A stretch of DNA of 64,000 nucleotides, taken from Sagittula stellata E-37 (GTDB lineage: Bacteria; Pseudomonadota; Alphaproteobacteria; Rhodobacterales; Rhodobacteraceae). The stretch spans positions 3,233,501 to 3,297,500 of the forward strand of contig NZ_CP155729.1 of NCBI RefSeq assembly GCF_039724765.1. The letters are read 5' to 3'. Below the pieces are notes generated by a model. The model searched no databases. It was not told the origin of the DNA and was given only the letters and a program-made list of their open reading frames with translations. Below, one piece after another: positions 1 through 64,000 of this stretch. Made by a program: the position numbers and the translations under genes. Each line of letters starts with the position of its first letter. Positions within the stretch are counted from its first letter, which is position 1.

Positions 1-140
1 GGTCATCTGAACGCCGCACAGCCGCCGACGGGCCTATCGGTTGGCCTGACGGGATTTACACTACGCAAACCACGATGACCGATAGGTTTTGTCCTGTCCG
101 GGCATGAGAGCTACGCTTGTCCGGCTGAGGAGCGTACACC

Positions 141-506
141 ATGTCCGTCATTGGAACCAACGCCATCGCCATCGCTATCACGGTCGTTGCCACCGGCGCG
201 CTTGTCGTGGGTGCGCAGTTCATACCGCCCCTGACCCAACCCGACGCGGCCACCTTTCCCGAATTCCAGCAGTACAGACCGCTCGATCACGACACCCCCT
301 TCATCGAGGCAAGGGATGCCAAGGGCAAAAGGCGGCTCGTCGATCCCGGTGCCTACTGCCGCGAAACGTTGAGCGGTGTGGACTGCGCCTGCTTCGCGGG
401 AAAGGCGCACCAGGTCCTGGCCAACCGCAACCCGCGTGTCTCGGGCTGGCATTATGCCGACGACTGGGAACTCGCGGTCGGCCAGGCCAGGGACGCCTGT
501 ACCTGA
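141..506 (+). CDS. small N-terminally anchored hypothetical protein
   Basis: I do not recognise this 121-residue protein. Residues 6-28 form one hydrophobic stretch (AIAIAITVVATGALVVGAQF) that could be a membrane anchor or an uncleaved signal. The rest is hydrophilic, with three cysteines in the middle (the YCRETL and DCACF segments) and one near the C-terminus, so it probably faces the periplasm and may hold disulfides. The ATG at 141 follows GAGGAG at a good distance. The gene converges on the metR-like gene, whose stop lies 20 bases away. No function can be given. Confidence 0.6.
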   Translation: MSVIGTNAIAIAITVVATGALVVGAQFIPPLTQPDAATFPEFQQYRPLDHDTPFIEARDAKGKRRLVDPGAYCRETLSGVDCACFAGKAHQVLANRNPRVSGWHYADDWELAVGQARDACT

Positions 507-525
507 CTTTCCGGGGCCTTGAACG

Positions 526-1431
526 CTATGCTTCCTGGAGGCGTCGCGCTTCCCGGCCCGCGAGCGATATCAGTTCCTTCATGAACGGCTTTTCCAGATC
601 CTCGCTGCGCACCGCCGCAAACAGCCGGCGCGTCAGCCCCTTCTCCGTCAGCGGGCGCGTCACGTAGTCGGAGGAGTACTTCACCTCGCGCACCACCCAA
701 TCCGGCAGCACCGAAACACCGCGGTTCGATGCGACCAGCAGCAGGATCACCGCCGTCAGTTCCACCTGCCGAATCGCCGCCGGTTCGACTTTGGCCGGTG
801 TCAGGAGTTGGCTGAAGATGTCCAGCCGCGCCCGGTCGACAGGATAGGTGATCAGCGTCTGGCCCCGGAAGTCCTCCGCCTCCACGTAGGGCTTCACCGC
901 CAAGGGATGCGAGGCCGATGCAACGAAGACCGGCGCATAATCGAACAGCGGCACGAATTCGACACCAGGCAGATCCTCCGGATCGGATGAAATCACCACG
1001 TCCACGTCCTGCTTCATCAGCGCGGGCAAGGCGTCGAAGGCCAGCCCGGGGCGAATGTCCACGTCGACGTCGCCGAACTTCTTGCGAAAGCCTTCGAGCA
1101 CCGGGAACAGCCATTCGAAACAGGCGTGACATTCGATGGCGATGTGCATCCGGCCGGTCTTGCCCGCGCGCAGTCCGGCGAACTCCTCTTGCAGCGCCTC
1201 GACCTGGGGCAGGACCTGTTCGGCCAGCCTGAGCAGCCGCAGCCCCGCCGCCGACAAGCGCATGGGTTTCGACCGGCGCACGAACAGCTCCACCCCTGCC
1301 TGGTCCTCCAGACCCTTGATCTGATGGCTGAGCGCCGACTGGGTGATGTTGAGCTGATCCGCCGCCTTCGCGACGCCGCCCGCCTCGTGGATGGCCCGGA
1401 TCGTCCGGAGGTGGCGAAACTCGATATGCAT
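526..1431 (-). CDS. metR: LysR-family regulator, MetR-like
   Basis: This is a 301-residue LysR-type transcription factor with an N-terminal winged helix-turn-helix (residues about 4-60, with GGVAKAADQLNITQSALSHQ) and a C-terminal effector-binding domain. Divergent pairing with metF, 134 bases away, is the usual context of MetR, which uses homocysteine as co-effector to activate methionine-synthesis genes. The frame stays open upstream to about 1620, but homology starts at MHIEFRHLRTI. The ATG at 1431 has a GAGG ribosome-binding site, so I chose that start. The MetR name rests on family plus neighbour, not on a diagnostic residue. Confidence 0.85.
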   Translation of the reverse strand: MHIEFRHLRTIRAIHEAGGVAKAADQLNITQSALSHQIKGLEDQAGVELFVRRSKPMRLSAAGLRLLRLAEQVLPQVEALQEEFAGLRAGKTGRMHIAIECHACFEWLFPVLEGFRKKFGDVDVDIRPGLAFDALPALMKQDVDVVISSDPEDLPGVEFVPLFDYAPVFVASASHPLAVKPYVEAEDFRGQTLITYPVDRARLDIFSQLLTPAKVEPAAIRQVELTAVILLLVASNRGVSVLPDWVVREVKYSSDYVTRPLTEKGLTRRLFAAVRSEDLEKPFMKELISLAGREARRLQEA

Positions 1432-1437
1432 GTGCGC

Positions 1438-1454
1438 CTCATGTTGTAGATGAG
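1438..1454. promoter_or_regulatory. candidate LysR/MetR operator
   Basis: CTCAT, seven bases, ATGAG forms an interrupted inverted repeat just upstream of the metR start, inside the 133-base metR/metF divergent region. A further ATGAG follows at 1458-1462. LysR-type regulators usually bind T-N11-A boxes with short dyads in such divergent spacers. The assignment is inferred from position and symmetry only. The repeat also overlaps the likely metR ribosome-binding region, which would fit autorepression. Confidence 0.3.
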
Positions 1455-1564
1455 ATTTATGAGTTTGCCTCACCATGGTTCGCATGCCATGTAAAGGGCA
1501 AGACGGAAACACAACGCGATGCGTCGCAAACGACCCGCGCCCGAAATCGAGAGAGACAGTTACC

Positions 1565-2431
1565 ATGACCCGCCCCGACATCAGCCTCGAATTCTTCCCG
1601 CCCAAGAATATCGAAGGCACCTTCCGCCTTTGGGACTCCGTTCAGGTGCTGGCCCCGCTCAAGCCGCGCTTCGTGTCGGTGACCTATGGTGCCGGTGGCA
1701 CCACCCGCGATCTGACCCGCGACGTCGTGGCCACCATCCACAAGCATTCCGGCCTGCGCACCGCGGCGCACCTGACCTGCGTGGACGCCACCAGGGAAGA
1801 GACGCTGCAGGTGGCCCGCGACTTTGCCAAGGTCGGCGTCAGCGACATCGTGGCGCTGCGGGGCGATCCGCCGAAGGGCTCCGCCGGGTTCGAACCGCAC
1901 CCCGAAGGCTTCGCCAACTCCGTCGAACTGATCGAGGCGCTGGCCGACGAGGGCGACTTCACCATCCGTGTCGGTGCCTATCCCGACATCCACCCCGAGG
2001 CCGCGAGCGGCCAGGCAGACATCGACTGGTTGAAGCGCAAGCTGGATGCCGGTGCGTCCGAGGCCCTGACGCAGTTCTTCTTCGAGGCGGACACCTTCTT
2101 CCGCTTCCGCGACGCCTGCGCCAAGGCTGGCATCGACAAGTACGTCACCCCGGGCATCCTGCCGATCGAGAACTGGAAGGGAGCCCGCCGCTTCGCCGAA
2201 GCCTGTGGCACCAAGATCCCCGCCTGGGTCATCGACGCCTTCGAGAAGGCCGAGCGTGACAACCGCACCGATCTTCTGGCCACCGCCATTTGCACCGAAC
2301 TGTGCGACGACCTGATCCGTGGCGGCGTGGACAAGCTGCACTTCTACACGCTGAACCGCCCGGAACTGACCCGCGACGTCTGCTTCGCCCTCGGCGTGAC
2401 GCCTGAGATCAAGCTCGAAGAAGTCGCCTGA
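1565..2431 (+). CDS. metF: methylenetetrahydrofolate reductase
   Basis: MetF reduces 5,10-methylene-THF to 5-methyl-THF with an FAD cofactor, supplying the methyl group for methionine synthesis. The 288-residue product begins MTRPDISLEFFPPKN, the conserved N-terminal strand of the TIM barrel. It also has SVTYGAGG, the TCVDATREE segment, DIVALRGDPP and the QFFFEAD motif typical of the family. Length matches bacterial MetF (about 280-300). The frame is open further upstream, but the family start is the ATG at 1565. A strong terminator follows. Transcription is probably controlled by the divergent MetR-like regulator. Confidence 0.95.
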   Translation: MTRPDISLEFFPPKNIEGTFRLWDSVQVLAPLKPRFVSVTYGAGGTTRDLTRDVVATIHKHSGLRTAAHLTCVDATREETLQVARDFAKVGVSDIVALRGDPPKGSAGFEPHPEGFANSVELIEALADEGDFTIRVGAYPDIHPEAASGQADIDWLKRKLDAGASEALTQFFFEADTFFRFRDACAKAGIDKYVTPGILPIENWKGARRFAEACGTKIPAWVIDAFEKAERDNRTDLLATAICTELCDDLIRGGVDKLHFYTLNRPELTRDVCFALGVTPEIKLEEVA

Positions 2432-2460
2432 TCCCAAACGCACATTGCCAAGATCGAAAC

Positions 2461-2493
2461 AGCCCGGTCGGCCACGCGCCAGCCGGGCTTTTT
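2461..2493 (+). terminator. rho-independent terminator after metF
   Basis: AGCCCGG pairs with CCGGGCT, and an inner GGC pairs with GCC around a CACGC loop. A run of five T follows the stem base. It ends the metF transcript, 29 bases after the stop, and lies just before the stop of the convergent FMN reductase gene. Confidence 0.85.
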
Positions 2494-2506
2494 GCTGCCC
2501 GCAGGG

Positions 2507-3061
2507 TCAGCTCTTGTGGATCTCCACCAGCTTGGCAAAGGCCGACATGAAACCCGCCAGGAAATCCCGGCTGCTGTCCACAACGCCATCTTCGGTCACG
2601 ACGTCCTGCACCTTGCCGATGTAGGCCTCGGGCTGCTGCAGCGTCGGCATGTCGAGGAAAACGAGGCTTTGGCGCAGGTGATGGTTGGCACCGAAGCCGC
2701 CGGTGGCTCCCATGGAGGCGGTCACGATCCCCGCCGGCTTGCCACTCCACACGCTTGCACCGTAGGGGCGCGAGCCCACGTCGATCGCGTTCTTCAGCAC
2801 GGCTGGAACCGTCCGGTTGTATTCCGGTGTCGCGAACAGCACGCCGTCGACACCCTTCATTTCGTCGCGAAAACGCGTCCACGCGGTCGGCGGTGTGTCT
2901 GTTTCGAGGTCCTGATTGTAGAACGGCAGGTCGCCGATCTCGATGAACCTGAACGACAGCGTCTTGGGGGCAAGCGCCGCCATGGCTTCGATCAGCTTGC
3001 GGTTCCATGACTCGTTGCGCAGGCTGCCGACGATGATGGCAATCTCGTAGGTCTCTGACAT
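2507..3061 (-). CDS. NAD(P)H-dependent FMN reductase (flavodoxin-like)
   Basis: This 184-residue protein belongs to the NADPH-dependent FMN reductase family (ChrR/YieF/azoreductase type), soluble flavoproteins that reduce quinones, chromate or azo compounds with NAD(P)H. The FMN phosphate loop is GSLRNESWNRKL near the N-terminus, and the family segment FATPEYNRTVPAVLKNAID is present, followed by KPAGIVTASMGATGG. The ATG at 3061 begins MSETYEIAIIVGS. An extension to 3088 is open but carries no homology. It is monocistronic as far as can be seen. The physiological substrate cannot be told from sequence. Confidence 0.88.
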   Translation of the reverse strand: MSETYEIAIIVGSLRNESWNRKLIEAMAALAPKTLSFRFIEIGDLPFYNQDLETDTPPTAWTRFRDEMKGVDGVLFATPEYNRTVPAVLKNAIDVGSRPYGASVWSGKPAGIVTASMGATGGFGANHHLRQSLVFLDMPTLQQPEAYIGKVQDVVTEDGVVDSSRDFLAGFMSAFAKLVEIHKS

Positions 3062-3274
3062 GTCTGTCTCCTTGCTTTGCCACCCCAATCGGATGGTTCC
3101 ATGGCAAAGGTACGAATCTGGCCGAGAATGTCGCTACGGCAATTGCGAACAGTATCGGTGCGGGAGGGCCGGGAACCGCGCGCGTTTGCCCGCGGGTGGC
3201 ACGGAAAGGTCCGGGGGCGGTTTTGATCCATCGGTCGCGCCGCACAGATGGCCCCTTCCCGCGCCACGCCCCTT

Positions 3275-4186
3275 TTATCTGGGCGCGCGCTTCACGAGGC
3301 CCAGCTTTTCGCGCACCTCGGTCGGGCCGATCACCCGTGCGCCCATACCCTCGATGATGCCGACGGCCTTCGCCACCAGTTGAGCGTTGGTGGCCAGCAC
3401 GCCCTTCTCCAGCCAGAGGTTGTCTTCCAGTCCGACGCGGACGTTGCCCCCCGCCAGCACGGACGCCGCGACATAAGCCATCTGGTTCCGCCCCAGACCG
3501 AAGGCACTGAAGGTCCAGTCTTCCGGCACGTTGTTCACCATCGCCATGAAGGTGTTCAGGTCATCAGGCGCCCCCCATGGCACGCCCATGCACAGCTGCA
3601 CCAGCGCCGGGCTATCGAGAACGCCTTCCTTGACCAGTTGCTTCGCGAACCACAAATGTCCGGTGTCGAAGGCTTCGATCTCCGGCTTCACGCCCAGTTC
3701 GGTCATCATGCCGCCCATCGCGCGCAACATCCCCGGCGTGTTGGTCATGACATAATCGGCTTCGGCGAAGTTCATCGTGCCGCAATCCAGCGTGCAGATC
3801 TCCGGCAGGCAAGCCGCCACGTGGGCGACACGCTCTTCGGCGCCGATCATGTCGGTGCCCTTGTCCATGAGCGGCAAGGGCGACGAGGTCGGACCGAAGA
3901 CCATGTCTCCTCCCATGCCCGCCGTCAGGTTGAGCACCACATCGACCTCGGCGTCGCGAATGCGGTCGGTCACCTCGCGGTACAGGTCCAGCCTGCGCGA
4001 CGGCGCGCCGCTGTCGGGGTCGCGCACGTGGCAATGCACCACCGCCGCACCCGCCTTGGCCGCGGCAATTGCGCTTTCGGCAATGTCCTTCGGAGCGCGC
4101 GGCACATGCGGGCTGCGCTCCTGCGTGCCACCCGACCCGGTCACGGCGCAGGTCACGAAGACCTCTTTGTTCATCTCCAATGGCAT
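3275..4186 (-). CDS. beta-keto acid cleavage enzyme (BKACE, DUF849)
   Basis: The 303-residue product belongs to the BKACE family. These Zn-dependent TIM-barrel enzymes condense a beta-keto acid with acetyl-CoA, giving acetoacetate and a new CoA ester. The zinc-binding HCHVRDPDSG (H51 and H53) is intact, as are LNLTAGMGG and the EAFDTGHLW segment. With an acyl-CoA ligase and an acyl-CoA dehydrogenase upstream, the best guess is the dehydrocarnitine-cleaving type of carnitine breakdown. The 3-keto-5-aminohexanoate type is an alternative. The ATG at 4186 is preceded by GAAGGA lying inside the last codons of the decayed ligase gene, so the two were translationally coupled. Unlike its two upstream neighbours, this gene is undamaged. 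Confidence 0.88.
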   Translation of the reverse strand: MPLEMNKEVFVTCAVTGSGGTQERSPHVPRAPKDIAESAIAAAKAGAAVVHCHVRDPDSGAPSRRLDLYREVTDRIRDAEVDVVLNLTAGMGGDMVFGPTSSPLPLMDKGTDMIGAEERVAHVAACLPEICTLDCGTMNFAEADYVMTNTPGMLRAMGGMMTELGVKPEIEAFDTGHLWFAKQLVKEGVLDSPALVQLCMGVPWGAPDDLNTFMAMVNNVPEDWTFSAFGLGRNQMAYVAASVLAGGNVRVGLEDNLWLEKGVLATNAQLVAKAVGIIEGMGARVIGPTEVREKLGLVKRAPR

Positions 4187-4188
4187 CG

Positions 4189-6022
4189 TCAAAGTCCTTC
4201 CCTGTCGTTCAGCCGGATCAGCGCATCCACCGCCACGGCGTCTTTTCCCTGCACATCAGCGGGTTGATCTCGACGTCCGCGATCTCTGAGGCATGTAGGG
4301 CGACGAAGGTCTGCACCGCGTCCACCGTCTGCCAGATCGCGCCCGCATCTGCCCCCGGCGCACCGCGCCACCCTGCCAGCACAGGCGCCAGACGCAAGCG
4401 TGTCAATGCGTCCCGCACCTCGGTCTCGATCACCGGCAGCAGCATGGAAACGGTATCCTGCCAGACCTCGGTCAGAACGCCCCCTGCCCCCAGCGAAAGC
4501 ACGAATCCATGCGCCGGGTCGCGCACCACGCCCAGCAGAAGCTCGGCCACCGCGCCTTCGATCATCTCCTCGACCAGCACGTCGGGCGTGCCCATGGCCT
4601 TGGCCGCAGCTTCCGCTGCCTCTGCCGTGCAAAGGTTCAGGGCAACACCCCCGGCCTCCGTCGTGTGCGCCGGCCCGACCGCCTCCACCACCACAGGCAG
4701 GCCAATCCGGGCCACAGTCTGCGGCGCTTCGGCAACCGGCACCTGCCGCCGGGCGGGAACGCGCACGCCCGCGCGCCAAAGCCGCCTTGGCCGTGTCTTC
4801 GTCAAGGACCGCCCGCCCCGCTTCAGCAAACGGGCCCCAATCACGGCCCCCCTTGCAGCATCGCCAGGCAACAGGACCGGCGCGGCCTCCGCTCCCTGAC
4901 CGAAAAAGGCCGCCGCCGCCACGGCATCAAGCGCCGCCGGCAGGTCGCAAAGCATCGGGATGCCGCGTGCACGGCAGGCGTCCGCCACCGCTTCGGGCAG
5001 CGTCTCCACCAGAGTCGCCAGCACGGCCACCGGTTTTCCCGATCGTTCCTGGGCCTCAGCCACCGCGTCGAGAACCGGCATCCAGTCGTCCATCGAACAG
5101 CGGTCCGCACGGGGAAAATCCAGCACCACCAGCCCGAGCGCCACGTCGCCCACCATCATCGCCGCGAAAGTCGCGGCCATGGCGAGAACATCTCCCCAGA
5201 TATAGGTTTTGCAATCCAATGGGTTAGCCAGGGAGACCTTCGGCCCCAGCGCGGCGCGCAACGCGGCTGTCTGTGCGGCGTCGAGCGGCGTCGAGCGGCG
5301 GTAAGGACACGTCCCGGCGCAACGCGCTGTCGGCCATCAGGCTCGCCTCACCCCCGGAGCAGGACATCGACGCAATCCGGGCCGAGGCCAACCGCCCCAC
5401 GCCGTCGAGGGTCTTCAGCGTTTCCAGGAAGGCACTCAGCGTCTCCACCTGGGCGATTTCGAGCCGCCGCAAGAGCGCCCGCGCGCCCACATCCGATCCG
5501 GTGAGCGAAGCCGTATGCGACACCGCAGCCCGCGCCGACTGTTCCGACGCGCCCAACTTCACGGCCACGATCCGCATGCCGAGCGCGCGTGCACGGGCGG
5601 GCAGCCGCGCCATCCAGCGCGTTGACGAACCCGTAGCAGTTGGGCCCGAGGAACGGCATCCCGTCGGCCGCTGCGCGCAGCGCCTCCTGCAAATCACCGC
5701 CGTCCGCCAGTTCCGCCCGTGCCTCGCTGAAACCGGCGGCAAAGCAGACTGCTCGGCCCGCCCCGGTGGCACGCAGGACCCGAAGCACCTCCACCGTCGC
5801 CGTCCGATTGATCCCGATGAAGCAGGCGTCGGGCGGCTCCAGCAAGGTTTCAACTGATGGATAGGTCGCGACGCCGCCGATGTCCGCCCGTGATGGATGA
5901 ACTGGCCAGACAGGCCCACCAAAGCCGATCTTTGTGCATTCTCGGACGACATTCGTGCACCAGACGCCGCCGCCGATCACCGCGATGCTGCGGGGTCTGA
6001 GCAACCGGTCGAGTCCGCTCAT
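4189..6022 (-). pseudogene. NDP-forming acyl-CoA synthetase, frameshifted and internally deleted
   Basis: This is the remnant of an ADP/NDP-forming acetate-CoA ligase-family protein with a CoA-binding domain, a ligase domain and an ATP-grasp domain. Translation starts at 6022 (MSGLDRLLRPRSIAVIGGG). After GPNCYGFVNALDGAA the text jumps, near 5600-5615, straight to ARALGMRIVAVKL in another frame, so roughly 65-70 residues of the family are missing. A second shift lies at the 10-bp duplication at 5281-5300. Two compensating shifts around 4780-4850 scramble the segment that should read GPFAEAGRAVLDEDTAKAAL. A fifth, near 4240, cuts the last residues. The reading frame from 5261 to 4218 is open but cannot make a full enzyme. 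The likely former role was CoA activation in carnitine or gamma-butyrobetaine use. Confidence 0.85.
5275..5300. repeat. 10-bp slipped-strand duplication inside the ligase pseudogene
   Basis: The unit GCGGCGTCGA occurs 2.6 times in a row (5275-5300). Removing one 10-base copy restores the minus-strand reading LPPLDAAQTAALRAALG, which matches the family. The extra copy therefore explains this frameshift. It looks like replication slippage on a short GC-rich repeat. Confidence 0.85.
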
Positions 6023-6083
6023 GCCATCCCCACCGGCGCAACGGTTCGTAGGGCGGGGCTTTGCGCCGCGTTGTCGACGGTCA

Positions 6084-7063
6084 TCACGCGCCCAATGGCC
6101 GGAAAATCTCCCGGCTGATTATGTGCCGCTGAATTTCCGAAGTTCCATCCCAGATCCGCTCTACCCGCGCGTCGCGCCAGAACCGCTTGATCGGGAAATC
6201 GTCCATCAAACCCTTGCCGCCAAAGATCTGCAGGGTCGTGTCTTTTACCCTCGCCAGCATCTCCGACGCGTGCACCTTTGCCGAGGCAATCTCGCGGTTC
6301 AAGGGCAGTCCCGTGTCCAGCCGCCACGCCCCCATCAGCGTCAGCAGGTCCGATGCGTCGATTTCCGTTGCCATGTCCGCCACCTGGAAGGACACGCCCT
6401 GGAACCCGGCGATGGGCTGGCCGAACTGTTTGCGCTGCGCGGCGTATGCCACAGCCATTTCGAAACATCGCCGCGCCCGACCGACGCAGAAGGCCGCGAC
6501 TGTTAGGCGCGTTGCATAAAGCCAATCGTTCATCACCGCGAACCCGCCGTCGACCTCGCCCAGCACCTGGCCGGCCGGCAGGCGGCAGTCGGAGAATTCC
6601 AGCACGCAGTTCTTGTAGCCAGGGTGCGACACCGAACGGGAACCATCGCGCACAGTGAACCCGGGATGCCTGCGGTCGACAAGGAAACAGGTGATCCGCT
6701 TCTTCGGCCCCTTGGGCGTCTCATCCACGCCGGTCGCTACAAAAACGATAAAGAAATCGGCGTGATCCGCGCCAGAGATGACGTACTTCGTGCCATTGAC
6801 AACCCAGTCGCCCCGTCACGTACCGCGGTGCAGCGCATGCCCCGCACGTCCGACCCGGCCTCTGGAAAATTGCAGGCGTAAAAGCCCAGATCAATCACCT
6901 TGCGCCTCAGCTTTTCACCGAGACCCGGCGGCACCTCGCCAGTCCGTTCGACCTCTGCCTCATGGGGATAGATCTCTTTCTCCACGAAAGCCCGCACCGT
7001 GGAGACGATCATATCCTGCTCGTCACTCGGTCCGAAATCAATGAAGTCCCCTTTCCTGTCCAT
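6084..7063 (-). pseudogene. acyl-CoA dehydrogenase, internally deleted and frameshifted
   Basis: The N-terminus (MDRKGDFIDFGPSDEQDMIV, ATG at 7063) and the C-terminal flavin domain (ending EIQRHIISREIFRPLGA) are those of a normal acyl-CoA dehydrogenase of about 390-400 residues. The locus is only about 980 bp. After YACNFPE the text jumps to AGSDVRGM, so about 66 residues of the N-terminal/middle domain are gone. At about 6820 the run GACGGGGCGAC has a net +2/-1 shift, since the expected reading is DGDWVVNGTK. The rest then reads in another frame from the DETPKGPKKR segment. Homologues next to BKACE genes probably act on gamma-butyrobetainyl-CoA or crotonobetainyl-CoA; that is inference. The product is non-functional. 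Confidence 0.85.
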
Positions 7064-7167
7064 GAAAGCCGTGCCTCCCTCGGCACTGGAACACAAAACG
7101 CCGGATTTCCTGCCAGAAACGACATTCGTCACGCCCGCTCTTGCGCAGGCGACCGTCTGGGAGTGAA

Positions 7168-7179
7168 ATGGTATACCAA
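7168..7179. promoter_or_regulatory. GntR (UxuR/ExuR-type) operator, transketolase/ACAD divergent region
   Basis: ATGGTATACCAA, with the perfect core TGGTATACCA, lies between the acyl-CoA dehydrogenase pseudogene and the transketolase operon, 22 bases before the ATG at 7201. The same core recurs in four other divergent regions of this window. It matches the established operator type of FadR-class GntR regulators such as ExuR and UxuR. Confidence 0.7.
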
Positions 7180-7200
7180 AAGACGGACAAGGGAGGAGAC

Positions 7201-8049
7201 ATGTCCAGCGACACTCACGCAGGCTCCAACGTGAGCCTGGCGCGCCGCGCATGGGCGATCCGTCGCCACGCGCTGCGCATGGCCGAAGTGCAGGGACAGG
7301 GTTACATCGGGCAGGCGCTCGGCGTGGCGGACGTGTTGGCCACCAGCTATTTCCACGCTCTGACCTACGATCCAAAAGACCCCCATTGGGAAGGGCGCGA
7401 CCGTTTCTACCTGTCCATCGGCCACTATGCCATCGCGCTCTACGCGGCCCTGATCGAAGCGGGCATCCTTCCGGAGAACGAGATCGGCACCTACGGCATG
7501 GACGGTTCGCGCATGCCGATGTCGGGCATGGCTGCCTACACGCCGGGAATGGAGATCACGGGCGGCAGCCTCGGCCACGGTCTGGGCATCGCGGTGGGCG
7601 CCGCGTTCGGACTGAAGCGCAAGAAAAGCGCAGCCTTCGTCTACAACATGATGTCGGACGGGGAACTGGGCGAAGGGTCGACCTGGGAGGCGGTGATGGC
7701 CGCCAGCAGCCACCAGCTCGACAACCTGATCTGCATCGTCGACTTCAACGACCAGCAGGCCGATGGACCGACCACCGCCGCATTGGCCAAAGGAGACGAG
7801 GCACCGAAATGGGCGGCCTTCGGCTGGCACGCGCAGGAGGTGGACGGCAACGATCTGGACGCGCTCGTACAAGCCTTCGACACGGCCCGCGACCTTCCCG
7901 ATCCCCGGCCCCGCGTGATCGTCTGCAAGACCCAGATGTGCAAGGGCGTGCCCTTCCTCGAAGAGCGCGAGATCACCCATTTCGTTCGCATCGAGCCGTC
8001 CGAATGGTCCCGCGCCATCGCCCATCTCGACGAGCAGATGCCTGCCTGA
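7201..8049 (+). CDS. transketolase, N-terminal (thiamine-diphosphate) subunit
   Basis: This is the first half of a split transketolase, 282 residues, holding the ThDP pyrophosphate-binding domain. The cofactor motif runs from SDGELGEG (residues 152-159) to DFND (181-184), and the substrate-channel histidine segments GHYAIALYA and GGSLGHGLG are present. The partner at 8102 supplies the pyrimidine-binding half. Such pairs transfer two-carbon units between sugar phosphates; in sugar-catabolic islands they can be dedicated, for example to apulose-phosphate. The start at 7201 follows GGGAGGAGAC. The operator at 7168 suggests GntR control together with the rest of the island. Confidence 0.9.
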   Translation: MSSDTHAGSNVSLARRAWAIRRHALRMAEVQGQGYIGQALGVADVLATSYFHALTYDPKDPHWEGRDRFYLSIGHYAIALYAALIEAGILPENEIGTYGMDGSRMPMSGMAAYTPGMEITGGSLGHGLGIAVGAAFGLKRKKSAAFVYNMMSDGELGEGSTWEAVMAASSHQLDNLICIVDFNDQQADGPTTAALAKGDEAPKWAAFGWHAQEVDGNDLDALVQAFDTARDLPDPRPRVIVCKTQMCKGVPFLEEREITHFVRIEPSEWSRAIAHLDEQMPA

Positions 8050-8101
8050 CCCATGACTGCGGGCCGGTTTCATCCCGGCCCCCGTGCCCCGGAGAGACTC
8101 A

Positions 8102-9157
8102 ATGACCGAAGCCCCGACCGGCCCATTCAGCCGACGCAAGTCCAAGCATCAGCCACGTACGGCACCCGTCTCGGAGACCGGCGAACGGCTGACGACCTCC
8201 GCGATGATTGCCTCCCTCGATGCAGAGGGCCGCGAGACTGTCACCGCCCCTTTCGGCAAGGCACTCTGCGACATGGCGAAGACCCGGGACGACATCGTCG
8301 GCCTCACCGCCGACCTGTCGAAGTACACCGACTTGCACGTCTTTGCCAAAGCCTACCCCGACCGGTTCTACCAGATGGGCATGGCCGAGCAGGTGATGAT
8401 CTCGGCCGCCGCCGGGTTGGCGCGCGAAGGGTTCACCCCCTTCGCCACCACCTACGCGGTCTTCGCCTCCCGCAGGGCCTACGACTTCATCGTCATGGCC
8501 ATCGCCGAGGAGAACCTGCCGGTCAAGATCGTCTGCGCCCTGCCCGGCCTGACCACCGGCTACGGCCCCAGCCACCAGGCGACGGAGGATCTGGCGATTT
8601 TCCGCGGCATGCCCAATCTGACCATCGTCGATCCGTGCGACGCGACAGAGATCACCCAAGCCACACATGCCATCGCCGATCATCCGGGTCCGGTCTACAT
8701 GCGCCTGCTGCGCGGCGAGGTGCCGGATGTACTGGGCGAATACGGCTACCGTTTCGAACTGGGCAAGGCCAAGCTGATCCACAGCGGTCGCGACGTGCTG
8801 TTCATCTCGACCGGGTTCATGACCATGCGTGCCCTCGATGCCGCGAAGGCACTGAAGGCGGACGACACCGACTGCGCAGTCCTGCACGTCCCCACCATCA
8901 AGCCGCTCGACGTCGAGACAATCAAGACGGAGGCGGCAAAGACCGGGCGGCTCGTGGTGACGCTGGAGAACCACACCATCGTCGGCGGGCTCGGGGAAGC
9001 CGTGGCCGCGACGCTGATGAGGGCTGGCATCCATCCGGCCTTCGACAGTATCGCCCTGCCGGACGAGTTCCTCGACGCGGGTGCCCTGCCTACCCTGCAC
9101 GACCAGTACGGCCTGTCCGTCCGGGCCATCACGCAACGGGTCCGGGCGCGTCTGTGA
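8102..9157 (+). CDS. transketolase, C-terminal subunit
   Basis: The 351-residue partner of the preceding gene carries the pyrimidine-binding domain (FYQMGMAEQVMISAAAGLA holds the family glutamate that activates ThDP) and the C-terminal transketolase domain. It begins MTEAPTGPFSRRKSK, an arginine/lysine-rich leader before the conserved fold, from the ATG at 8102 with GGAGAG upstream. The two genes are 52 bases apart and surely co-transcribed. Neither half would be active alone. Confidence 0.9.
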   Translation: MTEAPTGPFSRRKSKHQPRTAPVSETGERLTTSAMIASLDAEGRETVTAPFGKALCDMAKTRDDIVGLTADLSKYTDLHVFAKAYPDRFYQMGMAEQVMISAAAGLAREGFTPFATTYAVFASRRAYDFIVMAIAEENLPVKIVCALPGLTTGYGPSHQATEDLAIFRGMPNLTIVDPCDATEITQATHAIADHPGPVYMRLLRGEVPDVLGEYGYRFELGKAKLIHSGRDVLFISTGFMTMRALDAAKALKADDTDCAVLHVPTIKPLDVETIKTEAAKTGRLVVTLENHTIVGGLGEAVAATLMRAGIHPAFDSIALPDEFLDAGALPTLHDQYGLSVRAITQRVRARL

Positions 9158-9235
9158 TGCCCTTCCACAACCTCTTCCGGCGAACTGGCGCGCCGCACCG
9201 GGCCGCCGCGCTCCTCCAGACATGGGAATTCCACG

Positions 9236-9988
9236 ATGCTCCTGAAAGACAAGACCGCCCTCATCACAGGTGCCGCCAGCCCGCGCGGGCTTGGCAAGGC
9301 CACTGCCAAGCTCTTTGCTGAGCACGGCGCCCGTGTCGCGATCCTCGACCTGGACGCCGGAGCGGCAGAGAGCGCTGCCGCCAATCTGCCCGGTTTGGGG
9401 CACATCGGTCTTGCTTGCGACGTCACCGACAAGGACGCCTGCGACACCGCCGCAGGGTCCGCCCTCGCAGCTTTCGGCCGGATCGACGTGCTGGTAAACA
9501 ACGCGGGCATCACCCAGCCGCTGAAACTGATGCAGATCGAGCCCGCCAACTACGATGCCGTGACCGACGTCAATTTGCGCGGCACGCTCTACATGAGCCA
9601 GACCGTGATCCCGCACATGCGCAAAGGCGGCAAGGGCGCTATCGTGAACATCTCTTCGGTCTCGGCGCAACGGGGCGGCGGCATCTTCGGCGGCCCGCAT
9701 TATTCGGCGGCGAAGGCGGGCATCCTCGGCCTGACCAAGGCCATGGCCCGCGAACTGGCCACCGACGGTATCCGTGCCAACGCGGTCTGCCCCGGCTTCA
9801 TCGCCACCGACATCACCGCCGGCAAGCTGACGCCGGAGATGATGGAACAGATCCTCGCCGGCATCCCCATGGGCCGCGCGGGCGCGGCTTCGGACGTGGC
9901 GGGCTGCTGTCTGTTTCTGGCTTCCGACCTGTCGGCCTATGTCACCGGCTCGGAGGTCGACGTGAACGGCGGTTCGCTCATCCACTGA
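9236..9988 (+). CDS. SDR-family oxidoreductase
   Basis: This is a 250-residue classical short-chain dehydrogenase. The nucleotide loop is TGAASPRGLGKATAK, LVNNAG marks the central strand, and the active site is SSVSAQ followed by YSAAKAG (Ser-Tyr-Lys). The C-terminus VNGGSLIH is typical. The gene follows the split transketolase by 78 bases and is the last of that operon. It probably oxidises or reduces a sugar, polyol or keto-acid intermediate of the island. The 3-oxoacyl-ACP reductase label often given to such proteins is unlikely here. The exact substrate is unknown. Confidence 0.85.
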   Translation: MLLKDKTALITGAASPRGLGKATAKLFAEHGARVAILDLDAGAAESAAANLPGLGHIGLACDVTDKDACDTAAGSALAAFGRIDVLVNNAGITQPLKLMQIEPANYDAVTDVNLRGTLYMSQTVIPHMRKGGKGAIVNISSVSAQRGGGIFGGPHYSAAKAGILGLTKAMARELATDGIRANAVCPGFIATDITAGKLTPEMMEQILAGIPMGRAGAASDVAGCCLFLASDLSAYVTGSEVDVNGGSLIH

Positions 9989-10082
9989 GCGCCTCCGAAT
10001 TGTGACCCCATCCGGATATGGCGCCCAGATCGTCTGCGTACGCTGTCCCGGAGGGGGTACGAGCTCGGAGGGGGGTACGGGG

Positions 10083-10146
10083 GAGGCAGCGCCTCTCCCG
10101 TTTGGCGCGGGCGCAGCCCGCGTGGATAGGATCGCGCCAGCGATCC
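10083..10146. terminator. hairpin cluster between convergent genes
   Basis: Three hairpins stand in a row: GAGGC-AGC-GCCTC (10083-10095), CGCGGGC-GCA-GCCCGCG (10106-10122) and GGATCGC-GCCA-GCGATCC (10129-10146). They sit between the stop of the plus-strand SDR (9988) and the stop of the minus-strand FAH gene (10155). No T-run follows, so they may act as a bidirectional transcript end or as 3-prime stabilisers. Confidence 0.5.
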
Positions 10147-10154
10147 GAAACCCG

Positions 10155-11000
10155 TCACTCTGCCGCGACGGTTTCCTGTTTCTGGGTGCCGAGGCCCTCG
10201 ATAAAGACCTCCATCACGTCACCCGGCTTCAGGAAGCGCTGGGGTTTCATGCCCATGCCCACGCCCGAAGGCGTGCCGGTGGCGATGATGTCACCCGGTT
10301 GCAGCTGCATGAAATTCGACATGTAGGCCACGATCTCGGCCACGCCGAAGATCATGTCGTCGGTGTTCGAATCCTGCACCGTCTCGCCGTTAAGCTTCAG
10401 CGACACTGCCAGCTTCTGAGGGTCCGGGATCTCGTCGGCGGTCACCAGCCACGGGCCGGTCGGACCGAAGGTCGGGGCCGACTTGCCCTTCATCCACGTG
10501 CCGCCGCGCTCGATCTGGAACGCGCGCTCGGACATGTCGTTGACGACGCAGTAGCCGGCCACGTGGGACAGCGCCTCCTCCTCCGAGATGTATGAGGCGG
10601 TCTTGCCGATCACCACGCCCAGTTCGACTTCCCAGTCCGACTTGACCGATCCGCGCGGGATGACCACCGGATCGAAAGGACCGGACAGCGCCGAGGTCGC
10701 CTTGTTGAAGATGATCGGCTCCTTCGGCGGTTCGGCGCCTGTCTCGGCCGCGTGCTTGGCATAGTTCAGACCGATGCAGAAGAAGTTCGGAACAGTGGCG
10801 AGGCAGGCGCCGATGCGGCCCGGGTTCTCGACCACCGGCAGGCTCGACACGTCCACCGACCGCAGCTTGTCCAGCGCCTCGATGGACACGCTTTCACCCG
10901 CGAAATCGCTGACATGGGCCGAGAGGTCGCGCACGCGGCCTTCGCCATCAAGCATACCGGGCTTTTCCTGGCCCGCCGGGCCATAGCGCAAGAGTTTCAT
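10155..11000 (-). CDS. fumarylacetoacetate-hydrolase-fold enzyme, 2,4-diketo-3-deoxy-L-fuconate hydrolase-like
   Basis: This 281-residue FAH-family protein often carries the label ureidoglycolate lyase. The metal-binding acids are in DWEVELGVVIG, the cap region has the conserved FFCIGLNYAKHA, and the C-terminus has ATGTPSGVGMGM. Members beginning MKLLRYGPAGQEKPG cluster with 2-keto-3-deoxy-L-fuconate dehydrogenase and hydrolyse 2,4-diketo-3-deoxy-L-fuconate to pyruvate and L-lactate. A KDF-dehydrogenase-like SDR is found at 18517, which supports that role. It lies directly downstream of the GntR gene on the same strand (59 bases), so the two are probably one transcript. Substrate not proven. 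Confidence 0.8.
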   Translation of the reverse strand: MKLLRYGPAGQEKPGMLDGEGRVRDLSAHVSDFAGESVSIEALDKLRSVDVSSLPVVENPGRIGACLATVPNFFCIGLNYAKHAAETGAEPPKEPIIFNKATSALSGPFDPVVIPRGSVKSDWEVELGVVIGKTASYISEEEALSHVAGYCVVNDMSERAFQIERGGTWMKGKSAPTFGPTGPWLVTADEIPDPQKLAVSLKLNGETVQDSNTDDMIFGVAEIVAYMSNFMQLQPGDIIATGTPSGVGMGMKPQRFLKPGDVMEVFIEGLGTQKQETVAAE

Positions 11001-11059
11001 TTCTGTCCTTTCCTGGAGTGTCTTGTCAGGGTGTTTCGTTGGCGCCGGTGGGCGGCGCG

Positions 11060-11746
11060 TCAGGCCGGGGTGGCCGCAGCCGTCGGGTCGGCGGAACCGG
11101 TCCGTTCGGACTCGAAAAAGTCCACCACGTTGATCAGCAGGTGGTCGAGGTGCGCCCGCAGGTTTTGCTCAACCTCCGTGGCATCGCGGCTGCGCAGGCC
11201 GCGGACGATGGCCGAGTGCTGTTCCAGCACCCTCTCCCGGGAATCCTTTCGGCTGGCCGACAAGTACCGCGCCCGCCAGAGCCGCGCCAGCAGCGCGCGG
11301 TGCATCTCTGCCAGAACCGGGTTGCCCGCCGCCTCCGCGATGGCGCGGTGGAAGCTCATGTCGATTTCAAAGACTTCGAGCTTGTCGAGCTTGTCGTATT
11401 CGCGCTCCATCCGGGCCGCGACGTCGGTGATGTGGTCGATCTGAGCGTCCGACGCGCGTTCGCAAGCCAGACGGGCAGACAGCAATTCCAGCGCGGTCAT
11501 GACCTCGATGTTCTGCGCCACGTCTTCGAACGATGGCTGCGCCACGATGGGCGAGCGCGCGGGACGCAGGATCACGAGCCCTTCCTTGGCAAGGATTCGA
11601 ATCGCTTCACGCATGGGCGTGCGGCTGACACCGAGTTCGCCCGCATGATCACGTTCCTTGACCGCCGTACCTGGCGGCAGGTCGCCCCGCAGGATGTCCC
11701 TCCGCAGTCGATTCGCAATCTGTTCCGGCAAGGTCTCCTCGGCCAT
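11060..11746 (-). CDS. GntR-family regulator, FadR subfamily (FCD domain)
   Basis: The 228-residue protein has a GntR winged helix at residues about 5-75 (LRRDILRGDLPPGTAVKERD, then ELGVSRTPMREAIRIL) and an all-helical FCD ligand-binding domain (the FHRAIAEAAGN segment holds family metal/ligand residues). FadR-type GntR proteins repress sugar-acid and organic-acid genes and let go of DNA when they bind an intermediate. Two TGGTATACCA palindromes lie in the 274-base region between it and dctP, pointing to autoregulation and control of the TRAP operon. It is the only GntR gene in the window, so it is the best candidate for all matching operators. Confidence 0.9.
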   Translation of the reverse strand: MAEETLPEQIANRLRRDILRGDLPPGTAVKERDHAGELGVSRTPMREAIRILAKEGLVILRPARSPIVAQPSFEDVAQNIEVMTALELLSARLACERASDAQIDHITDVAARMEREYDKLDKLEVFEIDMSFHRAIAEAAGNPVLAEMHRALLARLWRARYLSASRKDSRERVLEQHSAIVRGLRSRDATEVEQNLRAHLDHLLINVVDFFESERTGSADPTAAATPA

Positions 11747-11825
11747 TCTGCGCCTTAGCCTTTTCTTTCTGTTATGTTTTTTGTTGCCCGCAAAGCCATT
11801 CGACCGACACCTCCCGCTGACAAAA

Positions 11826-11839
11826 TTTGGTATACCAAA
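11826..11839. promoter_or_regulatory. GntR operator 1, gntR/dctP region
   Basis: TTTGGTATACCAAA is a perfect 14-base palindrome, 79 bases upstream of the gntR start. It matches the ExuR/UxuR-type consensus and the sites at 7168, 23050 and 31666. Confidence 0.75.
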
Positions 11840-11884
11840 AATCCTTGCCTGTCGACATGGGTTTGGTTAGCGTACCCTCACAGG

Positions 11885-11894
11885 TGGTATACCA
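11885..11894. promoter_or_regulatory. GntR operator 2, gntR/dctP region
   Basis: TGGTATACCA is the second copy of the core palindrome, 58-59 bases centre to centre from operator 1 and 126 bases before the dctP start. Paired sites in one divergent region could allow looping or separate control of the two promoters. Confidence 0.65.
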
Positions 11895-12020
11895 TCTGCC
11901 TTCGGGGACGTGGACCCCGGATGCGCACCGGGGCCGAGGACCCCCTTTTCGACACCGGGGTGGACGTACCCCGCATAAACATAGGGCGGCCCGAAAAGAC
12001 GGTCGCCATGGGAGGAGACA

Positions 12021-13031
12021 ATGAAGAAACTTCTGACGACGGCTGCGGCCGTTGCCATTGTTGCGACCGGCGCATCGGCCCAGGACGTGACACTGCGCAT
12101 CCAGACGCACTACGCAACCGAGCATCCTTCGGGCCTTCTGGCAGCCCAGTTCGCCGACGACGTGGAAACCATGTCCGAAGGCTCCATCGACATCGAGATG
12201 TTCTACAGTTCGTCCGTCGTCGCCACGACCGAGACCTTCGATGCCGCGATCAACGGCATCCTCGACTGCGACATGACCGGCGGCGCGTACCAGACCGGCA
12301 AGAACCCGGCCTTCCAGTTCGTCGGTGACATCATGGGCGGCTACGACACGCCGTGGCAGCAGATCTCGTGGCTGTATTACGGTGGCGGCTACGATGCCGC
12401 GCAGGAACTGTACAATTCGCAGGGCATGCAGCTGGTCGGCTGGTGGCTATACGGTCAGGAATCGCTCTCTTCGTCCCAGCCGCTGGCCGGTCCCGACGAC
12501 CTGAAGGGCTGGAAGTTCCGTTCGCCCCCTGGGCTCGAAACCGAGATCTTCGAACAGATGGGTGCTCAACCGATCGTGATGGATTTCACCGAGGTCTTCA
12601 CCGCGCTGGAAACCGGCATCATCGACGGTGCTGACGCATCCGGCCTGGCAAACAACGTGGGCCTCGGTCTCTATGACCTCGTGGACCACGCGACCTACCC
12701 GGGCTTCCACTCCATGCCGTCCGACCACCTAGCCTGCAACAAGGGCGTGTGGGACAGCCTGACCGAGGCGCAACGCCGGATCATCGACACCGCGATGCAG
12801 AAGCTGACGCTGCACACCGCCCTGTCGAACGAGAAGAAGAACGCCGAAGCGGCGGCCATGCTGACCGAGAAGGGCGTGACCCTGCACGACTGGTCGGCCG
12901 AAGACCGCGCCAGTTTCCGCAAGGCCGCGCAGGTCGCGTGGGATGACTGGGCCGGTCGTTCGCCCGAGGCCGCCGCGCTGGTGGAAAGCCATCGCAGCTA
13001 CCTCAAGGATCTCGGTCTGCTCGCGAACTAA
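12021..13031 (+). CDS. dctP: TRAP transporter substrate-binding protein (DctP family)
   Basis: This is the periplasmic binding protein of a TRAP importer, 336 residues. The signal peptide MKKLLTTAAAVAIVATGASA has a likely cut before QDVTLRIQ. The DctP fold is recognised from LRIQTHYATEHPSG, the GAYQTGKNPAFQF region and the conserved KGWKFRSPPGLETEIFEQMGA segment that includes the family carboxylate-binding arginine. The context suggests a sugar acid or other hydroxy-carboxylate as ligand. The start at 12021 follows GGGAGGAGACA. A terminator-like hairpin separates it from the membrane genes, which would keep binding protein in excess. Confidence 0.92.
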   Translation: MKKLLTTAAAVAIVATGASAQDVTLRIQTHYATEHPSGLLAAQFADDVETMSEGSIDIEMFYSSSVVATTETFDAAINGILDCDMTGGAYQTGKNPAFQFVGDIMGGYDTPWQQISWLYYGGGYDAAQELYNSQGMQLVGWWLYGQESLSSSQPLAGPDDLKGWKFRSPPGLETEIFEQMGAQPIVMDFTEVFTALETGIIDGADASGLANNVGLGLYDLVDHATYPGFHSMPSDHLACNKGVWDSLTEAQRRIIDTAMQKLTLHTALSNEKKNAEAAAMLTEKGVTLHDWSAEDRASFRKAAQVAWDDWAGRSPEAAALVESHRSYLKDLGLLAN

Positions 13032-13057
13032 GACACACATCCGTCCGATGGACAGCG

Positions 13058-13090
13058 ACGGCGGGCTCTTTCCCGGGGCCCGCCGTTTTT
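13058..13090 (+). terminator. intra-operon terminator/attenuator after dctP
   Basis: ACGGCGGGC pairs perfectly with GCCCGCCGT, followed by TTTT. It lies 26 bases after the dctP stop and 43 before dctQ. Partial termination here would give more binding protein than permease. Confidence 0.75.
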
Positions 13091-13133
13091 CACTCCAAGA
13101 ACACCAAAAAACGGGGCCACGGGGAGGCACATC

Positions 13134-13943
13134 ATGAACGGCGAGAGCGTCTGGCTCGGGTCAATGCGGGGACCGATCCGCTTGGCCATGTTCATATTCA
13201 TCGGTCTGTCACTGGCAATTTACGCCTGGTTCCTGATCGCACAATACACCACGGCCGATCCGATCGGCATGCACGAGATGATCCGCCCCGGAGGCCGGCC
13301 TCTGGTGCAGGCCCTTCTCATCAGCATTGCACTCGCGCTGCTGTTCAGCTCGCTTTATCTGTCGGATTTCAAGGGTGTGATCGAGGTGGAGCGCACCGGG
13401 CCGTTCGACATCTTCAGCCTCGTGCTCGGGCGGCTTTCGATGATAGCCACGGCCTTCATCGTCGTCACAATGGGCTTCGAAGTCGTTGCGCGTTACATCT
13501 TCAATGGCGGCACGCTCTGGGCCAACGAGCTGTCGCTCTGGATCGCGGCGTTCGTGTTCCTGATGGCTGGCCTCTACGCCATGCAACAGCGCAGCCACAT
13601 CCGCATCTACGTGATCTACGACATGATGCCCCGCTGGATGCAGAAGGCGTCGGACTGCGTGTCCGTCTTCCTGATCTGGGTCTTCGTGGGCTGCCTGATC
13701 TGGGGCGGTTACAACGATGCGACCCGGCGGTTGATGAACCTCGAAGGCTACGGCTCCGCCTGGGATCCGCCGATCCCCGGCACGGTCAAGACCGCGGTCC
13801 TGGTAATCGGGCTGGCGGTTGCGCTGCAGGCATTGTCCAACCTGATCGCGGACTGGAACAAGGCCCCCGAACACCATTCCGCCGACGACATCGACGAACA
13901 CGAAATCGAGAACATCCGCAAAACGCTCGAAGGGGACAAGTAA
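13134..13943 (+). CDS. dctQ: TRAP transporter small permease (DctQ family)
   Basis: The 269-residue protein is longer than the usual 160-200 because of an N-terminal extension with two extra hydrophobic stretches (residues about 15-40 and 57-77) before the core DctQ four-helix region (about 100-250). The core has the family signature ARYIFNGGTLWANELSLWIA. The tail is acidic and charged. It pairs with the large permease, whose ATG follows its stop directly (TAAATG). It takes part in sodium-driven uptake with DctP and DctM. Confidence 0.88.
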   Translation: MNGESVWLGSMRGPIRLAMFIFIGLSLAIYAWFLIAQYTTADPIGMHEMIRPGGRPLVQALLISIALALLFSSLYLSDFKGVIEVERTGPFDIFSLVLGRLSMIATAFIVVTMGFEVVARYIFNGGTLWANELSLWIAAFVFLMAGLYAMQQRSHIRIYVIYDMMPRWMQKASDCVSVFLIWVFVGCLIWGGYNDATRRLMNLEGYGSAWDPPIPGTVKTAVLVIGLAVALQALSNLIADWNKAPEHHSADDIDEHEIENIRKTLEGDK

Positions 13944-15539
13944 ATGGTCGACATCGGCACGCTCTCCCTGATCCTTCTGTTCGGCATGTTCGCGTTGCTG
14001 GCGATCGGGATGCCGCTGGGTTTCGCTTCGGCGTTTCTGGCCGTCGTGACACTGCTTCTGAAGTTCGACACGGACATCCTGTTCCGCAGCTTCGGCATGG
14101 GGCCGTTTTCGGTGCTGGGACAGGCGATCTACCGGCAGATGGTCAACTACGTCCTGATCTCGGTGCCGCTCTTCATCTTCATGGCCGCGCTGCTGGAGCG
14201 ATCCGGCATCGCGCGGGACATGTATTCGTCGCTGAACGTCTGGCTCAGCCGGACGCGGGGCGGCATCGCCATCGTGACATCGGTCATGGCCGTCATCATG
14301 GCCGCCATGTCGGGCATCATCGGCGGCGAAGTCGTGCTGCTGGGCCTGATCGCCCTGCCCCAGATGCTACGGCTGGGCTACAACCAGAACCTCGCCATCG
14401 GCACGATCTGCGCCTCCGGGTCGCTCGGCACCATGATCCCGCCGTCGATCGTCCTCATCTTCTACGGGCTGGTCACGGAAACGTCGATCAAGGCGCTGTT
14501 CACCGCGTCCTTCCTGCCGGGCTTCATGCTGGCGTCGTTCTTCATCATCTACATCGTGGTCCGCACACGGATGAACCCCGATATGGCGCCCCTCCCGCCC
14601 GAGGACCCGGACGCGCCGAAAGGCAACGAGAAACGCCTGATGTTCCTTGGCTTCATCTCGAAGCTCGGCATGTACATCACTGCGGCCCTGCTGGTGCGCG
14701 CACTGTTCTTCACCATCTTCGGGATGAATGCCCCCACCGAGGGCGTCGATCCGATCCTGCTGGGCATGGCGTCGGACATTCCATGGCTTGTCGGGGCCTT
14801 CATCCTCTTCGGGGTGATCGCCTTCGCACTGGTCGGACGCGAGCGCACCGCCGCGGGCTGGGAGATGGGCCGCGGCCTGATCGCGCCCACCGTGGTCATA
14901 GGCGTGGTCCTGGGGTCGATCTACGGCGGCATCACCGGCATCACCGAGGCCGCGGGCATGGGTGTCGTCGCCGTCTTCGTGATCGGCCTGATCCGCCGCG
15001 AGATGACGTTCGAGATCGTGTGGGACGCGCTGCTGCGCACTGTGAAGTCCACCGGCACGATCATCTGGGTGACCATCGGCGCCGCCGCTCTGGCCGCCGC
15101 CTACACCCTGGCGGGCGGGCCAACCTATGTGGCGAACATGATCGTGGGCGCCGACATGCCGACGATGGGTGTGATCCTCATCATGATGTTCATCTTCCTC
15201 ATCATGGGCATGTTCATGGACTGGGTCGGCATCGTGTTGCTGATCATGCCGGTCTTCCTGCCCATTGTCGTCCGCCTTCCCGCCGAGGAGATCGGCTGGT
15301 TCGGTCATGTCGACGCGCGGGTGATCCCGATCTGGTTCGGCGTGGTCTTCTGCATGAACATGCAGGTCAGCTTCCTGTCGCCGCCCTTCGGCCCGGCCGC
15401 CTTCTATCTCAAATCGGTGGCCCCGGCGCATATCTCGCTGACGGACATCTTCAGAGGCTTCCTGCCTTTCATCGCCCTGCAATTGCTGGCGCTGGCGGTT
15501 CTGCTGGCGTGGCCGCCCATCGTGACGGTCTTCCTGTAA
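13944..15539 (+). CDS. dctM: TRAP transporter large permease (DctM family)
   Basis: This 531-residue membrane protein is the ion-coupled transport subunit. Many hydrophobic helices are visible, with the conserved segments GMPLGFASAFLAVV, SGIIGGEVVLLGLIALPQML and GSLGTMIPPSIVLIFYG. It is about 100 residues longer than a minimal DctM. The extra length lies near residues 205-290, where a charged loop (PLPPEDPDAPKGNEKR) precedes additional helices. It is translationally coupled to dctQ. A perfect 12-bp hairpin lies 8 bases after its stop. Confidence 0.92.
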   Translation: MVDIGTLSLILLFGMFALLAIGMPLGFASAFLAVVTLLLKFDTDILFRSFGMGPFSVLGQAIYRQMVNYVLISVPLFIFMAALLERSGIARDMYSSLNVWLSRTRGGIAIVTSVMAVIMAAMSGIIGGEVVLLGLIALPQMLRLGYNQNLAIGTICASGSLGTMIPPSIVLIFYGLVTETSIKALFTASFLPGFMLASFFIIYIVVRTRMNPDMAPLPPEDPDAPKGNEKRLMFLGFISKLGMYITAALLVRALFFTIFGMNAPTEGVDPILLGMASDIPWLVGAFILFGVIAFALVGRERTAAGWEMGRGLIAPTVVIGVVLGSIYGGITGITEAAGMGVVAVFVIGLIRREMTFEIVWDALLRTVKSTGTIIWVTIGAAALAAAYTLAGGPTYVANMIVGADMPTMGVILIMMFIFLIMGMFMDWVGIVLLIMPVFLPIVVRLPAEEIGWFGHVDARVIPIWFGVVFCMNMQVSFLSPPFGPAAFYLKSVAPAHISLTDIFRGFLPFIALQLLALAVLLAWPPIVTVFL

Positions 15540-15547
15540 GGTGCTCT

Positions 15548-15577
15548 GTGCCCGGGCGGTCCCCTCCGCCCGGGCAC
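15548..15577 (+). terminator. strong hairpin after dctM
   Basis: GTGCCCGGGCGG pairs perfectly with CCGCCCGGGCAC around a 6-base loop. No T-run follows. It probably ends or protects the TRAP transcript. The next gene begins 219 bases later. Confidence 0.6.
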
Positions 15578-15796
15578 CGGCTTCGCCCCGCGCCGGTTCC
15601 GGGTGCAGGACAATCCCGGTCTTCGCCCCCCCCCCGCGGTCCGGCCTCCACCGCCCGGAATCCGCCATCCCGATCCGCGCATGACTTGAATCCCGCGACC
15701 GAAAGGCGCAAGAACCACCCCAGCACCCTCAACTGGAATATTAGAAGATCACCGCCGGGCCGGACCCGGCGTCTGCATCAAGCAAGAGAGATCGCA

Positions 15797-17290
15797 ATGA
15801 CCACCGTTCGTTTGTCCGAGGCCGACAATGTCGTCACCGCCGTGACCGCCCTTGAGGCGGGCCAGCACGGCGCCACGCAGCTGATCCCGCGCGGTCACAA
15901 GCTGGCCACCCGCGCCATCGCGAAGGGCGCGCCGGTGATCAAGTACGCCCAGGTGATCGGCTACGCCGCCGAGGACATCGCCGAAGGCGCGCATGTGCAC
16001 ACCCACAACCTCGACTTCCGCAACGTCGACACCGAATACGAATACGCCACGAACATCCGTCCCGCCCCCGAGGCCACCACACAGGACACGTTCATGGGTT
16101 ACCGGCGGGCGTCGGGCCGGGTCGGGACGCGCAACTTCATCGCGGTGCTGACCTCGGTCAACTGCTCCGCCACGGCGGCCCGCCAGATCGCGGCGCATTT
16201 CACTCCGGAGCGGTTGACGGACTATCCCAACGTCGATGGTGTGGCGGCCTTTGTCCATGGCACCGGCTGCGGCATGGCCGGACAGGGTTCGGAAGGCTTC
16301 GAGGCGCTGCAGCGCGTGATGTGGGGCTATGCCAAGAACCCCAACGTCGGCGGCGTGCTGATGGCCGGGCTGGGCTGCGAGATGAACCAGATCGACTGGC
16401 TGGTGGAGGCTTACGGCCTGACGCCCGGCCCGCTGTTCCAGTCGATGAACATCCAGGACGTGGGCGGCCTGCGCAAGACAGTCGAACTGGGCATCCGGAA
16501 GATCGAGGCGATGCTGCCGATCGTGAACGAGGCCCGACGCGAGGAGTGCCCGGCCTCGGAGCTGATGGTCGCGCTCCAGTGCGGCGGCTCGGACGCGTGG
16601 TCGGGCATCACCGCCAATCCCGCCGTGGGCCACGCCTGCGACCTTCTCGTTGCACAGGGCGGCACTGGCGTGCTGGCCGAGACGCCGGAGATCTACGGCG
16701 CCGAGCACCTGCTGACCGCCCGCGCCGTCGACCGCGAGGTGGGCGAAAAGCTGGTCGGGCTGATCCGCTGGTGGGAGGATTACACCGCCCGCAACAAGGG
16801 CTCGATGGACAACAACCCCTCCCCCGGCAACAAGAAGGGCGGGCTGACCACGATCCTCGAAAAGTCGCTGGGCGCGGCCGCCAAGGGCGGCACCACGCCG
16901 CTGACCGGCGTCTACAAATACGCGGAGCCGGTGACGGCGAAGGGTTTCACCTTCATGGACAGCCCCGGCTACGACCCGGCTTCGGTGACGGGGCAGATCG
17001 CGTCCGGCTGCAACCTGGTGTGTTTCACCACCGGCCGCGGGTCGGCCTTCGGCGCGAAGCCCAGCCCGTCCATGAAGGTCGCGACCAACACGGAGATGTT
17101 CGACCGGCTGACCGAAGACATGGACATCAATGCGGGCTCCATCCTGAGCGACGGCAAGTCGGTGGAGGAGGTCGGTCGCGAAATCTACGAGATGTGGCTG
17201 CGCATGGCGTCCGGCGAGAAGACCAAGTCGGAACTGCAGGGGCTTGGCGACTTCGAGTTCGTGCCCTGGCAGATCGGCGCGGTGATGTGA
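15797..17290 (+). CDS. UxaA-family sugar-acid dehydratase (altronate/galactarate type)
   Basis: This 497-residue lyase has an N-terminal SAF domain (residues about 1-75, HLQ-like GHKLATRAIAKGAPVIKYAQVIG) and the C-terminal UxaA/GarD catalytic region (FMGYRRASGRVGTRNFIAV, GTGCGMAGQGSEGFEAL, LQCGGSDAWSGITANPAVGHA, CFTTGRGS). Family members remove water from D-altronate, D-galactarate or related acids to give 2-keto-3-deoxy acids using Fe(II). Which acid is used cannot be read from the sequence. The ATG at 15797 follows AAGAGAG; the frame is open far upstream but only in antisense-like text. It heads a group with the MocA-type enzyme and the KDF-dehydrogenase-like SDR. Confidence 0.85.
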   Translation: MTTVRLSEADNVVTAVTALEAGQHGATQLIPRGHKLATRAIAKGAPVIKYAQVIGYAAEDIAEGAHVHTHNLDFRNVDTEYEYATNIRPAPEATTQDTFMGYRRASGRVGTRNFIAVLTSVNCSATAARQIAAHFTPERLTDYPNVDGVAAFVHGTGCGMAGQGSEGFEALQRVMWGYAKNPNVGGVLMAGLGCEMNQIDWLVEAYGLTPGPLFQSMNIQDVGGLRKTVELGIRKIEAMLPIVNEARREECPASELMVALQCGGSDAWSGITANPAVGHACDLLVAQGGTGVLAETPEIYGAEHLLTARAVDREVGEKLVGLIRWWEDYTARNKGSMDNNPSPGNKKGGLTTILEKSLGAAAKGGTTPLTGVYKYAEPVTAKGFTFMDSPGYDPASVTGQIASGCNLVCFTTGRGSAFGAKPSPSMKVATNTEMFDRLTEDMDINAGSILSDGKSVEEVGREIYEMWLRMASGEKTKSELQGLGDFEFVPWQIGAVM

Positions 17291-17297
17291 GGGATTT

Positions 17298-17369
17298 CGC
17301 CCCGGCTGCGCCGGGGCGATCCGCGGGGGCTCCGCCCCCGCACCCCCGAGGTATTTTTTCCAAGATGAA
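17298..17369 (+). repeat. dispersed Rhodobacterales-type intergenic element, copy 1
   Basis: Two perfect hairpins, CGCCCCGGC-TGC-GCCGGGGCG (17298-17318) and GCGGGGGC-TCC-GCCCCCGC (17323-17341), are followed by the tail CCCCCGAGGTATTTTT and CCAAGATGAA (17343-17369). The same build recurs at 37643, 53058 and 60236. It follows the UxaA stop by 7 bases and may act as a transcript end. Confidence 0.7.
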
Positions 17370-17425
17370 ACCAAGGGCCGTGCCTTGTTCGGCCTCCCTG
17401 GCAGATGGGACGAGAGGAAGATGCG

Positions 17426-18487
17426 ATGACAGGACTGCCGTTGTGCGTGGTAGGCGCCGGTTCCATCGGGCAGCGTCATATCGAGGTGGCAGGTCTGTCG
17501 GAGATGACGGAACTGGTCGCTGTCGTGGAGCCGCATGCGCCCCTGCGCGAGGCGCTGGCGGCCCAGGGTCTGCCCATGGTGGCCACGCTGGACGAGGTGC
17601 CGGAAAAGGTGCGCGCGGCCATTGTGGCGACACCGACGCAGGATCACCATGCATCGACGCTGGCCTGCCTGTCGCGCGGCTGGGCTGTGATCGCCGAGAA
17701 GCCGCTGGCCGGAACGCTCGACGCGGCGCGCGCCCTGGGCGACGCATCGGCGGCGGCGGGCCTGCCGCTGTTTACCGGCCATCACCGGCGCTGCCATCCG
17801 TTTTCCATCGCGGGGCGCGCGGCGCTGTCCGGGATCGGCGATCTCGTGGGTGTGCAGGGGTTGTGGTCGTTGCGCAAGCACGACAGCTATTACGACGCAC
17901 CGTGGCGGCGGATGCCGGGCGCCGGGCCGCTGCTGACCAACATGACCCACGAGATCGACCTGCTGCGCTTCCTGATCGGCGAGATGACGGAGGTCACGGC
18001 GCTGCTGTCCTCTGCCCGGCGTGGCTTCGAGATCGAGGACACTGCCGCACTGGCCTTCCGGTTCGGCGACGGCGCACTGGGATCCTTCCTGATCTCTGAC
18101 GCCGGCGCGTCGCCCTGGTCGTTCGAGAGCGGATCGTTCGAGAACCCGGCGATTGCCGGATCGGGCGAGGATTACCTGCGCGTGACCGGCACCGAGGGCG
18201 CGCTGGCCTTTCCGTCGCTGACCCGCTGGGGGCGGTCCGGGCCGGGCGAGATCGAATGGTCGAAACCGCTGGCCCGCACCGATGGCCCCCGGTTCGATCC
18301 GATCGACCCGCTGCTGGCGCAGATCGAACGCTTTGCGGCGGTTGTGGCGGGCGGCGAGGACGACGTGCTCTGCACCGCCGCGGACGGCATCGCGGCGATG
18401 GAGATGACGCTGGCCTGCGCGCTGTCGGCGCGCGATGGGCGGCCCGTGACACCACGCGAGGTGCCGGGCGATTACACCGGGGTGTGA
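17426..18487 (+). CDS. Gfo/Idh/MocA-family oxidoreductase
   Basis: The 353-residue NAD(P)-dependent enzyme has an N-terminal Rossmann fold (CVVGAGSIGQRHIEVA) and the family motif EKPLAGTLDAA, whose lysine is the usual catalytic residue. The C-terminal alpha/beta domain has the active-site segment THEIDLLRFLIG. Family members oxidise sugars, inositols or amino sugars. Its place between UxaA and the KDF-dehydrogenase-like SDR suggests a step in the same catabolic route, perhaps oxidation of the free sugar or lactone precursor. The start at 17426 has AGAGGAAG upstream. Substrate unknown. Confidence 0.85.
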   Translation: MTGLPLCVVGAGSIGQRHIEVAGLSEMTELVAVVEPHAPLREALAAQGLPMVATLDEVPEKVRAAIVATPTQDHHASTLACLSRGWAVIAEKPLAGTLDAARALGDASAAAGLPLFTGHHRRCHPFSIAGRAALSGIGDLVGVQGLWSLRKHDSYYDAPWRRMPGAGPLLTNMTHEIDLLRFLIGEMTEVTALLSSARRGFEIEDTAALAFRFGDGALGSFLISDAGASPWSFESGSFENPAIAGSGEDYLRVTGTEGALAFPSLTRWGRSGPGEIEWSKPLARTDGPRFDPIDPLLAQIERFAAVVAGGEDDVLCTAADGIAAMEMTLACALSARDGRPVTPREVPGDYTGV

Positions 18488-18516
18488 GCCCCAGGGGACC
18501 AAACGGGAGGACACCC

Positions 18517-19239
18517 ATGAGACTGCAGGGCAAACGCGCCTTCATCACCGCCGCCGGACAGGGCATCGGCCGCGCCATCGCCGAGGGCTACTTGCGCGAA
18601 GGCGCCACGGTGATCGCCACGGACCTCAACGCCGGGCTGATGGACGGGCTGGGCTGCGAGACGGCGGCGCTCGACGTGACCGACAAGGCGGCGGTGACCG
18701 CCGCGGTCGAGGCAGCGGCGCCGGACGTGCTGGTGAACTGCGCGGGCTTCGTGCACGCGGGGCCGCTGCTGGATGCCACGGACGACGAGTTCGACTTCGC
18801 CATCGCGCTGAACGTCCGCAGCCAGTTCCACGCCATGCAGGCCGCGCTGCCGGGGATGATCGCGCGCGGCGGCGGGGCCATCGTCAACATCGCGTCCGTC
18901 GCCTCGTCCATCGTCGCGGCACCGAACCGCTGCATCTACGGCATGTCGAAGGCGGCGGTGATCGGGCTGACCAAATCGGTGGCGGTCGATTACGTCAAGC
19001 AAGGCATCCGGGTGAACTGCATCTGTCCGGGCACGGTAGACAGCCCCTCGCTGCACGACCGCCTGCGGGCGATGGGTGACTACGAGGAGGCCCGCAAAGC
19101 TTTCGAAGCGCGCCAGCCCATGGGCCGGATCGGCACCGCAGAGGAGATCGCGCATCTGGCGATCTACCTCGGCTCGGACGAGAGCGCCTTTACCACCGGA
19201 CAGGCGCATGTGATCGACGGCGGCTGGGCGGCGGCCTGA
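18517..19239 (+). CDS. SDR, 2-keto-3-deoxy-L-fuconate dehydrogenase-like
   Basis: This 240-residue SDR strongly resembles 2-keto-3-deoxy-L-fuconate dehydrogenase (and human BDH2). It has AAGQGIGRAIAEG, the short LVNCAGFVHAG, the active-site region SVASSIV followed by CIYGMSKAAVIGLTKSVA, and VNCICPGTVDSPSL. That enzyme oxidises C4 of 2-keto-3-deoxy-L-fuconate to the 2,4-diketo acid, which the FAH-fold enzyme at 10155 would cleave. The gene is 29 bases after the MocA-type gene with GGGAGG as ribosome-binding site. I am fairly sure of the subfamily, less of the in vivo substrate, since L-rhamnose- and D-arabinose-derived acids use near relatives. Confidence 0.82.
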   Translation: MRLQGKRAFITAAGQGIGRAIAEGYLREGATVIATDLNAGLMDGLGCETAALDVTDKAAVTAAVEAAAPDVLVNCAGFVHAGPLLDATDDEFDFAIALNVRSQFHAMQAALPGMIARGGGAIVNIASVASSIVAAPNRCIYGMSKAAVIGLTKSVAVDYVKQGIRVNCICPGTVDSPSLHDRLRAMGDYEEARKAFEARQPMGRIGTAEEIAHLAIYLGSDESAFTTGQAHVIDGGWAAA

Positions 19240-19244
19240 TGTAG

Positions 19245-19261
19245 GGTGCAGATTCTGCACC
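19245..19261. promoter_or_regulatory. perfect 8-1-8 palindrome before the DMT permease gene
   Basis: GGTGCAGA-T-TCTGCACC lies 5 bases after the SDR stop and 21 before the permease ATG. It could be an operator for a separate promoter or a small mRNA hairpin near the ribosome-binding site. It differs from the TGGTATACCA motif used elsewhere. Confidence 0.4.
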
Positions 19262-19282
19262 TTCAATGCGAGGGGACAGAGG

Positions 19283-20191
19283 ATGACGGAGGCGAAGCCA
19301 CGCGAGGACCGCACACGCACGGGTGTGCTGCTGATGGTGCTCGCGGTGGCCTTCTTCACCTGCATCGACAGTTCGGCGAAACTGCTGATCATTGCGGGGC
19401 TGCCGACGTTGCAGGTGGTCTTTGCCCGCTACACCGGGCATTTCCTTGTGGCCGTTCTGCTGTTCGGCCTGCGGGATCCTTCCGCCTTCCGGAGCCATGC
19501 GCCGGTCAAGCAGATGTTGCGGTCGCTTTTCCTGCTGGGGTCGACGGTGCTGAACTTCTCGGCGCTGCAGTTCCTGCCGATCACCGTTACCACGACGATC
19601 ATGTTCGCCGGGCCCATCGCCATCACGCTTCTGGCGATCCCGCTTCTGGGCGAGAAGGTGGGCCTGAGGCGGATCGTGGCGGTCTGCTGCGGTTTTGCCG
19701 GCGTGCTGGTGGTGATGCAGCCATGGGGGGCGGAGTTCCACCCTGCCATGTTCCTGTCGCTCGGTGCGCTGGTCTGCGCCTCCTTCTACTTCATCCTGAC
19801 GCGCATGCTGTCGGACGTGGAAGCCAACGCCACCCAGCAGCTCTGGTCCTCGGGGATCGCCGCGCTGTGCCTGCTGCCCTTCGTGCTGCAGGACTGGACC
19901 TGGCCGACGGGCTGGTCCTGGCTGCCCTTCGTGCTGATCGGCTGCTTTGGCGCGTCGGGGCACATCGCGGCGACCGTGGCACACCGGCTGGCCGATGCCT
20001 CGATCCTGGCGCCGGTCGTCTACGTGCAGATCTTCATGGCCGCCTTCGCGGGTTGGTCGCTGTTCGACACGCTCCCCACCGTGTGGACGCTGGGCGGCGG
20101 GCTCATCATCATCGCCTCCGGGCTGTACATATGGCAACGAGAGCGGGTCGTGCGCGGCCGCGTGCGGAGGCCGGTGCCTGCCCAGCGTTAG
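19283..20191 (+). CDS. DMT-superfamily (EamA) permease
   Basis: The 302-residue integral membrane protein has ten predicted helices in two EamA repeats (residues about 13-135 and 150-285), with the family glutamate motif LGEKVGLRRIVAVCCGFAGV closing the first repeat. It may export or import a metabolite of the island; the DMT fold does not tell which. It ends the plus-strand group that starts at the UxaA gene. GAGGGGACAGAGG precedes the ATG at 19283. A long hairpin follows between it and the convergent SDR. Confidence 0.85.
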   Translation: MTEAKPREDRTRTGVLLMVLAVAFFTCIDSSAKLLIIAGLPTLQVVFARYTGHFLVAVLLFGLRDPSAFRSHAPVKQMLRSLFLLGSTVLNFSALQFLPITVTTTIMFAGPIAITLLAIPLLGEKVGLRRIVAVCCGFAGVLVVMQPWGAEFHPAMFLSLGALVCASFYFILTRMLSDVEANATQQLWSSGIAALCLLPFVLQDWTWPTGWSWLPFVLIGCFGASGHIAATVAHRLADASILAPVVYVQIFMAAFAGWSLFDTLPTVWTLGGGLIIIASGLYIWQRERVVRGRVRRPVPAQR

Positions 20192-20265
20192 CGGTACATC
20201 CGTCCGTCGGGTACGGGAGCAATGACAGCCAGAACGTCGTGCGAACGCTCTGACCATGCACGATA

Positions 20266-20306
20266 TGGAAAGGCCGTTCAGGCGATACGCCCAAACGGCC
20301 CTTCCA
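20266..20306. terminator. long hairpin between convergent genes
   Basis: TGGAAAGGCCGTT pairs with AACGGCCCTTCCA (one mismatch). Inside it GGCG-ATA-CGCC closes the tip across a 2x2 internal loop. It lies between the DMT permease and the convergent SDR gene. A second perfect dyad, GGCGGGGAC-G-GTCCCCGCC, follows at 20341-20359. Both probably end transcripts, although no T-run is present. Confidence 0.55.
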
Positions 20307-20372
20307 TCCGAAGTCTTGCGTGTCCTGGCCTGCCAGACACGGCGGGGACGGTCCCCGCCGGCCCCGGACAGT

Positions 20373-21110
20373 TCAGCCGCGTCCGATGTAGGGCATCGCC
20401 GAGGCCATGACGGTCATGAACTGGACGTTCGCTTCAAGCGGCAGCGACGCCATGTGCAGCACCGACGATGCCACATTCGCCACGTCCATCACCGGCTCGA
20501 CCGCGATGGACCCGTCTGCCTGCGGCACACCCTTGGTCATCTTCTCTGCCATGTCGGTCAGCGCGTTGCCGATGTCGATCTGTCCGCAGGCGATGTTGTA
20601 GGGCCGCCCGTCCAGCGAGAGGGAGCGCGTCAGCCCGGTGATCGCGTGCTTCGACGCGGTGTAGGGGGCCGATCCCCAGCGCGGCACATAGGCCGAAACC
20701 GAGCCGTTGTTGATGATCCGCCCGCCCATCGGGTCCTGCTTGCGCATCCGGCCGAATGCCGCGCGGGCGCAGATGAACGACCCGGTCACGTTGATGTCGA
20801 TGCACTTGCGCCAGTCGTCGACGCTGATCTCGTCCACCGGGCTTCCCGAGACGGAGACACCGGCGTTGTTGAACAGCGCGTCGATGCGCCCCCATTCGGC
20901 CATCGCCTTGTCGAAGGCGGCGTCCACCTGTGCCTCGTCCACCACGTCGCAGGGCAAGGCGAGCGCGTTCTCGTGGCTGTCGGCCATCTCGGCCACCGTC
21001 TCGGGCGTGCGACCCACGATGCCCACGCGCCAGCCAGCCTCCAGAAAGGTCTGCGCGCAGGCCTTGCCGATACCGCGCGCGCCCCCGGTGATGATGATTG
21101 TCTTGCTCAT
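20373..21110 (-). CDS. SDR-family oxidoreductase
   Basis: This is a 245-residue SDR with TGGARGIGKACAQTF, LFNNAGVSVSG, and the active-site GSVSAYVPRWGSAPYTASKHA (Ser, Tyr, Lys). The C-terminus lacks the usual GG motif and ends VMASAMPYIGRG, a form seen in SDRs of sugar-catabolic clusters. It lies downstream of the IlvD/Edd dehydratase on the same strand (97 bases, with a hairpin between), so the two are probably co-transcribed from the operator region at 23050. The likely role is oxidation of an aldose, or of the 2-keto-3-deoxy acid made by the dehydratase. Confidence 0.82.
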   Translation of the reverse strand: MSKTIIITGGARGIGKACAQTFLEAGWRVGIVGRTPETVAEMADSHENALALPCDVVDEAQVDAAFDKAMAEWGRIDALFNNAGVSVSGSPVDEISVDDWRKCIDINVTGSFICARAAFGRMRKQDPMGGRIINNGSVSAYVPRWGSAPYTASKHAITGLTRSLSLDGRPYNIACGQIDIGNALTDMAEKMTKGVPQADGSIAVEPVMDVANVASSVLHMASLPLEANVQFMTVMASAMPYIGRG

Positions 21111-21161
21111 GTGAAGCTCTCCCCCATGTTTCTTCGAGCCTTGGAAATGCCGAAAGGCGCG

Positions 21162-21180
21162 CCGGGGGCCCTGCCCCCGG
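21162..21180 (-). terminator. intra-operon hairpin between dehydratase and SDR
   Basis: CCGGGGGC-CCT-GCCCCCGG is a perfect 8-bp stem in the 97-base spacer between the dehydratase stop and the SDR start. It may attenuate or stabilise the message. Confidence 0.45.
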
Positions 21181-21207
21181 TCCTTCTCGGATCGCGCCCT
21201 TCGGATG

Positions 21208-22989
21208 TCAGTGGTTGTCGCGCGGCAAGTCCCTGCGGATCTTCTGGTAGGCCGTCGCGAGTTCGAGGCAGCCGCCTTCGGCCAGTTGGCCGACGTGGGT
21301 GCGGTAGATCTCCTGCCACGGTGTCTGGTTATGGATCTCGGGGGCTTCCCAGGCGTCGATACGGGCCTGCCACTCCGCCTCGTCCACCAGCGCATCCATG
21401 CGCGAGGCGTTGAGGTCCAGCCGCACCCGGTCGCCGGTCCTGAGATGCGCCAACCCGCCCCCGACCACCGCCTCGGGCGAGGCGTTCAGGATCGACGGGC
21501 TTTCCGAAGTGCCCGACTGCCGCCCGTCGCCCACTGTCGGCAGGTGGTTGATCCCCGCCTTGATGAGCGCGTCCGGCGGCTGCATGTTCACCACCTCGGC
21601 AGAGCCGGGATAACCCACGCATCCGACGCCGCGGATGAACAGGATCGAATGCTCGTCGATCTCCAGCGAGGCGTCGTTGATCCGGTCGTGGTAGTCCTCC
21701 GGCCCTTCGAAGACCACGGCCCGCGCCTCGTAGATCCCTTCCTCGCCCGGCGTCGACAGGAACCGCTTGCGGAAGTCCGGCGAGATCACCGAGGTCTTCA
21801 TCAGCGCGCTGTCGAACAGGTTCCCCGTCAGCACCTTGAAGCCCGCGTTTTCACGCAGCGGCTCCGCATAGGTGCGGATCACGTCCAGGTCGACGCTTTC
21901 CACCCCGGCAAGGTTTGCGCCCATGGTGTTGCCCGTGGCGGTCATCGCGCCCTCGTGCAGGCGCCCGGCCTTCATCAGTTCGCCCATGACGGCGGGTACG
22001 CCACCGGCGCGGAAGAAACTCTCGCCCAGGTATTCGCCCGCGGGCTGCATGTTGACCAGAAGAGGCACGTCGAAGCCCACCGTCTCCCAGTCCTTCACGT
22101 TCAGTTCCACCCCGGCGTGGCGGGCCACCGCCTGCAGGTGCGGCGGCGCGTTGGTCGACCCGCCGATGGCCGCGTTGACGACGATCGCGTTCTCGAAGGC
22201 CTCACGCGTCAGGATGTCGGAGGGTTTCAGATCGTCGAGCACCATCTGCACGATGCGCTTGCCGGTCTCGTAGGCCATGGCCATCCGCTCGCGGAACGGC
22301 GCGGGGATCGCCGAGGACCCGGTCAGCGTCATGCCGAGCGCCTCCGCCATGGCGTTCATGGTCGAGGCGGTGCCCATGGTGTTGCAGTGCCCCAGCGACG
22401 GTGCCGACGAACAGACGCGGCCCATGAATTCCTCGTAGTCGATCTTTCCCTCGGCCAGCAAACGGCGCGATTCCCAGACGATGGCGCCCGACCCGGCGCG
22501 CTTGCCCTTCCACCAGCCGTCCAGCATCGGGCCGCCGTTGAGCGCAATGGCCGGGATATCCACGGTCGCCGCGCCCATGAGCTGCGCGGGCGTGGTCTTG
22601 TCGCAACCGGTGGTCAGCACCACGCCGTCGATGGGATAGCCGTGCAGCACCTCCACGAGGCTCAGGTACGCGAGGTTGCGGTCCAGCGCCGCGGTCGGGC
22701 GCTTGCCGGTTTCCTGGATCGGGTGGATCGGGAATTCCATCGGAATGCCGCCCGCCTCGCGGATGCCTGCCTTGATGCGGTCCATCAGGAAGACATGGAT
22801 CTTGTTGCAGGGCGCGATATCGGAGCCGGTGTTGGCGATCCCGATCACCGGGCGGTCGGACATCAGTTCTTCGCGCGTGTAGGTGCTGTTCTGGTAACGC
22901 TCCACGTAAAGTGCGGTCATGCCCGGATTGTTCGGATTGTCGAACCACTCCTGGCTGCGGAAACGTTTTTTCGCGCGTGTGTCTGACAT
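21208..22989 (-). CDS. IlvD/Edd-family sugar-acid dehydratase
   Basis: The 593-residue enzyme is an IlvD/Edd dehydratase of the sugar-acid branch (L-arabonate, D-xylonate, D-fuconate or gluconate dehydratase), which converts an aldonate to a 2-keto-3-deoxy acid using an Fe-S cluster and Mg. The cluster cysteines C61 (APCNKIH), C129 (TTGCDKTTPA) and C202 (GHCNTMGTAST) are all present. The C-terminus has the VGDGRQSGTSESPSILN motif of the pentonate branch. The start at 22989 (MSDTRAKKRFRSQ) follows GGGAGAAAA. The divergent spacer carries the best GntR operator of the window, so this step is probably induced with the island. Confidence 0.9.
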   Translation of the reverse strand: MSDTRAKKRFRSQEWFDNPNNPGMTALYVERYQNSTYTREELMSDRPVIGIANTGSDIAPCNKIHVFLMDRIKAGIREAGGIPMEFPIHPIQETGKRPTAALDRNLAYLSLVEVLHGYPIDGVVLTTGCDKTTPAQLMGAATVDIPAIALNGGPMLDGWWKGKRAGSGAIVWESRRLLAEGKIDYEEFMGRVCSSAPSLGHCNTMGTASTMNAMAEALGMTLTGSSAIPAPFRERMAMAYETGKRIVQMVLDDLKPSDILTREAFENAIVVNAAIGGSTNAPPHLQAVARHAGVELNVKDWETVGFDVPLLVNMQPAGEYLGESFFRAGGVPAVMGELMKAGRLHEGAMTATGNTMGANLAGVESVDLDVIRTYAEPLRENAGFKVLTGNLFDSALMKTSVISPDFRKRFLSTPGEEGIYEARAVVFEGPEDYHDRINDASLEIDEHSILFIRGVGCVGYPGSAEVVNMQPPDALIKAGINHLPTVGDGRQSGTSESPSILNASPEAVVGGGLAHLRTGDRVRLDLNASRMDALVDEAEWQARIDAWEAPEIHNQTPWQEIYRTHVGQLAEGGCLELATAYQKIRRDLPRDNH

Positions 22990-23049
22990 CGTATTTTCTC
23001 CCTTCCCCGTCTCGGGCGATTCCCGGCGCGGGCTTCGCGGCATCCTCAC

Positions 23050-23067
23050 CATTTGGTATACCAAATG
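23050..23067. promoter_or_regulatory. GntR operator, dehydratase / exported-protein divergent region
   Basis: CATTTGGTATACCAAATG is a perfect 18-base palindrome, the longest copy of the motif in the window. It lies 61 bases before the dehydratase start and 87 before the plus-strand gene at 23154, well placed to control both. Confidence 0.8.
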
Positions 23068-23153
23068 CAAGCACCGCCCTTGACAAGATCGCCTCGCCCC
23101 CCTGCTATGCCCCCGGAAAGGGCCGCCACGCGCGCGCCTTGAGGGAGGACATC

Positions 23154-23678
23154 ATGAACCGTGCGTTGCCCATGCTCGCCGTGGCGTGGCTTGCCCTGCC
23201 CGCCTGTGCGGAGGAGCCGCTGACACCGGCCATCGACACCGAGGCCGTCGCCGGATGCGTGGCCGAAGCGCGGGCGCGCGATGCCTCTCCCGACATCTGC
23301 ATCGGTCCGACTCTGGCAGGCTGTGGCAGTCTGCCCGCCGACGCACCCGCGCTTGCCACGCTGTGCTACGACGCGGCGCGCCTGCGACTGTCGGAGGCCG
23401 CGGCAGAACGGCTGACACGGCTCGACGGAACGGCGCCGGAACCCGTCGCCCTGCGCGCCCGCATCGAGACCAAGTACGACTTGCTCTCGGGCCTCCTGCA
23501 ATGCGACCGGCTGGAAGAGCTGGGGCGGCTTGCCGATACCCCGGCTGAGGCGCTGGCCCTGCAAAAGACCCGCTGCGAAGCCACCGCCTCCGGGCTGGCC
23601 TACATCCGCCTGCTGTGGCGCGTGACGCCGGGCGACCAGCAACAGACACTGCCGGACAGCCCGGCCCAAGGAGACTGA
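23154..23678 (+). CDS. exported cysteine-rich hypothetical protein
   Basis: The 174-residue product begins with a signal peptide (MNRALPMLAVAWLALPACAEE). LPAC could be an atypical lipobox, otherwise cleavage is after CA. The mature part has six or seven cysteines (AGCVAEA, DICIGP, AGCGSL, TLCYDA, LQCDRL, TRCEAT), suggesting disulfides, and resembles LprI/DUF1311-like periplasmic proteins in the CIG and C-Y spacing, though I cannot confirm that family. It is followed by the RraA gene after 3 bases, and the shared upstream operator ties it to the sugar island. Why a periplasmic protein sits first in this operon is unclear. Confidence 0.65.
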   Translation: MNRALPMLAVAWLALPACAEEPLTPAIDTEAVAGCVAEARARDASPDICIGPTLAGCGSLPADAPALATLCYDAARLRLSEAAAERLTRLDGTAPEPVALRARIETKYDLLSGLLQCDRLEELGRLADTPAEALALQKTRCEATASGLAYIRLLWRVTPGDQQQTLPDSPAQGD

Positions 23679-23681
23679 CCC

Positions 23682-24377
23682 ATGATCGAAGAACCACCCG
23701 TCCTGACCATCGTCGAAGGCGCCCCCACCCCGACGCCGGACCAGATCGCCGCGCTGAAGGGGGTGGAGACCGCCTTTATCTGCGACGCGATGGGCGGCAT
23801 CGCCGCCATGTCCACGGCCATCGCGCCGCTGGGCCTGGGAGACGAACTCGACCGCCACGTGGTGGGCCGCGCGCTGGTCGCCGACAGCGGGCCGATGGAC
23901 ATCATGGCGACGCTGGCCGCCGTCAACCTGCTGACGCCAGGTGACGTGGTTGTCCATGCGGCACACGGCCATGACGGTTGCGCCACCATTGGCGACCAGC
24001 TGTCCGGCATGTTGAAGAACGCGGGCGCGGCAGGATTCGTCACCGACGGGCCGATGCGCGACTTCGACGGCATCCGCGCCACCGGCCTGCCCTGCTGGTG
24101 CACCGGCCTGAACCCGAACTCTCCCTATGCCAACGGCCCCGGCACCCTTGGCGGCTCGGCGGTGGTCGGCGGCCGCCAGGTGGCGACGGGCGACCTCATC
24201 GTGGCCGACCGCAACGGCGTTGTGGTCATTCCCTACGCCCGGATCGACTCGGTGATCGCCAAGGCGCAGGAGGTCGCGAAGATGGAGAAAGAGCTGGAGG
24301 CAAAGGTAAAGGACGGTTTCCGCGCGCCTCTGGACATCGACGCCATGCTGGCCGACGGTCGCGCGAAGAAGGTGTGA
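23682..24377 (+). CDS. RraA-family protein (aldolase/demethylmenaquinone methyltransferase-like)
   Basis: The 231-residue protein has the RraA fold: residues 30-40 ICDAMGG, the GDVVVHAAHGHDGCATIGDQLSGML core, and the family GFVTDGPMRDFDGI where R and D bind metal and substrate. Catalytic members are 4-hydroxy-4-methyl-2-oxoglutarate/oxaloacetate aldolases or decarboxylases; others only bind RNase E. In sugar clusters an aldolase cleaving a hydroxy-keto acid is more likely. It starts 3 bases after the exported protein's stop, with AAGGAG overlapping that gene's end. Confidence 0.82.
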   Translation: MIEEPPVLTIVEGAPTPTPDQIAALKGVETAFICDAMGGIAAMSTAIAPLGLGDELDRHVVGRALVADSGPMDIMATLAAVNLLTPGDVVVHAAHGHDGCATIGDQLSGMLKNAGAAGFVTDGPMRDFDGIRATGLPCWCTGLNPNSPYANGPGTLGGSAVVGGRQVATGDLIVADRNGVVVIPYARIDSVIAKAQEVAKMEKELEAKVKDGFRAPLDIDAMLADGRAKKV

Positions 24378-24413
24378 GCCACGGGGCCGCCACCGAACCG
24401 GAGTGCGTCGCCA

Positions 24414-24890
24414 TTGTCCCACAGCCCCCTATCGATCGACGACGGAGCCTGCCGTTTCCGTCCAGCGACCTGCGCAGAAGCCGATGCTCTCGCCGACATC
24501 CGTGTCGCGGCCATGCGCCCGAGCCTGGAGGCCGTCGGGCGATTTTCGCCCGAGCGCGCCCGTGAGAGGTTCCTGAAAGGCTTCGATCCAGCGGACACGA
24601 CAGTGATCGAGATCGGCGCAGAGATGGCCGGGTTCTTCGTCGTGCGGCGCCGGAAAGACCACCTCTACCTCGACCACCTCTACGTCGAACCCGCTCACCA
24701 GGGTCGGGGACTGGGGCGGGTGGTGGTTGCCGGCCTTCAGGCCAGCGCGGAACGGGAAGGGCTGCCGATCCGCCTGATGGCGCTGAACGGCAGCCCTGCA
24801 AACGACTTCTACAAAGGGTGCGGGTTTACGCTCGTGTCGTCCGACGACCTCGACACGATCTACGCATGGCAGGCACCGCCTGCCAAGTGA
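24414..24890 (+). CDS. GNAT-family N-acetyltransferase
   Basis: The 158-residue protein has the GNAT core, with acetyl-CoA loop VEPAHQGRGLGRVVV (Q/R-x-x-G-x-G/A) at residues about 91-105 and the C-terminal NDFYKGCGFTLV segment. No ATG fits the fold: the only usable start is TTG at 24414, with GGAG 11 bases upstream, giving MSHSPLSIDDGA. The next ATG would remove the first strands. The target is unknown. It follows the RraA gene by 36 bases and may be read through from it. Confidence 0.8.
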   Translation: MSHSPLSIDDGACRFRPATCAEADALADIRVAAMRPSLEAVGRFSPERARERFLKGFDPADTTVIEIGAEMAGFFVVRRRKDHLYLDHLYVEPAHQGRGLGRVVVAGLQASAEREGLPIRLMALNGSPANDFYKGCGFTLVSSDDLDTIYAWQAPPAK

Positions 24891-24899
24891 CGCCCCCGC

Positions 24900-25697
24900 T
24901 CAGTTCATGTACCAGCCGTGGCTGACAACGACCGACTGCCCGGTCAGCGCGTTGGTCTTGAAGGACGCAAACAGATGCGCGATCTCCGCCACGTCCTCAA
25001 CCGTGGTGAACTCGGTGTCCACCGTCTCGCCCAGCATCACGTCGCTGACCACTTCCTCTTCGGAAATGCCCAGATCCTTGGCCTGTTCGGGGATCTGTTT
25101 TTCCACCAGCGGTGTCTTCACGAAACCGGGGCAGATCACGTTGGCCCGCACGCCATCCTTGCCGCCTTCCTTCGAGATCACCCGTGCCAGCCCCAGTAGC
25201 CCGTGTTTTGCCGTGACATAGGCGGACTTCAGCGGCGAGGCCTCTTTCGAGTGTACCGACCCCATGAAGATGATGGAGCCGGAGCCCTGCTTCTTCATGT
25301 GCGGGATCACCGCCTTCGAGGTCAGGAAAGCTCCGTCGAGGTGGATCGACAGCAGCTTTTTCCATTCGTCGAACGGAAAGTCCTCAAGCTTGTGCACAAT
25401 CTGCACGCCGGCGTTGGACACCAGCACATCCACCGTGCCCCATGTGTCGACAACCTTGGCGACACCGGAATTGACGGCTTCTTCGGAGGTGACATCCATG
25501 TCGATGCCCATCGCCTCGCCGGGCCCCTGGTCTGTCAGTTCCTTTGCAGCTGCCTCTGCCTTGTCGAGCGCGATGTCGGCGATCGCGACCTTCGCGCCGG
25601 AGGCGACGTAGCGCGCGGCGATGGCCTTGCCGATGCCGGAGGCGGCGCCGGTGACGATGCAGATCTTGCCTTTCATGTCCTGAAGTACGTCGGTCAT
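24900..25697 (-). CDS. bdhA: 3-hydroxybutyrate dehydrogenase
   Basis: This 265-residue SDR matches D-3-hydroxybutyrate dehydrogenase, which interconverts 3-hydroxybutyrate and acetoacetate with NAD in polyhydroxybutyrate and ketone-body turnover. It has TGAASGIGKAIAARY, VSNAGVQIVHKLEDFPFDEWKKL (the family QIV/FPxxxW pattern), GSVHSKEASPLKSAYVTAKHG and the C-terminal GQSVVVSHGWYMN with the typical W. The ATG at 25697 follows AAGGAGA; an open extension upstream has no homology. The patatin gene lies upstream on the same strand, separated by 264 bases that contain three copies of an inverted repeat. Confidence 0.92.
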   Translation of the reverse strand: MTDVLQDMKGKICIVTGAASGIGKAIAARYVASGAKVAIADIALDKAEAAAKELTDQGPGEAMGIDMDVTSEEAVNSGVAKVVDTWGTVDVLVSNAGVQIVHKLEDFPFDEWKKLLSIHLDGAFLTSKAVIPHMKKQGSGSIIFMGSVHSKEASPLKSAYVTAKHGLLGLARVISKEGGKDGVRANVICPGFVKTPLVEKQIPEQAKDLGISEEEVVSDVMLGETVDTEFTTVEDVAEIAHLFASFKTNALTGQSVVVSHGWYMN

Positions 25698-25720
25698 GGG
25701 TAGTCTCCTTTTCAGTTCGT

Positions 25721-25821
25721 CGGCACAACCGCGCCGGGTCATGCTTCGTTCATTTGGTCGGCATGGCCCCTTCGGGTCATGCGCGTGTCGGTTTTTCAGG
25801 CACGACCACTCAGGGTCATGC
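25721..25821. repeat. three spaced copies of an imperfect inverted repeat upstream of bdhA
   Basis: Three 24-base units lie at 25721-25744, 25759-25782 and 25798-25821, 38 and 39 bases apart. Each ends GGGTCATGC and begins GGCA-C/T with a CC or CCC arm, so each is a dyad of the form GGCAYRRCC-N5-GGGTCATGC. The middle copy is the best, with GCATGGCCC pairing to GGGTCATGC. The array lies 24-124 bases before the bdhA start and could bind a regulator or form RNA hairpins. Confidence 0.6.
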
Positions 25822-25961
25822 GCGGGATGTTCCGGCCGCCGCAGGGTGCGCCCGATCCGGGCCGGGACAGCGAAGTGCCCCAGCCCCTCGACCGGACCGA
25901 CGCAGAGCGGCCCGGCACCGTTCCGCCCGACTCTTCACGTCTGCGGGACCGGCGCGTCCGG

Positions 25962-27140
25962 TCAGTGCAGAGGTTGCGTCGCGACGTGGGAACTGCCCTC
26001 CGGCACGGCCAAGCCCTGCGAGGCCGCGCCATGGCCGCTGTGGCTGTCCGGGTCGGACAGGTCGAAAACCTCGATCATCTCCTGGCCCTGCCCCCGCCGC
26101 TGCCAGTCCGCGTGGCCGAGCGTGCGCTGCGTGTCCCGCGCGCCCGCCTGCCAGTGCCCTTCCATCGAACGGCGTGAGAACTCGAAGTCCTTCGTGCCGT
26201 TCTCAGTCGGAAGCTGGCGATAGATCAGGTGCGCAATGGCGATATGCGGGTCGCGTTCGCCGTTCATCAGGTTCCGCAAGTCCGGATCGTCGCGCATCGC
26301 CTCCGGCAGACGCCGCGCCAGACGCCGCGCGGCCTGATGCATCGCGTGCCGTTCCCGCATCATGTCGGTCACCATGCGCGTGCGCGACGAGAAGCGAATG
26401 TCCTTCTCGCGGCTTTCCGACGCCCAGACACTGTCGGGCAACTGCCCCCGCGCAGACCACAGATCCACCTGCCAGATCGTCAGGTCGTCCGACCCGTCCT
26501 GCACGTCCAGCACGTATTGCAGCGGCGTATTCGATACCATGCCGCCGTCCCAATAGTGCGCACCGTCGATCTCGACCGCCGGGAAACCCGGGGGCAGTGC
26601 GCCGGACGCCATGATATGATCCACCGTCAGCCGCATGTCCGCGCTGTCGAACCAGGTCATGTTACCGCTCTCCACGTTCACCGCACCCACGCTGATCCGC
26701 ATCGGCCCGTCGTTCAGCAGGTCGAAATCCACCAGTTCCAGCAACGTCTCGCGCAGCGGCGCGGTGTCGTAGAAACTGCGCGCACCCGGCGTTCCCGGCA
26801 GGCGCATCGCCGCCGACGGCCAGCGCGGCACGAAGAACCCCGGCGCGCCGGTCTGCACGATGGTCGCCGCCGAACACAGGTTCAGCCAACGCGGCGCCAG
26901 CCAGCCCGAGACGTTTTCGGCCCAGAGCTGCCGGGCCGTGATCCGCTCCCAGAAGGTTCGGAGCGCCGTCATGCGCCGGTCGGGGGCGTTGCCCGCCAGG
27001 ATCGCGGCGTTGATCGCGCCGATGGAGATGCCGGCCACCCAGTCGGGGGCTTCGCCAGCTTCTGCCAGCGCCTCGGCGGCACCGCACTGGTAAGCCCCGA
27101 GTGCGCCGCCGCCCTGCAGCAGAAGGATCGTGCAGGCCAT
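25962..27140 (-). CDS. patatin-like phospholipase/esterase
   Basis: The 392-residue protein is a patatin-fold acyl hydrolase with a Ser-Asp dyad. It has the oxyanion loop QGGGALGAYQCG (residues 9-20), nucleophile S39 in GISIG, and D198 in DGG. The C-terminal third (about 250-392) is charged and found in the Rhodobacterales subfamily that lies beside bdhA. That pairing suggests intracellular polyhydroxybutyrate or acyl-ester turnover, but phospholipid hydrolysis is equally possible. The start codon at 27140 is 3 bases after the stop of the DUF3096 peptide gene, so the two are translationally coupled. No signal peptide is seen. Confidence 0.88.
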   Translation of the reverse strand: MACTILLLQGGGALGAYQCGAAEALAEAGEAPDWVAGISIGAINAAILAGNAPDRRMTALRTFWERITARQLWAENVSGWLAPRWLNLCSAATIVQTGAPGFFVPRWPSAAMRLPGTPGARSFYDTAPLRETLLELVDFDLLNDGPMRISVGAVNVESGNMTWFDSADMRLTVDHIMASGALPPGFPAVEIDGAHYWDGGMVSNTPLQYVLDVQDGSDDLTIWQVDLWSARGQLPDSVWASESREKDIRFSSRTRMVTDMMRERHAMHQAARRLARRLPEAMRDDPDLRNLMNGERDPHIAIAHLIYRQLPTENGTKDFEFSRRSMEGHWQAGARDTQRTLGHADWQRRGQGQEMIEVFDLSDPDSHSGHGAASQGLAVPEGSSHVATQPLH

Positions 27141-27143
27141 GGC

Positions 27144-27290
27144 TCAGGCCATCCCGAGGAAGAGGCCGGACAGGCCGACGGCGATCAGATACGCCGCGAT
27201 GACATAGTTCAGGACACGCGGTGCGACGAGGATGACGACGCCGGCGACGAGGGCCAGCAAGGACTGGGCGAGGATGGGATTTGCATACAT
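27144..27290 (-). CDS. DUF3096-type small membrane protein
   Basis: This 48-residue peptide (MYANPILAQSLLALVAGVVI start) is two hydrophobic helices joined by the short turn APRVLNY, the hallmark of DUF3096. I chose ATG 27290, which follows GGAG at a good distance. An in-frame ATG at 27338 would add 16 hydrophilic residues. It lies 3 bases before the patatin gene and is coupled to it. The function of the family is not known; a role in placing the patatin at the inner membrane is speculation. Confidence 0.75.
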   Translation of the reverse strand: MYANPILAQSLLALVAGVVILVAPRVLNYVIAAYLIAVGLSGLFLGMA

Positions 27291-27544
27291 GGCAAGTGCT
27301 CCGGATTGCGGCGGCGCATCGTGTGCCGCCTGTTGCATCGACACTTAGGTCGCCGAACTGACGTCGCCCTTCTCTGGATCTTACAAATCCGTAAAGCGCC
27401 GCTTTTCGCGGTTTTCAATTTTGTAAACTGGCGGAAAAGCAGCGGACAGATCCGGTCCCCACATCATCCTCACCGGGCGGCAGATGCTTGTGCTGCACCG
27501 CGAAAACAAGGGCCGCAACCGGCCCAAACCAGAGGAGAACCACC

Positions 27545-28336
27545 ATGAAAACCCGTTCCAAACTCTTGTCCGGCGCCCTGATCGCCGTGATGCTCGGCGG
27601 CTCCGCAATGTCGGCCTATGCCGCCACCAACGCCACCGATCCTGCAGCCAAGGCCACCGCGAAGACGGAACAGGCCGCCGCAAAGGACCCCGGCTATGCC
27701 ACTCAGACCGGCATGATCCGCACCGCCGACGAGGCGTTCAAGGCGCTGCGTGACGTGCATCTGGCCCGCATGGCCATCTCGAAGGACGATCAGGAGACCG
27801 CCAAGATGCGCGTCGACGCCGCGCTGGCCCTGTTCGACAAGTCCGAGAAGGACTGGAACGACCTGACCATCGGCGACACGGAGGATCCGTCGAATGCCGA
27901 CCGCCTGCTGCCCATCGACGTCTCCATGTCCCTCGGTGAGACATTTGTCCCCGGCGAAGCCACCGGCGACGCGCTCAAGACCGCAACGGCGCAGTTGCAG
28001 AGCGGCCAGCATGACGCAGCGCTGAACACCCTGCGCGTGGCCGAGATCGACGTGAATGTCAGTGCCGCCATGCTGCCCATCGCAGCAACCCATCAGGCGC
28101 TTCAGGACGCATCCAACGCTCTGGCCAATGGCGACATGACCGCCGCCGACCAGGCGCTGGCCAAGGTGGGCGACGCGATCGTGGTCCGCAGCTTCTCCAT
28201 CGACGGCATCCCGCAGCAGCAGTCCGTGAAAGCCTCTGCCGACGCAGGCGCCAAGAACACCTCGCCCGTGAGCGAGGAACACGCCCAATCCGAAGCCACG
28301 GCAGCAATGGCGGACCAGCCGACCGACGGCTCCTGA
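27545..28336 (+). CDS. YfdX-family periplasmic protein
   Basis: The 263-residue product has a signal peptide (MKTRSKLLSGALIAVMLGGSAMSAYA, cut after YAA/T) and a mature helical domain. It resembles the YfdX family of acid/stress-related periplasmic proteins by its repeated helical segments (the ADEAFKALRDVHLARMAI region, LPIDVSMSLGETF, and NVSAAMLPIAATHQALQDA). The C-terminal 40 residues are low-complexity and acidic/alanine-rich. The ATG at 27545 follows AGAGGAGAACC. The family's biochemical role is unknown. It is monocistronic, with a terminator hairpin after it. Confidence 0.75.
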   Translation: MKTRSKLLSGALIAVMLGGSAMSAYAATNATDPAAKATAKTEQAAAKDPGYATQTGMIRTADEAFKALRDVHLARMAISKDDQETAKMRVDAALALFDKSEKDWNDLTIGDTEDPSNADRLLPIDVSMSLGETFVPGEATGDALKTATAQLQSGQHDAALNTLRVAEIDVNVSAAMLPIAATHQALQDASNALANGDMTAADQALAKVGDAIVVRSFSIDGIPQQQSVKASADAGAKNTSPVSEEHAQSEATAAMADQPTDGS

Positions 28337-28365
28337 ACGTCCGTTCTTCCAGTTCTGATGTCATG

Positions 28366-28396
28366 AAAGCGGCGCCGGGTCCTCCCGACGCCGTTT
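28366..28396 (+). terminator. terminator hairpin after the YfdX-like gene
   Basis: CGGCG pairs with CGCCG and CGGG with CCCG around a TCCT loop, with flanking AAA/TTT pairing. It lies 29 bases after the stop. The remaining spacer up to 28620 (convergent PhyH gene) shows no convincing gene. Confidence 0.55.
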
Positions 28397-28619
28397 CAGC
28401 GCAAGAGGGTGGGACAGTCAGAGTAACGCGCAGCGCCGGCGGTCACGCGCTCCCGCACCGTCGCCACCTGCCCGACGGTCTGGTCTTACTGGTCCAGGCC
28501 CGCGGTCAGATCCTCCGCCATCCACAGCGCGTTCGATGCAGGCCGGGTCCACGGCTTCCGCATCTGCGTGCAAGGGCACACCGGCACCACGGCGCAAGCC
28601 CCGCTTCAGGCGGCACACG

Positions 28620-29510
28620 TCAACCGAAGGCGCTCTTCATGCCCCCCGACATCTGGGTCCGGAAGATCGAGGTGTTGTCCTTCGCGGGCGGCAGCGGCAT
28701 CCGCACCGGCACCTGTTCCAGCCGGGGCGTGAAACACGGCTCCCCGGTGATGATCCGGTCCTGCAGGTCGGCCCAGAAACCCTGCTGGCCGAGGCCGTGG
28801 ATGTAGCTCGACGCGCCCAGCAACGGCCACGCATCCGCACTGGCGCACTCGTAGAACAGGATCTTGCGCGCCCGGGTCGACCGGTTGGGCGCCGAGCCAT
28901 GCAGCGCCCGCACATGGTGCACCGTCATGTCGCCCGCCCTGCCCGTCAGCGTCACCGCCTTCGACAGGTCGAAGTCCGGATCGTCCGGCGACACCGCCCC
29001 GCAAAAGTGCCCCTCGTGATGGTGGGACAGCACCGGACCCCGGTGCGAACCGGGGATCACCATCAGCGGCCCGTTTTCCTCGTCCATGTCCTCCAGCAGC
29101 ACGCCGAACGCCAGGAGATCGTCGTTGGTCGCCGGGTAGAAAGCCCAGTCCTGGTGCCATTCCACTGCCGCGCCGCCGCCCGGCGCCTTGCAGTTCAGCT
29201 TGGACGTGTTGATGATCGTCGACGGTCCAAGCAGGTCGTTCAGCACTTCCGTCACCCGCGATGCCGTCAGCAGGTCCCAGAAGAACGGATCGTTCCTGTG
29301 CGGCAGCTTCACCCGTGTCAGGCACGGCGTTTCCGCCGAATGTCCCTGGTCGAGATCGTAGAGATCGTCGCTTTCGGTTACGCTCCGCGATCCTTCGATC
29401 CAATCCGTGACGATGGACTGCGCCCGGGACAGTTGGTCCGCCGTCAGCACACTGTCGACCTTCAGGTAGCCATTCTCGGCGTAGAACGCCTTTTGTTCCT
29501 CGGTAAGCAT
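28620..29510 (-). CDS. phytanoyl-CoA dioxygenase (PhyH)-family protein
   Basis: The 296-residue protein is an Fe(II)/2-oxoglutarate-dependent dioxygenase of the PhyH family. The iron triad is H119-x-D121 in EWHQDWAFYP and H204 in RALHGSAPNRS; the following arginines are placed to hold 2-oxoglutarate. Substrates of bacterial members range from ectoine to phosphonates and sugars, and nothing in the sequence fixes this one. It starts at 29510 with AGGAGTGCGG upstream. It stands downstream of the hydroxyacid dehydrogenase on the same strand, but 312 bases separate them, so it probably has its own promoter. Confidence 0.85.
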   Translation of the reverse strand: MLTEEQKAFYAENGYLKVDSVLTADQLSRAQSIVTDWIEGSRSVTESDDLYDLDQGHSAETPCLTRVKLPHRNDPFFWDLLTASRVTEVLNDLLGPSTIINTSKLNCKAPGGGAAVEWHQDWAFYPATNDDLLAFGVLLEDMDEENGPLMVIPGSHRGPVLSHHHEGHFCGAVSPDDPDFDLSKAVTLTGRAGDMTVHHVRALHGSAPNRSTRARKILFYECASADAWPLLGASSYIHGLGQQGFWADLQDRIITGEPCFTPRLEQVPVRMPLPPAKDNTSIFRTQMSGGMKSAFG

Positions 29511-29822
29511 CCGCACTCCTCCCTGCGTCAAACTCGATCGTCGAAATAGCATCGTTGCATGGCTTCGGCCCAAGCGGGGCATCCGGAACGGCGGCGGCGG
29601 CATGGCCCGCCGGCGGCCGGTTCGCTCCCCATCGGCCAGGCGGCGTTGCGCAGAACGGTTCTGACGCGCTCTGACGGCAATCCGACACCGGGGCTGCGTC
29701 CGGGACGAAGGCGCGGCGCCCTTGCCTCGCACCTGTGGCGGTGCACCGCATACCGCCAGTCCGGATCGGGCGTTACGCGGCGGGAAGACCCCCGCCGCAC
29801 CGCCGATCCCGCGCGGCCCCGC
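29511..29822. other. gene-free spacer between PhyH and hydroxyacid dehydrogenase genes
   Basis: I see no credible coding frame here; the open frames are GC-bias shadows. It should hold the promoter of the PhyH gene. A small dyad TCGA-TCG-TCGA at about 29532-29542 is the only symmetric element near the start. No TGGTATACCA site is present. Confidence 0.5.
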
Positions 29823-30743
29823 CTAGCGCCCCTTCGCCGATTCCTCCGCCATCTCGACGCCGTTCATCCGCGCAACGTGATCGGCCAGCCACGGCACGTA
29901 GTCCTGCGCGTGGCCGATGGCCTCGGCATGGACGAAATACTGCCGCGCGGCGCCCAGCATCAGCGTCATCACATCCGCCTCCGCGGCCATGGACCCGGCG
30001 TACTTCAGGTCCTTCGACGCATTGGCGATGGAGAACTTGTGCACCTCGCGCTCCCCGTCCACGACGCAGCGCATGAAGGTGTCGAAGAAGCCGTTGCCCA
30101 AACGCGACGATCCGATGACCTTCTGCACCATCTTCGGCGGAATCCCCGCCTTGGCGCCCAGCACCGTGACCTCGGCATAAAGCGCGGCGTAGCCCATCGA
30201 GATCGTGTTCATCAGCAGCTTCATCTTGTGGCCCGCACCGACACCGCCGACCCGGTTGATGTTGCCCGCCCAGCATTCGATCACCGGCAGCACACGGTCA
30301 AAGACCTCCTCGTCCGCGCCGATCATCGCATCCAGCGTGCCTTCCTCGGCTTCCTTCGGGGTGCGTCCCAGCGGTGCGTCGACGAAATGCCCGCCCTTCG
30401 CCGCCAGTTCCTCGGCCAGCGCCATGGTCGAGGTCGGATCGGCGGTGGTGCAATCCACCACGATCAGCCCTTCGCGCGCCCCAGCCAAAAGCCCGTCCGC
30501 GCCCCGGAAGACCGATTCGACCTGCGGAGAGTTCGACAGGCAGATGTGCACGATGTCGCACTGCTCAGCCATCTCGCGCGGGCTCGTCGCCTCGGTCGCG
30601 CCCATCCCCACGAGGCTTTCGACCGGCGTACGGTTGCGGTTTCCCTTGACCATCATCGGGTGGCCGTTCTGCAGGATGTTCTTGGCCATCCCGTGCCCCA
30701 TGTACCCCAGCCCGATGAAGCCGACCTTTGCCTTGTCCGACAT
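29823..30743 (-). CDS. NAD(P)-dependent beta-hydroxyacid dehydrogenase (GlxR/HIBADH family)
   Basis: The 306-residue protein has the Rossmann loop VGFIGLGYMGHGMAKNI, the substrate-binding DAPLGRTPKEAEEGTL (equivalent to DAPVSGG), and catalytic lysine in GAGHKMKLLMNTIS. Family enzymes reduce tartronate semialdehyde or oxidise 3-hydroxyisobutyrate, threonate and similar acids. In this island a 2-hydroxy-3-oxopropionate reductase or 4-carbon acid dehydrogenase is plausible. The ATG at 30743 (MSDKAKVG) has GGAGGA 6 bases upstream; two earlier ATGs are too close to it. It follows the SDR at 30843 by 99 bases and is likely in its operon. Confidence 0.85.
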   Translation of the reverse strand: MSDKAKVGFIGLGYMGHGMAKNILQNGHPMMVKGNRNRTPVESLVGMGATEATSPREMAEQCDIVHICLSNSPQVESVFRGADGLLAGAREGLIVVDCTTADPTSTMALAEELAAKGGHFVDAPLGRTPKEAEEGTLDAMIGADEEVFDRVLPVIECWAGNINRVGGVGAGHKMKLLMNTISMGYAALYAEVTVLGAKAGIPPKMVQKVIGSSRLGNGFFDTFMRCVVDGEREVHKFSIANASKDLKYAGSMAAEADVMTLMLGAARQYFVHAEAIGHAQDYVPWLADHVARMNGVEMAEESAKGR

Positions 30744-30842
30744 TTCCATTCCTCCCATGTCGTTGATGTCCTACGTTTTCGGGCCGGCGGGCGGGCGCTT
30801 TTGCGTCAGCAAACAGTGCCGCCTCGCCGGTCCGCCCGTGCG

Positions 30843-31604
30843 TCACAGTCGCGCGGTGATGCCCCCGTCCACGAACAGGACGTGCCCGTTGACGAAACTC
30901 GCTGCGTCCGAGCAAAGGAAGACACAGGCGCCTGCCAGCTCCTCCACCTTGCCCCAGCGGCCCTGCGGCGTACGTTCCTCAAGCCAGCGGCAGAATTCCG
31001 GGTTCTCCACCAGCGCCTTGTTCAGCGGCGTGTCGAAATAGCCCGGTGCGATGGCGTTGACGTTCAGCCCCTTCGGCGCCCAGTCCGTCGACATGCCCTT
31101 CGTCAGGTTCGCCACCGCCCCCTTCGAGGCGGTGTAGGGCGCGATTCCCGGCCGCGCCTGCAAGGTCTGGACCGAGGCGATGTTGACGATCCGCCCGGCG
31201 CCGCGGCCGATCATGTGCCGCGCGCAGGCCTGCCCCACGTAGAAAGCCGAGGCCACGTTGGTCCGCATCAGGCGGTCGAAGATCTCCGGCGGAAACTCCT
31301 CCAGCGGCGCGCGATGCTGCATGCCCGCGTTGTTGACCAGGATGTCGATGGCGCCCGTTCCGGCCTCGAATCCGTCGATGGCCTCCCGCGCCGCCGCCGC
31401 GTCCGTCACGTCGAAGGGCAGCACGTCGACCTCCGCCCCCTCGCCGCGCAGCACCTCGGCCGCCGCGTCCAGTTTCTCCACGCCGCGCGCGTTCAGCACC
31501 AGCGCGGCTCCTGCCTGTGCCAGCCCGCGTGCCAGCGCAAAACCGATCCCCATGGAGGCGCCCGTGATCAGCGCCCTCCGCCCCGACAAGTCGAAAAGTC
31601 CCAT
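30843..31604 (-). CDS. SDR-family oxidoreductase, gluconate 5-dehydrogenase-like
   Basis: This 253-residue SDR has TGASMGIGFALARGL, LVNNAGMQHRAPLEEFP, and the active site SVQTLQARPGIAPYTASKGAVANLTKGMS. The QHR-P-E pattern after NNAG is typical of gluconate 5-dehydrogenase/IdnO-like SDRs that oxidise sugar acids or polyols. It ends HVLFVDGGITARL. The start at 31604 follows GGGAGGAAC. It is divergent from the LysE/FAD-oxidase operon and shares a GntR operator with it, so it is probably induced with the island. Confidence 0.85.
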   Translation of the reverse strand: MGLFDLSGRRALITGASMGIGFALARGLAQAGAALVLNARGVEKLDAAAEVLRGEGAEVDVLPFDVTDAAAAREAIDGFEAGTGAIDILVNNAGMQHRAPLEEFPPEIFDRLMRTNVASAFYVGQACARHMIGRGAGRIVNIASVQTLQARPGIAPYTASKGAVANLTKGMSTDWAPKGLNVNAIAPGYFDTPLNKALVENPEFCRWLEERTPQGRWGKVEELAGACVFLCSDAASFVNGHVLFVDGGITARL

Positions 31605-31665
31605 GTTCCTCCCGGCGGTCCGAGTTCGCGCGTTGACATCCCTGCGCCCAGCCGCTTTGTTCCAA

Positions 31666-31677
31666 ATGGTATACCAT
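31666..31677. promoter_or_regulatory. GntR operator, SDR/LysE divergent region
   Basis: ATGGTATACCAT is a perfect 12-base palindrome, 62 bases before the SDR start and about 90 before the preferred LysE start. It can control both operons. Confidence 0.75.
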
Positions 31678-31765
31678 CCGCGAGGCGATGCAACCCGAGG
31701 CGCGCGAAGACGCCTCGCCCGCGATGGTCATCGGAGGACCAGATGCCACAACCGACAGGCGCGCG

Positions 31766-32365
31766 ATGCTGACATTCGCCGCCGCCGTCTTCTTTCTGAT
31801 CGTGACGCCCGGCCCTGGCGTTCTCTCGACCGCCGGGCTGGGCGCGGCCTACGGATTCGCGGCCGGGCTGCGCTATGTCGGCGGGCTGTTCATCGGGACG
31901 AACCTCGTGGCGCTGGCGGTGATCTCCGGCGTGGCGGCCATCGTGTTGTCGGTGCCGGTGGTCCGCTGGGTGCTTATGGCGGCCTCCATCGGCTACCTGC
32001 TGTACCTCGCCTCCCGCATCGCCTTCGCGGGGTCCCGCCTCGCCTTCATCGAGGCCAAGGCCCCGCCCGCCTTGGGCTCCGGCATCCTGCTGCAGGCGAT
32101 CAATCCGAAGGCCTATGCCGTCAACACCACGCTCTTCGCGGGCTTCCCCTTCGCCCCCGACAACCTCGTATACGAAACTGTGGCCAAGCTGCTGATCGCC
32201 AATGCGATCTGGATTCCGATCCACCTCGGCTGGCTCTTCGCCGGCGCGTCCCTGCACCGACTCAACCTGTCCGACCGCAACCAGCGGTCCATCAACGTCG
32301 CGATGGCAGCCTCCATGCTGCTCGTCGTGGCCCTTGCCCTCTATTCCGGCCTGAAGAATGCCTGA
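31766..32365 (+). CDS. LysE/RhtB-family exporter
   Basis: The product (199 residues from this start) is a LysE-type membrane transporter with the N-terminal signature FLIVTPGPGVLSTAGLGAAYG and six predicted helices (AINPKAYAVNTTLFAGF marks the middle). The family exports amino acids or related small molecules. The exact start is uncertain. ATG 31766 gives the usual family N-terminus but has a weak ribosome-binding site. In-frame ATGs at 31724 and 31688 would add 14 or 26 residues. It overlaps the next gene by 8 bases, so it heads the operon running to 36820 or beyond. Confidence 0.78.
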   Translation: MLTFAAAVFFLIVTPGPGVLSTAGLGAAYGFAAGLRYVGGLFIGTNLVALAVISGVAAIVLSVPVVRWVLMAASIGYLLYLASRIAFAGSRLAFIEAKAPPALGSGILLQAINPKAYAVNTTLFAGFPFAPDNLVYETVAKLLIANAIWIPIHLGWLFAGASLHRLNLSDRNQRSINVAMAASMLLVVALALYSGLKNA

Positions 32366-33740
32366 CACCTTGCACACAAACGCCCTCTCCCGTCTCACCG
32401 CGCTGCTCGGCGACCGGCTCGTCACGTCTGACGCCGACCGCCGCCTGCATGGCCAGAACGAGACCTACTACCCCAACACCCCGCCCGACGCCGTGGCCTA
32501 CCCGGAGACGACCGCCGAGGTCTCGGAAATCGTGAAGATCTGCGCCGACACGGGCACGCCCGTCACGCCCTACGGCGCCGCCAGCTCGCTCGAAGGCCAG
32601 CATCTTGCCGTCCAGGGCGGCATCAGCCTGGACTTCGCGCGCATGAACCGGCTGCTCTCGGTCTCGCCCGAAGACCTGCTCTGCACCGCGCAACCGGGCC
32701 TGACCCGCAAGCGCCTGAACGAAGACCTGCGCGACACCGGCCTATTCTTCTCGGTCGATCCCGGCGCCGATGCCTCGCTCGGCGGCATGGCCGCCACCCG
32801 CGCCTCCGGCACCACTGCCGTGCGCTACGGCACGATCCGCGAGAACATCCTCGCTCTGGAGGCGGTGATGGCCGACGGCACGATCGTCCGCACCGGGTCG
32901 GAGGCGCGCAAGTCCGCCACCGGCTACGACCTGACGCACCTGCTGATCGGATCAGAAGGCACGCTGGGCATCATCACCGAACTGACGCTGCGGCTGCACG
33001 GCCTGCCAGAAGCCACCGCCGCCGCGACCTGCCGCTTCCCTTCCATAGAAGATGCGGTGAACTGCGTGATCCTGACGATCCAGTCGGGCCTGCCCATGGC
33101 GCGGATCGAACTGCTGGACCACATGATGGTGCGCGGTTTCAACCGATACGCCCAGGCCGACCTGCCGGAAGAGCCGCACCTCTTCCTCGAATTCCACGGC
33201 TCCGCGGCCGGCGTCGCCGAGCAGTCCGCAGCCTTCCGCGAGATCGCCGCCGACTTCGGCGCCTCGGGCTGGAAAGAGGCGGTGAAGGCGGAGGACCGCA
33301 ATGCGCTCTGGGCCATGCGCCACAGCGCGCATTACGCCTCTGCCGCGCTTGGAGAGGGCCGCCACATCTGGCCCACCGACACCTGCGTGCCGATCTCGAA
33401 ACTGGCCGAGGCGGTGACCTGGGCACAGACCCGCGCCGTGGAATACGGGCTGACGGCGACCATCGTCGGCCACGTCGGCGACGGCAACTTCCACGTGGGA
33501 CTCTCCGTCGACCCCGAAGACGCCGCAGAAATGGCGCGCGCCCACGATTACACCCACGCGCTGGGAGAGATGGCCCTGAAGCTGCGCGGCACGGTCAGCG
33601 GCGAACACGGCATCGGCATCGGCAAACAGGACTTCATGGTCCGTGAACACGGCTCTGCCGTGGCCGTCATGCGCGCGATCAAACAGGCGCTCGACCCCGC
33701 GGGCATCCTGAACCCCGGCAAGTTGCTCCCGCCTGCCTGA
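32358..33740 (+). CDS. FAD-linked hydroxyacid oxidase (GlcD/D-lactate dehydrogenase family)
   Basis: The 460-residue flavoprotein has an FAD-binding PCMH domain (PYGAASSLEGQHLAVQGGIS, GADASLGGMAATRASGTTAVRYG, GSEGTLGIITELTLRL) and the C-terminal FAD-oxidase domain with metal/substrate histidines in GHVGDGNFHVGL and GTVSGEHGIGIGKQ. Enzymes of this group oxidise D-lactate, glycolate or 2-hydroxyglutarate with a respiratory acceptor. Lactate or glycolate are the expected small products of diketo-acid or aldol cleavage in this island, so a clean-up role is likely. It overlaps the LysE gene by 8 bases. Confidence 0.88.
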   Translation: MPDTLHTNALSRLTALLGDRLVTSDADRRLHGQNETYYPNTPPDAVAYPETTAEVSEIVKICADTGTPVTPYGAASSLEGQHLAVQGGISLDFARMNRLLSVSPEDLLCTAQPGLTRKRLNEDLRDTGLFFSVDPGADASLGGMAATRASGTTAVRYGTIRENILALEAVMADGTIVRTGSEARKSATGYDLTHLLIGSEGTLGIITELTLRLHGLPEATAAATCRFPSIEDAVNCVILTIQSGLPMARIELLDHMMVRGFNRYAQADLPEEPHLFLEFHGSAAGVAEQSAAFREIAADFGASGWKEAVKAEDRNALWAMRHSAHYASAALGEGRHIWPTDTCVPISKLAEAVTWAQTRAVEYGLTATIVGHVGDGNFHVGLSVDPEDAAEMARAHDYTHALGEMALKLRGTVSGEHGIGIGKQDFMVREHGSAVAVMRAIKQALDPAGILNPGKLLPPA

Positions 33741-33751
33741 CATGCGACACC

Positions 33752-33805
33752 CAGAGTTTTCGGACGAAAACTCTGCCCCTTCAGGACTTTTCGACGAAAA
33801 GTCCT
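33752..33805 (+). repeat. two tandem perfect hairpins inside the operon
   Basis: CAGAGTTTTC-GGAC-GAAAACTCTG (33752-33775) and AGGACTTTTC-GAC-GAAAAGTCCT (33783-33805) fill the 85-base spacer between the FAD oxidase and FAH genes. Each is a 10-bp perfect stem with the same TTTTC/GAAAA centre and differs only in the outer bases. They may slow RNA decay, attenuate, or be a small repetitive element. Confidence 0.75.
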
Positions 33806-33825
33806 CTGCCACGGAAAGACGACAG

Positions 33826-34950
33826 ATGACACTGACAAACCCCGATCCCAAAGGCACCTTCCTCGCCCGCGTCCTGCGCCCTGGCATGGGCCCCTGCATC
33901 GCGCGCCTCGACGGCGACACGCTGGTGGACATCACCTCGAAGACTGCGCCGACGATGCGCGACCTGCTCGAACTCGACGACCCGCTGGCCCATGTCCGCG
34001 CGGCGGACGGCGAACGCTTCGCCACCCTCGCCGACCTCGGCCCCGACGGCCCGGCGCTGCTCGCGCCCTGCGACCTGCAGGTGGTCAAGGCCTCCGGCGT
34101 CACCTTCGCGCAGTCCATGGTCGAGCGCGTGATCGAGGAACAGGCCGCCGGCGACCCCGACCGCGCGGAGGCAATCCGCACAAGGGTCGGGCGGATCATC
34201 GGCGACAGCCTCGCGGGCCTCGTGCCCGGGTCCGAGAAAGCGGCGGAGGTCAAGAAGGTCCTGCAGGCCGAGGGCCTCTGGTCCCAGTACCTCGAGGTCG
34301 GCATCGGGCCGGACGCCGAGGTCTTCACCAAATGCCCCACCCTCGCCGCCGTGGGCCATGGCGCCGATGTGGGGCTCCACCCCATGTCGCGCTGGAACAA
34401 CCCCGAACCGGAGGTGGTGCTGGCCGTCACCTCGAAAGGCGACATCGTCGGCGCGACGCTCGGCAACGACGTCAACCTGCGCGACGTGGAGGGCCGCTCC
34501 GCCCTGCTTCTGGGCAAGGCCAAGGACAACAACGCCTCCGCGTCGGTCGGGCCCTTCCTGCGGCTCTTCGACGAGACCTACGGCATGGCGGACGTCGAAT
34601 CCGCCGAACTGACCCTGACCGTCAAGGGCGAGGACGGCTACACGCTCAACGGCCGATCCTCTATGTCGAAGATCTCGCGCCCGCCCGCCTCCATCGTCGG
34701 GCAGACCATCGGCGGGCATCATCAGTACCCGGACGGTTTCTTCCTCTACCTCGGCACGCTCTTCGCGCCGACCGAGGACCGCGACACGCAGGGCCAGGGC
34801 TTCACCCACAAGGTCGGCGACGTGGTGACCATTGCCGAACCGAAGCTGGGGGCGCTGACCAACACCGTGCGGCTGTCAACCGACTGCCCGCCGTGGACCT
34901 TCGGCGTGGCCGCCCTGATGCGCAACCTCGCACAAAGGGGGCTTCTGTGA
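33826..34950 (+). CDS. FAH-fold enzyme, 2-keto-3-deoxy-pentonate dehydratase-like
   Basis: At 374 residues this FAH-family protein is longer than ordinary hydrolases. It has the pattern of 2-keto-3-deoxy-arabonate dehydratases (KdaD/AraD1-type): KASGVTFAQSMVER, NNPEPEVVLAVTSKG with the metal acids, GNDVNLRDVEGRSALLLGKAKDNNAS, and the C-terminal GGHHQYPDGFFLYLGTLFAPTEDRD. Such enzymes remove water from 2-keto-3-deoxy-pentonates to give 2-oxoglutarate semialdehyde. No semialdehyde dehydrogenase is seen in the window, so another hydrolase or lyase role is possible. The start at 33826 has GGAAAG upstream; an open extension runs through the hairpins and is not coding. Its stop overlaps the kinase start (GTGA). 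Confidence 0.8.
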   Translation: MTLTNPDPKGTFLARVLRPGMGPCIARLDGDTLVDITSKTAPTMRDLLELDDPLAHVRAADGERFATLADLGPDGPALLAPCDLQVVKASGVTFAQSMVERVIEEQAAGDPDRAEAIRTRVGRIIGDSLAGLVPGSEKAAEVKKVLQAEGLWSQYLEVGIGPDAEVFTKCPTLAAVGHGADVGLHPMSRWNNPEPEVVLAVTSKGDIVGATLGNDVNLRDVEGRSALLLGKAKDNNASASVGPFLRLFDETYGMADVESAELTLTVKGEDGYTLNGRSSMSKISRPPASIVGQTIGGHHQYPDGFFLYLGTLFAPTEDRDTQGQGFTHKVGDVVTIAEPKLGALTNTVRLSTDCPPWTFGVAALMRNLAQRGLL

Positions 34951-35861
34951 ACTTCCTCTCCATCGGAGAAATCATGGTCGAACTGGCCCCGGCGGGCGAA
35001 GGGCTGCTGCGGCAGGGCTTTGCCGGGGACACCTTCAACACGGCGTGGTACGCCCGCCGCCTGCTGCCGCCGGGCTGGACGGTGAGCTATGGCACGGTGA
35101 TCGGCGAGGACGCGGTCTCCGACGACATGGCCCGCTTCATCGCGGGCGAAGGCCTGTCGACCGATGCCCTGGCCCGCCACCCCGACCGCACCGTCGGTCT
35201 TTACATGATCTCGCTGAAGGACGGCGAGCGCAGCTTTTCCTACTGGCGCGGGCAGTCGGCGGCAAAAACGCTGGCGGACGATCCGGTACGGCTGGCGGAC
35301 ATGCTGAAGGGCCGCGACACCATCCATTTCTCCGGTATCACGCTGGCGATCCTGCCGTCCGACGCACGCCGCGCCTTCTGCGACGCGCTCGCCACCGCAC
35401 GGTCAGACGGCGCACACGTCAGCTTCGACACCAATCTCAGGCCCCGCCTTTGGGAAAGCCCGGACGCCATGCGTGACGGCCTGACGCTCGGCGCCTCCGT
35501 CGCCGACACCGTGCTGCCCTCCTTCGACGAGGAACAGACCGTCTTCGACGACACGACGCCCGAGGACACCATCGCGCGCTATGCCAACGGCGGCGCCACC
35601 TGCGTCGCGGTCAAGAACGGCGGCGCGGCGGTGACCGCCTGGGCCGCCTCCGAAGGCAGTGCCGAGATCGCCCCGCCCCGCGTCGCGCAGGTCGTGGACA
35701 GTACGGCGGCGGGCGACAGCTTTGCCGCCGGGTTCCTCTGCGCCCGGGCCGAAGGGGCGTCTGCGGCCGAAGCGGCCCACCGCGCGGCGGACCTCGCCTC
35801 GCGCGTTATCCAACATCGCGGCGCCCTTGCGCCCGCCATCTTCACGGGAGACGAGACATGA
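34947..35861 (+). CDS. PfkB-family sugar kinase, 2-keto-3-deoxygluconate kinase-like
   Basis: The 304-residue kinase starts with GTG at 34947, overlapping the stop of the FAH gene. It has the N-terminal FLSIGEIMVELAP, the glycine-rich AGDTFNTAWYARRL, and the C-terminal PfkB signature DSTAAGDSFAAGF with catalytic aspartate. KDG kinases share the GEIMVEL and FDTNLRPRLW segments. It would phosphorylate a 2-keto-3-deoxy acid or related sugar and open a phosphorylated branch beside the oxidative steps. The ATGA overlap with the next gene shows tight coupling. Confidence 0.85.
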   Translation: MNFLSIGEIMVELAPAGEGLLRQGFAGDTFNTAWYARRLLPPGWTVSYGTVIGEDAVSDDMARFIAGEGLSTDALARHPDRTVGLYMISLKDGERSFSYWRGQSAAKTLADDPVRLADMLKGRDTIHFSGITLAILPSDARRAFCDALATARSDGAHVSFDTNLRPRLWESPDAMRDGLTLGASVADTVLPSFDEEQTVFDDTTPEDTIARYANGGATCVAVKNGGAAVTAWAASEGSAEIAPPRVAQVVDSTAAGDSFAAGFLCARAEGASAAEAAHRAADLASRVIQHRGALAPAIFTGDET

Positions 35862-36820
35862 ACATCCTCATCATCGGCGGCGCAGGCGTCGTCGGCAAGA
35901 AACTCGCACGCGCGCTTGCGGCAAAAGAAACGCTGCGCGGCAAGGAGATCACCAAACTGACGCTGGCCGACATCGGCGACGCCGAGACGATCGACGCCCC
36001 CTTCCCGGTCGAGACCGCGCGCTGCGACATCACCGATCCGGCCTCCGTCGCCAACGTGATCACCGGGGACACCGACGTGATCTACCTGCTGGCTGCCGTG
36101 GTTTCCGCCCATGCCGAGGAAGACTTCGACTTCGGCTACAAGGTCAACATGTTCGGCACGCTGAACGTGCTGGAGCGCTGCCGTGCGCTGGGGACGAAGC
36201 CCGTGCTGGTCTTCACCTCCTCCATCGCCGTTTTCGGCGGCGAGGTGCCGCAGCCGTTCCACGACCATTCCGCGCTCAACCCGCAGATCAGCTACGGCGC
36301 GCAGAAGGCCATCGGCGAGCTGCTGGTCAACGACTACACCCGGCGCGGCTTTGTCGACGGGCGCGGGTTCCGGCTGCCGACGATCTCCGTCCGGCCCGGA
36401 AAGGCCAACCGGGCGGCCTCGTCCTTCATGTCCTCCATCTTCCGCGAGCCGCTGCAGGGCCAGGAAGCGGTCTGTCCGGTCGACGAGGCGTTCCCGCATT
36501 TCTACCTGTCGCCGCGGCAGTGCGCGCTGAACCTCGTGACGGGCGCCGAGATCCCGGCGGAAGACCTCGGGCTCTGCCCGACCATGACAATGCCGGGCCG
36601 GGTCTGGACGATCCGCCAGATGATCGACGCGATGACCGCCGTCGCCGGGCCCGAGCCGGCCAAGCTGATCCGCTGGGAGGAACAGCCCGAGATCGCGCAT
36701 ATCCTGAAGGGCTGGCGACTGGACGTCCGCCCGCAGAAAGCCGAGCGCCTGGGCCTGAAGGCAGACGACAGTTTCGAGGACAACATCCGTTACTTCCTGG
36801 AAGAGGACATCGCGCGCTGA
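35858..36820 (+). CDS. denD: NAD-dependent epimerase/dehydratase, D-erythronate dehydrogenase-like
   Basis: The 320-residue extended SDR matches DenD, which oxidises D-erythronate at C2 to 2-oxo-tetronate. It has the Rossmann loop IIGGAGVVGKKLARAL, Ser in SSIAVFGG, the active pair Y..K in SYGAQKAIGELLVNDYTRRG, and the family VRPGKANRAASSF and HFYLSPR segments. In known DenD clusters an isomerase (OtnI), kinase (OtnK) and aldolase (OtnC) follow; none of those is seen here, so the true substrate may be a different acid. It overlaps the kinase by 4 bases. Confidence 0.82.
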   Translation: MNILIIGGAGVVGKKLARALAAKETLRGKEITKLTLADIGDAETIDAPFPVETARCDITDPASVANVITGDTDVIYLLAAVVSAHAEEDFDFGYKVNMFGTLNVLERCRALGTKPVLVFTSSIAVFGGEVPQPFHDHSALNPQISYGAQKAIGELLVNDYTRRGFVDGRGFRLPTISVRPGKANRAASSFMSSIFREPLQGQEAVCPVDEAFPHFYLSPRQCALNLVTGAEIPAEDLGLCPTMTMPGRVWTIRQMIDAMTAVAGPEPAKLIRWEEQPEIAHILKGWRLDVRPQKAERLGLKADDSFEDNIRYFLEEDIAR

Positions 36821-36877
36821 CCCGGCGCGCGCCCCCGACCGGTCCAGAGATCCGATACACCCCGAAAGGAGTGCTGC

Positions 36878-37633
36878 ATGCCCGATTTTGCCATCTACCC
36901 GAGCCTGAAAGGCAAGTCCGTCCTCGTCACAGGAGGCGCCTCCGGCATCGGCGCCGAGATCGTGAAGGCTTTTGCCGCGCAGGGCGCGCGCGTGGGCTTC
37001 GTCGATTTCGACGAAAAGACCGCCGAGGCGCTTGTCGCGGAGACCGAGGGCGAACTGGCCTTCGAACCCTGCGACCTGCGCGACATCGACCAGCTCCGCG
37101 CGGCATTCGCCCGGATCGCCGACCGCATCGGCGCGCCGACAGTGCTGGTCAACAACGCCGCCCGCGACGACCGCCACGGCTGGGAGGACGTCACGCCCGA
37201 ATACTGGGACGAACGCTTTGCCACCAACTTCCGGCACATGTTCTTCGCCATCCAGGCGGTTGTGCCCGGCATGATCGAGGCCGGTGGCGGGTCGATCGTC
37301 AACATGGGGTCGAATTCCTGGTGGGAGAAATCCACCGGCATGCCCGCCTACACCGCCGCCAAGTCCGCGGTGCACGGGCTGACGCGCTCCTCGGCCAAGG
37401 AGTTCGGCAAGCACCGCATCCGGGTGAACGCGGTGGTGCCGGGCTGGGTCATGACGGAGCGCCAGAAAGAGCTCTGGACCACGCCGGAGAAGCTGGAGGA
37501 GCATCTGAAGGGCCAGTGCCTGCCAGACCTGATCGAGCCGGTCTACCTCGCCCGCATGGTGCTGTTTCTCGCCTCGGACGATTCCGCCATGTGCTCGGCC
37601 AGCAATTTCTTCGTCGAGGCCGGATCGGTCTGA
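36878..37633 (+). CDS. SDR-family sugar 1-dehydrogenase-like
   Basis: This 251-residue SDR resembles the D-xylose/L-arabinose/galactose 1-dehydrogenase group. It has TGGASGIGAEIVKAF, LVNNAARDDRHGWEDVTPEYWD, the FRHMFFAIQAVVPGM and MGSNSWWEKSTGMPAYTAAKSAV active-site segment, and the C-terminal CSASNFFVEAGSV. These enzymes make the aldonolactone from the free sugar, the entry step of non-phosphorylative pathways. It follows denD by 57 bases with GAAAGGAG upstream, and is the last gene of the operon, ahead of an intergenic repeat element. Confidence 0.83.
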   Translation: MPDFAIYPSLKGKSVLVTGGASGIGAEIVKAFAAQGARVGFVDFDEKTAEALVAETEGELAFEPCDLRDIDQLRAAFARIADRIGAPTVLVNNAARDDRHGWEDVTPEYWDERFATNFRHMFFAIQAVVPGMIEAGGGSIVNMGSNSWWEKSTGMPAYTAAKSAVHGLTRSSAKEFGKHRIRVNAVVPGWVMTERQKELWTTPEKLEEHLKGQCLPDLIEPVYLARMVLFLASDDSAMCSASNFFVEAGSV

Positions 37634-37642
37634 GGCGAGGCG

Positions 37643-37712
37643 GAGGGGGGCGCCGCCCCCCTCTTGGCCTGACGGCCAATTCACCCCCCGAGGTATTTTC
37701 CGCCAAGATGAA
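37643..37712 (+). repeat. dispersed intergenic element, copy 2
   Basis: Hairpins GAGGGGGGC-GCC-GCCCCCCTC (37643-37663) and TTGGCC-TGAC-GGCCAA (37664-37679) are followed by the tail CCCCCGAGGTATTTTC and CCAAGATGAA (37685-37712). It lies 10 bases after the stop of the sugar-dehydrogenase-like SDR. The rest of the spacer to 37927 shows no gene. Confidence 0.7.
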
Positions 37713-37926
37713 GGCAGGGGGCAGTTTGATGCCAGAAGAGGGCGCGCCTGCCGGGGACGTTTTTTGGCGCGTGGTGGGCCCGTTTCAGCCTTCGCGCAGG
37801 GGGCGCCACCCGGATTCCTTGTGTGGGCGCGTGTCCGGTTCATTGGCCGGGCCCGCAACCGGGCCTTGCCGCTTGCCGCGCCCGACGGGGGGCAGCGCCA
37901 CTTCGGAGCGCCGCCGCCGCGCGGTG

Positions 37927-38865
37927 TCAGTTGACCGGGGTGACGAGATCCTTGCCTTCGAGGAAGGCGGTGACGTTGGCCAGTTGCAGCTCGGCCATGG
38001 CGCGGCGGGTTTCCACCGTGCCGGACCCCTGGTGCGGCTGCAGGTGCACGTTTTTCAGCTTGCGCCAGCGCGGGTCGATGTCGGGTTCGTTCAGGAAGAC
38101 ATCGACCGCCGCGCCGCGAAGCCGGCGCTTTTCCAGCGCATCGAGCAGCGCGCCCTCGTCCACCGTCGTTCCGCGCGAGATATTGACCACAACGCCTTCG
38201 GACCCCAGCGCGTCCAGCGCCTCGGGACCGACGAAATTGCGGGTCTCCTCGCCGCCCACCAGCGCGATCACCAGCCAGTCCACCGCGCCCGCCAGCGAGA
38301 CGACGTCGGCGTGGTAGGTCCAGCCCGGCGTCTCCTTTTCGGAGCGGGCGAAGTAGTGGATGTCCATCTTGAAGGCCGCCAGACGGTCCGCGATCTCGCG
38401 CCCGATGCGGCCCAGGCCCACGATGCCGACGGTGCCGCCCGACATCTTGCGGTTCAGCGGCAGCGATTGCTGCGCCCATCCGCCGGAGATGGTGAGCGCA
38501 TGACCGCGCACCATGTCGCGCGAGAAGGCCAGCATCATGCCCACGGCCAGGTCTGCCACATCGTCGTTCAGCACGTCGGGCGTGTTCGTCACCGCGACAC
38601 TGCGGGCCGCGGCCGCGTCCACGTCGATGGCGTCGTAGCCCACGCCGAAGTTGGCGATCAACCCGAGGTTGGGCAGCGCTTCCATCGCTTCGGCGCCGAA
38701 GGGGGCATGACCCTTGAAGGCCACCGCCCGCACCTCGGTCCGCAGCGTGGTGTCCATGCCGGCGATGTCCTCGGGGGACCCCACGAAGGCTGCCGCATGG
38801 GCGCCGGCGAGACGCCCGCGCTCTTCCTCGGTGAATGCGTTTCCGACGATCAGCAGATTGGTCAT
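37927..38865 (-). CDS. D-isomer-specific 2-hydroxyacid dehydrogenase
   Basis: The 312-residue enzyme has the NAD loop GIVGLGRIGREIA and the catalytic trio in NISRGTTVDEGAL (Arg), DVFLNEP (Glu) and LQPHQGSGTVETR (His). It is probably a glyoxylate/hydroxypyruvate or other 2-keto acid reductase. It overlaps the aminotransferase gene by 4 bases (ATGA) and is translated after it, suggesting that the two enzymes handle the same 2-keto acid. Confidence 0.88.
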   Translation of the reverse strand: MTNLLIVGNAFTEEERGRLAGAHAAAFVGSPEDIAGMDTTLRTEVRAVAFKGHAPFGAEAMEALPNLGLIANFGVGYDAIDVDAAAARSVAVTNTPDVLNDDVADLAVGMMLAFSRDMVRGHALTISGGWAQQSLPLNRKMSGGTVGIVGLGRIGREIADRLAAFKMDIHYFARSEKETPGWTYHADVVSLAGAVDWLVIALVGGEETRNFVGPEALDALGSEGVVVNISRGTTVDEGALLDALEKRRLRGAAVDVFLNEPDIDPRWRKLKNVHLQPHQGSGTVETRRAMAELQLANVTAFLEGKDLVTPVN

Positions 38866-40055
38866 ATGGTCGTTTCCTTTCTGGCTTCCAGCAGTCCGCG
38901 AATGCGCCGCAGGGCCTCTTGTATATTCTCGGTCGAATTGGCGTAGGAGAAGCGCAGGTAGCCCTCTCCGTACGCGCCGAAGGAAGTGCCGGCGACCGTG
39001 GCCACGCCTCCTTCCTCAAGGAACAGCGTCTGCGCCTCCATGGCGGACAGCCCTGTCCCCTCGATGTTGGGGAAGGCGTAGAACGCGCCCGCCGCATCGG
39101 CGCAGCGCACCCCCGGCAGCGCGTTCAGCCCGTCGACGATCACCTTGCGGCGGGCATCGAAGGCGTCGTTCATCGCGGCGACCCCGTCCTGCGGGCCTTC
39201 CAGCGCGGCGATGCCGGCGAACTGCGTCGCGGCGTTCACGCACGAGTGGTCGTTGACGCAGAGCCGCGTGACATGCTCCACCAGTTGTTCCGGCCAGACC
39301 GCGTAGCCCAGCCGCCAGCCGGTCATTGCGTAGCGTTTGGACCAGCCGTCCAGCACGATCAGCCGGTCGCGGATCTCCGGGTATTGCAGCAGCGAGACGT
39401 GTTCGCGCCCGCCATAGAGCATCGTCGAATAGATCTCGTCCGACAGGATCGCGACGTGGGGGTGTTCTGCCAGACCTGCGACCAGCTTGTCGACCTCTTC
39501 CTTCGGCGTGACCCCGCCGGTGGGGTTCGCGGGCGAGTTGATGATGATCAGCCGGGTCGCGGGGGTGATCTGGGCCAGCACCTCCTCGGCGGAGAAGGCG
39601 AAGCCGTTCTCCTCCTTCAGGGCCATGGGGACGGCCTTGGCGCCGCTGTAGCGGATCACCGACTCGTAGATCGGGAAGCCGGGGTTTGGATAGATGATCT
39701 CCGCCCCCGGTTCGCCGAACATCAGGACGGCAAAGAACATGGTGGGCTTGCCGCCCGGCACCACGACCACGTGGTCCGGGTTCACCTCGACGCCATGGCG
39801 GACGTTCAGGTCGGCGGCCACGGCCGAGCGGAGCTGCGGCAGGCCGTTCGCCGGCGTGTAGCCGTGGGCGCCGTCATGCAACGCCTTCACCGCCGCCTCG
39901 ACGATGTGGTCGGGCGTGCGGAAGTCGGGCTGGCCGATCCCGAGGTTGATGATGTCCCGGCCCTGCGCCGCCAGCGCACCCGCGCGGGCCAGCACCACGA
40001 AAGCCGATTCAGTTCCCAGCCGCGACATCCCCGCGGCAAGCGTCAGTTGCGCCAT
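38862..40055 (-). CDS. class I/II PLP-dependent aminotransferase
   Basis: The 397-residue protein is an aspartate-aminotransferase-fold enzyme, with NLGIGQPDFRTP at the N-terminus, the segment NSPANPTGGVTPKEE, and PLP lysine K240 in GWSKRYAMTGWRLGY. Amino donor and acceptor are not evident. The ATG at 40055 follows GGGGGAGGACAC; another ATG 18 bases upstream lacks a site. Its promoter region is shared with the ABC importer and holds a GGTATACC core. Confidence 0.86.
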   Translation of the reverse strand: MAQLTLAAGMSRLGTESAFVVLARAGALAAQGRDIINLGIGQPDFRTPDHIVEAAVKALHDGAHGYTPANGLPQLRSAVAADLNVRHGVEVNPDHVVVVPGGKPTMFFAVLMFGEPGAEIIYPNPGFPIYESVIRYSGAKAVPMALKEENGFAFSAEEVLAQITPATRLIIINSPANPTGGVTPKEEVDKLVAGLAEHPHVAILSDEIYSTMLYGGREHVSLLQYPEIRDRLIVLDGWSKRYAMTGWRLGYAVWPEQLVEHVTRLCVNDHSCVNAATQFAGIAALEGPQDGVAAMNDAFDARRKVIVDGLNALPGVRCADAAGAFYAFPNIEGTGLSAMEAQTLFLEEGGVATVAGTSFGAYGEGYLRFSYANSTENIQEALRRIRGLLEARKETTI

Positions 40056-40096
40056 GTGTCCTCCCCCGGCCATCGCCTCGCGGCCGTTCGGAAATC

Positions 40097-40106
40097 TGGT
40101 ATACCG
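40097..40106. promoter_or_regulatory. GntR operator-like site, aminotransferase/ABC importer region
   Basis: TGGTATACCG keeps 9 of 10 bases of the TGGTATACCA core, 42 bases before the aminotransferase start. A weaker match CGGTATACAC lies at 40339-40348, just before the importer. Both could link the importer to the GntR regulon with lower affinity. Confidence 0.5.
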
Positions 40107-40195
40107 CTTTGCCCGGGTTTGAAAGCCTCTCGGCCCGGACGGGGACGGCCTGCAGCCTTGATAATTTCTTGCATTCGGCAGCAGGAATTCCTTCA

Positions 40196-40218
40196 GCCAT
40201 GAAAGAATCTATCATGGC
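40196..40218. promoter_or_regulatory. inverted repeat in the ABC importer promoter region
   Basis: GCCATGA, nine bases, TCATGGC lies in the 334-base divergent spacer 40056-40389, which holds no gene. It may be an operator for a regulator outside the window. Nearby GGAATTCC (40183-40190) is another small palindrome. Confidence 0.35.
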
Positions 40219-40389
40219 GAGAAGTGGAACGCCTTGCCGTTGCGTCCACCCGTCGTTAGCGATAGCAATGCGCGGGTGACAGGGTGTCGCGGCGCTGCTA
40301 ACGTCCCGATGTTCCGTTCCGCCAAGGGAGGGCGAGGACGGTATACACGGCCCGCCAAAGGGCCGGACAACAGTTGGAGGAGACTATCC

Positions 40390-41301
40390 ATGAAGAATAT
40401 CCTGCTCGCGGCCACCGCCGTTGTGGCGCTTGCTGCGCCGGCATTTGCCGAGCGTTACGTGATGATCACCCACACCCAGGGCACCGACCCGTTCTGGCCG
40501 GTCGTCGAGAAGGGTGGCAAGGACGCCGCCGCCGCCGTGGGCGCCGAACTGGAATACAACTACGACGCCTCCGGTGACATGTCCGCGATGGCCAAGCTGA
40601 TCGAGGCCGCCGCCGCGACCCAGCCGGACGGCATCATCGTCTCGCTGCCGGACGCCGATGCGCTTGGCGGCGCGATCAAGGGTGCGGTCGATTCCGGCAT
40701 CCCCGTCATCACCATCAACTCCGGTCTTGAGGCCTCGAAGGAGGTCGGCGCGCTGATGCACATCGGCCAGCCCGAGAAACTGGCAGGCGAGGCCGCAGGC
40801 AAGCGCGCCAAGGAAGAAGGCGTGACCAAGCCGCTCTGCCTCAACCAGGAAGCCTACAACACCGCGCTGGCGGACCGTTGCCAGGGCTACTTCGACGCGA
40901 TGGGCATGGACCTGAACATGATCGACGTGTCGAACGACGTGGCGCAGATCAAGACCCGCACCGCCGCAGCCCTGCAGGCGGACGAGTCGATCGACGGCCT
41001 GCTGGCCACCGGCCCGCACGTCTGCGAAGCCGCCGCCGCGGCGGTCGCGGAAGTGGGCGCCGACGTGCACCTGTCCTGCTTCGACCTGTCGCCGGGCGTG
41101 ATGGACCTGATCGAGGCGGGCGACGTCGCCTACACCATCGACCAGCAGCAGCGCCTGCAGGGCTACCTGCCGGTGATCTTCCTGCACCTCTACAACACCA
41201 ACGCGGGCATGCTGCCGGGCTCTGACGTGCCCTCCGGCCCGGGCTTCGTCGATGCGTCGAACGCAGCCGACGTGGCGGACCAGGCCGGTGTGAACCGCTG
41301 A
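40390..41301 (+). CDS. sugar ABC transporter substrate-binding protein
   Basis: The 303-residue periplasmic protein has a signal peptide (MKNILLAATAVVALAAPAFA, cut before ERYVMITH) and the Peripla_BP_4 fold of ribose/fructose-type binding proteins, with THTQGTDPFWPVVEKGGKDAA, GIIVSLPDADALGGAIKGAV, and IPVITINSG. The gene order binding protein, permease, single-domain ATPase is that of the FrcBCA fructose/ribose importer, but here the likely ligand is the sugar degraded by the island. A perfect hairpin follows, which would keep its transcript in excess. Confidence 0.9.
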   Translation: MKNILLAATAVVALAAPAFAERYVMITHTQGTDPFWPVVEKGGKDAAAAVGAELEYNYDASGDMSAMAKLIEAAAATQPDGIIVSLPDADALGGAIKGAVDSGIPVITINSGLEASKEVGALMHIGQPEKLAGEAAGKRAKEEGVTKPLCLNQEAYNTALADRCQGYFDAMGMDLNMIDVSNDVAQIKTRTAAALQADESIDGLLATGPHVCEAAAAAVAEVGADVHLSCFDLSPGVMDLIEAGDVAYTIDQQQRLQGYLPVIFLHLYNTNAGMLPGSDVPSGPGFVDASNAADVADQAGVNR

Positions 41302-41330
41302 GGATCCAGCACTGTTTGTGAGATGACAAC

Positions 41331-41374
41331 AGGGGGACAGACGGACAACCGCCTGTCCCCCTTCTTGCAAGAAG
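41331..41374 (+). terminator. hairpin and palindrome between binding-protein and permease genes
   Basis: AGGGGGACAG pairs perfectly with CTGTCCCCCT (41331-41340 and 41353-41362), and the second arm runs into the palindrome CTTCTTGCAAGAAG (41361-41374). This probably protects or partly ends the binding-protein message. Confidence 0.6.
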
Positions 41375-41425
41375 ACCTTCCCCGTCGCGCGAGGACGGGA
41401 CCCAAACACATAAAGGGGGGACAGG

Positions 41426-42541
41426 ATGTCTGATCGCAGCGAAGCGGACAGGCTTGTAAAGGAATCCGGGCTTCAAAGGCTGCTCCGGCGGCCCGAAGTC
41501 GGCGCATTCAGCGTGATGCTGGTGATCGTTGTGGCGCTCGCCATCGCTTCGGATTTCAAAGCCTTCAATCCGCTCGGCCTCAAGAACAACATCGCCATCA
41601 TCGCACAGTACGGCATCATCGCCACCGGCGCCGCCGCCTTGATGATCGCGGGCGAATTCGACCTTTCCATCGGGTCGATGATCGGCTTCACCGGGATGAT
41701 CATGGCGATGGTGCTGAAATACGGCTTCCTGCCACTGGGCATCGCGCCCGGCAGTCCCGTCGCCGCCTTCCTCATCGCGCTGGTGACGGCGCTATTCATC
41801 GGCTGGGTGATCGGAACCATCGTGGTCCGCTCGGGGCTGTCGTCCTTCATCGTGACGCTTGCCTTCCTGTTCTTCCTGCGCGGCGCGACCGAGGCATCCT
41901 ACCGGCTCATCAACCAGTCCACGCAGATCTCCGGCCTGCAGGACTTCAAGGAAACCTCGTGGTTCGCCAACATCCTCGGCGGCGAGGTCTTCGGCTGGTT
42001 CTACGACGCGTGGTTCATGCTGGGCGGCAACCTGAACCGGCGGGGCGAACAATGGGTGACCGGCTTCGACGCCCGTTTCCTGTGGTGGCTGGTGATCGCG
42101 GGTGTGGCGTGGTTCATCCTGTCGCGCACGCAGCTTGGCAACTGGATCTACGCCACCGGCGACGACAAGAACGCGGCCCGCGCCAACGGCGTGCCGACCA
42201 ACAAGGTCAAGATCGGCCTGTTCATGTTCACCGCCTTCTGCGCCACCATGTTCGCCGCCTGCCAGGTGTTCGACACCAACACCGCGGACGCCGCCAAGGG
42301 CAACCTTCTGGAGCTGTTTGCCATCGCCATCGCCGTCGTCGGCGGCACGCTGATGACCGGCGGCTTCGGTTCGATCCTCGGCGTGGCCTTCGGGGCGATC
42401 ACCGTGGGACTGGTGGCAAACGCCGTGTTCTTCATCCCGTGGATCGACGGATCGTGGTTCCGCGTCTTCGTGGGCACCATCCTGCTGGCCGCGGTCTTTG
42501 CCAACGAACGCATCCGCAAGCGCATCACGGGGGGCATATGA
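41426..42541 (+). CDS. sugar ABC transporter permease (RbsC/FrcC type)
   Basis: The 371-residue membrane protein belongs to the branched-chain/ribose permease family (BPD_transp_2). Helices start at residue about 28, with the conserved GAAALMIAGEFDLSIGSMIGF loop and the EAA-like segment YATGDDKNAARANGVPTNKVKIGLF that contacts the ATPase. The start at 41426 follows AAGGGGGGACAGG. It ends in ATATGATG, where a tiny frame begins before the ATPase gene. Confidence 0.9.
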   Translation: MSDRSEADRLVKESGLQRLLRRPEVGAFSVMLVIVVALAIASDFKAFNPLGLKNNIAIIAQYGIIATGAAALMIAGEFDLSIGSMIGFTGMIMAMVLKYGFLPLGIAPGSPVAAFLIALVTALFIGWVIGTIVVRSGLSSFIVTLAFLFFLRGATEASYRLINQSTQISGLQDFKETSWFANILGGEVFGWFYDAWFMLGGNLNRRGEQWVTGFDARFLWWLVIAGVAWFILSRTQLGNWIYATGDDKNAARANGVPTNKVKIGLFMFTAFCATMFAACQVFDTNTADAAKGNLLELFAIAIAVVGGTLMTGGFGSILGVAFGAITVGLVANAVFFIPWIDGSWFRVFVGTILLAAVFANERIRKRITGGI

Positions 42542-42609
42542 TGACCGTCACCATCCCGACACCCGACACCCGGACACCAAAGACCCCGACAAGGGAGTGC
42601 GCGGCATGA
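42538..42609 (+). other. possible 23-codon coupling peptide between permease and ATPase genes
   Basis: ATGATGACCGTC starts inside the permease stop region and runs in frame for 23 codons to a TGA that overlaps the ATPase ATG (GCATGA). It is threonine/proline rich. It may simply be chance, or serve to hand ribosomes from permease to ATPase. Confidence 0.25.
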
Positions 42610-43376
42610 CCGAACCCTATCTTCGCGTCGAGAACGTCATCAAGAAGTTCGGCCCCTTCACCGCGCTGAACGGCGTCAACCTGGAGGTCTATCCGGGCGA
42701 AGTGCACGCGCTTCTGGGCGACAACGGTGCCGGCAAGTCGACCCTCATCAAGACGCTGGCGGGGGTGCACGAACCGACCTCCGGCCAGCTCTACATCGAG
42801 GGCAAGCCGGTCGACTTCCGCTCGCCGCGCGATGCGACGGCGGCGGGCATCGGCACCGTCTATCAGGACCTCGCGCTGAACCAGCTCATGTCGGTCACGC
42901 GCAACTTCTTCATGGGCCGCGAACTGAAGGGGGCGCTCGGCACGCTGCGCATGTCCGAGATGGACCAGATCGCCCACGACGAAATGGCCAAGATCGGCAT
43001 CAACTTCTCCGATCCGACGCAGGCCGTGGGCACCATGTCCGGCGGTCAGCGCCAGACGCTGGCCATCGCGCGGGCCATCTACTTCGGCGCCCGTGTGCTG
43101 ATCCTGGACGAGCCGACCTCCGCGCTCGGCCAGAAGCAGCAGATGGAAGTCCTGAAGACGATCATGCGGGTGAAGAAGCGCGGCGACATCGCCATCATCT
43201 TCATCACCCACAACGAGATCCACTCGCAACTCGTGGGCGACCGTTTCACCTTCCTCGCCCTGGGCGAGGTGATCGGCGCCGGGAAGAAGGGCGAACTGAC
43301 CCACGACGAAATCCGCCGCCTCATGGCCGGCGGGACAGAGATGAAGGACCTCGCGGGCGAACTGGCCGCGATCTGA
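42606..43376 (+). CDS. sugar ABC transporter ATP-binding protein (single domain)
   Basis: The 256-residue ATPase has Walker A GDNGAGKST, Q-loop VYQDLALNQ, signature MSGGQRQTLAIARAI, Walker B VLILDEPTSALG and switch histidine ITHNEIH. It carries one nucleotide-binding domain, like FrcA, not the duplicated RbsA type, so it must act as a dimer. The ATG at 42606 follows AAGGGAG. An open upstream frame in the same register has no homology. It is the last gene of the importer operon, ahead of a terminator. Confidence 0.92.
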   Translation: MTEPYLRVENVIKKFGPFTALNGVNLEVYPGEVHALLGDNGAGKSTLIKTLAGVHEPTSGQLYIEGKPVDFRSPRDATAAGIGTVYQDLALNQLMSVTRNFFMGRELKGALGTLRMSEMDQIAHDEMAKIGINFSDPTQAVGTMSGGQRQTLAIARAIYFGARVLILDEPTSALGQKQQMEVLKTIMRVKKRGDIAIIFITHNEIHSQLVGDRFTFLALGEVIGAGKKGELTHDEIRRLMAGGTEMKDLAGELAAI

Positions 43377-43398
43377 TATCCAAGTCGACGACATGCGC

Positions 43399-43424
43399 AA
43401 GGGCGGGGCCATGGTCCCGCCCTT
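43399..43424 (+). terminator. terminator after the ABC importer operon
   Basis: AAGGGCGGG pairs with CCCGCCCTT around an 8-base loop, followed by CGTGTTTGT. It lies 22 bases after the ATPase stop. The rest of the spacer to 43717 holds no convincing gene and should contain the promoter of the FAH gene. Confidence 0.65.
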
Positions 43425-43716
43425 CGTGTTTGTCATCCACCTCTACCCGCGATCCGATGGCCCTTCGCATGAAATCCGCCTCGCGAAACACCCCCGTCAG
43501 ACACAAGACAGAGGGCCATGCCGGATGCACCGGACCAGATCGCCAGGAGCATCGACAGCACCACCGCCGTTCAGCCGCCCGACCCAAAGAAGCGGTGCGC
43601 GCCTTTCCGGCCAACCTGCCGCCGCACCGAAATCGCAGGACTGACCTGCCCCGCGTATTGCGCTATTGATCCCGAAAGGCCCGGCTCCGCCCGGCTGTCA
43701 GAACGGGAATCGCACC

Positions 43717-44412
43717 ATGTCTTTTGTCATAGACCCTCATCCCCAGGCCTCTGTCGAAGTGGCCGGCACCACCGACCGCTTCCCGGTGCGGCGCATCTTC
43801 TGCGTCGGGCGCAATTACGCCGCCCACGCCCGCGAGATGGGCAAGGACCCGGACCGCGAACCGCCCTTCTTCTTCACCAAGCCCGCCGATGCGGTTGTCG
43901 GGCACGGCGCGACCATCCCCTATCCGCCACAGACCGAAGGCCTCCACCACGAGGCAGAGCTGGTCGTGGCGCTCGGCACCGGCGGCGCCAACATCGCCGA
44001 GGAGGACGCGCTGTCGCATGTCTGGGGCTATGCCGCGGGCAACGACCTCACCCGGCGCGACCTGCAGGCGGCGGCGAAGGAACTTGGCCGCCCGTGGGAC
44101 TTCGGCAAGGCGTTCGACAACTCCGCCGTGGTCGGTCCGATCCACCCCGTCAGCCGCACCGGCCACCTGTCCGAAGGCAGCATCCGCTTCACCGTCAACG
44201 GCACCATCCGGCAAGAGGGCGACCTGTCCGAGATGATCTGGTCCGTGCCGGAGGTGATCTCCATCCTCTCGCGTTCCATGACCCTTCAGCCCGGCGACCT
44301 GATCATGACGGGCACACCTGCGGGCGTCGGCGCGCTGACGTCGGGCGACACCTGCACCGTGTCGATCATGGGGTTGCCCGACCTGACCTTCGGCATCGGA
44401 CCGAGGATCTGA
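43717..44412 (+). CDS. FAH-family hydrolase (fumarylpyruvate/acylpyruvate hydrolase-like)
   Basis: This compact 231-residue FAH-fold protein has RIFCVGRNYAAHAREMG, the metal-binding GLHHEAELVVALG, and GDLIMTGTPAGVGALTSGD. Its size and motifs match fumarylpyruvate hydrolase (gentisate pathway) and acylpyruvases, which split C-C bonds of diketo acids. No other gentisate gene is present. It may act on a diketo acid of the sugar island or as a general oxaloacetate/acylpyruvate hydrolase. The start at 43717 (MSFVIDPHPQ) is preceded by GGGAATCGCACC. A bidirectional terminator follows. Confidence 0.85.
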   Translation: MSFVIDPHPQASVEVAGTTDRFPVRRIFCVGRNYAAHAREMGKDPDREPPFFFTKPADAVVGHGATIPYPPQTEGLHHEAELVVALGTGGANIAEEDALSHVWGYAAGNDLTRRDLQAAAKELGRPWDFGKAFDNSAVVGPIHPVSRTGHLSEGSIRFTVNGTIRQEGDLSEMIWSVPEVISILSRSMTLQPGDLIMTGTPAGVGALTSGDTCTVSIMGLPDLTFGIGPRI

Positions 44413-44572
44413 CAGCACGGTCAGGCACATCCGGACACGACGCCGACCGCGCCGCCATCTGGCCGCGCCACTCTTGAAGGCGCCAGGCCCCCATCTTCGC
44501 GACCTAAACCGGGAGCGCTGGACAGGGGCCTGCAGACAGGGGCCGCAGCCGCGCGCATGGCTGTCACGACGA

Positions 44573-44604
44573 AAAGGGCCGGAAGCTTTCGCCTCCGGCC
44601 CTTT
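44573..44604. terminator. bidirectional terminator between FAH and tamB
   Basis: AAAGGGCCGGA pairs perfectly with TCCGGCCCTTT around a 10-base loop. The A-run on one side and T-run on the other allow termination in both directions, and the flanking genes converge. Confidence 0.75.
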
Positions 44605-44633
44605 CGCAACGCGCCCCCACCAATGGGGCCGCG

Positions 44634-47600
44634 TCAGTAGTCCTTTTCGAAGTAAACGCCCAGGCCGCTCGTGCCGTCCGATCCGACCCGCCCCCGCACC
44701 GTCACCGAATCCGTGACGTTGAGGTTCAGGTTGATCTCGCTCTTGCCGTCGCTGCCGACCACCACGTCGGTATAGATGTTTTCCGAGATGTACTTGCCGA
44801 CCCGCGCCTCGGCGGTGCCGTCCTCCGACGTGCCGATGTCGAGGTTGTCGACGCCAAGCCCGGTCCGCAGTTCGTCGGTCAGGCCAAGACCGCCCTGCCC
44901 CGACAGCGTCCGGATCGCGGCGGCCAGCTGCACCGCCTGCAACGGAGACAGGTTGGTCACCGACTGGCCGAACAGGAAGAAGGCCAGTGCCTCGTCCTGC
45001 GGCAGGCTGGGCGAACTCGTCACCGTCAGCTCCGGCGAATTGGCCGGCCCCTCGATCGAGATGGTGATCTCCGTGTCCTCGACCCGGCTGACCGCGGCGA
45101 AGCGGATGTAGGGATCGAAGCTGCCGCGCAGCGCAACCTCACCGACTGTCAGGTCCAGCCTGCGGCCCAGCAGGTCGAGCCGACCGCGCACGAGGTCGAA
45201 CTGCCCCACCGGCACGATGTCCGCCGTGGTGCCGGTCAACCGCAGCGTGCCGCCCAGTTCCGCGTCCAGACCGCGCCCGCGCACGAAAATGCGGTTCGGC
45301 GCGTTCACCGTCAGGTCGATGGGATACGCCGCCCCGCCCCCGCCGCCACCGCCCGAGGCGGCGCGCGCCTTCGGGCCCAGCCCGGCGAACTGCAGGGTGC
45401 GGGCCACGTCGGCCGGCATGTTCACGTGTTTCAGACCGTCGAGCGCCTGGTAGCTCGGCCCGATGTTGGGCACGCGCACCTCGACCTGTCCCAGATCGAT
45501 GCGGCCCGCGATCAGCGCACCGCCGGTCAGCGGCCCTTCGACGGTGATCCGCCCGTTCGCCGTCGTCTCGAACACATCGGCCTGCCGCAGCCCGGCATTG
45601 CGCAGCGTGGCGACAAGCTGAGCGTTGAACGGCGGCGCCAGCGTGATCGGTCCGGTGATCTGCACCTGCCCGCCGGTCGAGATGTTGCCCGTCAGGTCCA
45701 GCTGCGCCCGTCCTCCGGTCAGCCCAACGCCGCCCGCGATCCCGTCGAGCGAGATGTCGAGCGAGGGCACGGCCAGCCGCGCGCCATCGGTCGACACGCG
45801 TCCGCTGACCGCCGCCAGCGACGGCCGCCCGTTGATCGCCACGTCAAAGTTCAGGACGCCGGTGATCGACTGCGGCGCCAGCCGTGCGTTGGCCAGACCC
45901 AGCGGCGCGGTGCCGTTCAGGTTCAGGTTCACGGTCGAGAAATTCTGCGCCGCTGTGCCGCTGACACGCGCGCCGATCCCGCCGGGTCCTGTGCCGTTCA
46001 GGTCCACCCGCCACGGTCCGCCGGAATGCCGCGCCGTGCCCGACACACGCACCGAGCCGGGAAGTTCCGGCACGAGGCGTTCCACCCCGGCGACAGTGAC
46101 GTCGAGCCTCAGGTCCGCCGCCTGCCCCGACAGCGACCCGCTGACCGATCCGTCGATGGACGACCCGTCGACCACCAGCCGCTCGATCCGCAACGCGCCA
46201 CCGGCGGTGCGCTGCAGGTCGATGTCGGCCCGCGTGGTGCCCGCAAGGAAGGGATCGAGCGTCGGGTTGCCGATGCCAAGTCCGCGCGCCGTCACCGTGC
46301 CGGTCACATCCACCGGCCCATCCGGCTGCACCACGGCGATGTCGGTGTCGAAGGTGACAGAGCCGCGCAGCGCCTGCCCGGTCAGCCCGGCCAGCGCGGA
46401 GAGGTTGGGCATGTCGCCCTGTGCCTTGCCGTCGACCCGAAGTTGCCCCTCGTCCATCAACCCAGCGACAGTACCGGAGAAGCGCAGGGTGGCCGCGCCG
46501 TCCAGCGAAAGCGACGACACGGTGATGACGTCCGACGCGTCCCGCGTTGCGGTCAGGTTCAGCGTCGTCGTGCCGCGCAGCAGCGGATCGACCGCCGGGA
46601 CGGACAGCCCCACGTCGCGCGCCTGCACATCCGCCGACAGGTCCAGCGGCCCCGACATGACGGTGCCCGTGGCCCGCACATCGGCGACCACGGCGCCCGA
46701 AAGCTGCCGCCCCGCCAGTCCCGACAGCGGCGCGAGCCGCGGCAGGTCCGCCTGCACGCGCCCGTTGATGGCCGCATCGTCAAGCGAAGAGCCGGAAATC
46801 GTGCCGTCCAGCGTGATCGTCCCAACGCCGCGATAGCTGAAGCTGCTGAGCGTATAGACCCCCTCGGCATTTCGGCGCGCGTCGAACTGCAGGTCCGACC
46901 GGCCGATCAGCAGCGGATCGAACCGGTCGAGGCCGGTCACCACATCCTCTGTCCGGGCGCTGCCGCGCAGGTTCAAGGGGCCCTGCATCACCTGACCCGT
47001 CGCGTCGACGTTGGCCAGCACACTGCCCGACATCCGCCGCCCCGCAACACCGCTCAGCGGAGCGAGGTTCGGCACATCGACCAGCAGCTTGCCGTCGACC
47101 TCCGCATCCTCCAGCGACGACCCGGTCACCGTCCCGTCCAGCCGGATCGTGCCCAGCCCGTCGTACTTCAGGTCCTGTATCTCAAACCGTTTGTCCGTGC
47201 CGCGCCGTGCGGTGAAGGCCAGGTCCGACACGCCGTCCAGCAACGCATCCACCGCGTCGACGGATACCGACACGTTGGTCGTCCGCGCCTCGACCGTCGC
47301 CTCGAAGGTCTGCGCGCCGACCACGCCCTGCCCCGCAACCGACAGGTTCGCTGCGCCCGACAGGTCGCGCCCCGCAAGCTTGGAGAAGGGCGAGAGCCGC
47401 GACACCTGCGCCTCAAGCGCGCCCGTCACCGACGGGCCGTTCTGCGCCGCCGGATCGACGGTCCCGTCGAACTGCACCCGCGCCACGTCGGGGATCGTGC
47501 CGTCCAGGTCGATGTCCCAGCCCTGCGGCCCCTGCACCGCCTTGACGGCAATGTCCGACTGGCCCTCGACCCCCGGCAGCAGCAGCGCCGTGTCGTTCAG

Positions 47601-49370
47601 CGCGATGTCGAGGTCGGCCTGACCGGTGCCGCTGGCCAGTTGCGCGGTGCCGTTGATCTGCGCCGCCGCCGTGGCGATGCGCAGCACGTCGGCGAAAAGA
47701 CCGTCTTCGTCGCGCCGCGCCTCGATCCGCAGCGATCCGCTGCCTGCAAGCAGCGGGTCGGCCTGCGCGATGCCGGTGGACAGGTTGCGCGTCGTGCCGT
47801 TCAGCGTGATGTCGAACCCGCCGGAGGACGGCAGGACGGACCCGCTGATCCGCAGCTCCGCCGCACCGTCAAGGTCCAGTCCCGCCAGCCGCGCAAACCG
47901 CGACAGGTCGTCGGCCCTGAGCCGCACATCGGGCGAGATCACCGGGTTCAGCGCATCCAGCGCGCTCACCGAAACCTCGCCGTCCAGCCCGTAGTCGGCC
48001 CCCGACAGATCGAGATCGCTGATCAGCAGCGGAGAGCTGGGCTGCCAGCCAAAATCGAGCGTCCCGTTCAGCGCCGGGCCGACCGCCTGGGCCAGCGCCG
48101 GATCGTCCAGCGCCAGGTCCGACGCACCGAGCCGCAGGGTCCCCGTCACCCGCGTTTCATCCCGCGCGATTTCGCCGTTGCCCGAAAGGGCCAGCCGGTC
48201 GATTGTGCCCAGCCCCTCGCGGTCGAAGCCCTCGACCACGGTCTGCAGGCTCCAGCCGTTGCCTTCCTCGGCGTTGAAGGTGGCCTCCAGCGTGACACCC
48301 GCCACGCTGGTATCTGGCCCCGGGATCGGCAGGACCACGCGCTCGCCCTGCGGCGGGGTGATCCCGCCCTGCAGGTCCAGCCGTTCCGGCCAGCCGTCCG
48401 CGCCGATCCGGGCATACCCGGTCAGCCGCAGCGCGTCAGCGCTCAGGTCCAGTTCGCTCAGTTCCGTGGCACCGTCCGCCTGTTGCAGCACCTCCGCCGC
48501 CAGCGACACCTGATCGCCCAGGAACTCACGGTATTGCGGCGCCACCAGAGAGGCCACGTCGCCCGCCACATCCACCCGGAAGCGGCGCGTGTCGTCGTTG
48601 CCGTCGGCCCGCAGGATCACCGTCCCCGCCAGCCGCTCGGTGCCGTCGGTGGCAAGCGTCAGCTCTGCCTCGAAATCGTCGATCGGCGCATTGCCCTTCA
48701 GGGTCAGCGCCACGGACGGCTCACCCGGCACACCCAGAAGGGACACCGCCAGGCCACCCTCCGGTTCCGTCACCGACAGGTCGAGGCCCAGCTCCCGCGT
48801 GCTGTTCGAATAGCTGCCGGTCAGCGCGATCTCGCCGCCCTGATCCAGCCGGTCGATGTTCAGTTGCGCCTGCCCCTCGCCCCCCTGCAGGGAGGCCGAG
48901 CCGGTCACCCGAAGCTGCGCCGCCTCGCCGATCACCGCCGCGCCAAGGTCGACCGTGTCGACCTGCAACTGTTCGAGGATCAGCGCCACGGGAAGGTCGG
49001 GCAAGGCGAAGGCGCTGCGCGCCTCCGGCGTCGGCGCATCGGCCGGGGCATTGGGCAGACGCGGCAGCGACAGCGTCTCCATCGAGATCTCCTGGATCTC
49101 GACCCGTCCGAGCAACAGATCGCTGCGGTTCCACTGAAGCGCGACGTTCGCCGCCTCCAGCCAGACGCCCTGCGGATCGGCGATGGTGATCCTCTCGACC
49201 GTCGCGCGCGACGACAGCGCCCCGCGGAAGCCCTCAAGCCGCACCGTCATGTTGTCGTTCGACAGCGCGTCTTCCAGCAGTCCCTGGATATAGCCACGGT
49301 CGCTGTTCTCGTCCTGCGCCACGACCGCGAAAGGCCACAGCAGGCAGAGGCAAAGTAGGAGAAGCCGCAT
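44634..49370 (-). CDS. tamB: translocation and assembly module protein TamB
   Basis: The 1578-residue protein is a TamB/AsmA-like periplasmic bridge between inner and outer membrane, working with TamA in lipid transport and outer-membrane protein assembly. It begins with a signal or anchor (MRLLLLCLCLLWPFAVVAQ) and ends with the DUF490 domain (FDPYIRFAAVSRVEDTEI, PSLPQDEALAFFLFGQSV) and a terminal tyrosine, as in TamB. The middle holds at least four repeats of about 110 residues with the mark L-AGR-x-LSG (genomic period about 330 bp, 46350-47400). The ATG shares bases with the TamA stop (TGATG), so the two are coupled. Confidence 0.93.
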   Translation of the reverse strand: MRLLLLCLCLLWPFAVVAQDENSDRGYIQGLLEDALSNDNMTVRLEGFRGALSSRATVERITIADPQGVWLEAANVALQWNRSDLLLGRVEIQEISMETLSLPRLPNAPADAPTPEARSAFALPDLPVALILEQLQVDTVDLGAAVIGEAAQLRVTGSASLQGGEGQAQLNIDRLDQGGEIALTGSYSNSTRELGLDLSVTEPEGGLAVSLLGVPGEPSVALTLKGNAPIDDFEAELTLATDGTERLAGTVILRADGNDDTRRFRVDVAGDVASLVAPQYREFLGDQVSLAAEVLQQADGATELSELDLSADALRLTGYARIGADGWPERLDLQGGITPPQGERVVLPIPGPDTSVAGVTLEATFNAEEGNGWSLQTVVEGFDREGLGTIDRLALSGNGEIARDETRVTGTLRLGASDLALDDPALAQAVGPALNGTLDFGWQPSSPLLISDLDLSGADYGLDGEVSVSALDALNPVISPDVRLRADDLSRFARLAGLDLDGAAELRISGSVLPSSGGFDITLNGTTRNLSTGIAQADPLLAGSGSLRIEARRDEDGLFADVLRIATAAAQINGTAQLASGTGQADLDIALNDTALLLPGVEGQSDIAVKAVQGPQGWDIDLDGTIPDVARVQFDGTVDPAAQNGPSVTGALEAQVSRLSPFSKLAGRDLSGAANLSVAGQGVVGAQTFEATVEARTTNVSVSVDAVDALLDGVSDLAFTARRGTDKRFEIQDLKYDGLGTIRLDGTVTGSSLEDAEVDGKLLVDVPNLAPLSGVAGRRMSGSVLANVDATGQVMQGPLNLRGSARTEDVVTGLDRFDPLLIGRSDLQFDARRNAEGVYTLSSFSYRGVGTITLDGTISGSSLDDAAINGRVQADLPRLAPLSGLAGRQLSGAVVADVRATGTVMSGPLDLSADVQARDVGLSVPAVDPLLRGTTTLNLTATRDASDVITVSSLSLDGAATLRFSGTVAGLMDEGQLRVDGKAQGDMPNLSALAGLTGQALRGSVTFDTDIAVVQPDGPVDVTGTVTARGLGIGNPTLDPFLAGTTRADIDLQRTAGGALRIERLVVDGSSIDGSVSGSLSGQAADLRLDVTVAGVERLVPELPGSVRVSGTARHSGGPWRVDLNGTGPGGIGARVSGTAAQNFSTVNLNLNGTAPLGLANARLAPQSITGVLNFDVAINGRPSLAAVSGRVSTDGARLAVPSLDISLDGIAGGVGLTGGRAQLDLTGNISTGGQVQITGPITLAPPFNAQLVATLRNAGLRQADVFETTANGRITVEGPLTGGALIAGRIDLGQVEVRVPNIGPSYQALDGLKHVNMPADVARTLQFAGLGPKARAASGGGGGGGAAYPIDLTVNAPNRIFVRGRGLDAELGGTLRLTGTTADIVPVGQFDLVRGRLDLLGRRLDLTVGEVALRGSFDPYIRFAAVSRVEDTEITISIEGPANSPELTVTSSPSLPQDEALAFFLFGQSVTNLSPLQAVQLAAAIRTLSGQGGLGLTDELRTGLGVDNLDIGTSEDGTAEARVGKYISENIYTDVVVGSDGKSEINLNLNVTDSVTVRGRVGSDGTSGLGVYFEKDY

Positions 49371-51184
49371 CAGAAGGCCTGCCCGATCCCGATATAGAGT
49401 TGTACGCCGTTGCCCGTATCGCCCGACACCGGCCCTGCGATGTCGAAGCGGACCGGGCCGACCGGCGTCTTGTAGCGCGCGCCGATCCCGGCACCCGATT
49501 GCCAGTCGCCGCTGCCGTCATAGAAGCTTTCGGGGCCGATGTAGCCCGCGTCGGCAAAGGCCACGATGCCCAGCTTGCCGGTCACATCGACCCGCAGCTC
49601 GCCCGACAGGCCGACAAAGCTGCGCCCGCCAAGGCGCGTGCCGTTGGGATAGAGCGCATCGAGGGACTCGTAGGGCTGGCCACGCACCGTGCCGCCGCCG
49701 CCCGAGTAGTAGAGATAGTCGGGCGGCGCATCCGCCGCGTCCGGCCCGAAAAGCCCGCCCAGTTGCAGGCGCATGGCGGCGACCACCGCGTCGTCCTCCA
49801 TGAAGCCCTTGTAGTAGCGCGCGTCGATATCGTACTTCGCGCCCGCGTCGTCGCCCGTCAGGATGGTGAAAGGCTCCACCGCCGAGCGCAGGAAAAAGCC
49901 GTTGCGCGCGTCCAGCGGATCGTCGCGCTTGTCCCAGGTCAGCGAGACAGGCATCGCCAGCACGTCCAGAGTCCGCTCCGGTTCGCCCGGCAGGTACAGG
50001 TCGGTGATGTCCGACCGCGACAGGGTCAGCCCCAGTTCGCCGGTCAGGGTGTCGCTGAACTCCTGGCTGACGCCAAGGCCGAACCCCGCCTGCCGCGAGA
50101 TATAGTCCGGCTCTTCCTCGTAGCTGACGGACGCGGTGGCAAAGAACAGCGTATCCGGCCCGTAGACCGCCGGCTTCTCGAACCGGGCGGAAATCTCGTA
50201 ATCCGGCTTCACGTCCTGCCCGGCCAGTTGCCGCACCTCGCCGTCGATGCGGAAGCGTTCCGCGCCGCCAAAGATGTTGCGGTGCAGCCAGAAGGAGGTC
50301 AGCTTCAACCCCTCGTTCGACGACACCTCGGCCCCGAAGCCGAAACGCCGCGGCTTGCGGTCGGTGACGTCGATCAGGATATCGAGCTCGTTGCCGGGGC
50401 CGGGACGCTCTTCCAGCGTGACCGACCGGAAGGTGCCGACCGAGCGCAGACGCTCCGCGCCCTTCTCCACCTCGTCGGGATCGAAGATCTCGCCGCGCGG
50501 GATGCCTGCAATCTGCCGGATGCGCCCGTCCTTGACCGCGCTGTCCGAAGTCACGATCACGTCGCCGAAACGGTATTCCCGGCCGGGGTCGATGCGGACC
50601 GTCACGTCGAGGATGCCGACCGTGTGGCGCGCGGTGATCGACTGGTCTGCCACCCGGGCGGTGGCGTTGCCCACCTTCCGCCAGCCGGTGACCACGTCGC
50701 GCGTGCGGTTGCGCACGGCGCTGGCGCGGGCCGGCTCGCCGCTGTCGAACTGCTCGGTCGCAGGCGTGCCCGGCGCCACGGGCGCCACCACGGCGGTGCC
50801 GAACATGAAGCGCTTGCCCGGCTCCACGATCACGTCGACATGGGAAATCCTGTCCGGCGTCTCGAACGGCGGTATCGTCGCCGCCTCGCGCCCGTCGATG
50901 CGGATGCGCACGTCCGGCCCGTAATAGCCCTGCGCATACAACGCCTCAACCAGCCGGGTGTAGTCGCCCTGCGCCGCAGCCATCACGTCCTGCGGCGGCT
51001 GATCGTCCCGTTTTTCGATCTCCGACAATGTCGAGACCGACCGCAGGATGTCCCGCAGCTCCTCCGACACGTCACCGACGTACTGGAAATTGATGCTGTC
51101 GAGCGCGGGCGCGATACCCGGGCACATGGCCAGAACCATCACACCACAGGCCTTGCCTGCACGCCGCCACCCCCGGAGCCTCAT
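49370..51184 (-). CDS. tamA: outer-membrane assembly factor TamA (BamA/Omp85 family)
   Basis: The 604-residue protein has a signal peptide (MRLRGWRRAGKACGVMVLAMCPGIAPA), periplasmic POTRA-like repeats (residues about 30-270, for example LVEALYAQGYYGPDVRIRIDG and GREYRFGDVIVTSDS) and a C-terminal Omp85 beta-barrel (KRDDPLDARNGFFLRSAVEPF, GGGGTVRGQPYESL, GARYKTPVGPVRFDIAGPV, terminal phenylalanine). It inserts into the outer membrane and partners TamB, encoded immediately after it. The ATG at 51184 follows GGAAAG; an upstream in-frame extension to 51292 has no signal-peptide logic and is rejected. Confidence 0.93.
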   Translation of the reverse strand: MRLRGWRRAGKACGVMVLAMCPGIAPALDSINFQYVGDVSEELRDILRSVSTLSEIEKRDDQPPQDVMAAAQGDYTRLVEALYAQGYYGPDVRIRIDGREAATIPPFETPDRISHVDVIVEPGKRFMFGTAVVAPVAPGTPATEQFDSGEPARASAVRNRTRDVVTGWRKVGNATARVADQSITARHTVGILDVTVRIDPGREYRFGDVIVTSDSAVKDGRIRQIAGIPRGEIFDPDEVEKGAERLRSVGTFRSVTLEERPGPGNELDILIDVTDRKPRRFGFGAEVSSNEGLKLTSFWLHRNIFGGAERFRIDGEVRQLAGQDVKPDYEISARFEKPAVYGPDTLFFATASVSYEEEPDYISRQAGFGLGVSQEFSDTLTGELGLTLSRSDITDLYLPGEPERTLDVLAMPVSLTWDKRDDPLDARNGFFLRSAVEPFTILTGDDAGAKYDIDARYYKGFMEDDAVVAAMRLQLGGLFGPDAADAPPDYLYYSGGGGTVRGQPYESLDALYPNGTRLGGRSFVGLSGELRVDVTGKLGIVAFADAGYIGPESFYDGSGDWQSGAGIGARYKTPVGPVRFDIAGPVSGDTGNGVQLYIGIGQAF

Positions 51185-51460
51185 GCACGTTCCTTTCCCG
51201 TGTCTCGTTGGGAGAAACACTAATTCATCTTTGTTCCGGAGACAGGGCCTAATCCGATAATCGGCGAAAAAAGGCACAGATTTTGTGGCCATGGGCCGGG
51301 CGGGCGGCCATTCTTGTCTTCATCCCGAAAGTTGCCCCAACGGAAACCTGCAATCGGGGGCTACGCTCCGGCAAGTTTTCCATGTTAAGGACGGCCAGTC
51401 CCGGCGCGTCGGCGGACCCGGTCCCTGCCCCGCGCCCCTTCATTCGACCGGAGACGCGCC

Positions 51461-52642
51461 ATGTCCCGCCCCCCTTTCGCCGACTGGTTGAGCCAGACGA
51501 ACGATGTCACTTCCACCTTCCTCGCAGCGGGTCAGATCCCCGGGTTGATCAACCTGGCGGGCGGCCTGCCCGATCCTTCCGCCTGGCCGGTGACAGAGCT
51601 GGCAGAGCTGGCGCAGGAAGCGGTGCGCGACTTCCCTGCGGAGTCGCTGGCCTACGGCCCGGTGCCGGGCCAGCCGCGGCTGCGCGATGCCATCGCCGCG
51701 CGCTTCTCGACCGACGCGCTGCCACTGACGCGCGACAACGTTCTGGTGACCACCGGCGGCACGCAGGCGCTGGCGGCGCTGGGGCTGGCGCTGGTGATGA
51801 CCGGCCAGACCATCGCGGTGCAGACGCCCGCCTATCTCGGCGCGCTCGACACATGGCGTGCGCGGGGGCCGGACTACCGGCCCATGGTGCTGGAGGACGC
51901 GGACTTCGACCCGGTCGCCGCAATGACCGGCGCCCAGTTCGCCTATACCGTGCCGAATTTCTCCAACCCGTCCGGACGGCTCGTCGGCACGGACCAGCGC
52001 CGCGCCCTGATCGACGCCGCCCGCAGGACCGGCACATGGCTGGTGGAGGACGATCCCTACGGCGCGCTCTATTACGACGGCGCGCCCCTGCCCTCCATGC
52101 TGGAGATGGCCGGCACCGACAGTCCGGTGATCTACCTCGGCACGGTGTCGAAGGAACTGGCCCCCGGGCTGCGCATCGGCTGGGCCATCGCCGCACCTGA
52201 GATGATCGCGGCGCTTTCTGCCGCCAAGCAGGGCACCGACATGTTTTCGTCCGGGCTGTGCCAGATGGTCACCGCGCTGGCCTTCGAGCGCGGCCTGCCG
52301 GAGGCGATCCGCCCCCACATCCTGTCGATGTATCGCGCGCGCCGGGACGCACTGTGTGAAGCGCTGGAGACCCACCTCTCCGACTGGTTCACCTGGGAAA
52401 AGCCCGAGGGCGGCATGTTCGTCTGGGCCCGCGCCCGCGACGGACGTCTGAACACCGATGCCCTGATGCGCGCCGGTCTGACCGAGGGCGTGTGCATCTC
52501 GCCCTCCAGCGTCTTCGACCCGGAACACCGCGACCACGGGGGAATGCGGCTGAACTTCACGCTGAACCCGCCGGACGAGCTGGAGGAAGGCATCCGCCGC
52601 CTCGCCCGCACGACCCGCGCGGTCCTGCGCGACGCTGCCTGA
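51461..52642 (+). CDS. PLP-dependent aminotransferase, 2-aminoadipate/LysN-like
   Basis: The 393-residue protein belongs to the fold-I group that also forms the MocR catalytic domain, without a DNA-binding domain. It has INLAGGLPDPSAWP, VTTGGTQALAALGLAL, EDDPYGALYY and PLP lysine K231 in GTVSKELAPGLRIGW. Members include 2-aminoadipate transaminase and valine/aromatic transaminases. It is divergent from tamA across a 276-base spacer containing the palindrome CCGAT-A-ATCGG (51254-51264). The ATG at 51461 follows GGAGACGCGCC. Confidence 0.88.
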   Translation: MSRPPFADWLSQTNDVTSTFLAAGQIPGLINLAGGLPDPSAWPVTELAELAQEAVRDFPAESLAYGPVPGQPRLRDAIAARFSTDALPLTRDNVLVTTGGTQALAALGLALVMTGQTIAVQTPAYLGALDTWRARGPDYRPMVLEDADFDPVAAMTGAQFAYTVPNFSNPSGRLVGTDQRRALIDAARRTGTWLVEDDPYGALYYDGAPLPSMLEMAGTDSPVIYLGTVSKELAPGLRIGWAIAAPEMIAALSAAKQGTDMFSSGLCQMVTALAFERGLPEAIRPHILSMYRARRDALCEALETHLSDWFTWEKPEGGMFVWARARDGRLNTDALMRAGLTEGVCISPSSVFDPEHRDHGGMRLNFTLNPPDELEEGIRRLARTTRAVLRDAA

Positions 52643-53057
52643 CAGCGGAGGGCACGGCCCCATTTCGACACCGGGCCGGGCGTCCTTCCGGCTGACGCAC
52701 CCGTCATGACGGCACCACCGGTTGCGCCGACGGAACGGCGCGCTTGTCGTGACGCCGGGCTGCGCCGTCTTCGATGCACCAGAGCCGCATTGGCGCACCC
52801 GCCCCCCGATCCGGCAAGTAACACCGTTTTCCGTGCAGCAAACGCCCCGCCAAAAGCCCGATTTGCGCGTTCGGGGGCGCGTCGCCACACTGCCCGAAGT
52901 GGGCCTATGACCGATGATCCGCCGACCCGACAACAAACGACCCATTTCGTGCGGAATCTGCCCTGCTCAACGCGCGGGAGCGACGATCCACCACCCGGCC
53001 CGTCAATAACCGCCGGGAACGCAGGGCCGGTTTCGCCGCGCTGACGTGCGCCGATCC
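52643..53057. other. gene-free spacer after the aminotransferase gene
   Basis: I see no credible gene here. Open frames on both strands are short and match no fold. Base composition is like that of the coding DNA. It joins the repeat element at 53058-53141 that separates the two convergent operons. Confidence 0.45.
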
Positions 53058-53141
53058 GCGCGCGGGCCATGCCCGCGCGCAAAGGGGGCGCCGCCCCCGT
53101 CGCGTGCCGCGACTCCCCCGAGGTATTTTGACCAAGATGAA
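53058..53141 (+). repeat. dispersed intergenic element, copy 3
   Basis: Three perfect hairpins, GCGCGCGGGC-CAT-GCCCGCGCGC (53058-53080), GGGGGC-GCC-GCCCCC (53084-53098) and GTCGCG-TGC-CGCGAC (53099-53113), are followed by CCCCCGAGGTATTTTG and CCAAGATGAA (53115-53141). It lies between convergent genes. Confidence 0.75.
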
Positions 53142-53239
53142 GGGGATCGGGGGGGGGAGAATGGCCGGGCGGACGCGGTCGAGATCGAGAACCGAGGACC
53201 GGGCCCGAGGACACGGCCTGCGGCGGCGCGTTGCCGGGG

Positions 53240-54124
53240 TCACTCGTCGGTGGGGATCATGTCGACGCTGTGTTCCGTCGTGTGCGGGCCGGCGCTCCGC
53301 AGCGAACCCTTGACCGGCGCCACATCGGCGTAGTCGCGCCCGACCGCCACGGCCACGTGATCCTGCGCCACGCGCAGGTCGTTCGTCGGGTCGATTTCCA
53401 CCCAGCCGGTTTCGCGCCCGCACCAGGCGCGCACCCAGGCGTGCATCGCATCGGCGCCTTCGAGCCGCGGCCGACCTTCGGGCGGGGTGGTCCGCAGGAA
53501 CCCCGAGACGTAGCCCGCGGGCACGCCCACCGATCTCAGCCCCGCGATCATCACGTGGCTGATGTCCTGGCAGACGCCGCGCCTCTGGCGGAAGGCCTCG
53601 GCGGGGTCGGTGGCGACATCGGTCGCCCCCGGGTCGAAGGCGAACTCGCGGTGCAGCGCCTCGCTGAGCGCCGAGACCGCTTCGAGCGTGGTCTGTGCCG
53701 GGTTCGTCACGTCGCGCACGAAGGCGGTGATGTCGTTGACCGGGCGCACGCGTTCCGACGCGCCGGTGAAGTGGTGCGGACTGTCGGGCGCCAGCGCGTG
53801 GTCCGCCGCCACGTCCTCCTTCAACAGACCGAGCGGCGGCGAGAGGTCCATCAGCGCCTCCGGTCCGTGGCAGATCACCCGCCCGTGGAAGCGGAAGGAG
53901 ACGTCTAGGAGCGGCTCCTGGAAGGTCATCGCCGTCAGCGCGTTGCCGAAGAAGTCGCGCTCGTCGCTGCGCAGCTGCGGTCCGGGCTCGGCCGAGACAT
54001 GCCCCGCCAGGAGCTGCTGCCTGTCGCCGGTCAGCGGCAGCATCCGCAGCAGCGTCCGCGCCGCGGTGGCCGGGCTTTCGTACTGGTAGCGGATCGCCAG
54101 CGTGATGTCGTATTGCACCGGCAT
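53240..54124 (-). CDS. transglutaminase-like cysteine protease-fold protein
   Basis: The 294-residue protein has a bacterial transglutaminase-like N-terminal beta domain and the catalytic core with C185 (RGVCQDISH), H228 (DAMHAWVR) and D245 (EIDPTND), so the triad is complete. It is the last gene of a three-gene operon (7-base spacing from the ATP-grasp/alpha-E gene). In this conserved neighbourhood the family is predicted to act as a peptidase or amide-bond enzyme on the product of the ATP-grasp ligase. No signal peptide is seen, so it is probably cytoplasmic. Confidence 0.87.
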   Translation of the reverse strand: MPVQYDITLAIRYQYESPATAARTLLRMLPLTGDRQQLLAGHVSAEPGPQLRSDERDFFGNALTAMTFQEPLLDVSFRFHGRVICHGPEALMDLSPPLGLLKEDVAADHALAPDSPHHFTGASERVRPVNDITAFVRDVTNPAQTTLEAVSALSEALHREFAFDPGATDVATDPAEAFRQRRGVCQDISHVMIAGLRSVGVPAGYVSGFLRTTPPEGRPRLEGADAMHAWVRAWCGRETGWVEIDPTNDLRVAQDHVAVAVGRDYADVAPVKGSLRSAGPHTTEHSVDMIPTDE

Positions 54125-54131
54125 CTGTCCC

Positions 54132-56507
54132 TCAGTTCATGTAGCGCGCGCCAAGCGCGTCGGACACCGCCATCAGCCGGTCCGCCACTTCGAGCAGGCA
54201 GGCGCCCGTCAGCGTGTCCGGCGTGGCGACGGCCAGGTCGGTTTCCAGCCGCAGCAGCGCGCGCGCCGTGTCGCCCATCTGCGTGCCTTCGTAGGGTTGC
54301 GGCAGGCGCGCCTGCTCGGCCCTCAGGATCTCGACCTGAAAGGCGATGGAGCGCGGGTTGTCCGGGTCGAGCGCCAGCAAGTCCACCACCGTATCGCGTT
54401 GGGTGACGACGGCATAGCGGCGGCGGTGGGTCATCACGCTGTCGCCGATCTCGATCGCGGCGTCGAGCCCGCCGGGCGGCGCCGCGTCGTCAGCGAAGGC
54501 CGCCAGAAGACGCCCCGTCTGGATGCCGCGTTCGATGCAGCGCCCCATGGTCATGAACCGCCAGCCCGACGCACGGAACATGTTGTCGTTCACGAGGCCG
54601 GCAAAGCCCGCGTGCTTGCGCAGGAGCTGGCTCATGGGGCGGGCCATGTCCACGTCCTCGCCCCCCTCGCCCGAGAGGGTGCGGGCCAGCGCCGTGACCT
54701 CGTTCAGGGCATACCAGCCGTCGTCCGAAAAACGGTCGCGCACCTTGCCGGCGCAGGTCAGCGCGCTTTCGAAGAGGTTCAGCAGGCCCTGCGGGATCAC
54801 CTGGTCGTCATCCGTGCCAAGGCCGCCCAGCATGTCGTCGAAGATGTCGAAGAGCGGGCTGTGGTCCAGCCCGGTGTCGTCGCGCCTGAGGCGCACGGCG
54901 CGCAGCGTGCGCATGGCGAACTCTGCCCGTTCCACGTAGCGGCCCAGCCAGAACAGGTTGTCCGCCGCACGCGCCGGAAGCCGGGCCGAGCGGTAGCGCA
55001 CGAAGGGCTTGCCGGCGGTATGGGTCAGGCTGTCGGGTTTGACCGGCTGGTCGGCCACCACCCAGACGTCCGCGACCGATCCTCCGGACTGCATCGCCAG
55101 CGCCGTCGGGTCCTCTGTCCGGCCGATCCGGGCGTAGCCGCCGGGCATCACCTCCCAGCCTTGAGGGGTGCGCACCGCGAAGGCGCGGATCACCATCGGC
55201 CGGGGCAGCAGCTTGCCGTCGATCATCGCGGGCGTGGTCGAGAGCGTCACCGCCTCCTGCCCCACCAGATCGGCGCCATTCGCCTCCACCCAGTCGCGGA
55301 CCGCCATCTGGGCCGAGGACCGGAACCGCCCCCCCAGCGCCGTCGATCCGTCCATCTCGAACGGCAGACCGGTGGACATCGCGGGGGCGATCATCATCCG
55401 TTCCAGGTGGTCGCGCACATGCGCCAGTTCGCGCGGCTGGCCGCACCACCATGTCGCGATATTGGACAGCTTCAGCGGCGCGCCGGTCAGTTGCTGGCAG
55501 ATACGCGGCAGGAAAGCCATCAGCGCACGGGCCTCCAGCACACCCGACCCCAGCGCGTTCAGCATCGACACCGAGCCCGCCCGCAGCGCCGAGACCATCC
55601 CCGGCGTGCCGATGGCCGAGTGTTCGTCCAGTTCCAGCGGATCGGCAAAGCGCGCGTCCAGTCTGCGCCACAGCACCGACACCGGTTCCAACCCGTTGAT
55701 CGTACGGACCATCAGCCCGTCCGGCGTCACCGTCAGGTCGGCGCATTCCAGCAACAGCAGGCCCAGGTAACGCGCGATATAGGCGTGTTCGAAATACGTG
55801 TCGGTGTGCTGGCCCGGCGTCAGGATCGCCACCTGTCCGCCACCCGGCCCCCTGAGCCCGATCAGGCTGTCGCGGAACGAGCGGAAGAACCCCGCCAGCC
55901 GGTGCACGTTGGCCTCCGGGAAGAAGTCGGTGAAGGTCCGCGCCGTCGCCATACGGTTTTCAAGCGCGAAGCCCGACCCGGAGGGCGCCTGCGTCCGGTC
56001 GCCCAGCACCAGCCAGCTGCCATCCGGCGACCGGCCGATCTCGAAGGCGATCATGTGCAGGTAGTGGCCCGATCGGGGCTGCACCCCCACCATCGGGCGC
56101 AGCCATTCGGGGTTGTCGGCCACCAGTTGTGGCGGCAGCAGCCCCTTCTTCACCAGATCGCCCGGACCGTAGAGGTCGGCCATCAGCGCCTCCAGCAGGT
56201 CGGCGCGCTGGATCAGCCCCTCGGCCAGATCGGCCCATTCGGACTCCGCGATCATCACGGGGATGTGCGACAGCGGCCAGTCGCGCATCGTCGAGTCGCT
56301 GTCGGTGTACTGCCGGTAGTAGACGCCCGCGTCCTTCAGATACTGGTCGCCCCGCGCGAAATCCGCCGCGAGATCCTCGGGCGAGGTCTTCGCGAGGAAC
56401 TCGATCATCGGCTTCCAGACCGGGCGCACCGTGCCATTGGCGCGCAGAAGCTCGTCGGCCACTCCTTCGAGCGGCCGATAACCTTCAATCGCCTCGGGGC
56501 GTGACAT
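54132..56507 (-). CDS. circularly permuted ATP-grasp / alpha-E fusion protein
   Basis: The 791-residue protein joins an N-terminal circularly permuted ATP-grasp domain (DUF404/407 type, residues about 1-470, with DLYGPGDLVKKGLLPPQLV, GSWLVLGDRTQAPSGSGFALENR, and PGGYARIGR near its end) to a C-terminal all-helical alpha-E domain (about 500-790, starting RAADNLFWLGRYVERAE). In many bacteria these are two genes. The ATP-grasp part is predicted to form an amide bond between unknown amino acids or peptides. The ATG at 56507 is preceded by GGGAGGGCC, and the next gene in the operon follows after 7 bases. Confidence 0.87.
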   Translation of the reverse strand: MSRPEAIEGYRPLEGVADELLRANGTVRPVWKPMIEFLAKTSPEDLAADFARGDQYLKDAGVYYRQYTDSDSTMRDWPLSHIPVMIAESEWADLAEGLIQRADLLEALMADLYGPGDLVKKGLLPPQLVADNPEWLRPMVGVQPRSGHYLHMIAFEIGRSPDGSWLVLGDRTQAPSGSGFALENRMATARTFTDFFPEANVHRLAGFFRSFRDSLIGLRGPGGGQVAILTPGQHTDTYFEHAYIARYLGLLLLECADLTVTPDGLMVRTINGLEPVSVLWRRLDARFADPLELDEHSAIGTPGMVSALRAGSVSMLNALGSGVLEARALMAFLPRICQQLTGAPLKLSNIATWWCGQPRELAHVRDHLERMMIAPAMSTGLPFEMDGSTALGGRFRSSAQMAVRDWVEANGADLVGQEAVTLSTTPAMIDGKLLPRPMVIRAFAVRTPQGWEVMPGGYARIGRTEDPTALAMQSGGSVADVWVVADQPVKPDSLTHTAGKPFVRYRSARLPARAADNLFWLGRYVERAEFAMRTLRAVRLRRDDTGLDHSPLFDIFDDMLGGLGTDDDQVIPQGLLNLFESALTCAGKVRDRFSDDGWYALNEVTALARTLSGEGGEDVDMARPMSQLLRKHAGFAGLVNDNMFRASGWRFMTMGRCIERGIQTGRLLAAFADDAAPPGGLDAAIEIGDSVMTHRRRYAVVTQRDTVVDLLALDPDNPRSIAFQVEILRAEQARLPQPYEGTQMGDTARALLRLETDLAVATPDTLTGACLLEVADRLMAVSDALGARYMN

Positions 56508-56531
56508 GGCGGCCCTCCCTTCCGCCATAGG

Positions 56532-59500
56532 TCACACGCCCGGCGAGCGGCGCAGGTCCAGCGTCATCGGGAATTCCGGGTGCGGGACCTCGCTTGCCGG
56601 CCAGAAGGTGCCGGCCGTGTGGCCAAACTTCTCGAACCGTGCCAGCCGGCGGGCATCGGCCTCGTTGGTGTTGACCGGGAAGGTGTCGTAGTTGCGCCCG
56701 CCCGGATGCGCCACGTGATAGGTGCAGCCACCGATGGACCGCCCCGACCAGGTGTCGAAGACGTCGAAGACCAGCGGCGCGTCCACCGGCAGCACCGGGT
56801 GCAGCGCCTCCGCCGGCTGCCACGCCTTGAAGCGCACGCCACCGACCTTCACGCCGCTCGTCCCCGTCGCGGTCAGAGGCACCGCGCGGCGGTTGCAGGT
56901 CACCGTGTAGCGGTCAGGGTTCAGGGTCGTGAGCTGCACCTGCATCCGCTCCACCGAACTGTCGGTATAGCGCACCGTCCCGCCGATGGCGCCGCGCTCG
57001 CCCAGCACGTGCCAGGGCTCCAGCGCTTGCCGGACCTCCAGGTTCACGCCCTCGTAGGTCACGTCGCCCGCATAGGGGAAACGGAACTCCTTCTGCGCCT
57101 CGAACCACTCCGGTCGCAGGTCGAAGCCGTTGTCGCGCAGGTCGCCCAGCACGTCGAGGAAATCGGCCCAGACGAAATGCGGCAGCATGAACCGGTCGTG
57201 AAGCTGCGTGCCCCAGCGCACCGGCTTTCCCTTGATCGGGCTCTTCCACAACCGCGCGAGGATCGCCCGGATCAGCACCTGCTGCGCCAGACTCATGCGC
57301 GGGTCGGGCGGCATCTCGAAGCCGCGGAATTCCAACAGACCCAGCCGCCCCGTCGGGCCATCGGGCGAGAACATCTTGTCGATGCACAGCTCCGCCCGGT
57401 GGGTGTTGCCGGTCACGTCGATCAGTATGTTGCGCAACAGCCGGTCGACCAGCCACGGTTGCGGCTGCGGGTAATCCTCCCCCGGATCGGGGATCTGCGC
57501 CAGCGCGATCTCAAGCTCATAGAGCGTATCGTGCCGCGCCTCGTCGATCCGCGGCGCCTGGCTGGTCGGACCGATGAACAGCCCCGAGAACAGATAGGAC
57601 AGCGCCGGGTGCCGCTGCCAATAGAGGATCAGCGACCGCAGCAGGTCCGGACGCCGCAGGAAGGGGGAATCCTCGGTCGTGGCGCCGCCGACAACCACGT
57701 GGTTGCCGCCGCCGGTGCCCACGTGCTTGCCGTCGATCATGAACTTGTCGGCGCCCAGCCGCGACTGCCGCGCCTCCTCGTAGACGCCTGTGGTGATGTC
57801 GACGCAGTCCTGCCAGGTCTGCGCGGGGTGGATGTTCACCTCGATCACGCCCGGATCGGGCGCCACCCGGATCACGTTCAACCGGCTGTCGGACGGCGGG
57901 GCGTAGCCCTCGATGTGGATCGGCATCCCCAGCTCGGCGGCGGTCGTCTCGGCGGCGGCCAGCAGTTCGAGGTAATCCTCCAGCGTGCCCACCGGCGGCA
58001 TGAACAGGCACAAACGCCCGTCGCGCGGCTCGATGGCGATGGCGGTGCGGACGTATCCCAGCGACGGGTCGACGCCGTCCATGCTCATCGGGTTCTGCCG
58101 CGCCTGCCGCCCGCCCTCCTCGGGCTTGATTCCCGATACCGGCTGGCTGCGCTCCTGCGTGACGTCGGGCAGCACCTCCGCCTCCTCGGCGGCGATACGC
58201 TCCAGCTCTTCCAGGATCGCCTTGCGGCGACGCTCCAGCTCCGCGTGGAAGTTGGGCAGCGCGGCGACCGGCACGCTCGGATCGGCGCTGTAGGTGTAGG
58301 GATAGTCCGAGGCCGGGATGTGGGGCAGCGTGCCCAGCGGCAGGCGGAACCCCACGGGGCTGTCGCCGGGGATCAGGTAGAGATGCCCGCGCCGCGTCTT
58401 CCAGTGCTCGCTGACCCAACTCGACTTCGACGCCTTCCCCTGCCAGCGCTGGATCGGCAGCACGTGACCGGCAGGCTCCGTCAGGCCCCGGTTGAAGACC
58501 CGCGCGATGCGGGCGCGCGCCTCGGGGTCCTTCAGCTTCGGATCCTCCGGCGTGACGTTGATCGGCAGCCCTGCCTCCTTCAGCACCCACTCGGCGGGGT
58601 CCTCGTAGGCGGGACGGACGAACTCGGGCTCGATCCCAAGCGTCTCCGCGAAGGTCTCCATGAACCGCCCGGAATCGGCGTTGGTGGCACCGGTCTGCGT
58701 CTCGGGCGCGACAAGGTCGGGGTTCTTCCAGATCGGCTGCCCGTCGCGGCGCCAGAACAGGCTGAAGGTCCAGCGCGGCAGGGTCTCGCCCGGATACCAC
58801 TTGCCTTGTCCATAGTGCAGGAAGCCGCCCGGCGCGAAACGCTGCCGCAGGCGGCGGATCAGCAGATCGGCGCGCATACGTTTTGTCGGGCCCACGGCGG
58901 CGGTGTTCCACTCCGCGCTCTCAAAATCGTCGATGCTGACGAAGGTCGGCTCGCCGCCCATGGTCAGGCGCATGTCCTGCTCTGCCATCACCGCGTCCAC
59001 CTCGCGCCCGAGCTTGTCGAGCGCCTGCCAGCTTTCCTCGCTGAACGGCTTGGTGATGCGCGGATGCTCCGCGATGCGATGCACCTCCATCTCGAAGTTG
59101 AAGGTGGTCTGCGTGTCCGGATCGCCGGTGAAGCCGCCGACGATGGGGGCCGCGTTGGAATAATGCGGCGTCGCGGCCAGCGGGATGTGGCTCTCGCCGG
59201 TCATCAGGCCGCTCGTCGGGTCAAGCCCGATCCAGCCCGCGCCGGGCAGGTAGACCTCGCACCAGGCATGCAGGTCGGTAAAGTCGTGATCCGTGCCCGA
59301 GGGGCCGTCGAGCGCCTCCAGGTCCGGCTTCAGCTGGATCAGGTAGCCCGAGACGAACCGCGTGGCAAAGCCCAGTTGCCGCAGGATGTTGATCAGCAGC
59401 CACGATGTGTCGCGACACGAGCCCGATCCCTTCTCCAGCGTCTCCTCCGGCGTCTGGACGCCCGGCTCCATGCGGATCAGGTAATCGATCTCCTGCTCGA

Positions 59501-59954
59501 GGCGCGCGTTCAGCGCCACGAGGAAATCCACAGTCCCGGTCTTCTCGCGCGGGACGCTGTCGACCCAAGCCCTGACCTTCGGCGTCAGTTCTTCCGCCTT
59601 GCGGTACTGCGCAAGATCCCCGGCGATCTCTGCCGGGTAGTCGAACGGCCACTCCCGCGCGCCCTCCTCCAGGAAGAAGTCGAAGGGGTTGTAGACCGTC
59701 ATGTCGGCGACGAGATCCACCTCGATTGAGAACTCTGTCACCGGCTCCGGAAAGACGAAGCGGGCCATCCAGTTGCCGTAGATGTCCTGCTGGTGATTGA
59801 CGAAATGCCCCTCCGGCCCGACCTTCAAAGTGTGCGAGATCACACGGGTCCGGCTGTGCGGCGCCGGCCTCAGACGCACGATCTGCGGCGACAACGTCAC
59901 CGGCCGGTCGTACTTGTAGTGGGTCAGGTGCCGGATGCTTGCAGTGATCGCCAT
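56532..59954 (-). CDS. transglutaminase-DUF2126 large protein
   Basis: This 1140-residue protein opens with a transglutaminase N-domain (residues 1-90) and core with C180 (GSGSCRDTSWLL), H229 (DLHAWCEVYL) and D245 (GLDPTSG), then continues as the large DUF2126 region (about 320-1135) that has MRLTMGGEPTF, HYGQGKWYPGE, GKHVGTGGGNHVVVGG and an ATP-grasp/glutamine-synthetase-like look (ELCIDKMFSPD, LLEFRGFEMPPDPRM). It is first in the operon, 24 bases before the fusion gene. The likely role is a ligase/peptidase pair in one chain for an unknown peptide-like product. Confidence 0.88.
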   Translation of the reverse strand: MAITASIRHLTHYKYDRPVTLSPQIVRLRPAPHSRTRVISHTLKVGPEGHFVNHQQDIYGNWMARFVFPEPVTEFSIEVDLVADMTVYNPFDFFLEEGAREWPFDYPAEIAGDLAQYRKAEELTPKVRAWVDSVPREKTGTVDFLVALNARLEQEIDYLIRMEPGVQTPEETLEKGSGSCRDTSWLLINILRQLGFATRFVSGYLIQLKPDLEALDGPSGTDHDFTDLHAWCEVYLPGAGWIGLDPTSGLMTGESHIPLAATPHYSNAAPIVGGFTGDPDTQTTFNFEMEVHRIAEHPRITKPFSEESWQALDKLGREVDAVMAEQDMRLTMGGEPTFVSIDDFESAEWNTAAVGPTKRMRADLLIRRLRQRFAPGGFLHYGQGKWYPGETLPRWTFSLFWRRDGQPIWKNPDLVAPETQTGATNADSGRFMETFAETLGIEPEFVRPAYEDPAEWVLKEAGLPINVTPEDPKLKDPEARARIARVFNRGLTEPAGHVLPIQRWQGKASKSSWVSEHWKTRRGHLYLIPGDSPVGFRLPLGTLPHIPASDYPYTYSADPSVPVAALPNFHAELERRRKAILEELERIAAEEAEVLPDVTQERSQPVSGIKPEEGGRQARQNPMSMDGVDPSLGYVRTAIAIEPRDGRLCLFMPPVGTLEDYLELLAAAETTAAELGMPIHIEGYAPPSDSRLNVIRVAPDPGVIEVNIHPAQTWQDCVDITTGVYEEARQSRLGADKFMIDGKHVGTGGGNHVVVGGATTEDSPFLRRPDLLRSLILYWQRHPALSYLFSGLFIGPTSQAPRIDEARHDTLYELEIALAQIPDPGEDYPQPQPWLVDRLLRNILIDVTGNTHRAELCIDKMFSPDGPTGRLGLLEFRGFEMPPDPRMSLAQQVLIRAILARLWKSPIKGKPVRWGTQLHDRFMLPHFVWADFLDVLGDLRDNGFDLRPEWFEAQKEFRFPYAGDVTYEGVNLEVRQALEPWHVLGERGAIGGTVRYTDSSVERMQVQLTTLNPDRYTVTCNRRAVPLTATGTSGVKVGGVRFKAWQPAEALHPVLPVDAPLVFDVFDTWSGRSIGGCTYHVAHPGGRNYDTFPVNTNEADARRLARFEKFGHTAGTFWPASEVPHPEFPMTLDLRRSPGV

Positions 59955-60044
59955 GAGGTGCCTTCCAGGATGATGTCCTGCCCGACAGATGACCCCTCAG
60001 TCGCCCGGATGTAAAGCAAGCCGGCTTTCCCGCGCCGCAATTCC

Positions 60045-60235
60045 GGGCATTCCCGCGACACCCTGCCATCGAAACGCGCAGACCCTGCCGCATTGCAACA
60101 GGCGCCGATACCGGAATTTCGTCTCGCTGACGCGAGCCGACCCGCGCGGGCTGCGCCCGCGTGCCAAAAATGGCGACGTCCACCTCTTCCGACAATGCTC
60201 CGCTTCTTGGTGGCCGTGTCTGCGCTGCGCGCAAG
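60045..60235. other. upstream region of the transglutaminase operon
   Basis: Between the operon start (59954) and the repeat element there is no credible gene. A hairpin CGCGGGC-TGC-GCCCGCG sits at 60135-60151 region (60145-60161), of the same type as in the other intergenic elements. The promoter must lie between here and 59955. Confidence 0.4.
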
Positions 60236-60298
60236 AGGGGGCGCCGCCCCCGCCGCGCCTGCGGCGCGACTCCCCCGAGGTATTTGGACCAAGATGAA
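60236..60298 (+). repeat. dispersed intergenic element, copy 4
   Basis: GGGGGC-GCC-GCCCCC (60237-60251) and CGCGCC-TGC-GGCGCG (60254-60268) are followed by CCCCCGAGGTATTTGG and CCAAGATGAA (60272-60298). It pairs with the opposed copy just downstream. Confidence 0.75.
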
Positions 60299-60340
60299 GG
60301 ACTTGCGCCGCGCTTGCCCTTCATCTTGGTCCAAATACCT
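60278..60340. repeat. 23-bp perfect inverted repeat made from two element tails
   Basis: The tail of copy 4 (60278-60300, AGGTATTTGG then ACCAAGATGAAGG) is exactly complementary to 60318-60340, leaving a 17-base loop. It looks like two copies of the dispersed tail placed head to head. On RNA it would fold into a long hairpin that ends transcripts of the minus-strand dehydrogenase gene. Confidence 0.85.
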
Positions 60341-60404
60341 GTTTCTGCCGTGCGGCAAGACCGGCGGCCCGGCAGACAGTCCCATGACGGCGCGAAGGCC
60401 GGTG

Positions 60405-61379
60405 TCAGGCGACCCGGTCGGGCGGGGTGTGGCCGTCCAGGGCTGCGGCAAGGTTTTCCAGGGCGCGAAAGCCCATGGCTTCCCGCGTTTCCCGCGTGGC
60501 ACTGCCGAGGTGGGGCAGGACGACGATGTCCGGGCAGTCGAGGAGTTCAGGACTGACCTCCGGTTCGCCGTCGAACACGTCGAGCCCGGCGCCGCCGAGT
60601 TGTCCGGCGTGGATGGCGCCGACAAGGGCCGCCTCGTCGACCACCTCGCCGCGCGCGGTGTTGATGAGGATGGCCCGGGGTTTCGCCAGGGCGAGCCGCG
60701 CGGCGTTCAACAGGTGCCGGTTCGCGGCGCCACCCGGGCAGTGGAGCGAGACAAAGTCGCATTCGGGCATCAGTGCTTCGAGGCTGTCGACCTGCCGCGC
60801 CCCGCAGGCGGCCAGCGTCCCGGGCGCCACGGCGGAGCGGTTCTGGACCAGGATCCGCATGCCAAAGCCGTGGTGCGCCCGGCGCGCCATCTCCTGCCCA
60901 ATCCGCCCGAATCCCACGATGCCCAGCGTCTTGCCGGTCACCTTCGTGCCCAGAAGGTGGGTGGGCCGCCAGCCAGACCAATGGCCGGCCCGGACCTCGC
61001 GTTCGCCCTCGCCCGCCCGGCGCGCAGCCATCAGCAGAAGCGTCATGGCAATGTCTGCCGTGCAGTCGCTCAGGACGTCAGGCGTGTTCGTCACCACGAT
61101 CCCGAGCCGCCCCGCCGCCTCCGTGTCGATATGGGAGAAGCCCACGCCGTAATTCGCCAGCACCCTGCAGCGCGGCGCCTCGATCCCGTCAAAGACCGCA
61201 GGGCCCAAGGCGTCGGTCACCGTGGGCAGGATCGCGTCATGGGTCATCATCGCTTCGCGGAAGGCGGCCGTGTCGAGCGGCCTGTCGTCCGTGTTGAACG
61301 TCACGTCGTAACGCGCCGCCAGTGCGGTCTCCACCGCCTCCGGCCAGCGGCGGCTTAACAGAACCTTCGGTCGCGACAT
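60405..61379 (-). CDS. D-isomer-specific 2-hydroxyacid dehydrogenase (glyoxylate reductase-like)
   Basis: The 324-residue enzyme has the NAD loop LGIVGFGRIGQEMARRA, the catalytic Arg in INTARGEVVDEAAL, Glu in DVFDGEPEV and His in LPHLGSATRETRE, the classic pattern of glyoxylate/hydroxypyruvate or glycerate-type dehydrogenases. It is distinct from the 37927 enzyme (no overlap, different motifs). The ATG at 61379 follows GGGAGGATGCG. It probably forms an operon with the PanE-like and acyl-CoA ligase genes upstream on the same strand. Confidence 0.88.
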   Translation of the reverse strand: MSRPKVLLSRRWPEAVETALAARYDVTFNTDDRPLDTAAFREAMMTHDAILPTVTDALGPAVFDGIEAPRCRVLANYGVGFSHIDTEAAGRLGIVVTNTPDVLSDCTADIAMTLLLMAARRAGEGEREVRAGHWSGWRPTHLLGTKVTGKTLGIVGFGRIGQEMARRAHHGFGMRILVQNRSAVAPGTLAACGARQVDSLEALMPECDFVSLHCPGGAANRHLLNAARLALAKPRAILINTARGEVVDEAALVGAIHAGQLGGAGLDVFDGEPEVSPELLDCPDIVVLPHLGSATRETREAMGFRALENLAAALDGHTPPDRVA

Positions 61380-61454
61380 CGCATCCTCCCTCTTGCCTCG
61401 GCTACAGAAGACCCGCACCGGCGCGGCGCGTGAACCCTGCCTTTCGGCGCGGCC

Positions 61455-62429
61455 TCAGTACAGGCCCGCCACCCGTCCGCGCAGCGCCACCAGCGCCAGC
61501 ACCGTGTCGATGGCGGGCGTCGCCACCCCCGTCAGCCGCCCCAGCTCCTGGACCGAGGCCACCAGCGCGTCGATCTCCATCGGCCGCCCGGCATCGAGGT
61601 CCTGCAGCATGGAGGTCCGGTGCGCGCCCACCGCGGCGCCGCCGTCGATCCGCCGCTCCACATCGATGGGGAACTTCACCCCCAGCCGCTCGGCGATCTC
61701 CTGCGCTTCCAGCATCATCGCCTTCGCCACCGCGCGCGTGCCCGGATCGGTACAAAGCACGTCGAGCGTCGCGTGGGTCAAGGCCGAGATCGGGTTGAAC
61801 GACAGGTTGCCCCAGAGCTTCACCCAGATCTCGTCCCTGAGCCGCGGCCGCACCGGCGCCTTCAGCCCCGCCGCGCTCAGCGTCTTCGACAAGGCAACCG
61901 CCCGCTCCGATTTGCTGCCGTCCGGTTCCCCCAGCGAGAACCGGTTGCCCTCCACGTGCCGCACCACGCCCGGCCGGATCACCTCCGCCGCCGGGTAGAC
62001 CACGCAGCCCAGCACCCGGTCGGGGCCAAAGCCGTCCCACTGCCGACCACCGGGATCGACCGTTTCCAGCCGCGTGCCTTCCAGTTCCCCGCCGTGCTTG
62101 TGGAAATACCACCAAGGCACGCCGTTCACGCCCGATACCACGCAGGTCTCCTTGCCGATCAGCGGCGCCATCGCGTCCACCACGCCCGGCACCGAATGCG
62201 CCTTCAGCGTGACGATGACGTAATCCTGTTCGCCCAGCTCCGCCGGATCCGAGGCGGCACGCACCGGCACCGCCGTCTCCGCCCCCTCCTCGATCAGCCG
62301 CAGCCCATCCGCCTGCATCGCGGACAGATGCGGGCCGCGCGCCACCAGCGACACCTCCGCCCCGGCCTGCGCCAGTTTCGCCCCCATGTAGCCGCCGATG
62401 GCGCCCGCGCCAAAGATACATATCCGCAT
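61455..62429 (-). CDS. 2-dehydropantoate 2-reductase-like (ApbA/PanE family)
   Basis: The 324-residue protein has the NADP loop ICIFGAGAIGGYMGAKLA, the family lysine region VTLKAHSVPGVVDAM and the C-terminal domain with KLWGNLSFNPISALTHATL and RTSMLQDLDAGRPMEIDAL. Ketopantoate reductase in the CoA pathway is the archetype, but many genomes have several paralogues acting on other 2-keto acids. Operon company with a 2-hydroxyacid dehydrogenase and an acyl-CoA ligase makes such a catabolic paralogue possible. Confidence 0.82.
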   Translation of the reverse strand: MRICIFGAGAIGGYMGAKLAQAGAEVSLVARGPHLSAMQADGLRLIEEGAETAVPVRAASDPAELGEQDYVIVTLKAHSVPGVVDAMAPLIGKETCVVSGVNGVPWWYFHKHGGELEGTRLETVDPGGRQWDGFGPDRVLGCVVYPAAEVIRPGVVRHVEGNRFSLGEPDGSKSERAVALSKTLSAAGLKAPVRPRLRDEIWVKLWGNLSFNPISALTHATLDVLCTDPGTRAVAKAMMLEAQEIAERLGVKFPIDVERRIDGGAAVGAHRTSMLQDLDAGRPMEIDALVASVQELGRLTGVATPAIDTVLALVALRGRVAGLY

Positions 62430-62465
62430 CGCACCCCGTCAGGCCCCTGCCCGACACCCCTGTTT

Positions 62466-62490
62466 CTCTGCTTTCCAAATACTCACCCGC
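62466..62490 (-). repeat. degenerate copy of the dispersed intergenic tail
   Basis: Read on the minus strand this is GAGTATTTGGAAAGC followed by AGAGAA, a variant of the tail GAGGTATTTGG-CCAAGATGAA. It lies in the 84-base spacer between the acyl-CoA ligase and PanE-like genes and has no strong hairpin before it. Confidence 0.4.
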
Positions 62491-62513
62491 AACGACCGCC
62501 GCGGGCGCATCGC

Positions 62514-64000
62514 TCAGGACACCAGCCCCAGCTTCTCCGCCATGCCGATGCGCTGCATCTTGCCCGTCGCGCCCTTGGGGATCTCGTCGAGGATCACCAC
62601 CCGCGCCGGCACCTTGAAGGCCGCCATCCGTTCCCTGGCAAAGGCGCGGATCTCCGCCTCGTCCGCCGACATGCCCTCGCGCAGGACCACCGCCGCCGCC
62701 ACCTCCTCGCCCAGCTTGGGGTGCGGGCAGGCGAAGGCCACGCATTGCGCCACGGCCGGATGATCCATCAGCACGCCGTCGACCTCCAGCGGCGACACCT
62801 TCTCGCCGCCACGGTTGATGATCTCCTTCAGGCGTCCGGTCAGGAACAGGTAGCCGTCGGCGTCGAACGCCCCCTGGTCGCCGGTGCGGAACCAGCGCTT
62901 GCCGTCCGCCTCGAAGAACGCCTTCGCATTGGCCTCCGGGTTGCCTTCGTAGCCCGGGGTCACGTTCGGGCCGGAGATCACGACCTCGCCCGTGCCTTCG
63001 GTCAGCCGGTCCTCCGCCTCGTCGGCGATGGCCACCCGAGGACCCGCCGCCACGCCGACAGCGCCCGGTTTCTGCCGCGACAGCGGGTTGCAGCACATCT
63101 GGTGCGCCGCCTCCGTCATGCCGTAGGCCTCCACCACCGGCGCGCCGAAGGTCTCTCCCAGCGCCGCCATGACCTGCGCCGGAAGCGAGGCCGAGGACGA
63201 CCGCAGGAAGCGCAGCGGCACCTCCGCGATGACATCCGCGTTGCGCCCGGCGCGCGACAGGATCGCCTGGTGCATGGTCGGCACCGCCGTGTACCACGTC
63301 GGCCGCGCCTCCTGCATCATCGCGAAGAAGTTCAGCGCGTTGAAACCGCCGGTGCAGAAGATCGACGCCCCCGCCGCAAGCGAGGCAGACACCGCCGCCA
63401 CCAGCCCGTGGATGTGGAACAGCGGCATCACGTTCAGGCAGCGGTCGCCCGGCTCCAGCGACAGGGACGCCGCGATATGCTGCGCCGAGGCCGCCACGTT
63501 CGACTGCAGGAGCGGCACGATCTTCGGGCGCGAGGTGGTGCCCGACGTGTGCAGGATCAGCGCCACGTCCTCCGCGCCGGGCAGATCGCCCTCCACGGGC
63601 GTCACCGCCCCCTCCGCCGTCAGCGAGAAGACCCCGGCGACCGAAGCGTCCTCCGCCAGCCGCAGCACCGTCAGGCCAAAGCGCCGCGCCGCCGCCAGCG
63701 CCGGGCCGTCATAGCCCGCCTCGAGGATGATCGCCTTCGCCTTCAGGTCATCGAGATAGAAGGCGAACTCGTCCTCGCGGTAGGCCGGGTTCAGCGGCGC
63801 GGTACAGGCCGCCTGCGCCACGGTGACAAAGGTCGTGGCCATGGCCGCCCCGTTCGGCAGCACGATGGCCACCCGGTCGGACGGCCCGACACCGGCGGCG
63901 CGCAGATCCGCGCGCACCCGCCCGGTCAGTGCCCTGAGGCCGTCGTAATCCAGCCAGTCCCGGCCCGGCCCGCCGATCGCGGGCGCCTCGCCCGGATGTA
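62514..64000 (-). CDS. AMP-forming acyl-CoA synthetase (oxalate/malonate-CoA ligase-like), 5-prime partial
   Basis: This ANL-superfamily ligase runs off the right edge of the window; the frame stays open to 64000 and about 25-35 N-terminal residues are missing. Visible motifs are the ATP loop LHTSGTTSRPK, YGMTEAAHQM, the hinge region DADGYLFLTGRLKEIINRGGEKVSP and the catalytic lysine in PKGATGKMQR. It resembles oxalate-CoA ligases by the SASLPAQVMAAL and NPLSRQKPGAVG segments. It is first in line with the PanE-like and 2-hydroxyacid dehydrogenase genes. Substrate is a short organic acid, identity unproven. Confidence 0.86.
   Translation of the reverse strand, partial: HPGEAPAIGGPGRDWLDYDGLRALTGRVRADLRAAGVGPSDRVAIVLPNGAAMATTFVTVAQAACTAPLNPAYREDEFAFYLDDLKAKAIILEAGYDGPALAAARRFGLTVLRLAEDASVAGVFSLTAEGAVTPVEGDLPGAEDVALILHTSGTTSRPKIVPLLQSNVAASAQHIAASLSLEPGDRCLNVMPLFHIHGLVAAVSASLAAGASIFCTGGFNALNFFAMMQEARPTWYTAVPTMHQAILSRAGRNADVIAEVPLRFLRSSSASLPAQVMAALGETFGAPVVEAYGMTEAAHQMCCNPLSRQKPGAVGVAAGPRVAIADEAEDRLTEGTGEVVISGPNVTPGYEGNPEANAKAFFEADGKRWFRTGDQGAFDADGYLFLTGRLKEIINRGGEKVSPLEVDGVLMDHPAVAQCVAFACPHPKLGEEVAAAVVLREGMSADEAEIRAFARERMAAFKVPARVVILDEIPKGATGKMQRIGMAEKLGLVS

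Follow-up and report, generated by a model that had tools for sequence, protein, structure and literature searches.

The window, a 64,000-nt stretch of the Sagittula stellata E-37 genome, carries a set of predicted sugar-acid uptake and breakdown operons together with a gntR regulator gene (Table 1), and one palindrome recurs in the spacers that separate them.

Table 1. Genes and predicted control sites in the window
Feature	Coordinates	Strand	Basis
Predicted operator upstream of split transketolase	7169..7178	.	exact TGGTATACCA
Split transketolase (N and C parts) and SDR	7201..9988	+	family match
FAH-fold hydrolase, downstream of gntR	10155..11000	-	best match 2,4-didehydro-3-deoxy-L-rhamnonate hydrolase, 395 bits, cut-off 500
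gntR, FCD-domain (VanR-like) GntR, proposed repressor	11060..11746	-	PF00392 and PF07729 over cut-off; structure model
Predicted operator 1, between gntR start and proposed dctP -35	11828..11837	.	exact TGGTATACCA, alignment
Proposed dctP promoter TTGCCT-17-TAGCGT	11845..11873	+	read by eye from alignment
Predicted operator 2, directly downstream of proposed dctP -10	11885..11894	.	exact TGGTATACCA, alignment, spacing
TRAP transporter dctP-dctQ-dctM	12021..15539	+	family match (dctQ: weak match and position)
Galactarate-dehydratase-like, GFO/IDH/MocA dehydrogenase, SDR, EamA transporter; same direction as TRAP	15797..20191	+	family match
IlvD/Edd-family sugar-acid dehydratase and SDR	20373..22989	-	family match; closest solved structures 5oyn, 7m3k
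Predicted operator, ilvD-type dehydratase / exported protein spacer	23054..23063	.	core of 18-base palindrome 23050-23067
Exported protein (no family match) and RraA-like protein	23154..24377	+	family search
PhyH-type dioxygenase, tartronate-semialdehyde-reductase-like dehydrogenase, gluconate-5-dehydrogenase-like SDR	28620..31604	-	family match
Predicted operator, SDR / LysE spacer	31667..31676	.	exact TGGTATACCA
LysE-like exporter, GlcD-like oxidase, FAH-like, KDG-kinase-like PfkB, D-erythronate dehydrogenase (over cut-off), xylose-dehydrogenase-like SDR	31766..37633	+	family match
Aminotransferase and 2-hydroxyacid dehydrogenase	37927..40055	-	family match
Predicted operator variant (CGGTATACCA on minus strand), aminotransferase / ABC importer spacer	40097..40106	.	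9/10 match
Sugar-type ABC importer: binding protein, permease, ATPase	40390..43376	+	family match

Palindrome copies in the window and the genome

The 10-mer TGGTATACCA occurs exactly at positions 7169, 11828, 11885, 23054 and 31667, five copies packed into 25 kb, and a 9/10 match, TGGTATACCG, lies at 40097. The window scan thereby recovers the positions given in the preliminary description, along with its 18-base perfect palindrome around the 23054 core and its placing of the sites in divergent spacers: all six lie between oppositely read genes, with the left neighbour of the 7169 site, an acyl-CoA dehydrogenase gene, split over two frames here. With up to two mismatches there are 12 matches against 4.6 expected, a number reached in none of 100 shuffles, and of the 320 ten-base palindromes sharing its base composition TGGTATACCA is found five times, while none of the remaining 319 occurs more than once (mean 0.02).

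Scanning the whole genome, which the preliminary description had proposed as a check, found eight exact copies, five in the window and three elsewhere, against about 1.3 expected by chance and one copy of a reversed-pattern control. Chance occurrence is rejected by the window shuffles, these genome counts and the cross-genome counts below. Given the three distal sites, the regulon probably reaches beyond the 33 kb to which it had been confined. There is no genome-wide excess of one-mismatch sites (33 with at most one mismatch versus 47 for the control), so that a single such match means little by itself and only two were considered, that at 40097 and one located 55 bp before a xylulokinase gene, the latter an observation from this genome only. 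The simple gene caller used predicted over-long genes, and some palindrome sites fall inside these.

The FCD-type regulator and its relatives

The gntR product matches both PF00392 (55.6 bits) and PF07729 (100 bits) over cut-off, as befits a winged helix-turn-helix GntR protein with an FCD domain. Its structure model (pLDDT 88.9, with 6 or 7 helices) is close in fold to AlkR/VanR and Atu1419; among the matches listed AlkR/VanR has the best TM-score (0.82), which places the protein with the VanR type, and by E-value an unassigned Brucella GntR, 7u5q, comes first among the matches listed, followed by Atu1419. The regulator belongs with the VanR-like FCD proteins and is not a UxuR or ExuR orthologue, scoring 27.3 bits with the UxuR model (curated cut-off 442) and 29.8 bits with the ExuR model (curated cut-off 396). 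The GT-AC spacing is 2 bases in the palindrome and in UxuR sites and 3 in ExuR sites (PMC4494728, excerpt). The ExuR/UxuR type given for the motif thus holds only in part for the operator and does not extend to the protein. NanR, the second-best NCBIfam match (91.5 bits, cut-off 260), shares the half-site TGGTAT, but its half-sites form direct repeats (TGGTATAW) whereas those here are inverted, and it was rejected. Of the 27 FCD-type GntR genes in the genome one lies in the window, in agreement with the single such gene claimed earlier, the search having covered the FCD subfamily.

FadR-subfamily operators follow a palindromic TKGT/ACMA consensus with a GT-AC spacing of 2–3 (PMC4494728, excerpt), and TGGT-AT-ACCA, assigned by co-occurrence, fits this pattern as a predicted operator. 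According to residue-base correlations in the same excerpt, a Pro at HTH position 40 goes with half-sites that avoid G/C as their second base; P44 of the gntR product aligns with FadR HTH position 40 and the motif has G at its second base, which counts against the assignment. Residues E31 and R42 are invariant in 17 orthologues and align with Glu34 and the base-reading Arg45 of Atu1419. In these, D129, H133, H177 and H199 are invariant as well; they agree with the metal-site pattern of FCD domains and would form such a site.

The Agrobacterium fabrum regulator Atu1419 (PDB 6za3) has the same FCD fold and, in the excerpt of PMC7797058, binds the 10-mer ATGTATACAT, with the GT-AT-AC geometry of TGGTATACCA, and has more than one palindrome in the spacer next to its own gene, as here. 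It differs in its outer operator bases (AT/AT rather than TG/CA) and in controlling hydroxycinnamate genes (PMC7797058, excerpt). DgoR, the FadR-family D-galactonate repressor of E. coli, likewise combines a GntR/FCD protein with sugar-acid genes, and has a metal-assisted sugar-acid pocket and inverted repeats over its own promoter (PMC7674646, excerpt); its GT-AC spacing is 3 (PMC4494728, excerpt), and it controls its own operon. E. coli UxuR shares the sugar-acid genes in addition to the spacing, and one distal exact site here precedes uxuA; it differs in the protein, as scored above, and in the narrow distribution of that uxuA palindrome described below. UxuR has been named in Rhodobacteraceae bins (PMC5507952, excerpt), and BioR, FadR, GlcC, HutC, HypR, LldR, NagQ and PdhR are the GntR-family regulators named in the excerpt of PMC5343134. 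A literature text search for TGGTATACCA returned no title on bacterial regulation, and no published regulon of this GntR was recognised in literature searches, RegPrecise and paper supplements lying outside their scope.

Distribution of the palindrome across genomes

Among 101 genomes, the 17 with a gntR orthologue (cut set by eye at 190 bits, at least 46% identity) have 3–10 copies of TGGTATACCA (mean 5.5) and the 84 without one have a mean of 0.74, the reversed control averaging 1.35 and 1.52 respectively. The difference has a Mann-Whitney p of 1.2e-11, or 4.6e-10 against genomes of the same family only, with genomes taken as independent and kinship ignored. A copy lies at gntR itself, in an autoregulatory position, in 15 of the 17 orthologue loci and is missing from two. 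A second sample, of named loci, comprises the best 80 of at least 588 matches and overlaps in part with the 101 genomes; among these relatives, a copy lies no more than 350 bp from gntR in 47 of the 61 gntR loci with at least 50% identity, and the 61 loci together contain 126 copies in 1.14 Mb versus one for the reversed control. Of the distant homologues whose loci were retrieved, none of 13 has an exact copy; three further homologues have one.

The palindrome is also kept at orthologous promoters and absent before operon-internal genes. In the named loci (best 80 of at least 588; genes at least 55% identical, or any for gntR, with the start and the 330 bp before it inside the locus) a copy precedes dctP at all 49 starts found, and none is present at the operon-internal FAH gene (0/47) or galactarate-type dehydratase gene (0/41). 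Across genomes, with denominators of genomes whose gene was found above a chosen E-value cut, copies are present at the ilvD-type dehydratase in 15/16, at the gluconate-5-dehydrogenase-like SDR in 12/15, and at the aminotransferase in 7/14, with two more having one mismatch; the sister genome has the same 40097 variant there. Two counts from the named loci (best 80 of at least 588) point the other way, with a copy in only one of five for the SDR and in three of 13 for the 2-hydroxyacid dehydrogenase. Since the palindrome travels with one GntR gene and marks sugar-acid control regions, the scattered uptake and breakdown genes very probably form one regulon, and this central claim of the preliminary description is borne out by copy number, autoregulatory position and retention at the operons. 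Control of the ABC importer from 40097 is less certain.

Three sites stand apart. Of the 10 genomes that contain the transketolase gene, two have its site, those of this species and its sister, and the uxuA site is likewise present in two of 11, this species and one sister; neither shows the retention of the core. At the third, a distal site before a branched-chain-type ilvD, the sister's copy is the only other one noted, from an unsystematic comparison. With the chance expectation of about 1.3 copies genome-wide, these distributions leave some room, short of an even chance, for all three being chance or neutral copies beside a real core, a reading compatible with a GntR operator; set against it, each of the three lies in a spacer, 22–70 bp ahead of the start codon of a carbohydrate or dehydratase gene, and uxuA and ilvD score over their curated cut-offs. 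Transketolase, listed earlier as a target, thus keeps its exact site and lacks the retention. The pattern suggests a stable regulon core with recent arrivals (transketolase, uxuA) at its edges. The two blocks with unrelated genes between them that had been described do have this gap, and it corresponds to a 3.7-kb segment that the sister lacks at that place.

Proposed control of the promoters

We consider it highly likely, from sequence comparison, that the FCD-type GntR at 11060–11746 has TGGTATACCA as its operator; the regulator would repress the promoters of sugar-acid uptake and breakdown genes until a ligand binds. A GntR dimer would cover each palindrome, and in its ligand-free form would most likely repress a set of mostly divergent promoters serving oxidative sugar-acid breakdown and uptake, the latter by TRAP and perhaps by the sugar ABC importer. 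We infer direct binding, and release by a sugar acid or a 2-keto-3-deoxy derivative that would occupy the FCD pocket together with a metal ion. A sugar-acid gene island that is widespread in Rhodobacterales-type bacteria, TRAP transporter included, would thereby gain a switch and an initial list of targets, with TTTGGTATACCAAA as a ready operator probe; the approach and this type of system are familiar ones.

GntR could instead activate some targets, for instance from a site upstream of the promoter such as operator 1, which directly precedes the proposed dctP -35; operator 2, however, is placed where a bound regulator would repress, DgoR and Atu1419, the relatives that have been studied, act as repressors (PMC7674646, PMC7797058, excerpts), and activation appears unlikely. 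It is more improbable still that one or several of the other FCD regulators bind the palindrome and the window GntR is a mere neighbour, as none of their 26 loci has an exact or one-mismatch copy within about 1.5 kb on either side and copy number follows the window gntR orthologue, even though the genome offers 27 FCD genes and TGGTATACCA adjoins non-orthologous FCD regulators (29–33% identity) in five genomes (G058, G041, G017, G092 and G016), of which G092 has seven copies and no gntR orthologue. The palindrome alone therefore does not name its regulator; these cases come from the 13 sites that were read out of 22 in seven genomes without the orthologue (G016, G017, G032, G041, G058, G075 and G092).

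The paired operators around the dctP promoter are a new observation here. The proposed promoter block is kept in most of 14 aligned spacers, and sigma-70 consensus promoter scans found nothing at five spacers, that of dctP included. Two copies bracket the promoter at a distance of 54–58 bp in 40 of the 42 paired loci (named loci, best 80 of at least 588), or about 5.1–5.5 helical turns, so that uptake and gntR itself may be most tightly controlled. Tentatively, the two could act as one unit, with two GntR dimers, perhaps joined in one tetramer as in Atu1419, clamping or bending the promoter. The Atu1419 palindromes are 190 or 109 bp apart (PMC7797058, excerpt), and the gntR-dctP pair, in some forty Rhodobacterales-type loci, keeps a tighter spacing than this 109–190 bp range. 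Among solved TRAP proteins the closest is 4pe3.

Copies of the palindrome in the Sagittula genome

The ten-base palindrome TGGTATACCA, a predicted operator, is present in the window at every position assigned to it in the preliminary description, including an 18-base perfect palindrome at 23050-23067, and each window site is a short way 5' of start codons. The genome-wide scan proposed there (5.29 Mb, window included) yields eight exact copies versus one of the reversed pattern used as a control and 1.3 expected from base composition; five of the eight are within a single 25-kb stretch of the window. Each of the other 319 palindromes of equal composition occurs at most once in the window, and copies with one mismatch show no excess over the control. 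The variant at 40097 is also found 55 bp 5' of a xylulokinase gene (TIGR01312 over cut-off; G000:C1:4272010, L291:3011), a candidate for an extra target.

Palindrome sites and adjoining genes (window positions, or contig C1 of the Sagittula genome where prefixed)
Site	Location	Remark
7169	5' of transketolase ATG 7201	
11828, 11885	between gntR start 11746 and dctP start 12021	
23054	between ilvD-type dehydratase start 22989 and exported protein ATG 23154	
31667	between SDR start 31604 and lysE ATG 31766	
40097	5' of aminotransferase start 40055	variant CGGTATACCA, minus strand
C1:128027	5' of branched-chain-type ilvD	exact, outside window; TIGR00110 over cut-off
C1:1363060	5' of sugar-type ABC ATPase/permease pair	exact, outside window; no equivalog cut-off reached
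C1:3449713	5' of uxuA	exact, outside window; TIGR00695 over cut-off

At 6084-7375 (minus strand) an acyl-CoA dehydrogenase is broken across two frames; in the sister genome G002 the predicted acyl-CoA dehydrogenase gene extends to ~110 bp from the operator. CoA ligase-like pieces (acetate-CoA ligase type) in separate overlapping frames at 4218-5952 (minus strand) are perhaps also decayed.

The regulator and its association with the palindrome

The product of 11060-11746 is a GntR/FCD protein, encoded by the sole FCD gene in the window, as had been claimed, and one of 27 genome-wide. Orthologues (at least 190 bits) are present in 17 of 101 genomes, which contain 3-10 exact palindrome copies each (mean 5.5); the 84 genomes lacking one contain 0-7 (mean 0.74), with at least three in 5 of the 84, and the reversed control is alike in both groups (1.35 with and 1.52 without an orthologue). 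An exact copy is located 5' of gntR at 15 of the 17 orthologue loci, and at none of the 26 remaining FCD loci of the Sagittula genome. Among the best 80 of at least 588 gntR homologue loci, a copy lies within 350 bp of gntR at 47 of 61 loci with at least 50% identity, 3 of 13 with 45-49%, and 0 of 6 with lower identity; those 61 loci hold 126 copies versus one of the reversed control, and 319 other palindromes average 0.64 copies. However, TGGTATACCA also adjoins non-orthologous FCD genes in G058, G041, G017, G092 and G016, and the operator type is therefore common to several regulators of the class. At loci L211, L212, L213, L218 and L221, the non-orthologous FCD GntR gene that it adjoins has different neighbours.

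The operator logic and protein family of GntR are already known, as part of one published account indicates (PMC4494728). The AlphaFold2 model (pLDDT 88.9) resembles VanR-type regulators, with AlkR/VanR having the top TM-score (0.82) among the structural hits listed, Atu1419 among the first hits, and a Brucella GntR without an assigned role leading by E-value. Residues E31 and R42, invariant in 17/17 orthologues, align with Atu1419 Glu34 and Arg45, the latter reading a key guanine according to an excerpt of the Atu1419 study (PMC7797058). D129, H133, H177 and H199 are likewise invariant in the 17 orthologues, and we infer that they fit the FCD metal-site pattern.

Proposed promoter organization and regulon membership

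The gntR-dctP spacer, preceding the TRAP transporter genes dctP-dctQ-dctM, has a consensus (14 sequences) of TTTGGTATACCAAA, a -35-like TTGmyT, 17 bases, TAGCGT, ~11 bases, and ATGGTATACCAT, although it is incomplete in some: L050, L058 and L062 have no exact second operator, and L056 and L059 no intact first. Among the best 80 of at least 588 loci, the operator pair (at most one mismatch) is present in 42 of 49 dctP loci, spaced by 54-58 bp in 40 of the 42 and by 38 and 111 bp in the other two. By inspection, the core is flanked mostly by T/A at the first site and A/T at the second. At the ilvD-type promoter, 8 of the 11 sequences aligned have TTGCAT directly next to the palindrome, and at the SDR/LysE spacer 10 of 12 keep TTGACA on the LysE strand. 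These predicted operator positions relative to promoter elements would suit a repressor.

Counting palindromes within 300 bp 5' of orthologous gene starts in the 17 genomes, the ilvD-type dehydratase has one in 15 of 16, the gluconate-5-dehydrogenase-like SDR in 12 of 15, the aminotransferase in 7 of 14 (exact, plus two with one mismatch, Sagittula and its sister G002), transketolase in 2 of 10, and uxuA in 2 of 11. Among the best 80 of at least 588 loci the counts are 49/49 for dctP, 12/15 for the ilvD-type gene, 3/4 for the aminotransferase, 1/1 for LysE, 50/80 for gntR, 3/13 for the 2-hydroxyacid dehydrogenase and 1/5 for the SDR; the operon-internal FAH (0/47) and galactarate-type dehydratase (0/41) genes have none. 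In this same set CGGTATACCA is within 350 bp of gntR at 9 loci, at 8 of which it is paired with an exact copy and is the member closer to gntR. Graded by retention in both samples, the predicted regulon core is the TRAP/gntR and dehydratase promoters, with the SDR/LysE promoter a predicted core member within the 17 orthologue genomes and the aminotransferase promoter a predicted frequent member; transketolase and uxuA appear to have joined the regulon recently.

Predicted target functions and the two gene blocks

The predicted targets include TRAP and ABC uptake genes, sugar-acid dehydratases (IlvD/Edd and galactarate type), several dehydrogenases, a D-erythronate dehydrogenase (over cut-off), a KDG-kinase-like protein, FAH-type proteins, a GlcD-like oxidase and a 2-hydroxyacid dehydrogenase, and by annotation they suggest that four- to six-carbon sugar acids are broken down oxidatively. 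The palindrome is also 70 bp (G027) and 28 bp (G009) 5' of a threonate/erythronate-type gene set, matched by gene order and length alone to that of G042, in which three of four proteins are over cut-off (3-oxo-tetronate kinase, 3-oxo-tetronate 4-phosphate decarboxylase and L-threonate dehydrogenase). Because of these target genes, and since D-galactonate is bound together with a metal ion in the FCD pocket of DgoR (PMC7674646, in part), the GntR ligand is probably of the sugar acid class. The threonate/erythronate-type gene set is at L077:12895-16470, with similar ones in G005, G027 and G009; in G042 and G005 it lies 5' of the aminotransferase site and has the same orientation.

The preliminary description had two separate blocks with unrelated genes in between. 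An intervening segment does exist, but 24881-28617 has no counterpart at the same place in G002, where its flanks are 267 bp apart, and the two operators are separated by 2.4 kb in G028, 4.7 kb in G042 and 8.6 kb in Sagittula. The blocks are best read as a single block interrupted in the Sagittula lineage. This 3.7 kb segment carries three genes, two of which encode a 3-hydroxybutyrate-dehydrogenase-like SDR and a patatin-like protein. Elsewhere in the window, the minus-strand genes at 44634-49322, 49370-51142 and 54132-59954 are very long, with predicted lengths of up to 1562 aa.
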